A stretch of DNA of 23,407 nucleotides, from the IMG/VR virus record IMGVR_UViG_3300008216_000087, positions 1-23,407 of that record; one strand, written 5' to 3'. A program made the position numbers and the translations under genes. Position 1 is the first letter of the stretch; every line of letters begins with the position of its first letter. Under the pieces are notes generated by a model. That model did no database searches. It was not told where the DNA came from and saw nothing but the letters and a program-made list of their open reading frames with translations. This document shows, one piece after another, positions 1 through 23,407 of the stretch. This DNA is from a virus.

Positions 1-1172
1 GCTCTACTACAACGAATGGGCTAGTAACTTGGGATGCTAATGATGGGGGAGGGTTCTTATCTTCTTCGGTAGTCTTATCTACAGGAAGAGCTTTAAGTAA
101 TCTTACTTCATTAGTGGTAGATACAATTACTATTGATGGAACTTCTATTACTACAACTGCAAGTAATAATCCTATTAACCTCACCCCTCATGGTACGGGG
201 GCAGTCGTGATAACTAAGACTTCTACCCCCACAATCCTATTAACAAATAGTACTAACACTAATGCCATCACAATTAATACAGGAACAACTGCTGCTAATT
301 ATACCATAACAATGCCTACAGCTGCTCCTGCTGCTGGTAAAGTTTTAAAGACAACCTCTGGCAGTACTTCCCAATTAGAATGGGGAGATGCTGGTGGGAG
401 TCAAACTCCTTGGACGGGTAATATAGATGCTGGGAACTATACTCTGTCAAACGTTGGTGTTGCTGGGAATTCGTGGACAGCTAATGCTATCCTCATGCGA
501 CATTCGGTTTCTGGTGGGCAAATTTCTATTAGTGCTTACAACGAAAGCAATACGACAAACAGCACAGCCAAATTACGTGCCAGGACAGGAGGCTCATCTG
601 CTGGTGACCCATACATGGAATTTGAAATATCTGGAGGCAACGGGCAGTTCTTGATGGGCGTTGACAACTCCGCAAGCGATTATTTTGTTCTGGGAGGTCA
701 GGGTTCTGCATTAGGTGGTAATGATACATTCAGGGTAACGTCGGGAACACCCCCAGTTTTAAGCCTCAACACTGGTCTGGGTTCTAACTTTGACTATGTT
801 TGTTCTAATTGTGGCAATCATGGTTTAGAAATGTTTACCTGTTGTGGTGAGGTGGAGTGGCATGATGACGTTTTAGCTTTGAGAAAAGCTGGTGTAGATT
901 TAGCAACTATGGCTAATCCATATGCGGTTGGACAGAGTTTGAATATTGCTCATTTAGTGAAACTTGGAATCATGGACTATGATGACAAGGAAGAAGACCC
1001 TGTGGCATTAGCCAATCGTAAAACGCCTTGGCTTGGAATCAATATCAGCAACGGACTGATGTTTACTTGGGCGGGAATGTGGCAAACGAGAGAACGTATG
1101 GATAACCAATATCAAGAATTAAAAAATACTATACAAGAATTAAAGGCAGAAGTAGCTGCATTAAAAGGGTAA
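1..1172 (+). CDS. Tail fibre protein, C-terminal part (5' end outside window)
   Basis: The reading frame is open from base 3 with no stop, so the gene starts upstream of the window; the GTG at 114 is internal. About 389 residues are visible. They are rich in Thr, Ser, Asn and Gly and carry a module (TITIDGTSITTT, then NLTPHGTGAVVI) of the kind common in phage tail fibres. Next comes a glycine-rich beta region, then a cysteine-rich patch at bases 801-845 with the pattern C-x2-C-x9-C-C and nearby His, which looks like a zinc ribbon. The last 30 or so residues (QYQELKNTIQELKAEVAALKG) form a heptad-like coiled coil, suggesting a trimer. Expected role: host recognition at the tail or capsid surface. 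The fibre call rests on composition and position, not on a recognised family. The C-terminal cysteine module sits where many fibres carry an S74 chaperone, and no S74 motif is present here. Confidence 0.7.
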   Translation, partial: STTTNGLVTWDANDGGGFLSSSVVLSTGRALSNLTSLVVDTITIDGTSITTTASNNPINLTPHGTGAVVITKTSTPTILLTNSTNTNAITINTGTTAANYTITMPTAAPAAGKVLKTTSGSTSQLEWGDAGGSQTPWTGNIDAGNYTLSNVGVAGNSWTANAILMRHSVSGGQISISAYNESNTTNSTAKLRARTGGSSAGDPYMEFEISGGNGQFLMGVDNSASDYFVLGGQGSALGGNDTFRVTSGTPPVLSLNTGLGSNFDYVCSNCGNHGLEMFTCCGEVEWHDDVLALRKAGVDLATMANPYAVGQSLNIAHLVKLGIMDYDDKEEDPVALANRKTPWLGINISNGLMFTWAGMWQTRERMDNQYQELKNTIQELKAEVAALKG

Positions 1173-1174
1173 AG

Positions 1175-1185
1175 TGTGGTATAAT
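1175..1185 (+). promoter_or_regulatory. Extended -10 promoter candidate (TGTGGTATAAT)
   Basis: A perfect TATAAT at 1180-1185 is preceded by TGTGG, matching the TRTGn extended -10 element. It starts two bases after the stop of the fibre gene. The hexamer ends 32 bases before the ATG at 1218, leaving a short leader that holds a strong AAGGAGG. No good -35 box is visible at 16-18 bases. It is one of four copies of TGTGnTATAAT in the window. Confidence 0.65.
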
Positions 1186-1217
1186 ATATAAGGAAACAAA
1201 AGTTAAGGAGGAACGAT

Positions 1218-1469
1218 ATGCCAGAGATAGATGTGGAACAGGACTTGGCCCAGGTAAATCAACAGCTAGAACAATTGGTGGCGCAAGCAAATGAATTGAA
1301 TACGCAGAGGGAATCCCTCATGCAACAGATTCATAACCTCAATGGCATAGCTATGTACTTGAGGGGGAAGCAACAAGAGGGACAACCAGAAGAGAGTACT
1401 AATGGAGTAATAGACGTAGACAATCTAGAGAGGAGCGAACAATACCCACCTGAAGTAATAGCTTCGTAA
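1218..1469 (+). CDS. Small coiled-coil protein
   Basis: The product is 83 residues and not recognised as a family. Residues 5-50 (DVEQDLAQVNQQLEQLV and onward to RGKQQ) are rich in Glu, Gln and Leu with heptad-like spacing, so a helical coiled coil is likely. The C-terminal 30 residues are polar and probably disordered. There is no signal peptide or membrane segment. The ATG follows a strong AAGGAGG with good spacing, and a candidate promoter lies just upstream, so this is probably a real and well-expressed gene. Its place between a fibre and a neck-type gene suggests a small structural or assembly protein, which is inference only. Confidence 0.7.
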   Translation: MPEIDVEQDLAQVNQQLEQLVAQANELNTQRESLMQQIHNLNGIAMYLRGKQQEGQPEESTNGVIDVDNLERSEQYPPEVIAS

Positions 1470-1478
1470 GGAGAAATA

Positions 1479-2624
1479 ATGCCTTCATCCGCAGGCTTGG
1501 AATTTACAAGTGTTTATACTTATACACCATCGACCTATTCAGATAGGTCACTAGAAGCGCAGTCTCCGTTAGGGACTGCATTTACTGCTTTAACTACTAC
1601 TAGTGATTTCTTATATTTAGGCGATGATGAAAAGTTTGATATGGCTGTATTTGATACCGCTACCCCTGGCAGTTTCGGCGTATTGAAATGGGAGTTCTCT
1701 ACAGGCACAAGTACTTGGGCAGAATTTGTCCCTTCTTCGGGCCGTTTAAATTATGATATGGATGATGATACTGTAGGGGCATCCTATGATTTTACACGGG
1801 ATGGTGTAGAGATGTTCCCCTCTAATCAATTAAGTACTTGGGCATTGGGAACTGTAGATGGTACTGGTATATCTGCTACTAGTAGGTATTGGATAAGAGT
1901 ATCTTCGCAAACATCTGTAGTGGGTTCTGTATCTATTAATAGAATTCAAAAACGTCCTTTTGCTTCTTATTGTAGTACAGGAGATGTATTCAGATTTTTA
2001 CAATTAGGAAATATTGTAGGGGGAGGTGCTACAGATTTTTCAACTAGCACAACTCCTACTAAAGATACTGTTGAAAGTTATATACAAGCTGCGGAATCTA
2101 GAATAGATTATATGACTCGTAAATCGTGGCGAACTCAATACGTAGGTGAGGAATATCATGATTTTAATCTGAATGGTTTTAAATTAGATAGGCCAGATCC
2201 TTATAAACTTCTTAAGTTACAGATTTGGAATGGAGCTAGCTGGGAAACTAAAACCCCTGGCAGGATGAATGATTTCTTTCTTCTTAAAGAAGTTGGCATG
2301 GTACACTTCTCTAGATATTTCCTCCTGCCAGCACGGTTCATGTCATACAATGCTCCCATCTGGAGATTCGGTGGCGGTGAATTTATGATGCCTGTCAAAT
2401 TATCTTATCTTGCAGGACGAGATATCCATGCCGATGCCAGGGAAGCGGGAATAGTTTTTGATGCTGCTAGAAAGTTGGCAGCAATTGAAGTTTTGAGGAG
2501 TGCAGATTTTGGGACACTTATAGTAAGTGGTACGGATAGAATCCAATTAATGCAGAAGGTTGAATCATGGTCTATGGAGACTGAATTGATGTTAGATACC
2601 TTACGAGCTTTTGAGGTCTTTTAA
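1479..2624 (+). CDS. Virion protein with beta-sandwich N-terminus and head-tail adaptor-like C-terminus
   Basis: The product is 381 residues and appears to have two domains. Residues about 43-155 (FLYLGDDEKFDMAVF, LKWEFSTG, DGVEMFP, YWIRVSS) resemble the beta-sandwich modules that decorate many phage structural proteins. From about residue 163 the sequence (YCSTGDVFRFLQLG, then VESYIQAAESRIDYMTRKSW) resembles the helical start of head-tail connector or adaptor proteins of the gp6 type, which dock under the portal. The gene ends one base into the next start codon (TAATG), implying translational coupling with the terminator-like gene. A neck location fits the gene order (adaptor, terminator, tube). 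The adaptor assignment is by eye, and a purely tail-located role cannot be excluded. Confidence 0.55.
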   Translation: MPSSAGLEFTSVYTYTPSTYSDRSLEAQSPLGTAFTALTTTSDFLYLGDDEKFDMAVFDTATPGSFGVLKWEFSTGTSTWAEFVPSSGRLNYDMDDDTVGASYDFTRDGVEMFPSNQLSTWALGTVDGTGISATSRYWIRVSSQTSVVGSVSINRIQKRPFASYCSTGDVFRFLQLGNIVGGGATDFSTSTTPTKDTVESYIQAAESRIDYMTRKSWRTQYVGEEYHDFNLNGFKLDRPDPYKLLKLQIWNGASWETKTPGRMNDFFLLKEVGMVHFSRYFLLPARFMSYNAPIWRFGGGEFMMPVKLSYLAGRDIHADAREAGIVFDAARKLAAIEVLRSADFGTLIVSGTDRIQLMQKVESWSMETELMLDTLRAFEVF

Positions 2625-3076
2625 TGCCAACTGAACCTCTACCAGCTAGTGATGTATTAGATATTCTGAATACTACTTGGGATTTTGATAAAGTTACAGG
2701 AGCGACTAAGAAGCCAGGGTTTATTGAAGTTACAGGAGAGGGAGATCCTTTTAGAGTAGACTTAAATGTTAATGATCAAATTGTTGGTCGGGCTGGAACT
2801 CCATCTATGGATGAACAGCCTATCGGTAATTATAAATACGGTAATCGTCAATATATGGTAGAATTAGAAGTGTATACTTTAGTGGATAGGCAGCGTTTAT
2901 ATAATATGATGAGAGAGATTAGACGTATATGCCACGTTAAAATACATAGTCTTACAAATTTTCAACGAATACGATTCATGAATTTTTCAGAACAGACACA
3001 ACAACAAGTTAATATGTGGGTAGGAACTATCGGAATACAGCTAGAAAATAGGGCAGTCCTTTTGGAAATAACATAA
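2624..3076 (+). CDS. Tail terminator / tail completion-like protein
   Basis: The product is 150 residues. A central segment alternates strands (RQYMVELEVYTLVDRQRL) with a following helix (YNMMREIRRICHVK), then further strands (WVGTIGIQLENRAVLLEI). This alpha/beta pattern, the length, and the position directly before the tail-tube candidate fit tail terminator or tail completion proteins, which cap the tube and join it to the neck. The start codon overlaps the stop of the preceding gene in TAATG, so it is probably translated by coupling. No specific family motif was recognised, and another small neck protein would also fit. Confidence 0.5.
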   Translation: MPTEPLPASDVLDILNTTWDFDKVTGATKKPGFIEVTGEGDPFRVDLNVNDQIVGRAGTPSMDEQPIGNYKYGNRQYMVELEVYTLVDRQRLYNMMREIRRICHVKIHSLTNFQRIRFMNFSEQTQQQVNMWVGTIGIQLENRAVLLEIT

Positions 3077-3089
3077 ATTAGGGTATAAT
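3062..3089 (+). promoter_or_regulatory. Promoter candidate before the tail-tube-like gene
   Basis: TATAAT at 3084-3089 lies just after the stop at 3076. A -35-like TTGGAA (four of six matches to TTGACA) lies at 3062-3067 with a 16-base spacer. The hexamer ends 31 bases before the ATG at 3121, the same distance seen for the TGTGnTATAAT sites, but the upstream TGTG element is missing (AGGG instead). A dedicated promoter would suit a high-copy virion protein. Confidence 0.5.
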
Positions 3090-3120
3090 ATCTTAGAGGT
3101 ATTGACTATGGAGGAAAAAT

Positions 3121-5571
3121 ATGGCTGTCTTACGACCTGATCAATCACAACTAACTATACTGGGGGAAGTATTTCCTGGGGCTGATTCTGAGATTATAGT
3201 CCCTGCCATTCTTAGAGAGTTTGCTACGAATGTACTCAGAGGAGTTTTCTATACTAGTAGTTCAACAGCTTTAGCAGCACATCCTGAAGATGGTAGCCCA
3301 TCTGGGGCAGAATTAGAGGCTATTATTGTAGCTCTGCCTCCTGTTCTTGCGGGTGCTAGTACTTGTTATGTTAATCCTGTGGGCCATTTAACTACGGGAG
3401 ATTTTATTTGCTTCGATACGAGAGACTGGGTAGGAGCAGCAGGGGGTGGTGGTACTATTTCTACCGCTCAATATACTATTCCTTATATAGATGCTACAAC
3501 GCCTGGGGGTGGGTGCCAACCAGAGATTAGAAGAATTGAAAGAATTGAAGTCATTGGTAGTGCTGGGTTAGGACTTATCTATTTTGACCGCCCTCTTGCC
3601 TTTGCTCATTATTGTTATGATGGAAGTGATGAGAGAGGCGATTCGGCTAATTATCCTGATGAGTTAGAATTTACACATACTAGTGCTGCTTCTGGATTCG
3701 GTAGTTGGGGGAACCTAAGTGGTTACAGTCATTATTATAAAGCAGCGGTCTTTCGGACTTTGACAGCTGGTAGTTCAGAACAAAAATTTATTAATGTGAT
3801 TCCAGGGGTGTATGAAACTGTTGATACTCCTGATTTTACTCCCTTAGTTGAACCTCGATATTTCTTAGGTACTCAATCTAATCGAAACTTTACATCTGTA
3901 TATACTGGACAACACAGTTTTACAGGAGCTTTGAATGGGATGGTATTAACTAATGGTTGGCCTTTGCGGTTTGCTATAGGTAAAGAAGTTCCTAAGGTTT
4001 TTGGTGAGCTTGATACCTCTACACCAAATATTAATCTTAATGGGGGAGGTGGAAGTGGGGGGGATAATGATGCTAATTATCCTCAACCACTTAAAGGTAT
4101 CATAGACCTTGGGTATTATTCGATAGGCTTTGGTAATACTGGGCATGTAAACGAGTTAGGACTGGGTTTAAAAAATGGTAGTAATCCTGGGGATGTATGG
4201 ATTTGTCTTTCACATATTGGTTGGAATGGTGCAGCAATAGGTATAGGCCATCATTTATTAATTGACTATACTGATATGAATGTAGTGACTGGACGAACTT
4301 ATAGTGGTAATACAGTAGATGTAACTAATAAGATATTTACGACTCAGAGTACCGTGGCTGAAGCAAATCGGAATAAATTAGAGATTCGTCAAATTGTTGA
4401 AATAGGTAAAGATGTGGATGGTACTATACTTAATGGATATGATAACACTGATCTACATAATCAGACAACTTGGGTTAGATTGAATTATCCATTACGTTAT
4501 GCACATGACGGTGGTGGTGCGAACAACGCTACTACTGGATGGGGCTGTCGTATTATGGGGTATGCTTTATCTGCAACAGATGCTACTCTTAAAACAGCTA
4601 ATAGTGGTACAGCCTTTGCTGATACTTATATTGAACACTATATTCAAGAAACTAACGACTTAGATACTATTAGTATGCATCTTAAAATGAGAGATAGTGC
4701 TGAAGACGAAGCGAATGATTTTGACCGAAGATGGATTGGCGGGAAAGTAGGGTCTATGTCCCTGGTTGGTGAAGAAGGGGGGTTGATTACCTGTAATTGG
4801 GACAGCATTGTTTTCTTAGATATGTTACATAATCAGGCTAGACATGATACTAGTACTCGTAATAGTACTACTAATGTTCAACAACTATATCCAGATCTAA
4901 CAGGCACTACTACTTCTAATATGCCAGGTTTTGCTATAATGCACAATATTGATTCAGCTGACATATCTTTCCCAACAACTAAGCCTTACTATTTTTCTAA
5001 TGGTAGTGTGAAGTTATTAGGAGTAGCTTCTAGTACGGCAATAGAGTTTGCACGGGTACGAAGTTTTACATTAACTGTAAATAATAATGAAGACCCTCGT
5101 TACTATATTAAGAATCGCCCAGGTGACCATCGTGGGCCTGCGGAAATAAGGGAACAACGTCGAGAATATTCCCTTAACTGTACTGTAGCTTTACCTGATA
5201 CCGTGGGTGCTAGTAGTTCTAGTAGAGATAGTGCTATGTCACTCTTTAAAGAACTATTGTTAGAAGGACGTTATACAGAGACTGGGGGGCATCACGGTTT
5301 TCACATAGAATTAGTGTTTTCTAGGGGAACTATTGAAGGTGCACCTAACATCAACGATGAAATTGTTATTAAAATCCCAGGACGATATCCTGGGGAAACA
5401 GATTTATCAGGATATTCTAATACAGCTGTTACTGGAGTAGGTACACAAGGAGCTTTCTTACGGTCAGCCCCCCATACTATTATGACTGAAGCCCCATTCC
5501 AAGTAACATGTGACTTTGTATTTCGTAATATTGATATAATGATTAGAGATAGGGAACCGTTTTATCCATAG
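3121..5571 (+). CDS. Large structural protein, probable tail tube (or tail sheath-like) protein
   Basis: The product is 816 residues and starts after GGAGG with its own promoter candidate. A segment near residues 265-290 (HSFTGALNGMVLTNGWPLRF, then AIGKEV) and a C-terminal part from about residue 645 (SFTLTVNNNEDPRYYIKNRP) resemble tail-tube proteins: a beta strand ending in paired Asn, followed by an extended beta domain up to DFVFRNIDIMIRD. The next genes are two tail-assembly chaperone frames and the tape measure candidate, the classic order after the major tail protein. It is far longer than usual tail-tube proteins, so the glycine- and asparagine-rich middle may be inserted decoration domains. 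A sheath or a non-tube virion protein is the main alternative. Confidence 0.55.
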   Translation: MAVLRPDQSQLTILGEVFPGADSEIIVPAILREFATNVLRGVFYTSSSTALAAHPEDGSPSGAELEAIIVALPPVLAGASTCYVNPVGHLTTGDFICFDTRDWVGAAGGGGTISTAQYTIPYIDATTPGGGCQPEIRRIERIEVIGSAGLGLIYFDRPLAFAHYCYDGSDERGDSANYPDELEFTHTSAASGFGSWGNLSGYSHYYKAAVFRTLTAGSSEQKFINVIPGVYETVDTPDFTPLVEPRYFLGTQSNRNFTSVYTGQHSFTGALNGMVLTNGWPLRFAIGKEVPKVFGELDTSTPNINLNGGGGSGGDNDANYPQPLKGIIDLGYYSIGFGNTGHVNELGLGLKNGSNPGDVWICLSHIGWNGAAIGIGHHLLIDYTDMNVVTGRTYSGNTVDVTNKIFTTQSTVAEANRNKLEIRQIVEIGKDVDGTILNGYDNTDLHNQTTWVRLNYPLRYAHDGGGANNATTGWGCRIMGYALSATDATLKTANSGTAFADTYIEHYIQETNDLDTISMHLKMRDSAEDEANDFDRRWIGGKVGSMSLVGEEGGLITCNWDSIVFLDMLHNQARHDTSTRNSTTNVQQLYPDLTGTTTSNMPGFAIMHNIDSADISFPTTKPYYFSNGSVKLLGVASSTAIEFARVRSFTLTVNNNEDPRYYIKNRPGDHRGPAEIREQRREYSLNCTVALPDTVGASSSSRDSAMSLFKELLLEGRYTETGGHHGFHIELVFSRGTIEGAPNINDEIVIKIPGRYPGETDLSGYSNTAVTGVGTQGAFLRSAPHTIMTEAPFQVTCDFVFRNIDIMIRDREPFYP

Positions 5572-5580
5572 GAGGTAAGG

Positions 5581-5976
5581 ATGTCCACTAAACAAAAGAA
5601 ATTTAAAAGTGAAGTTGAAGTTGAAGGGTTTGATATATCTAAATATATACTGTCATCGGAATCTGAAACCTATACAGTAGTAATTCCTGAAACAGGGGAT
5701 GAGTTTTCAGTTCAAGTAAAACCCATCCCTTGGAGTAGGCGAAATAAAATTGTATCTGAATGTTTGAATTGGGGTGATGGCAGTTCTGTAGATTTTGATG
5801 GCGATAAATATGTCAGAGAATGTTTAAGACAAATGATAGTTCAAGCCCCTTGGGGAGTCACAGATGAAAAGTTTTTAGTTTCTATTGATGCAAGATTAGG
5901 AAGCGCATTAGAAGCCCTGGTTCCGAAAGCTTTCGGTGACGAGGGAGTTCAGACCAACTTAGCAAAAAAAGGTTAA
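5581..5976 (+). CDS. Tail assembly chaperone, upstream frame (gpG-like)
   Basis: The product is 131 residues, preceded by AGGAGG. It has a charged N-terminus, a beta-rich part (ETYTVVIPETGDEFSVQVKPIPWSRR, residues about 29-54, cited in part) and a helical second half (RECLRQMIVQAPWG). The small size and position between the tube candidate and the tape measure candidate match lambda gpG-type tail assembly chaperones, which hold the tape measure while the tube polymerises. Its last codons (GCA AAA AAA GGT TAA) hold seven As in the phase required for a -1 slip into the following frame, giving a 207-residue fusion. The non-shifted product ends at 5976. Sequence identity with known chaperones was not testable here. 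Confidence 0.7.
   Translation: MSTKQKKFKSEVEVEGFDISKYILSSESETYTVVIPETGDEFSVQVKPIPWSRRNKIVSECLNWGDGSSVDFDGDKYVRECLRQMIVQAPWGVTDEKFLVSIDARLGSALEALVPKAFGDEGVQTNLAKKG
5964..5970 (+). promoter_or_regulatory. Slippery heptamer A AAA AAA for -1 frameshift
   Basis: Seven consecutive As are phased as gcA AAA AAA Ggt in the upstream frame, which matches X XXY YYZ. After a -1 slip the frame reads AGG TTA ACT AGA CTT ATA AGG GGG GTG and stays open through 6203. No clear downstream hairpin or pseudoknot was found by eye. The next start candidate (GTG 5994) has a G-run touching it rather than a properly spaced Shine-Dalgarno site, so the fused product is the likelier way to make the second frame. Confidence 0.7.
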
Positions 5977-5993
5977 CTAGACTTATAAGGGGG

Positions 5994-6203
5994 GTGCCAG
6001 ACGAATCTAATCTACCACAGTTATTTAAAGACAATTATTGGTTGACTATTGTTACTATGCTAAAAGCGAATGTCCCTTGGGATTTGATTACATCCATTTC
6101 AGATGAAGATGTGTCATTATTATTAGGGACATTACAAGCTATAGCAGAGTATGAACAGGAACTTCAAGAACGTGAAACTCGTAAGATTAATCAAGGAATG
6201 TAA
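5994..6203 (+). CDS. Tail assembly chaperone, downstream frame (gpT-like, expressed by -1 frameshift)
   Basis: This second chaperone frame is -1 relative to the first. From the slippery site at 5964-5970 it is open to the stop at 6203, adding about 77 residues. The GTG at 5994 is only a nominal start, because its purine run (AAGGGGG) abuts the codon. Residues are helical and acidic (LPQLFKDNYWLTIVTMLKAN, then SLLLGTLQAIAEYEQELQER), as is common for the T part of G-T chaperone fusions, which binds the tape measure. The stop overlaps the ATG of the tape measure candidate in TAATG. Independent translation at low level remains possible. Confidence 0.65.
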   Translation: MPDESNLPQLFKDNYWLTIVTMLKANVPWDLITSISDEDVSLLLGTLQAIAEYEQELQERETRKINQGM

Positions 6204-7324
6204 TGGTAAATAGATCTATTGATGGTGAAAAAAATATCTTTGGAATTACTCTTAATTGGAAAAGTGCAGGCGATCCTGAGAGTAGGGGTGATGGTGGGCC
6301 AGGAGGTGGTGACGGAAAGAGTGAGGCTGACGAAAAAGCTGAAGATAGGGAAGAAAAAAAGCATCGTAAAACGATGGTTGATCATGGTAAAGAATTAGTT
6401 GACCATGCTAAAAAAACAGTTCGCTCTGGTCTAGGTATTAATATTGGCGTTGCGAGCCTATTAAAGCAGTCCCAGCTTTTCACTGGTACATTAGGTACTA
6501 TTTTCCAAATCCTTGGTGCGATGGTTGACGTTGTACTTGCTGCATTCATGCCCTTAATTATTCCTGCCTTAAAAACTATGGCTAACTCTATCCCACAGAT
6601 TCAGGAAAAGGCTGAACAGATAAAGGTATGGATTGAAAAAGCCGTTGAAAAGCTGAAGGAATGGAATGAATGGCTGAAAGGTAATAAATGGGTTCAAGCA
6701 ATTAAGTCAGGGCTAGGAGAGGCTCTTCAATATTGGTTGATTGGAGCTTTCATAGCTAAGATAACAGGACTCTGGACACCCTTCTGGTTGTTACATAAGT
6801 ATTTCGGTTTTGGTATGTTGAAAGGTCTGGGATTAATTGCTAAACAAATCGGATTTATGAGAGCAGGGACATTTACGACACCAGCAGGAGGCCCAGGAAG
6901 GTTTGGAGGCCCAGGAAATTGGGATGCTGGCGGGGGTGCCAGAGGGCAAGGCTGGGGCCGTGGAGCTGGCGCATTTGGTACTAGAGGTGTTGGTATGAAC
7001 AGAGGAACTGCTTTTGGTGCACTAGGTGTAGGAGCAGGAATTGCTGGTGGTTTTGCTATGGGAGGAGGAGCAGGAGCAGGCGGTGCAGCTGGGGGTGCAT
7101 TAATTGGTGGTATAGCTGGTTCATTGGTTCCTGGTATAGGAACTATGTTAGGAGCTACCGCTGGATCTATTATAGGAGGAATGCTTGTAAGTTATTTACG
7201 AAGGCAGAAGGATGAAGATGATGCGTCGGCTAATATTTCATTGTCCGACTATCATGCGAGTGATATAGGATCTAGGGAGCGAGTACCTACTCCTAATTCT
7301 CCTCTGTATGGGATGAGGTCATAA
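6203..7324 (+). CDS. Tape measure protein candidate (short)
   Basis: The product is 373 residues. The N-terminus is highly charged (about residues 20-75, with DGGPGGGDGKSEADEKAED). Hydrophobic helices follow (LGTIFQILGAMVDVVLAAFM and LIIPALKTMANSI), then an amphipathic Lys/Glu helix region, a second hydrophobic stretch near residues 175-215, and a long Gly/Ala-rich segment to about residue 330 that is hydrophobic like a glycine-zipper. Hydrophobic helices and position right after the chaperone pair fit a tape measure, which sets tail length and enters the host membrane during DNA ejection. At the usual 1.5 angstrom per residue it would specify a tail of only about 56 nm. A different membrane-active tail protein is the alternative. 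Confidence 0.6.
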   Translation: MVNRSIDGEKNIFGITLNWKSAGDPESRGDGGPGGGDGKSEADEKAEDREEKKHRKTMVDHGKELVDHAKKTVRSGLGINIGVASLLKQSQLFTGTLGTIFQILGAMVDVVLAAFMPLIIPALKTMANSIPQIQEKAEQIKVWIEKAVEKLKEWNEWLKGNKWVQAIKSGLGEALQYWLIGAFIAKITGLWTPFWLLHKYFGFGMLKGLGLIAKQIGFMRAGTFTTPAGGPGRFGGPGNWDAGGGARGQGWGRGAGAFGTRGVGMNRGTAFGALGVGAGIAGGFAMGGGAGAGGAAGGALIGGIAGSLVPGIGTMLGATAGSIIGGMLVSYLRRQKDEDDASANISLSDYHASDIGSRERVPTPNSPLYGMRS

Positions 7325-7920
7325 TGGATTCTTCAGTTTTACTTACATATCAAGAAGGTGAATATGCTGTCAATACTAATGAACCTATTCGCTATGCTTT
7401 GAAAGCTGATAGTATTACTATCTCTATATCTAAAACACCCATTCAAATTCCTATTCCTCAAAATACTCCCCAACTAGTAGACTTTGGAATTTTCCGTCCT
7501 GCAATTACTGTATCAGCTATTGTAGATAATATTGGAGGGAGTACGATATATAATAGTAGTGTTTCTACTGAATACGCAGGAATGAGTAGTATATCTGTGT
7601 ATAATGCTTTAGCTGATGCATCTTATAATTACTATATTCCATATAAAAATAAGCTGGAGGAGAAATTATATCAATGGGTAGCAGATGATGATAATGTTCT
7701 TACGTTAATTATAGGTGATGCCTCTTTTCCCGTATGGAAAGTTAAAGAAGATGGTACAGCTGGTGCTAATGATAATAATTTTGCTACGGGTGGTGGCACA
7801 TATCAAGTTGCTTTGCAACAAGCCCGTTTCCAATTAGATGCTGGTCGGGAAGATAGATGGATTTGTCAGATGCAGTTCGTGTCTATGTCTAGACGAGATG
7901 TTGTACCTAGGGTCTTTTAA
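7324..7920 (+). CDS. Small tail-tip protein, distal-tail-like candidate
   Basis: The product is 198 residues, coupled to the tape measure candidate by TAATG. The sequence is beta-rich, with strands such as DSITISISKTPIQIPIP and PAITVSAIVDNIGG, followed by a helix-like part (KNKLEEKLYQWVADDDNVLT) and a C-terminal beta region ending RWICQMQFVSMSRRD. Position between tape measure and hub matches the distal tail protein (Dit) or an equivalent baseplate adaptor that joins tube and hub. No family motif was recognised, so the role is inferred from order. No signal peptide or membrane helix is present. Confidence 0.5.
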   Translation: MDSSVLLTYQEGEYAVNTNEPIRYALKADSITISISKTPIQIPIPQNTPQLVDFGIFRPAITVSAIVDNIGGSTIYNSSVSTEYAGMSSISVYNALADASYNYYIPYKNKLEEKLYQWVADDDNVLTLIIGDASFPVWKVKEDGTAGANDNNFATGGGTYQVALQQARFQLDAGREDRWICQMQFVSMSRRDVVPRVF

Positions 7921-7933
7921 TAAGGAGTGATAG

Positions 7934-10900
7934 ATGGCTGATTCGTTAACTGTTTTATATTATGATACCGCTAATACTAAATGGGTTCAATTAAAGACTA
8001 GAGTACCTAATGAGGATTATATTTCTGGAAATTATGTTACTCCTACTAATAAACCTTTTGCTTATGACGGGGGCAATCCTATATTAGGATGTGAGATAAG
8101 TGATATTATGGGTGCTCCCTTAGAATGTCATTTAACTCTAAATAATAGGCAGAGTAATCCTAGAAAACCTTTTGTTGAACCTAACCCTGCTAATTATACT
8201 TTCGGTGAAGATCCCCTAGTTAATTCACAATTAGGTCAATTTCATAATCTTATTAATGAACATACTGATATAATTGTTCATGAAACTAATACCTTTATGA
8301 CTCTTTTTGTTGGCAAAGTTTTAGAAATTGATGAAACCTATGATCTTTCTGCGGGGAGTTTAATATTATTAACTTGTCGAGATTTATTAGACGTTGTAGC
8401 TAGCAATAATTTATCTCCTTTAAGTGAAGATGACGGTCTGCTAAGGCAAACTCACCTTAGTACTGTTCCTGATGATGATATATCTAATGGTGGAAGAACA
8501 AATTTTGCACGGAATAGTTTAGATATTATACGTAATATAGTTAAACATTCAGGGGGAGATAATATTGAAATCCCTGGTATAGATGATACTTTTGGTACAT
8601 CAGTAACATCAGATAAAATTGACCATAATGTTAATAATAATCCAAATTATCTAGTGTATTCTGAAGAAGCTATTAATGCTTGGAAAAAGGACAAGAAGAA
8701 CGACGACTATGCTTTCGCAGACCTTAGAAAGGTAGACTCCCCACTTAAAAAGATTCAATCCTTAGCTGAAAATCAACAATGGGAAGATGGCAATCTTAAT
8801 AATCGTAAACGTTTTGGATGGACATTTCATCTAGATGCTACTAGAATAAACCCTAGACATGAACATACAGTAGGTCATATGTTTCCTGACCAAGATTTTG
8901 TTTATTATAGGCGGGGTGCTAATCCCACCGCCTCCCCTGAAACGCTAGGATTAGTAGTTAAATATGCTACTGCTCAAGTAAATGAGGCTGATTCCTTAGG
9001 TACGACTGATAGAATTCGTAATATGTTTCAGGATGGTTTTGAGTTTAAAGGGTATGGTACTAAAACCTATACTCATATAGTATTGAAATATAAAGGACAG
9101 AAAGAAGTTGAACCAGATTGGAATACTGGGCCTCTTTCTCCAGGAAACCTTCTTCTTCGTGCGCGAGCAGAATATAATACGAAAGTTAATGGTACGGATC
9201 AAGCTATACTTCCTACACTAGGGAGGTTTAGGGATGAAGAAGTAAATGATGATCAAAAAGAGAGATACGGTGGCACCTATGATTTATATGAAACATTAGA
9301 TACAACCGATGATTATTCAAAGGAGTGGGCAAGAGAAGAATTTGCTATAATTTGGGTTAAACCTAATGATGGAGAAAGTACCCTTGAAACGTTCTCTGTT
9401 CATTTAAATGACACATCTTCAGATTTACACAGTGAATCACAACCAGCTAACAAGCCTAAACGACGAAGTTTTAGGCAAGTAAGTTCTTTACATACTTGGC
9501 CTAAAAGTAGTAATAACCAAAGTTTTATTGCTAAAACTGGGGTTACTAAAACTTGGATGGGAAATGTAGAGAGGCAGGGCCAGGATGAAGAGGGTAATTA
9601 CTTTTTAATTTTAAGTAAACCTCAACATGATATATTAATGATTATGGATGAGAATGATACGTTATATGAACGAAGTCATTATTGGGATAATCCTAATAAT
9701 GATGGTTCCCATGACCAAATAGCTAAATGTCGTTTGGCTGCGGATGGATATCCTGCTAGGCGAACAGGAAAAAGAACTCTCGACATGGGTGAGACACTGA
9801 CTGTATTCGATACAGCGTATGATGAACTGAGAAATCGGGTAGAAAATAATTTCTTAAAAGCTAATAATAAACTTACGAAGCGGATGCGAAAAGGTTTATT
9901 TACTTTGAAAGATTACCCCCATGTTAGATGGGCAGGCGAGGCAGCACTACTCAGTAGTGGTTCAACTCTATACTTAGACCAAAGTTCTGATGGTCAGCAA
10001 GTATCTTCAGGAGTTACTCCCTCTACTCCATATGGTATTAGAAGAGGCTGTTCTGTAGTTAGGTCTTCAGGAACCAATAGATATGTAGGTTATGTATCTG
10101 GTACAGGCGCAACCAATGTAACTGCCAGTATTTATCTAGCCTCTGCTTTAGGTGGCGGTAATGAAGGCAATTATCAAGGTGCATGGTCAGCTGGGGATGT
10201 ATATAATATTTTTGTGCCTTATAGAGCAGGCATGTCCATTAGATGTGAAAATTTAATTTCAGGTATTAATGGTGATTTTATTATAACTGAAATTAAATAT
10301 ATTTGGAATAATGGTAGGGTCGGTACACAGATAGAAGTTATTGGTATTAATGATGAAGTAGTATTTAAAGGTCGAGCTACATTAGGGGATGATGATCCTC
10401 CCCAATTATATGAGTTTGAAGACACAAGAGTTGTAAATGCTGCTTCTTTAGCAGCGAATGCTTATACTGCTACAGGCGTATATTGGTGGCATGACCATGA
10501 ATTATGGGAAACTCCTAACGTAGCTCCTCTTGGTAAGAGGAATTACAATACGTTCTCTTGGTCGGGCGGTCAAGTTAGACTTAATAGTTCGGGGGATTTG
10601 TATAAATTCTTAGCAGGCGATACAGATGCTGCTTTAACTACTGCGGGGTATACGGTTACAGGAGGTGCTTGGGGTGACGGTACTCAAAATAATCCTATGC
10701 AGCCGTATAAACAATATGTTCTTTTTCTAGATACAGCTGACACACCCAACGAGTATGGATATCATACGATTAAAATTGATGAGCTTACCCATGATATGGC
10801 TACTGGATATGCACGGGTTAATACATTTATTGAATTAGCATACATAACTACTGGTGATAATAGACCCCTTGGAGTTAAAACTATCGGATTGCCAGGGCCA

Positions 10901-13150
10901 AATTTCTATCAAGTAAATATAGATTTCACACAAGGTATGTGTGAAATAGAATTTATGTCGGCTTTTAATAATGTATGGGGGCTGTCTAGCAGTCTCCTCT
11001 CTGCTGCGAGATCTATTCAACCAAATTCCATAACTTCGGCTATATTAAGAAAAGGAGCTAAACCATTTGCATCTAATCTAACGTTTGAAGCATATAATAA
11101 TTTATATAATGCTGTTCAATGGCATGATGGTGATGACCTCGCTGCTACTATTTCCTTTGGTGATGCGGGTACGGCTAGTAATATTACAGTTGTACCAGGA
11201 AATAGTGTTCAAAATGGTTCGGGAGATCAGCAATTTACTTTTGCTACGGGTACTACGTATTTTGCTTATATGGAACCAGATACAGATAGTAAGCCTCATT
11301 TCTCAGAGGATTTTGCAGACGCATCTACTGACGATGCTTTTATAGTAGCCATCATAACTATTGATACTGATACTACTCAGAAGTCTCCTACAATTTTACC
11401 TATAAATTCTAAAGTACCTACCCTTAGTGCAGTAGCTATAGCAGCCGATGCTATTACGGCTAATGCTATTAAAGCTGGAACTATTGAGACAGCTAAATTA
11501 TCGGTGTCAGCACAAGGAGATTTACTTAATAGTAATAGTGATAGAGCTAAAACCTTCGCTCAGAATGGTATTCCTACATCTGTAACCATTGGAGATATAT
11601 GGGTAGATACTAATGATGGTAATAAAATATATCGAGCCGAAAGTGTGGACGCTACTACAATTGCAGCAGGGCATTGGGTACTGGTAAAGGAAGACAATAA
11701 GATATTTAGGCAAGAAGGTATAACGGGAGGTGGTAGTACATATAATAATATTCCTACCTCAATAAATATAGGTGATATCTGGACAGATACTGATGACCAA
11801 GCTATGTACTTTGCTCTTTCCATTGGCGCAAATGCTATTGTAACTTCAGGAAGTACTGGATGGATGCGTAGAGATGATGTACTTGCTATTAATTCTGCAT
11901 CTACTTCAATTAATGGTGGTTTAATTAATACTGCCAGGATTATATTAAAGGAGGGGGGTGCTGCCACTGATGGCCTCTTCATGACAGCTGATGCAACCTT
12001 CTCCCCCTCATCCGATCAAAGCTACATTCAAATGGATCATACATCTATCAAAGGTGTTAGTCGTACTGGCACAACTAATACCACAGAGTTTGAACTTAAA
12101 GCTGAGAATGGTAGAGCCGAATTTGGAGGGGGGAAGGTTATAGCAGGAGCTAGTGGGTTAACTGTCACTTCTACTGATTCTTCTCAGGGCTTTATTAAAT
12201 TTAATAATAGTAGTGGAACTGTGCAGTCATTTTTAATGTCTGCTACAAACTCCAGTTGGGATAGGGTTCAATTAGGTACTGCTGATGGTACTGATGTGTA
12301 TATTGGTATGGATGATCAACCTCCTGGCCCAACCCGTATAAGTACTCCAACTATTCATTTAGTATCTCGTTATCTTAACATCCCTGGAAATTCAACAAAT
12401 AGCCCTAAAATTTATTCCATGCCAACGGATAATCCAATAGCAGGGGATGTATTAGCTTGTAATACAGTCACTACTGGTATTGTTTCTCCTAACACATCTA
12501 CTCACAACATATATAATTTACATTGGACATCCAGTGGTTCTTCTGTGCCAGACCCCCTCAGACTTAGCAATGGGGCAGTAGGCGCACCTACATATTCTTT
12601 TACTAACCACACTACTTATGGAATGTATATGGATACTTCAGGTAATAACTGTGTAATTATGGTAGCTAATGGAGGTGCAAAACAGCGGTGGGAAAACGGA
12701 GTTACTCGTTTTCTTCAAAATGCAGAATCACAGATAATTTATCCAGATGGTAATAATACTAGAAATAGTGGTAGTAGTATAAGACGTTGGAAAATTGTTT
12801 ATGGTGTTACTTCTAATTTTACTTCAGATGCTGCGTTGAAAGAAAATATAGCCCCCATTACTAATGATAAAGGATTAGATTTCATTACAAGTTTAAACCC
12901 CATTCAATATAACTTTATTGGTGACTCACAGATACATATGGGTTTTACTTCTCAAGATGTGAAAGAGATGGTATTGTCTAAAGGATATACCGAAGAGTTA
13001 GGGATTTATACAGAGGAAGTAGATGAAGATGATGAACTTAATCCTGATAGAGAAGTTTCTTGGGGCTTAGTGTATAATGATTTCATCGCTCCCTTAGTTG
13101 CTTCCATTAAAGAATTAAAGGCACGAATAGAAACATTGGAGGGAAATTAA
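7934..13150 (+). CDS. Tail hub / central fibre fusion with C-terminal S74 self-cleaving chaperone
   Basis: The product is 1738 residues, preceded by AAGGAG. The first 160 residues (PILGCEISDIMGAPLECHLT, MTLFVGKVLEIDE, LILLTCRDLLDVV) look like baseplate hub or tail-associated proteins of the gpD/Tal type. A long beta-rich middle follows, then helix-linker text (AIAADAITANAIKAGTIETA) and two related modules at residues about 1212-1255 and 1272-1316, each with IPTSxxIGDIWxDTxD, as in lambda J-like central fibres. The C-terminus has SDAALKENI with Ser1631 and Lys1636, the dyad spacing of the S74 intramolecular chaperone. Cleavage before Ser1631 would release about 108 residues including the final coiled coil (IKELKARIETLEGN). 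It should trimerise, fold, self-cut and contact the host. Confidence 0.8.
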   Translation: MADSLTVLYYDTANTKWVQLKTRVPNEDYISGNYVTPTNKPFAYDGGNPILGCEISDIMGAPLECHLTLNNRQSNPRKPFVEPNPANYTFGEDPLVNSQLGQFHNLINEHTDIIVHETNTFMTLFVGKVLEIDETYDLSAGSLILLTCRDLLDVVASNNLSPLSEDDGLLRQTHLSTVPDDDISNGGRTNFARNSLDIIRNIVKHSGGDNIEIPGIDDTFGTSVTSDKIDHNVNNNPNYLVYSEEAINAWKKDKKNDDYAFADLRKVDSPLKKIQSLAENQQWEDGNLNNRKRFGWTFHLDATRINPRHEHTVGHMFPDQDFVYYRRGANPTASPETLGLVVKYATAQVNEADSLGTTDRIRNMFQDGFEFKGYGTKTYTHIVLKYKGQKEVEPDWNTGPLSPGNLLLRARAEYNTKVNGTDQAILPTLGRFRDEEVNDDQKERYGGTYDLYETLDTTDDYSKEWAREEFAIIWVKPNDGESTLETFSVHLNDTSSDLHSESQPANKPKRRSFRQVSSLHTWPKSSNNQSFIAKTGVTKTWMGNVERQGQDEEGNYFLILSKPQHDILMIMDENDTLYERSHYWDNPNNDGSHDQIAKCRLAADGYPARRTGKRTLDMGETLTVFDTAYDELRNRVENNFLKANNKLTKRMRKGLFTLKDYPHVRWAGEAALLSSGSTLYLDQSSDGQQVSSGVTPSTPYGIRRGCSVVRSSGTNRYVGYVSGTGATNVTASIYLASALGGGNEGNYQGAWSAGDVYNIFVPYRAGMSIRCENLISGINGDFIITEIKYIWNNGRVGTQIEVIGINDEVVFKGRATLGDDDPPQLYEFEDTRVVNAASLAANAYTATGVYWWHDHELWETPNVAPLGKRNYNTFSWSGGQVRLNSSGDLYKFLAGDTDAALTTAGYTVTGGAWGDGTQNNPMQPYKQYVLFLDTADTPNEYGYHTIKIDELTHDMATGYARVNTFIELAYITTGDNRPLGVKTIGLPGPNFYQVNIDFTQGMCEIEFMSAFNNVWGLSSSLLSAARSIQPNSITSAILRKGAKPFASNLTFEAYNNLYNAVQWHDGDDLAATISFGDAGTASNITVVPGNSVQNGSGDQQFTFATGTTYFAYMEPDTDSKPHFSEDFADASTDDAFIVAIITIDTDTTQKSPTILPINSKVPTLSAVAIAADAITANAIKAGTIETAKLSVSAQGDLLNSNSDRAKTFAQNGIPTSVTIGDIWVDTNDGNKIYRAESVDATTIAAGHWVLVKEDNKIFRQEGITGGGSTYNNIPTSINIGDIWTDTDDQAMYFALSIGANAIVTSGSTGWMRRDDVLAINSASTSINGGLINTARIILKEGGAATDGLFMTADATFSPSSDQSYIQMDHTSIKGVSRTGTTNTTEFELKAENGRAEFGGGKVIAGASGLTVTSTDSSQGFIKFNNSSGTVQSFLMSATNSSWDRVQLGTADGTDVYIGMDDQPPGPTRISTPTIHLVSRYLNIPGNSTNSPKIYSMPTDNPIAGDVLACNTVTTGIVSPNTSTHNIYNLHWTSSGSSVPDPLRLSNGAVGAPTYSFTNHTTYGMYMDTSGNNCVIMVANGGAKQRWENGVTRFLQNAESQIIYPDGNNTRNSGSSIRRWKIVYGVTSNFTSDAALKENIAPITNDKGLDFITSLNPIQYNFIGDSQIHMGFTSQDVKEMVLSKGYTEELGIYTEEVDEDDELNPDREVSWGLVYNDFIAPLVASIKELKARIETLEGN
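11567..11880 (+). repeat. Two tandem related protein modules (GDIW modules) inside the hub/fibre gene
   Basis: The first copy begins at codon 11567 (GIPTSVTIGDIWVDTNDGNK) and the second at codon 11747 (NIPTSINIGDIWTDTDDQAM). Both run to a Trp followed by a charged pair (HWVLVKED; GWMRRDD). They are similar in protein but clearly diverged in DNA, which points to an old domain duplication within the fibre rather than a recent repeat. Confidence 0.7.
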
Positions 13151-13151
13151 A

Positions 13152-13271
13152 ATGAAAGTTGTAATACAACTATTAGTTTTTACTAGTAGAATATGTAAGT
13201 TTGATATGTGGTTAGAAAGACGCTGTGAGGATATTTTAGATTTATTGGAGGAGAGAGATGACACTGAATAA
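13152..13271 (+). CDS. Very small ORF (39 residues), unknown
   Basis: ATG at 13152 is preceded by GGAGGG (13139-13144) at a workable spacing, and the frame runs 39 codons to TAA at 13269-13271. The product starts MKVVIQLLVFTSRICK and ends in an acidic helix (CEDILDLLEERDDTE). It fills the gap between the hub/fibre gene and the coiled-coil gene and overlaps the latter by 14 bases, so it may mainly serve translational coupling. The short hydrophobic N-terminus is not long enough for a clear membrane helix. Function is unknown. Confidence 0.4.
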   Translation: MKVVIQLLVFTSRICKFDMWLERRCEDILDLLEERDDTE

Positions 13272-13449
13272 AATACTAGAACAGCTATTAACTTTATTGA
13301 AGGCTAAAACGGGTGCGCCCAAGGATGAAGAAATGGCAGCAGAACTGGAATCGTTAAGTCGTCGTATCAAAGTCTTAGAAGATGAACGTAATGAAGCTAT
13401 AGTTATAGCTAAGGAGATACGAGAGGTAGTGGATAAATGGGAGAATTAG
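13258..13449 (+). CDS. Small coiled-coil protein
   Basis: The product is 63 residues with a strong GGAGGAG before the ATG. It is almost entirely helical and charged, with a coiled-coil pattern from about residue 22 on (DEEMAAELESLSRRIKVLED, then continuing to VVDKW). There is no membrane segment, so it is not a holin by itself. It overlaps the start of the following peptidase gene by 13 bases. Placement between the fibre and the peptidase might suggest a structural or lysis-accessory role, but nothing in the protein identifies a function. Confidence 0.6.
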   Translation: MTLNKILEQLLTLLKAKTGAPKDEEMAAELESLSRRIKVLEDERNEAIVIAKEIREVVDKWEN

Positions 13450-13892
13450 TAACGACACTCACTAAATTAAAAGATGACTTAGATATTTTAAATCCACCTG
13501 AACTTAAAGGACATAAAGATATGTCTTTAGGCCATGTTAGTAAAGCAATGGGCGGTGTGAAGAATATTACTTGGCTAGATAGGAAATATATAACTATCTC
13601 TGAAGCAGAATTCACAAAGATTATTGATTGGGATTGGACAGATAATAAAAAATATGTAGCTGAGAAGTATGACTGTGATAACTTTGCTTTCTCATTCAAG
13701 GCCAGAGTCGATAGGAAGTTCCATGTGAATACGGTAGGCTTGGTTATTGACTATGATGCGGGACATGCCTACAATCTTATTGTGTTCGCAAATGGAACCA
13801 TGAAATTATTTGAACCTCAGTCCGATAGTTACCCTAAAGAGGGCAGCAAGATGTATAAGTTTAATCGTGAGACAGTACAAGTAATTATTTAG
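13437..13892 (+). CDS. Papain-like cysteine peptidase, MOA lectin C-terminal domain type; possible lysis enzyme
   Basis: The product is 151 residues. The core has a Cys in EKYDCDNFAF (Cys80), a His in DAGHAYNLIV (His110) and a Glu in KLFEPQSD (Glu126). This Cys-His-Glu order and local text resemble the calcium-dependent papain-like protease domain of Marasmius oreades agglutinin (Cys, His, Glu triad) and phage proteins named after it. The N-terminal half (about 1-60) is helical and unassigned. There is no signal peptide, so export to the wall would need a holin. Position after the tail genes suggests an endolysin or a virion-associated peptidase; substrate is unknown. Fold assignment is by recalled motif, not by search. 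Confidence 0.55.
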   Translation: MGELVTTLTKLKDDLDILNPPELKGHKDMSLGHVSKAMGGVKNITWLDRKYITISEAEFTKIIDWDWTDNKKYVAEKYDCDNFAFSFKARVDRKFHVNTVGLVIDYDAGHAYNLIVFANGTMKLFEPQSDSYPKEGSKMYKFNRETVQVII

Positions 13893-13897
13893 GCCGA

Positions 13898-13908
13898 TGT
13901 GCTATAAT
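13898..13908 (+). promoter_or_regulatory. Extended -10 promoter candidate (TGTGCTATAAT) overlapping a start codon
   Basis: TATAAT at 13903-13908 is preceded by TGTGC, the same 11-base pattern found at three other gene junctions. It starts six bases after the stop of the peptidase gene. Its last two bases are the first two of the ATG at 13907, so a transcript from here would begin downstream of that ATG. No convincing -35 box is present. Confidence 0.55.
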
Positions 13909-14302
13909 GTCTACACGAAGCGAAGCAATAGCTTTGAAGGAAAGTCAGCCTTATCTGACCTTACCAGCTATAGCAACGAAACTTGGTGTAACCAAGCAAC
14001 GTATTTTTCGTATATTAAAGGATGCAGGGTTACCAACTAAGGGTTTATATCAACGAAAGAAATTGATATATTGTCCAATATGTAATAATCCTACTCCTAA
14101 TAAACAAAAGGTTTGCCCAGGTAAGTGCAAAGAAGATATTAAATTTATTTGGGTAGATTGTGAATTTTGTCATTTAAAGTTTCGTCGTAAAAAGCGTATA
14201 ATTAAAGATAGTTATAGGCGTGGGTATTTACATATTTTTTGTAGTAAATCTTGTTATAATCATGGACAGAAAGATGGTATAACAGGACAGAGGAGTAGAT
14301 AA
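13907..14302 (+). CDS. HTH and multi-cysteine zinc-binding protein, probable DNA-binding regulator
   Basis: The product is 131 residues. Residues about 17-45 (LTLPAIATKLGVTKQRIFRI) form a helix-turn-helix like those in small phage and transposon regulators. The rest carries paired cysteines: C56-x2-C59, C70-x3-C74, C85-x2-C88 and C112-x3-C116 with His119, consistent with two zinc sites, and it is Lys/Arg-rich. This suggests a DNA-binding regulator. A degenerate HNH-type zinc nuclease is possible, but no HNH catalytic motif is seen. The ATG at 13907 has no Shine-Dalgarno and overlaps a -10 box. TTG 13934 is the nearest alternative and would keep the whole HTH. No other in-frame start exists back to the stop at 13868. 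Ends in TAATG overlap with the next gene. Confidence 0.6.
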   Translation: MSTRSEAIALKESQPYLTLPAIATKLGVTKQRIFRILKDAGLPTKGLYQRKKLIYCPICNNPTPNKQKVCPGKCKEDIKFIWVDCEFCHLKFRRKKRIIKDSYRRGYLHIFCSKSCYNHGQKDGITGQRSR

Positions 14303-14538
14303 TGCATGGACATCATCATGTAGATAAGTTATATTGGAAGTTATTGATTGGCATAACAGCTATGCATATGATAGAGGATAGTATTATGGTGACCTTTTTT
14401 AAATTTGCACCTTTACCTCTATGGGTATTATATATAATGGTCTTATGTTTTTCAGGGGTTATGGCTAATTATGCATATTTAATTGCTAAGGGATATTCAC
14501 CCCTAAGTTTCTGGAGAAAGATATGGAATCAGAAATAG
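14302..14538 (+). CDS. Small two-helix membrane protein, holin-like candidate
   Basis: The product is 78 residues. The N-terminus is His-rich (MHGHHHVDK). Two hydrophobic segments follow, about residues 11-34 (with Glu and Asp inside it) and 38-63 (WVLYIMVLCFSGVMANYAYL), then a basic tail (FWRKIWNQK). Size and topology suit a class II holin, and a peptidase lies two genes upstream, so a lysis cassette is possible. It could equally be a superinfection or membrane-modifying protein. Start overlaps the previous stop (TAATG) and its end overlaps the sigma-like gene by 16 bases, so translation is coupled. Confidence 0.55.
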   Translation: MHGHHHVDKLYWKLLIGITAMHMIEDSIMVTFFKFAPLPLWVLYIMVLCFSGVMANYAYLIAKGYSPLSFWRKIWNQK

Positions 14539-15098
14539 AAATTAATGATGATTTAATTATTAAATGGGAACCTAAAGTTCAGAAATTAGCTTCGTCTGTT
14601 TTTATATTAGATATGGATCGGGATGATATTGCTCAAGAATTAAGAATAGCAATTTTAAAGGCTGCTAAAGGATTTGATTCTTCTTTAGGTACATCATTTC
14701 ATACATATCTCCATACTACTATGATGAATACGTTACGTACTTTAATTGTACGAGCACAGAGAAAACATATAGAGACTCAAAGTATGGACGAATTATTAGA
14801 TACTTCAATTGGATGGGAGACTCCCTCCAGTAAAATACAACAGGCATTGGGTGTTGATGATGATTCGTTCGATTATTTTGAAACCTTAGAGTTGATTAAT
14901 AATAGTAATGTAACTCCGAAAGAAGAACAGTTTATTCTGTTGCGGTTAGAAGGATTGACTATGGAGGAAATTACAGAAGATTTACATGAGTCAGCGTATA
15001 CTATAAGGGCAGCTCTTAGAGAAAAAGTGAAAGCATTGTTTAAAGGAGAAGGAATTTATGATTATGGAAAAACGGGAGAAAGCGATAGAAGATTTTAA
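14523..15098 (+). CDS. Phage sigma-70 family RNA polymerase sigma factor
   Basis: The product is 191 residues. Residues about 15-80 match sigma region 2: DRDDIAQELRIAILKAAKGF, then DSSLGTSFHTYLHTTMMNTL and RTLIVRAQR, with the QE, AxxxFD and FxTY features that contact core polymerase and the -10 element. Residues about 128-175 match region 4, an HTH that reads the -35 element (LTMEEITEDLHESAYTIRAA, then LREKVKALF). Regions 1 and 3 are essentially absent, as in small alternative sigmas. It probably redirects host RNA polymerase to phage promoters, and the TGTGnTATAAT sites in this window are candidate targets. GGAG precedes the ATG. A related sigma-like HTH protein without transcription activity is the alternative. 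Confidence 0.75.
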   Translation: MESEIEINDDLIIKWEPKVQKLASSVFILDMDRDDIAQELRIAILKAAKGFDSSLGTSFHTYLHTTMMNTLRTLIVRAQRKHIETQSMDELLDTSIGWETPSSKIQQALGVDDDSFDYFETLELINNSNVTPKEEQFILLRLEGLTMEEITEDLHESAYTIRAALREKVKALFKGEGIYDYGKTGESDRRF

Positions 15099-15555
15099 TA
15101 GCCACGATTTACATAGAATATTTTCAGAAGAGTATTATAAGAAACATGGCAAAGAATATGTGTCATCTAGATTCATAGGGTATGAAATGAAATTGTTAAA
15201 GGGTTTATTAGATGCACATGATGTCTTTGCCATTTTGTGTGGGATAGTGTCTTGTATCAAAAGGAATTCTGCTACAGTACACATCCCATATTTTGTCGCA
15301 GGGATTAGGTATTATTTATCTTCGGATGATAATCCTGAATTACAGTGGAGAATCATGTCCAGTAATCAACAGGAATATATTAATAAGTGGAATCAATTAC
15401 GTTTAATTAAAGCTAAATGGCTCCCGAAAGCTACAGATAAACGAAAGATGGAAGCATTAGAAAAAGAATTAATGGAGTGGACAAATGCGAAAGAGGGAAC
15501 GGCATCAAAGAAAAAGACAACTAGGGTTAGTAAGAGTAAAACGGAGTCTAGATAA
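15058..15555 (+). CDS. Unknown protein between sigma-like factor and helicase
   Basis: The product is 165 residues with AAGGAG upstream. Two starts are close together, ATG 15058 and ATG 15064; the first is used here. The body is mixed helical with a moderately hydrophobic stretch at about 45-68 (KLLKGLLDAHDVFAILCGIV) and ends in a strongly basic tail (ASKKKTTRVSKSKTESR) that could touch nucleic acid. It overlaps the sigma-like gene by 41 bases and the next gene by 71 bases. Position just upstream of the helicase makes a replication-accessory role possible, but no motif supports a specific function. Confidence 0.6.
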   Translation: MIMEKREKAIEDFNSHDLHRIFSEEYYKKHGKEYVSSRFIGYEMKLLKGLLDAHDVFAILCGIVSCIKRNSATVHIPYFVAGIRYYLSSDDNPELQWRIMSSNQQEYINKWNQLRLIKAKWLPKATDKRKMEALEKELMEWTNAKEGTASKKKTTRVSKSKTESR

Positions 15556-15763
15556 AACAGATCTTCAAGGGCGTATTGCTCCTGAGGGGGAATTTCGGAT
15601 TATTGCAGTTCATCAATTTAGTAAAACTGTATGGGTGGAAGCCACGGTTACTACATTTGCTCAAGCTAAGGATATGGTAGATAAGTTTAGGGAAAAAGCT
15701 GATGTGGTATACTATGTGCACAATGATTCTAATCGAATTATCTATGATTCTAAGAAGGAGTAG
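15485..15763 (+). CDS. Small unknown protein upstream of helicase
   Basis: The product is 92 residues. The ATG at 15485 has GGAG seven bases before it and no other standard start (ATG, GTG, TTG) lies in the next 20 codons, so the 71-base overlap with the previous gene appears real. The N-terminus is very basic (MRKRERHQRKRQLG). The remainder (about 35-88) is a compact alpha/beta domain: FRIIAVHQFSKTVWVEATVT, an Ala-Lys helix (FAQAKDMVDKFREK), then strands VVYYVHND and NRIIYD. Family not recognised. It ends three bases before the helicase start, in a likely co-translated unit. Confidence 0.6.
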   Translation: MRKRERHQRKRQLGLVRVKRSLDKTDLQGRIAPEGEFRIIAVHQFSKTVWVEATVTTFAQAKDMVDKFREKADVVYYVHNDSNRIIYDSKKE

Positions 15764-15766
15764 AGA

Positions 15767-17005
15767 ATGGAAAACTATGATTATATTGAGTCGGGGTTAA
15801 TATTAGGACTAACGGAGAAAAAGAATTTTGGTAAATTTAAATATACATCGCAAGATTTTGCACAACATGGGGATGCCTTTAAGTTTGTAAATAAATATTT
15901 AGATAGTTATGGAGAACTGCCAAGTGAGACTACGATTTGTGAAAACTATCCTACCTTGGATGATTCAGCAAAGAACCTTACGTTTGATTATGCCCTCGAT
16001 ACTTTCAAAGACCAAGTACTCTTTAGACAAGTAGTTGGGTCATTTCAAAAGAATAAAGCTCTGCTGCTGGAGAAACCTAAAGATGCGTATGCACAGATTG
16101 TAACTGCATTACAAGATATAGGTTTGGTCTATGATGAAGATGTCACTAATTATGATAGCGGTCATTTAGAACGGTACAATGAGTGGAAGCGGAAGAATGA
16201 GCTACGAAAAGATGGCATGATGGGGATACCCACCTCTTTCGATTCAATCAATAAGATTGGTGTGGGCTGGATGCCAGGAGAATTGATATCCTTGTTTGCA
16301 AGACCAGCTATGGGTAAGACTTGGCTATGTGTCCATGCAGCAGCAGTAGCTATGATGGCTGGATATAAGACCCTGCTTATTTCAACAGAAATGCCCACTA
16401 ACTCTATCAGTCTTCGGACTGATATTGTATTAGCTAATATGATGGGATATAACTTCTCACATAAGGCTTTACGTAATGGGGATGCTATTGATGAAGAAGC
16501 ATACAAAGATTTTCTCATTAAGTTGAATGGTAGGAAGATGTTAATATGTGACCATATTGAGGGGCAACAAGGAATGTCCTTAGATGCTATCTCAGGCTTA
16601 GTCCGTAAACATCAACCAGATTTCATTGTATTAGATGGGGTATATCTAGTTTCTAGTGGGGATGGTAAAAAGGCTATGTGGGAACAGTCCCATTCATTAT
16701 TCTATGGATTGAAGAATTTAGTCATGAGCCATAATATAGCCATGTTTGTTTCTACTCAAGCTAATAGGGATGCAGCGGATTTATATGCACCCCCTAGAGC
16801 GGAGCATGTGGCCTTTGGAGACGCTCTACTTAGGGCATCTGATGTAGCTCTGTCGATGTGTATGGTAGAAGATAATGACTTCCAGCGTATTATTCAATAT
16901 CAAAAATATCGGGACGGAGAGTTAAACATTGATAATTCTATGCTAGCATGGGATGTAGATACTGGGTCTATTAAAGAAGATATGACTTTAGCGGGAGAAT
17001 TTTAA
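15767..17005 (+). CDS. dnaB: DnaB-like replicative helicase
   Basis: The product is 412 residues, after AAGGAG. The N-terminal 120 residues resemble the DnaB N-terminal helical domain (FKFVNKYLDSYGELPSETTI). The RecA-like core starts near residue 150: GIPTSFDSINKIGVGWMPGE, then the DnaB-type Walker A ARPAMGKT (Lys184, Thr185), motif STEMP at 206-210, and Walker B PDFIVLD with Asp290. It ends with a loop region (VSTQANRDAADLY) typical of superfamily 4 helicases. It should unwind the phage fork 5'-3' as a hexamer, with the primase made from the next gene (TAATG overlap). No separate loader was recognised; the two unknown upstream genes are candidates by position only. Confidence 0.88.
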   Translation: MENYDYIESGLILGLTEKKNFGKFKYTSQDFAQHGDAFKFVNKYLDSYGELPSETTICENYPTLDDSAKNLTFDYALDTFKDQVLFRQVVGSFQKNKALLLEKPKDAYAQIVTALQDIGLVYDEDVTNYDSGHLERYNEWKRKNELRKDGMMGIPTSFDSINKIGVGWMPGELISLFARPAMGKTWLCVHAAAVAMMAGYKTLLISTEMPTNSISLRTDIVLANMMGYNFSHKALRNGDAIDEEAYKDFLIKLNGRKMLICDHIEGQQGMSLDAISGLVRKHQPDFIVLDGVYLVSSGDGKKAMWEQSHSLFYGLKNLVMSHNIAMFVSTQANRDAADLYAPPRAEHVAFGDALLRASDVALSMCMVEDNDFQRIIQYQKYRDGELNIDNSMLAWDVDTGSIKEDMTLAGEF

Positions 17006-17868
17006 TGATTGATTGGACAAATGTATTGTTAGATGTAGGTATAGCTCCATCTACGTACAAAGAAGAATTTTCTATTAAATGCCCTTTTCATGAAGATAAG
17101 ATAGATTCCTGTTCTATCAATATTGAGAAGGGCGTATGGATATGTTTCGCAGGATGTGGTTCAGGAAATCTAAAAGGATTTTTACAAAAGTATTTAAACT
17201 ATTCTCGATTGCAAATAGATAACTTATTGCATGAGCAGGAAGCAGACTTTGATATTAATCTATTTGATAAGTTCATGGTAGATGATGATGAGAAACTTCC
17301 TGAAACAGATTTTCCTTTTATGTGCGACTTAGTACCTAAATGGATTGTAGAACGGGGGTTCAATAGATATACATTAGAAAAATGGGGATGCGCTATTAAT
17401 ACATACAATGATTTAATAATCCCCGTTAAAGATAACGACAAGCGTTTGGTTGGATGGATTAGTAGGAGGTTGAATGCTAATCCTAAGTATATGTATTCTA
17501 AAGGGCTAAAGAAATCAAAGCTCCTTTTTGGAGCTTGCCATCTAGATATCCATCCTTTCATCTGTATTACAGAAGGAAGTTTGGATACGATGTGGTTAGA
17601 CCAACATGGTTTTGGTTCGGTAGCCTTACTGGGGTCAAGCATGTCGAAAAAACAGAAGGAAATGTTGTATAATATATCAACACAAGAATTTGTTATTTGT
17701 TTAGATAATGATACTACAGGATTACGAGCTATGAATAAAATCTTTAAAGAACTATCTACAAGTTTTATCGTATCGTATATAACATTACCTACAGGGATTA
17801 AAGATGTGCAAGATGTAAGAAATCAAGACCAGCTTTGTGATATAATAAATAAACGAAATTATTGGTAA
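17005..17868 (+). CDS. DnaG-like DNA primase
   Basis: The product is 287 residues. A short zinc-binding start fits CHC2-type primases: C26-P-F-H29 and C47-x3-C51 (CPFHED; WICFAGCG). A TOPRIM catalytic domain follows, with the Glu in FICITEGSLDTMWL (Glu190) and the Asp pair in VICLDNDTTGLRA (Asp234, Asp236) that bind metal. It is much shorter than bacterial DnaG and lacks the C-terminal helicase-binding domain, as in many phage primases. It would lay RNA primers at the fork with the DnaB-like helicase. The last codons before the stop contain a candidate promoter (17836-17846), so the C-terminal tail CDIINKRNYW may be shaped partly by that signal. Confidence 0.85.
   Translation: MIDWTNVLLDVGIAPSTYKEEFSIKCPFHEDKIDSCSINIEKGVWICFAGCGSGNLKGFLQKYLNYSRLQIDNLLHEQEADFDINLFDKFMVDDDEKLPETDFPFMCDLVPKWIVERGFNRYTLEKWGCAINTYNDLIIPVKDNDKRLVGWISRRLNANPKYMYSKGLKKSKLLFGACHLDIHPFICITEGSLDTMWLDQHGFGSVALLGSSMSKKQKEMLYNISTQEFVICLDNDTTGLRAMNKIFKELSTSFIVSYITLPTGIKDVQDVRNQDQLCDIINKRNYW
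17836..17846 (+). promoter_or_regulatory. Extended -10 promoter candidate (TGTGATATAAT) inside the primase tail
   Basis: Perfect TATAAT at 17841-17846 with TGTGA upstream, identical to the site at 20830-20840. It ends 36 bases before the ATG at 17883, with AAGGAG in the leader. It would give the SSB-like gene its own transcript. No clear -35 box is visible. Confidence 0.65.
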
Positions 17869-17882
17869 GGAGAATATAAATT

Positions 17883-18584
17883 ATGGGTGGAATAAATCGA
17901 ATACAAGAAAGAAGGGAAGAACAGCGCACTGGTATTAGTAATGGGAATCAAGCCGTAGGACGAGAGATTTGGTTTAAAGATGGTGACCAAGCTTTCATAA
18001 CTGCTCTAGCTACAGGTCATGAAGATGATACTAAGCTGGATGAGTTTTACATTTATACGTATAGGTCTGGTAATAGGTGGGTGAACCTCCTGTCTGACCC
18101 AGATACCGACACTTCGGATGTTCCTTCAGATACACGGCCTAGCCATAAGTTTGGCTTTTGGGCTTTCGTACACGAAGTAATACATCCTGAGAAGCGTGTG
18201 GACTCTTGGGAAGAGATATCTGGCCCTGGTGGTAAGAAGATGTATAAAGAGGTAGTCAATGATTACCGTCTAGTTGCCCTGACGTTTGGTCGTAGCGATT
18301 ACATCTGGAATCAGTTGGTCGATGTTTATAATGATTGGGGCCAACTTGATAAGGGTGTCATGCGAATTAAGCGTACTGGTGCTGGTATGTTGGATACTTC
18401 ATATACTATCTCTGCAACTGCTAGGGACATGGAGATTCCTGATGATAAGTTTGAAGAGCAAGGTGACCTTCCCCCTGTCAAGGAATACTTTAAGGATAGG
18501 TACGGTTCTGTGACAGCTTCTGCTGCATCATCCAATGGAAGCACTCCATCCTCTGAAGCAGTTAAGCTTGATGAACTTTTCTAG
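17883..18584 (+). CDS. Single-stranded DNA-binding protein candidate
   Basis: The product is 233 residues, preceded by AAGGAG and a candidate promoter. The core has aromatic and beta-rich text (VGREIWFKDGDQAFITALAT, FYIYTYRSGNRWVNLL, FGFWAFVHEVIHP) suitable for an OB-fold stacking on DNA bases. A Ser/Gly/Ala linker (residues about 207-225) leads to an acidic tip AVKLDELF, the classic protein-docking tail of SSBs. Position between primase and polymerase strongly suggests the replisome SSB. No bacterial SSB signature is obvious, so it is likely a phage-type family found by function and context. By eye its codon choice is a little less AT-extreme than its neighbours, which would suit high expression. 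Confidence 0.65.
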   Translation: MGGINRIQERREEQRTGISNGNQAVGREIWFKDGDQAFITALATGHEDDTKLDEFYIYTYRSGNRWVNLLSDPDTDTSDVPSDTRPSHKFGFWAFVHEVIHPEKRVDSWEEISGPGGKKMYKEVVNDYRLVALTFGRSDYIWNQLVDVYNDWGQLDKGVMRIKRTGAGMLDTSYTISATARDMEIPDDKFEEQGDLPPVKEYFKDRYGSVTASAASSNGSTPSSEAVKLDELF

Positions 18585-18594
18585 GCAAGTAAAG

Positions 18595-18616
18595 TGTGGG
18601 GGCTTCGGCCCCCACA
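18595..18616 (+). other. GC-rich UUCG-loop hairpin before a ribosome binding site
   Basis: Nine base pairs (18595-18603 with 18608-18616, TGTGGGGGC and its complement) close a TTCG loop. The closing C-G pair makes the extra-stable cUUCGg tetraloop in RNA. It begins 10 bases after the SSB-like stop and ends just before AGAGGAG of the next gene. There is no T-run after it, so it does not look like a standard intrinsic terminator. It may protect the 3' end of the SSB mRNA, mark a processing point, or tune translation of the next gene. Confidence 0.6.
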
Positions 18617-18628
18617 AGAGGAGAAAAC

Positions 18629-18880
18629 ATGATATTTAGTAAAGATGATTTAGATTGTTTAAATTCGTTGTATTATAATTTTTCGAGTTTTGACATTAGG
18701 TTAGGAAGAGATCCACGAGAAACGACAGGAGAACAGTGGCAAATAAATGCTCCTAATAAAAACAAGCTTTGGCTTACAGGGACAGGTATAACTCCTACTG
18801 AAGCTTTTAACGGCTTAATGCAACGTATGGCAGAAACAGGACACTTTGAATCTCCAGAATGGTTGGGGGCAGGCGCATGA
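18629..18880 (+). CDS. Small unknown protein between SSB-like and polymerase genes
   Basis: The product is 83 residues when started at ATG 18629, which has GAGGAG at a normal distance. A longer version from GTG 18596 would run through the hairpin and lacks a ribosome site. The sequence (FDIRLGRDPRETTGEQWQIN, then LWLTGTGITPTEAFNGLMQR) suggests a small alpha/beta fold, of a type often seen as replication-associated small phage proteins. The function is not recognised. The stop overlaps the polymerase start in ATGA, so the two are translationally coupled. Confidence 0.65.
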   Translation: MIFSKDDLDCLNSLYYNFSSFDIRLGRDPRETTGEQWQINAPNKNKLWLTGTGITPTEAFNGLMQRMAETGHFESPEWLGAGA

Positions 18881-20865
18881 TATTTACTAATACTAATTAT
18901 AAGACGGCTCAAATAGGATTGCAATCATCTGATAAATGGGTTATTGATGTGGAAACGAATGGCCTTAATCCTTATGGAGCGAATCAAATTTGTGGATTAG
19001 GAATCGGTTCTTATGATGGAGAATCGTCATTTAATTATTATTTCCCCTTTCGGCATCAACAAGGAGAAAATTTAACGGAGCAGGCTCGACAAGAAGTAAT
19101 AGGGTGGCTTAATGAAATCCCCTCTACTTTGATTGGATATAACATTAAGTTTGACCTCCACTTCTTAGTTAATGAAGGATTAATCTTAGACCATCAACGA
19201 TTGGTTGATGTCCTAGTGATGGTACGTTTAACTGAGCATACTGCTATTAGAGACTTGGGATTAACAGATACTATTAAGCGTAGCTATGGTGAGGAAGCAG
19301 CTAGCTATGATATAGAGACTAAAAAATATTTACGAGAACAGAAATGGCTCAAAGACTTTTCTATGGCACATCCTGATATATTAGGTGAATACTGCAAGAA
19401 AGATGTTTGGTATACACAGAAACTATATTTAGATAGATTGCAACAGATACAACAAAGTAATCAAATGAATATATTTGATATGGAATGTGAGTTAACTAAA
19501 GTATTGTTTGATATGGAACGGCGTGGAGTTATAGTTGATATTGAATATGCTGATGAGGTATCTAAGAAACTTATTCTTCGTAAAGAAGAAGTAGCTCAAA
19601 GTATATATAGTAAGGTTGGGTATGAATTTAATATTAGTAGTACTCAACAACTAGGAGAAATATTTACAAGCATGGGCATTCAGTCTCCTGTCAAGACTCC
19701 TAAAGATAAAGAGTCATGGAGTGAGGTTGCATTAGTACAAATAGATAATGAGCTGGCAGGCTTAGTTCGTCAGTATCGTTCTCTGGAGAAACTTCAATCT
19801 ACGTATATTAATCCGTATATTGAAACAGCAGAGCTTCACACTTCATTCTGTAATTGGGGAACCCTAACAGGTAGGCTCTCCTCTAGAGAACCCAACCTTC
19901 AGAACATCCCTCGTACCCACTTTAAACTTAGTGATAGGTCTTTATCAGATGAAGAACGAGATATTGTTAAAGGTCGAATAAATGCAATTGTATCGTCTAA
20001 ATCTAAGGGAGATTTATCTGATGTAGAACTTAGTAATTCCGTTTTAGATACGTGGGGGTTTGTAGGCGATGAATCTTTTGATGCTTCTGATGTAGACCAA
20101 GTAGCGGTAAGGAGATTATTTATACCTAGACCGAACTACACCCTGGTTAGCTTTGACTATTCACAAATGGAAGTACGTGTCTTCCTGAGCTATCTCCATA
20201 ACACAGAGATGGATGAATTGCTAAATAGAAATGATGTAGACTTCCATAGTGAATCAGCTAAGATAGCTTTTGGCATTAAGGAAGATCATTTGGAATTTAA
20301 ATTCTATAGGCAGATGGCAAAGAATATTACGTTTGGTATTCTATATGGATTGGGCAATAAAAGATTGGCTCAACAATTGAGTACCACAACTGACCAGGCG
20401 AAAGCTTACAAGCAACAATATTTTAATAATATTTATGGCTCTCGCTCGTTCATTAATAGAGTTATCTCTACGGTTGAGTCACGGGGATGGATAAAGAATC
20501 GGTATGGTCGTATCTATAGACTAGATAATACGTTGGGATATAAGGGTGTGAACTATTTGGTACAAGGCACCAGTGCTGATATTTTAAATGAGAGGATGAT
20601 ATATGTACATGAATATCTCAAGGATAAAAAGAGTAATATCTTGCTGCAAGTCCATGATGAAATCATTTGTGAAATCCACGATGACGAAATACGTGAACTA
20701 CCACAGCAAATACAACTCATACTAGAAGCAAACAGTTTAGATATCCCACTTAAAGTTGATATAGATGTATGTGACGGTTCGTGGGCAACTAAATCTAACT
20801 GGGCTAAATGGAGTTTACCAAAGCTGAAATGTGATATAATAGAAGACTATATAGATTGGGATTAG
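18877..20865 (+). CDS. polA: Family A DNA polymerase with 3'-5' exonuclease
   Basis: The product is 662 residues from ATG 18877 (ATGA overlap). The ATG at 18859 is less likely, with no ribosome site. Exonuclease motifs are present: Exo I WVIDVETNG (Asp24, Glu26), Exo II GYNIKFDLHFL, Exo III YCKKDVWYTQ. Polymerase motifs are complete: TGRLSSREPNLQNIP, motif A SFDYSQMEVR (Asp427), motif B RQMAKNITFGILYG (Arg478, Lys482, Phe486, Tyr490), motif C LLQVHDEI (His593, Asp594). The 5'-nuclease domain is absent, as in T7 polymerase. About 66 residues separate the NIP motif from RRLF where bacterial Pol I has around ten, so a sizable insertion is present. It should be the replicative polymerase. Confidence 0.93.
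   Translation: MIFTNTNYKTAQIGLQSSDKWVIDVETNGLNPYGANQICGLGIGSYDGESSFNYYFPFRHQQGENLTEQARQEVIGWLNEIPSTLIGYNIKFDLHFLVNEGLILDHQRLVDVLVMVRLTEHTAIRDLGLTDTIKRSYGEEAASYDIETKKYLREQKWLKDFSMAHPDILGEYCKKDVWYTQKLYLDRLQQIQQSNQMNIFDMECELTKVLFDMERRGVIVDIEYADEVSKKLILRKEEVAQSIYSKVGYEFNISSTQQLGEIFTSMGIQSPVKTPKDKESWSEVALVQIDNELAGLVRQYRSLEKLQSTYINPYIETAELHTSFCNWGTLTGRLSSREPNLQNIPRTHFKLSDRSLSDEERDIVKGRINAIVSSKSKGDLSDVELSNSVLDTWGFVGDESFDASDVDQVAVRRLFIPRPNYTLVSFDYSQMEVRVFLSYLHNTEMDELLNRNDVDFHSESAKIAFGIKEDHLEFKFYRQMAKNITFGILYGLGNKRLAQQLSTTTDQAKAYKQQYFNNIYGSRSFINRVISTVESRGWIKNRYGRIYRLDNTLGYKGVNYLVQGTSADILNERMIYVHEYLKDKKSNILLQVHDEIICEIHDDEIRELPQQIQLILEANSLDIPLKVDIDVCDGSWATKSNWAKWSLPKLKCDIIEDYIDWD
20830..20840 (+). promoter_or_regulatory. 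Extended -10 promoter candidate (TGTGATATAAT) inside the polymerase tail
   Basis: TATAAT at 20835-20840 with TGTGA upstream, identical in all eleven bases to the primase-tail copy. It ends 37 bases before the ATG at 20878, which follows AGAGGAGG. It would drive the recombination module. TTTACC at 20814-20819 is the nearest -35-like text, but the spacing (15) is short. Confidence 0.65.
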
Positions 20866-20877
20866 AGGAGGAATAGA

Positions 20878-21090
20878 ATGGCTAAAGTAAGTGTACATCT
20901 AGGGTTTACGTTTAGGGTAGGTGACTTGGCAACTAATCAATATGGTCGAGTAGATTTATCTATAGACCAAATTGATACTTCTTTGCCGATTAATCAACAG
21001 ATTGATGAAGCTGGTATGGTTGCAGACCAAGTATGGCATGTGTTGAAAAATAGGATAGATGCTCAAATTGAAGAGGTACTAGATAAATAA
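20878..21090 (+). CDS. Small unknown protein upstream of the recombinase
   Basis: The product is 70 residues with a strong AGAGGAGG before the ATG and its own promoter candidate. The N-terminal half is beta-like (KVSVHLGFTFRVGDLATNQY, then GRVDLSID) and the C-terminal half is one amphipathic helix (DQVWHVLKNRIDAQIEEVLD). No cysteines, signal or membrane segment. Family not recognised. Being first in the unit with RecA-like, DUF559-like and Cas4-like genes, it may modulate recombination, but this is position-based only. Confidence 0.6.
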   Translation: MAKVSVHLGFTFRVGDLATNQYGRVDLSIDQIDTSLPINQQIDEAGMVADQVWHVLKNRIDAQIEEVLDK

Positions 21091-21106
21091 TATAAAGGAG
21101 TATTGC

Positions 21107-22048
21107 ATGAAAGATAATGCGAAAGATGTAATTGAACAGTTGTTAGGAAACAAGAGGCTGAATCTTAAACGGGGGAATAGCACGGAACTAGACTACGATA
21201 AAATCCCTTTTGGGATACCAGCTTTGGATAAGCTTACGGGCGGTGGTATAGCTAAGAAGCGTATATCTCTGTTGTATGGCCCTCCCAATGTTGGTAAGAG
21301 TTTCTTGGCTTCACAGATAGCTGTGAATGCTCAACATAATGATGACCTTGTAGGGTGGGTAGATACAGAACAATCTTGGGATCCCGCATGGATGGAAAAA
21401 TGTGGGCTGACTACGGAAGATGTACTGGTCAGTCAACCAACGATTGGAGAAGAGGCATTTGAGACAGTTAGAGAAATGATGATGAATGGGGTAGGACTAG
21501 TCGTACTTGATAGTATGGCAGGGCTTGTTCCCTCTGCTGTTTATGAAGAAGAGTTTGGATATAATCCAATGGCATGGCAAGCTAGATTTGTGAATTCCTC
21601 TCTACCGAAGCTGCTTCCCCATTTAAAAAATGGGACGGCTTTGGTATTGATTAATCAAATACGTTCTAGTCTTGGCCCTGTATCCATTGATGCAATGCCA
21701 GGAGGATTGGCTCAAACGTTCTTTGCTCATTCACTACTACAGGTTAAACGTGACGGATGGATTGAAGAACCCAAAGGTACTAAGGTAGGGTTTGATATGG
21801 ATATTAGATTACGGAAGACTAAGATAGGTGGAGAGCATTGGAATAATGTAAAGATTCCATTTAGAATTGAGGGTGGTATTGATGTAGTCGAAAGCTTTAT
21901 TCGTGAAGCTCTTACGCAAGATTTAATCTCTCAGAGAGGCCCGTGGTATATGTATGGGGAAGAGAAGATTCAAGGTATGAACGGTTTAAAACATTTCTTT
22001 ATTGAGAATCCATCTCGTCTTGAGGAGTTAAAAACGAGTGTTACCTAA
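21107..22048 (+). CDS. RecA/UvsX-like recombinase
   Basis: The product is 313 residues with AAAGGAG upstream. The core carries Walker A GPPNVGKS (58-65), the catalytic Glu in GWVDTEQSWDP (Glu88, matching RecA VDTEHALDP-type text), Walker B VGLVVLDSMAGLVP (Asp135), and the L2/DNA-binding region text NQIRSSLGPVSIDAMPGG. The N-terminal oligomerisation helix is short, and the C-terminal region beyond about residue 270 (SQRGPWYMYGEEKIQGMNGL) fits RecA-type C-terminal parts. It should form filaments on single-stranded DNA, pair homologous strands, and support recombination-dependent replication and repair. The nearby nucleases and SSB-like protein are natural partners. UvsX-type versus RecA-type is not settled by eye. 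Confidence 0.88.
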   Translation: MKDNAKDVIEQLLGNKRLNLKRGNSTELDYDKIPFGIPALDKLTGGGIAKKRISLLYGPPNVGKSFLASQIAVNAQHNDDLVGWVDTEQSWDPAWMEKCGLTTEDVLVSQPTIGEEAFETVREMMMNGVGLVVLDSMAGLVPSAVYEEEFGYNPMAWQARFVNSSLPKLLPHLKNGTALVLINQIRSSLGPVSIDAMPGGLAQTFFAHSLLQVKRDGWIEEPKGTKVGFDMDIRLRKTKIGGEHWNNVKIPFRIEGGIDVVESFIREALTQDLISQRGPWYMYGEEKIQGMNGLKHFFIENPSRLEELKTSVT

Positions 22049-22391
22049 AGACTATACTAAACAGGAGAATGTTATAGCGGAAGTTTTATCTGAGATAGGA
22101 CTCCGCTATGACCAACAAGTACCAATCTCTGGATACATAGCTGATTTCTTTGTCCCTGAACTAGGAATGGTGATAGAAGCCGATGGTATCTATGGACATC
22201 TTAAAAAACGAGATGTTAAGAGGGATGCAGATATAATGCGAATCTATGGAGTTGAAAATATACTTCATATAAAAGAAAATTCTAAGGTGGGGGTGAAGGA
22301 TACATTATGGCAGGCGTTAAACAAATTGGCAGAAGAACCGCTGTTACAACAACCCGAAAGCGCAGAACTACCAAGCCCACGATTAGTGTAG
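22038..22391 (+). CDS. DUF559/Vsr-like PD-(D/E)xK endonuclease
   Basis: The product is 117 residues. GTG 22038 follows GAGGAG (22022-22027) and overlaps the recombinase end by 11 bases. The core shows the DUF559/Vsr-type pattern: Asp36 in YIADFFVPE, Glu47 and Asp49 in MVIEADGIYGH, His54, then Lys-Arg-Asp helix text (LKKRDVKRDADIMR) and a strand with ILHI. This fold cuts or nicks DNA with Mg2+; Vsr is a mismatch-associated nicking enzyme, whereas DUF559 proteins have varied roles. Here, beside a recombinase, it may resolve or process recombination intermediates. It lacks a visible zinc site. The C-terminal 28 codons overlap the start of the next gene. Confidence 0.7.
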   Translation: MLPKDYTKQENVIAEVLSEIGLRYDQQVPISGYIADFFVPELGMVIEADGIYGHLKKRDVKRDADIMRIYGVENILHIKENSKVGVKDTLWQALNKLAEEPLLQQPESAELPSPRLV

Positions 22392-23056
22392 CGGTTAATC
22401 AAGATGAATGGCTTGTTAAGACTTTAGATGATAGATTACAGAAGCAGCCCCACCCTAGTAGGGGAGGCAAATTTTATCCTTCTGTTTTAAGTAGTCCTTG
22501 TGATAGGTATGTGTATTTAGCCTTTTATGGTATGGCTGCGACAACCCCTATCTCAGCAAATGTTAGACGTATCTTCGATTGTGGAGATTATCTAGGATAT
22601 AGATTTTCTAAATATTTTAAAGAAATGAATATCTGGGTAGCTGAAGAACAATCTGTTTATTTAAATGACCCCCCTATTGCAGGGAGATATGACTTCTTAA
22701 TACAGCATGAAGTATATGGAAAGACTGTCGTAGAATTAAAATCTATTAATGATAAAGGTTTTAAATCATTAATTACTGATCCTAAACCTGACCACTATCT
22801 TCAACTTCAGATGTATTTAAATCTGTTAAAGTTAAAACATGGTATTGTATTATATGAGAATAAGAATGACCAACAGGTTAAATGTTTTGAAGTAATTAGG
22901 AATGAAGAAGTTTGGACTCAGCTTCTAGAGAAATGTGAACGCATTAGACGAATGGTTCGTATGCCTGTGATGTGTACAGGTGAGAAATATTGTAGATGTA
23001 AAGAGGTGCCGAATGGAAAAGCGATGGACTCCATCATCAGCAATAACGAAAGCTGA
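22307..23056 (+). CDS. Cas4/RecB-like PD-(D/E)xK exonuclease with putative 4Fe-4S cluster
   Basis: The product is 249 residues; GAAGGA lies six bases before ATG 22307. The first 25 residues are very basic. The nuclease core has Asp129 in AGRYDFLI and Glu143-x-Lys145 in VVELKSIND, then the Gln/Tyr motif HYLQLQMYL. Cys65 (LSSPCDRYVY) together with Cys223, Cys229 and Cys231 (CTGEKYCRC) gives the one-plus-three cysteine arrangement of the 4Fe-4S site in Cas4 and AddB-type nucleases. It probably makes single-stranded ends for the recombinase. There is no CRISPR array in the window, so a CRISPR role is not indicated. It overlaps the preceding nuclease gene by 85 bases. Confidence 0.75.
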   Translation: MAGVKQIGRRTAVTTTRKRRTTKPTISVAVNQDEWLVKTLDDRLQKQPHPSRGGKFYPSVLSSPCDRYVYLAFYGMAATTPISANVRRIFDCGDYLGYRFSKYFKEMNIWVAEEQSVYLNDPPIAGRYDFLIQHEVYGKTVVELKSINDKGFKSLITDPKPDHYLQLQMYLNLLKLKHGIVLYENKNDQQVKCFEVIRNEEVWTQLLEKCERIRRMVRMPVMCTGEKYCRCKEVPNGKAMDSIISNNES

Positions 23057-23407
23057 TGAATATGTAAAGGATGTAAATGTTCCCTCCATGAAAATTGATT
23101 TGGGGGAACGGGAAGAACTAGATTTCTCTTCTCTTATGAATGCTGATACTAAGAAGCTAGAATTATTCCTCACAGTATATGGTGGATATAAGGCCCACTT
23201 AGAAAGAGAATTGGCAGATATATCTTCTAAGAAGAATGCTTATGAAGCAGCATTTGAAGAAGCCTATTCTGCTGCTATCTTTAAGCTAGCTGATGAGAGG
23301 GAGACTATTGGTAAGAAGAAATTAACTAGGGAAGAAGTACGTGGTGCTGCCTTTGGTGTATATGATGAGCTGAAGGAAATGAGAAAGACTGTGATTGAGT
23401 ATGAAAC
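23013..23407 (+). CDS. Helical protein of unknown function, 3' end outside window
   Basis: ATG 23013 with AGAGG upstream opens a frame that stays open to the last base, giving 131 visible residues. It overlaps the end of the Cas4-like gene by 44 bases. After a polar start (KRWTPSSAITKADEYVKDVN) the sequence is helical and charged, with coiled-coil-like text (HLERELADISSKKNAYEAAF; then DELKEMRKTVIEYE). No catalytic motif is seen. Its position suggests a member of the recombination or replication unit. Confidence 0.65.
   Translation, partial: MEKRWTPSSAITKADEYVKDVNVPSMKIDLGEREELDFSSLMNADTKKLELFLTVYGGYKAHLERELADISSKKNAYEAAFEEAYSAAIFKLADERETIGKKKLTREEVRGAAFGVYDELKEMRKTVIEYE

Follow-up and report, generated by a model that had tools for sequence, protein, structure and literature searches.

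Two putative promoter classes in an uncultured marine phage family that carries its own sigma factor

The phage DNA considered here (the window, a virus record of 23,407 nt that is probably a fragment of a larger genome) contains two classes of -10 sequences, and their sequence and placement make us confident that the sites of both are promoters. We argue that the housekeeping sigma of the host probably reads one of them, class E. We lean slightly toward the phage sigma as the reader of the other, class L. A host-read class and a phage-read class together make up a model that we find reasonably likely. The two sequence classes, their bias for strand and gene junction, their conservation and their split by gene module are direct observations.

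In the scenario we propose, class E (TGTGNTATAAT; 13898, 17836 and 20830) would act as an extended -10 without a -35, and the host sigma would use it to transcribe the sigma operon and the replication genes. Two of these sites fall within the final codons of the preceding gene. Class L (TAGTATAATA; 1179 and 3083), with little or no -35, would drive the tail genes, as well as the head operon in longer relatives. It is a candidate late promoter for a two-domain phage sigma. The host sigma would act before the phage sigma, yielding that sigma and the replication proteins, and the phage sigma would then switch on the structural genes. We infer this time order by analogy with phiEco32, 7-11 and phage K (PMC4331800, PMC11598898).

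The scenario is a first outline of how transcription may be organized in this uncultured marine phage family. The family's sigma factor had no match among sequenced phages, and the scenario names AGTATAATA as a concrete candidate target for it. The family also offers a natural experiment. One promoter position in the end of the polymerase gene is kept by sister lineages with its parts swapped, a -35 and a weak -10 on one side, TGTG and a perfect -10 on the other.

Table 1. Putative promoter sites and the genes around them in the window
Feature	Position	Strand	Context	Basis or conservation
Putative class L site TGTGGTATAATA, core GTATAATA at 1179-1186	1175..1186	+	before tail operon gene 1218; expected start ~1191	
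Putative class L site GTATAATA	3083..3090	+	before tail gene 3121; expected start ~3095	
Putative class E site TGTGCTATAAT	13898..13908	+	head of the operon of the HTH gene, gene 14302 and sigma; overlaps ATG 13907	7/7 clade contigs
Putative class E site TGTGATATAAT	17836..17846	+	last primase codons, before SSB-like gene 17883	9/9 aligned clade contigs
Putative class E site TGTGATATAAT	20830..20840	+	last DNA polymerase codons, before gene 20878	8/8 aligned clade contigs
Possible weaker class E site TGTGGTATACT	15703..15713	+	within coding sequence, 54 nt before DnaB gene	
HTH/zinc-ribbon gene	13907..14302	+	first of sigma operon	weak HTH and treble-clef matches
Phage sigma factor, sigma2 and sigma4, no sigma3	14523..15098	+		PF04542 3e-10, PHROG sigma factor 2e-11, model, fold search
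DnaB-like helicase	15767..17005	+		
DnaG-like primase	17005..17868	+		
Family A DNA polymerase	18859..20865	+		

Frequency and placement of the sites

TGTGNTATAAT occurs four times in the window (1175, 13898, 17836 and 20830), each time on the + strand and never on the - strand. The expectation for both strands is 0.18, and 0 of 100 shuffles gave four copies. When the letters within the halves of the word are permuted, the resulting words have a mean forward count of 0.15 for the window and 0.23 for G001, a 57 kb relative; the observed numbers are 4 and 7. All four window copies lie at most 60 nt 5' of a gene start, a zone that makes up 6.5% of the window, and all seven copies in G001 are forward and fall in the same zone (9.6% there), with the qualification that gene starts come from a simple gene caller and some may be misplaced. 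The word is absent from 707 coding control segments. A preliminary description of this DNA had claimed an excess of + strand copies at gene junctions, three of them ending 32-37 bases before an ATG. Both claims hold, the gaps being 32 nt (1175), 36 nt (17836) and 37 nt (20830). The enrichment before starts that it asked to see beyond the window is there in G001.

Generic sigma70 scans do not find promoters to be commoner in the window than in shuffles. In a terminator scan a strong hairpin, TGTGGGGGCcgaaGCCCCCACA (18595-18616), at the start of gene 18596, was called terminator-like on the - strand. A literature search on the TGTGNTATAAT motif or this phage family found nothing.

The four sites were originally taken as a single promoter set. 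We dropped this grouping, since conservation places 1175 beside a fifth site at 3084. At the junction before gene 1218 GTATAATA is present in 9 of 9 distinct contigs and TGTG in 2 of 9. There is no conserved TG before the -10 at this site, and the TGTG at 1175 is incidental. At the junction before gene 3121 GTATAATA is found in all five distinct contigs with a usable start. The fifth site had been correctly described as lacking TGTG, but it is not a weaker copy of the same element; it is the GTATAATA at 3083-3090 and belongs to a separate conserved class. Three of the four sites thus form one class, and 1175 falls in the other.

Class L sites

Class L takes the form (T)AGTATAATA, also TAGTATAATA. 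It is uniform past TATAAT, with TAG before and A after, and has no preference for TG. It is one motif that stands ahead of structural genes across the family: GTATAAT lies 63-138 nt upstream of the gene preceding the major head protein in 6 of the 6 genomes holding that gene. When words enriched upstream of genes are ranked in the longer family genomes, GTATAATA, AGTATAATA or their subwords come out at or near the top. Six distinct genomes hold 82 forward and 13 reverse copies of GTATAATA, mostly at most 120 nt upstream of starts, and it ranks first of 280 anagrams. The form [AG]GTATAATA is seen in 0.14% of coding control segments. In the window alone there are 4 copies of GTATAATA against 2.5, which is no excess, so the case for class L rests on the relatives.

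Two observations blur the picture. A -35 with at least 5/6 matches is present at 6.7% of class L sites (n=75) compared with 1.5% of controls; strong -35 columns are absent, and this weak excess means the host sigma may read some of the sites. The module split is also imperfect, since the primase 3' end of five contigs (L092, L093, L099, L100 and L107) has GTATAATA where the window has TGTGATATAAT. This is perhaps a switch of promoter class at one position.

Right behind the tail fibre gene the window encodes a protein (13437-13892) with a match to an agglutinin/lectin C-terminal domain (Pfam 1e-7).

Class E sites

The three class E sites lie in the sigma and replication module and are specific to the subclade of the window. 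Related contigs, with polymerases 82-89% identical to that of the window, repeat its TGTGNTATAAT sites at matching junctions, although the class E count is small and these contigs are not independent of each other. Each site has TG one base ahead of a TATAAT-like -10, in the TRTG form. At the 13898 junction the free base is C or T in related contigs, TGTG and TATAAT are fixed, and the sequence just upstream drifts. There is no -35 at 13898 or 17836, and no TTGACA partner was seen in relatives at either; an exchange is seen at 20830. The earlier view of the element as an extended -10 lacking -35 boxes is upheld by this pattern.

At 17836 and 20830 the word is part of a gene. The codons TGT GAT ATA ATA are identical across all relatives at both sites, and they fall inside the longest invariant codon run of the primase gene (5 codons) and inside one of the longer such runs of the polymerase gene. 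A single codon is kept in 47% (primase) and 31% (polymerase) of invariant amino-acid columns, so each coding site by itself is moderate evidence. The primase and the polymerase are unrelated proteins and share terminal CDII codons. The near-copy at 15703 keeps TGTG[GA]TATACT in 6 clade contigs, and the encoded VYYVH is likewise conserved.

The copy at 13898 runs into the ATG of the gene that follows (TATAATG), which is odd for a promoter. The same arrangement, with TGTGNTATAATG, is seen at the start codon of a RuvC-like resolvase gene, in G001 (oriented 23830; L005 15451) and in the more distant contig L015 (13233). Because of the overlap the HTH and RuvC genes themselves would not be read from the site, and the genes behind them could be.

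Coding is a confounder within the HTH/zinc-ribbon gene, where CYN codons spell TGTTATAAT at 14252. We attribute this copy to coding and do not count it as a promoter. Matches to TGTGTTATAAT in L025, L027 and L028 look like the same CYN-type coding motif.

Exchange of putative promoter parts at the polymerase 3' end

At the position homologous to 20830, 22 distinct contigs from sister subclades have a -35 with at least 5/6 matches, and the spacing from it to a TA(T/C)-type -10 is exactly 17 bp. TG is also present in 21 of them, which gives the form TTGACA-N17-TGnTAYAMT. Five contigs of the window's clade have at most 2/6 matches to a -35 here, yet they have TGTG and a perfect TATAAT. The -35 is in frame and mostly encodes Leu-Thr. 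Its Leu codon is TTG in 21 of 22 contigs versus 20% TTG usage in these genes, a bias whose p value is inexact because the contigs are related. The tail of the polymerase protein changes between subclades; a -10 persists.

The same difference extends beyond this position. Among TG-type sites near starts, a -35 with at least 5/6 matches accompanies 36% in the other subclades (control 0.6%) and 0 of 11 in the window's clade. Strict TTGACA promoters number 3 to 18 in other genomes and none in G001 (57 kb). G013 has a cluster of TTGACA-N17-18 promoters at 56-66 kb, several with TGTGN, that looks like an early region. We also considered whether the TTGACA ahead of DnaB (21/56 by pattern) is a conserved promoter for the host and rejected this, as the TTGAC there mostly encodes Val-Asp in the upstream gene and has no steady -10.

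In sigma70 promoters TGn can make up for a -10 that is weak or a -35 that is absent, and in Gram-positive bacteria the element takes the form TRTG (PMC2613000). The swap of -35, TGn and -10 seen here follows the mix-and-match logic of housekeeping-sigma promoters, which makes the host sigma the likely reader of class E. The choice between host and phage sigma had been left open for all the sites; the evidence now favors the host sigma for the replication set and leaves the phage sigma as a candidate for the class of 1175 and 3084.

The phage sigma factor

The phage sigma is 191 aa long. Its sigma2 match is clear, and its sigma4 match is below the Pfam cut-off in a stretch with predicted helices. 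The structural model, of moderate confidence (mean pLDDT 71), shows helices corresponding to two domains, with a disordered linker, and its domain placement is unreliable. A fold search matches B. subtilis SigH and ECF sigmas, and there are sequence matches as well. An FHTYLHT stretch is invariant across 28 sequences. The WW pair of RpoD region 2.3-2.4 is not kept, in a comparison with a hand-entered RpoD sequence. The gene is present in 53 of the 53 contigs that carry both flanking genes. This constancy and the two-domain make-up are consistent with the phage sigma reading the equally constant class L, as a fit rather than a proof.

A bacterial host is indicated by the sigma factor and by gene starts of SD-like type. 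A search for the host through bacterial genomes found nothing. Head and tail proteins of the family (major head protein, L160 820-2184; window 1479-2624) are distant relatives (26-31% identity) of those of the haloarchaeal tailed viruses HVTV-1, HCTV-1 and HCTV-5.

Alternative explanations

One could suppose that the host housekeeping sigma reads both classes, that the phage sigma acts elsewhere, and that class L is a -10-only promoter with an unknown activator. Both classes do have a perfect TATAAT, the weak -35 excess at class L sites fits, and one early-region site in G018 has TTGACA ahead of AGTATAATA. Against this, class L is uniform beyond TATAAT and indifferent to TG, and it precedes head and tail genes across a family in which the sigma gene is always present. 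We consider this explanation unlikely, though it keeps some weight. The reverse assignment, in which the phage sigma reads TGTGNTATAAT and class E is a phage-specific class, is improbable. In its favor, class E is clade-specific, has no -35 and sits beside the sigma gene. Against it, the homologous position at the polymerase end carries textbook TTGACA-17 promoters in sister lineages. In sigma70 the TG is contacted by a sigma3 segment and region 2.4 (PMC2613000), and the phage sigma has no sigma3 part. The sigma gene also lies 3' of a class E site, so transcription of its operon would first have to be started by a factor other than the phage sigma.

It is very improbable that the sites are not promoters and arise merely as by-products where genes are coded or where junctions are AT-rich. 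Coding can spell part of the word, as the CYN codons do, and of the four sites two are embedded in codons and a third covers part of an ATG. Against this, the -10 stays where the polymerase tail protein varies by subclade, two unrelated proteins end in the same CDII codons, and non-coding copies are conserved while the coding controls hold none. A different kind of speculation concerns the near-total loss of TTGACA in the window's subclade. T4 AsiA blocks region 4 of the host sigma. A hypothetical AsiA-like protein could have done the same here, and we give this little credence. Middle promoters would then have become -35-free TGTGNTATAAT sites in primase and polymerase codons, and the small phage sigma would take over the structural genes. 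The window, as a fragment, may lack the early region.

Comparison with known systems

T4 late promoters have the core TATAAATA and use the gp55 sigma. Class L resembles them as an A/T-rich -10-only element before structural genes, but its core, TAGTATAATA, differs in its bases from that of T4, and the phage sigma described here retains a sigma4-like domain. The proteins gp33, gp55 and gp45 are covered in PMC11598898. Among housekeeping extended -10 promoters (PMC2613000), TGTGNTATAAT matches the TRTG form, and the -35/TGn type has its counterpart in the sister subclades, whose -10 is weak (TACACT). The difference is that here relatives carry the two types at a single homologous position within the polymerase gene.

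In phiEco32 and 7-11 (PMC4331800) a phage sigma distantly related to the sigmaA family likewise goes with a -10-like motif only, and a separate promoter class stands ahead of the structural genes. Their core is tAATGTAtA or TGATGT, whereas here it is AGTATAATA. Staphylococcus phage K (PMC11598898) has host sigmaA-type early and middle promoters, often with TG, and late promoters with at most a -10; no shared late motif was found in phage K, whereas class L is uniform. With its two putative classes, this family adds a member to the temporal promoter classes known from phages like T4 and phiEco32.
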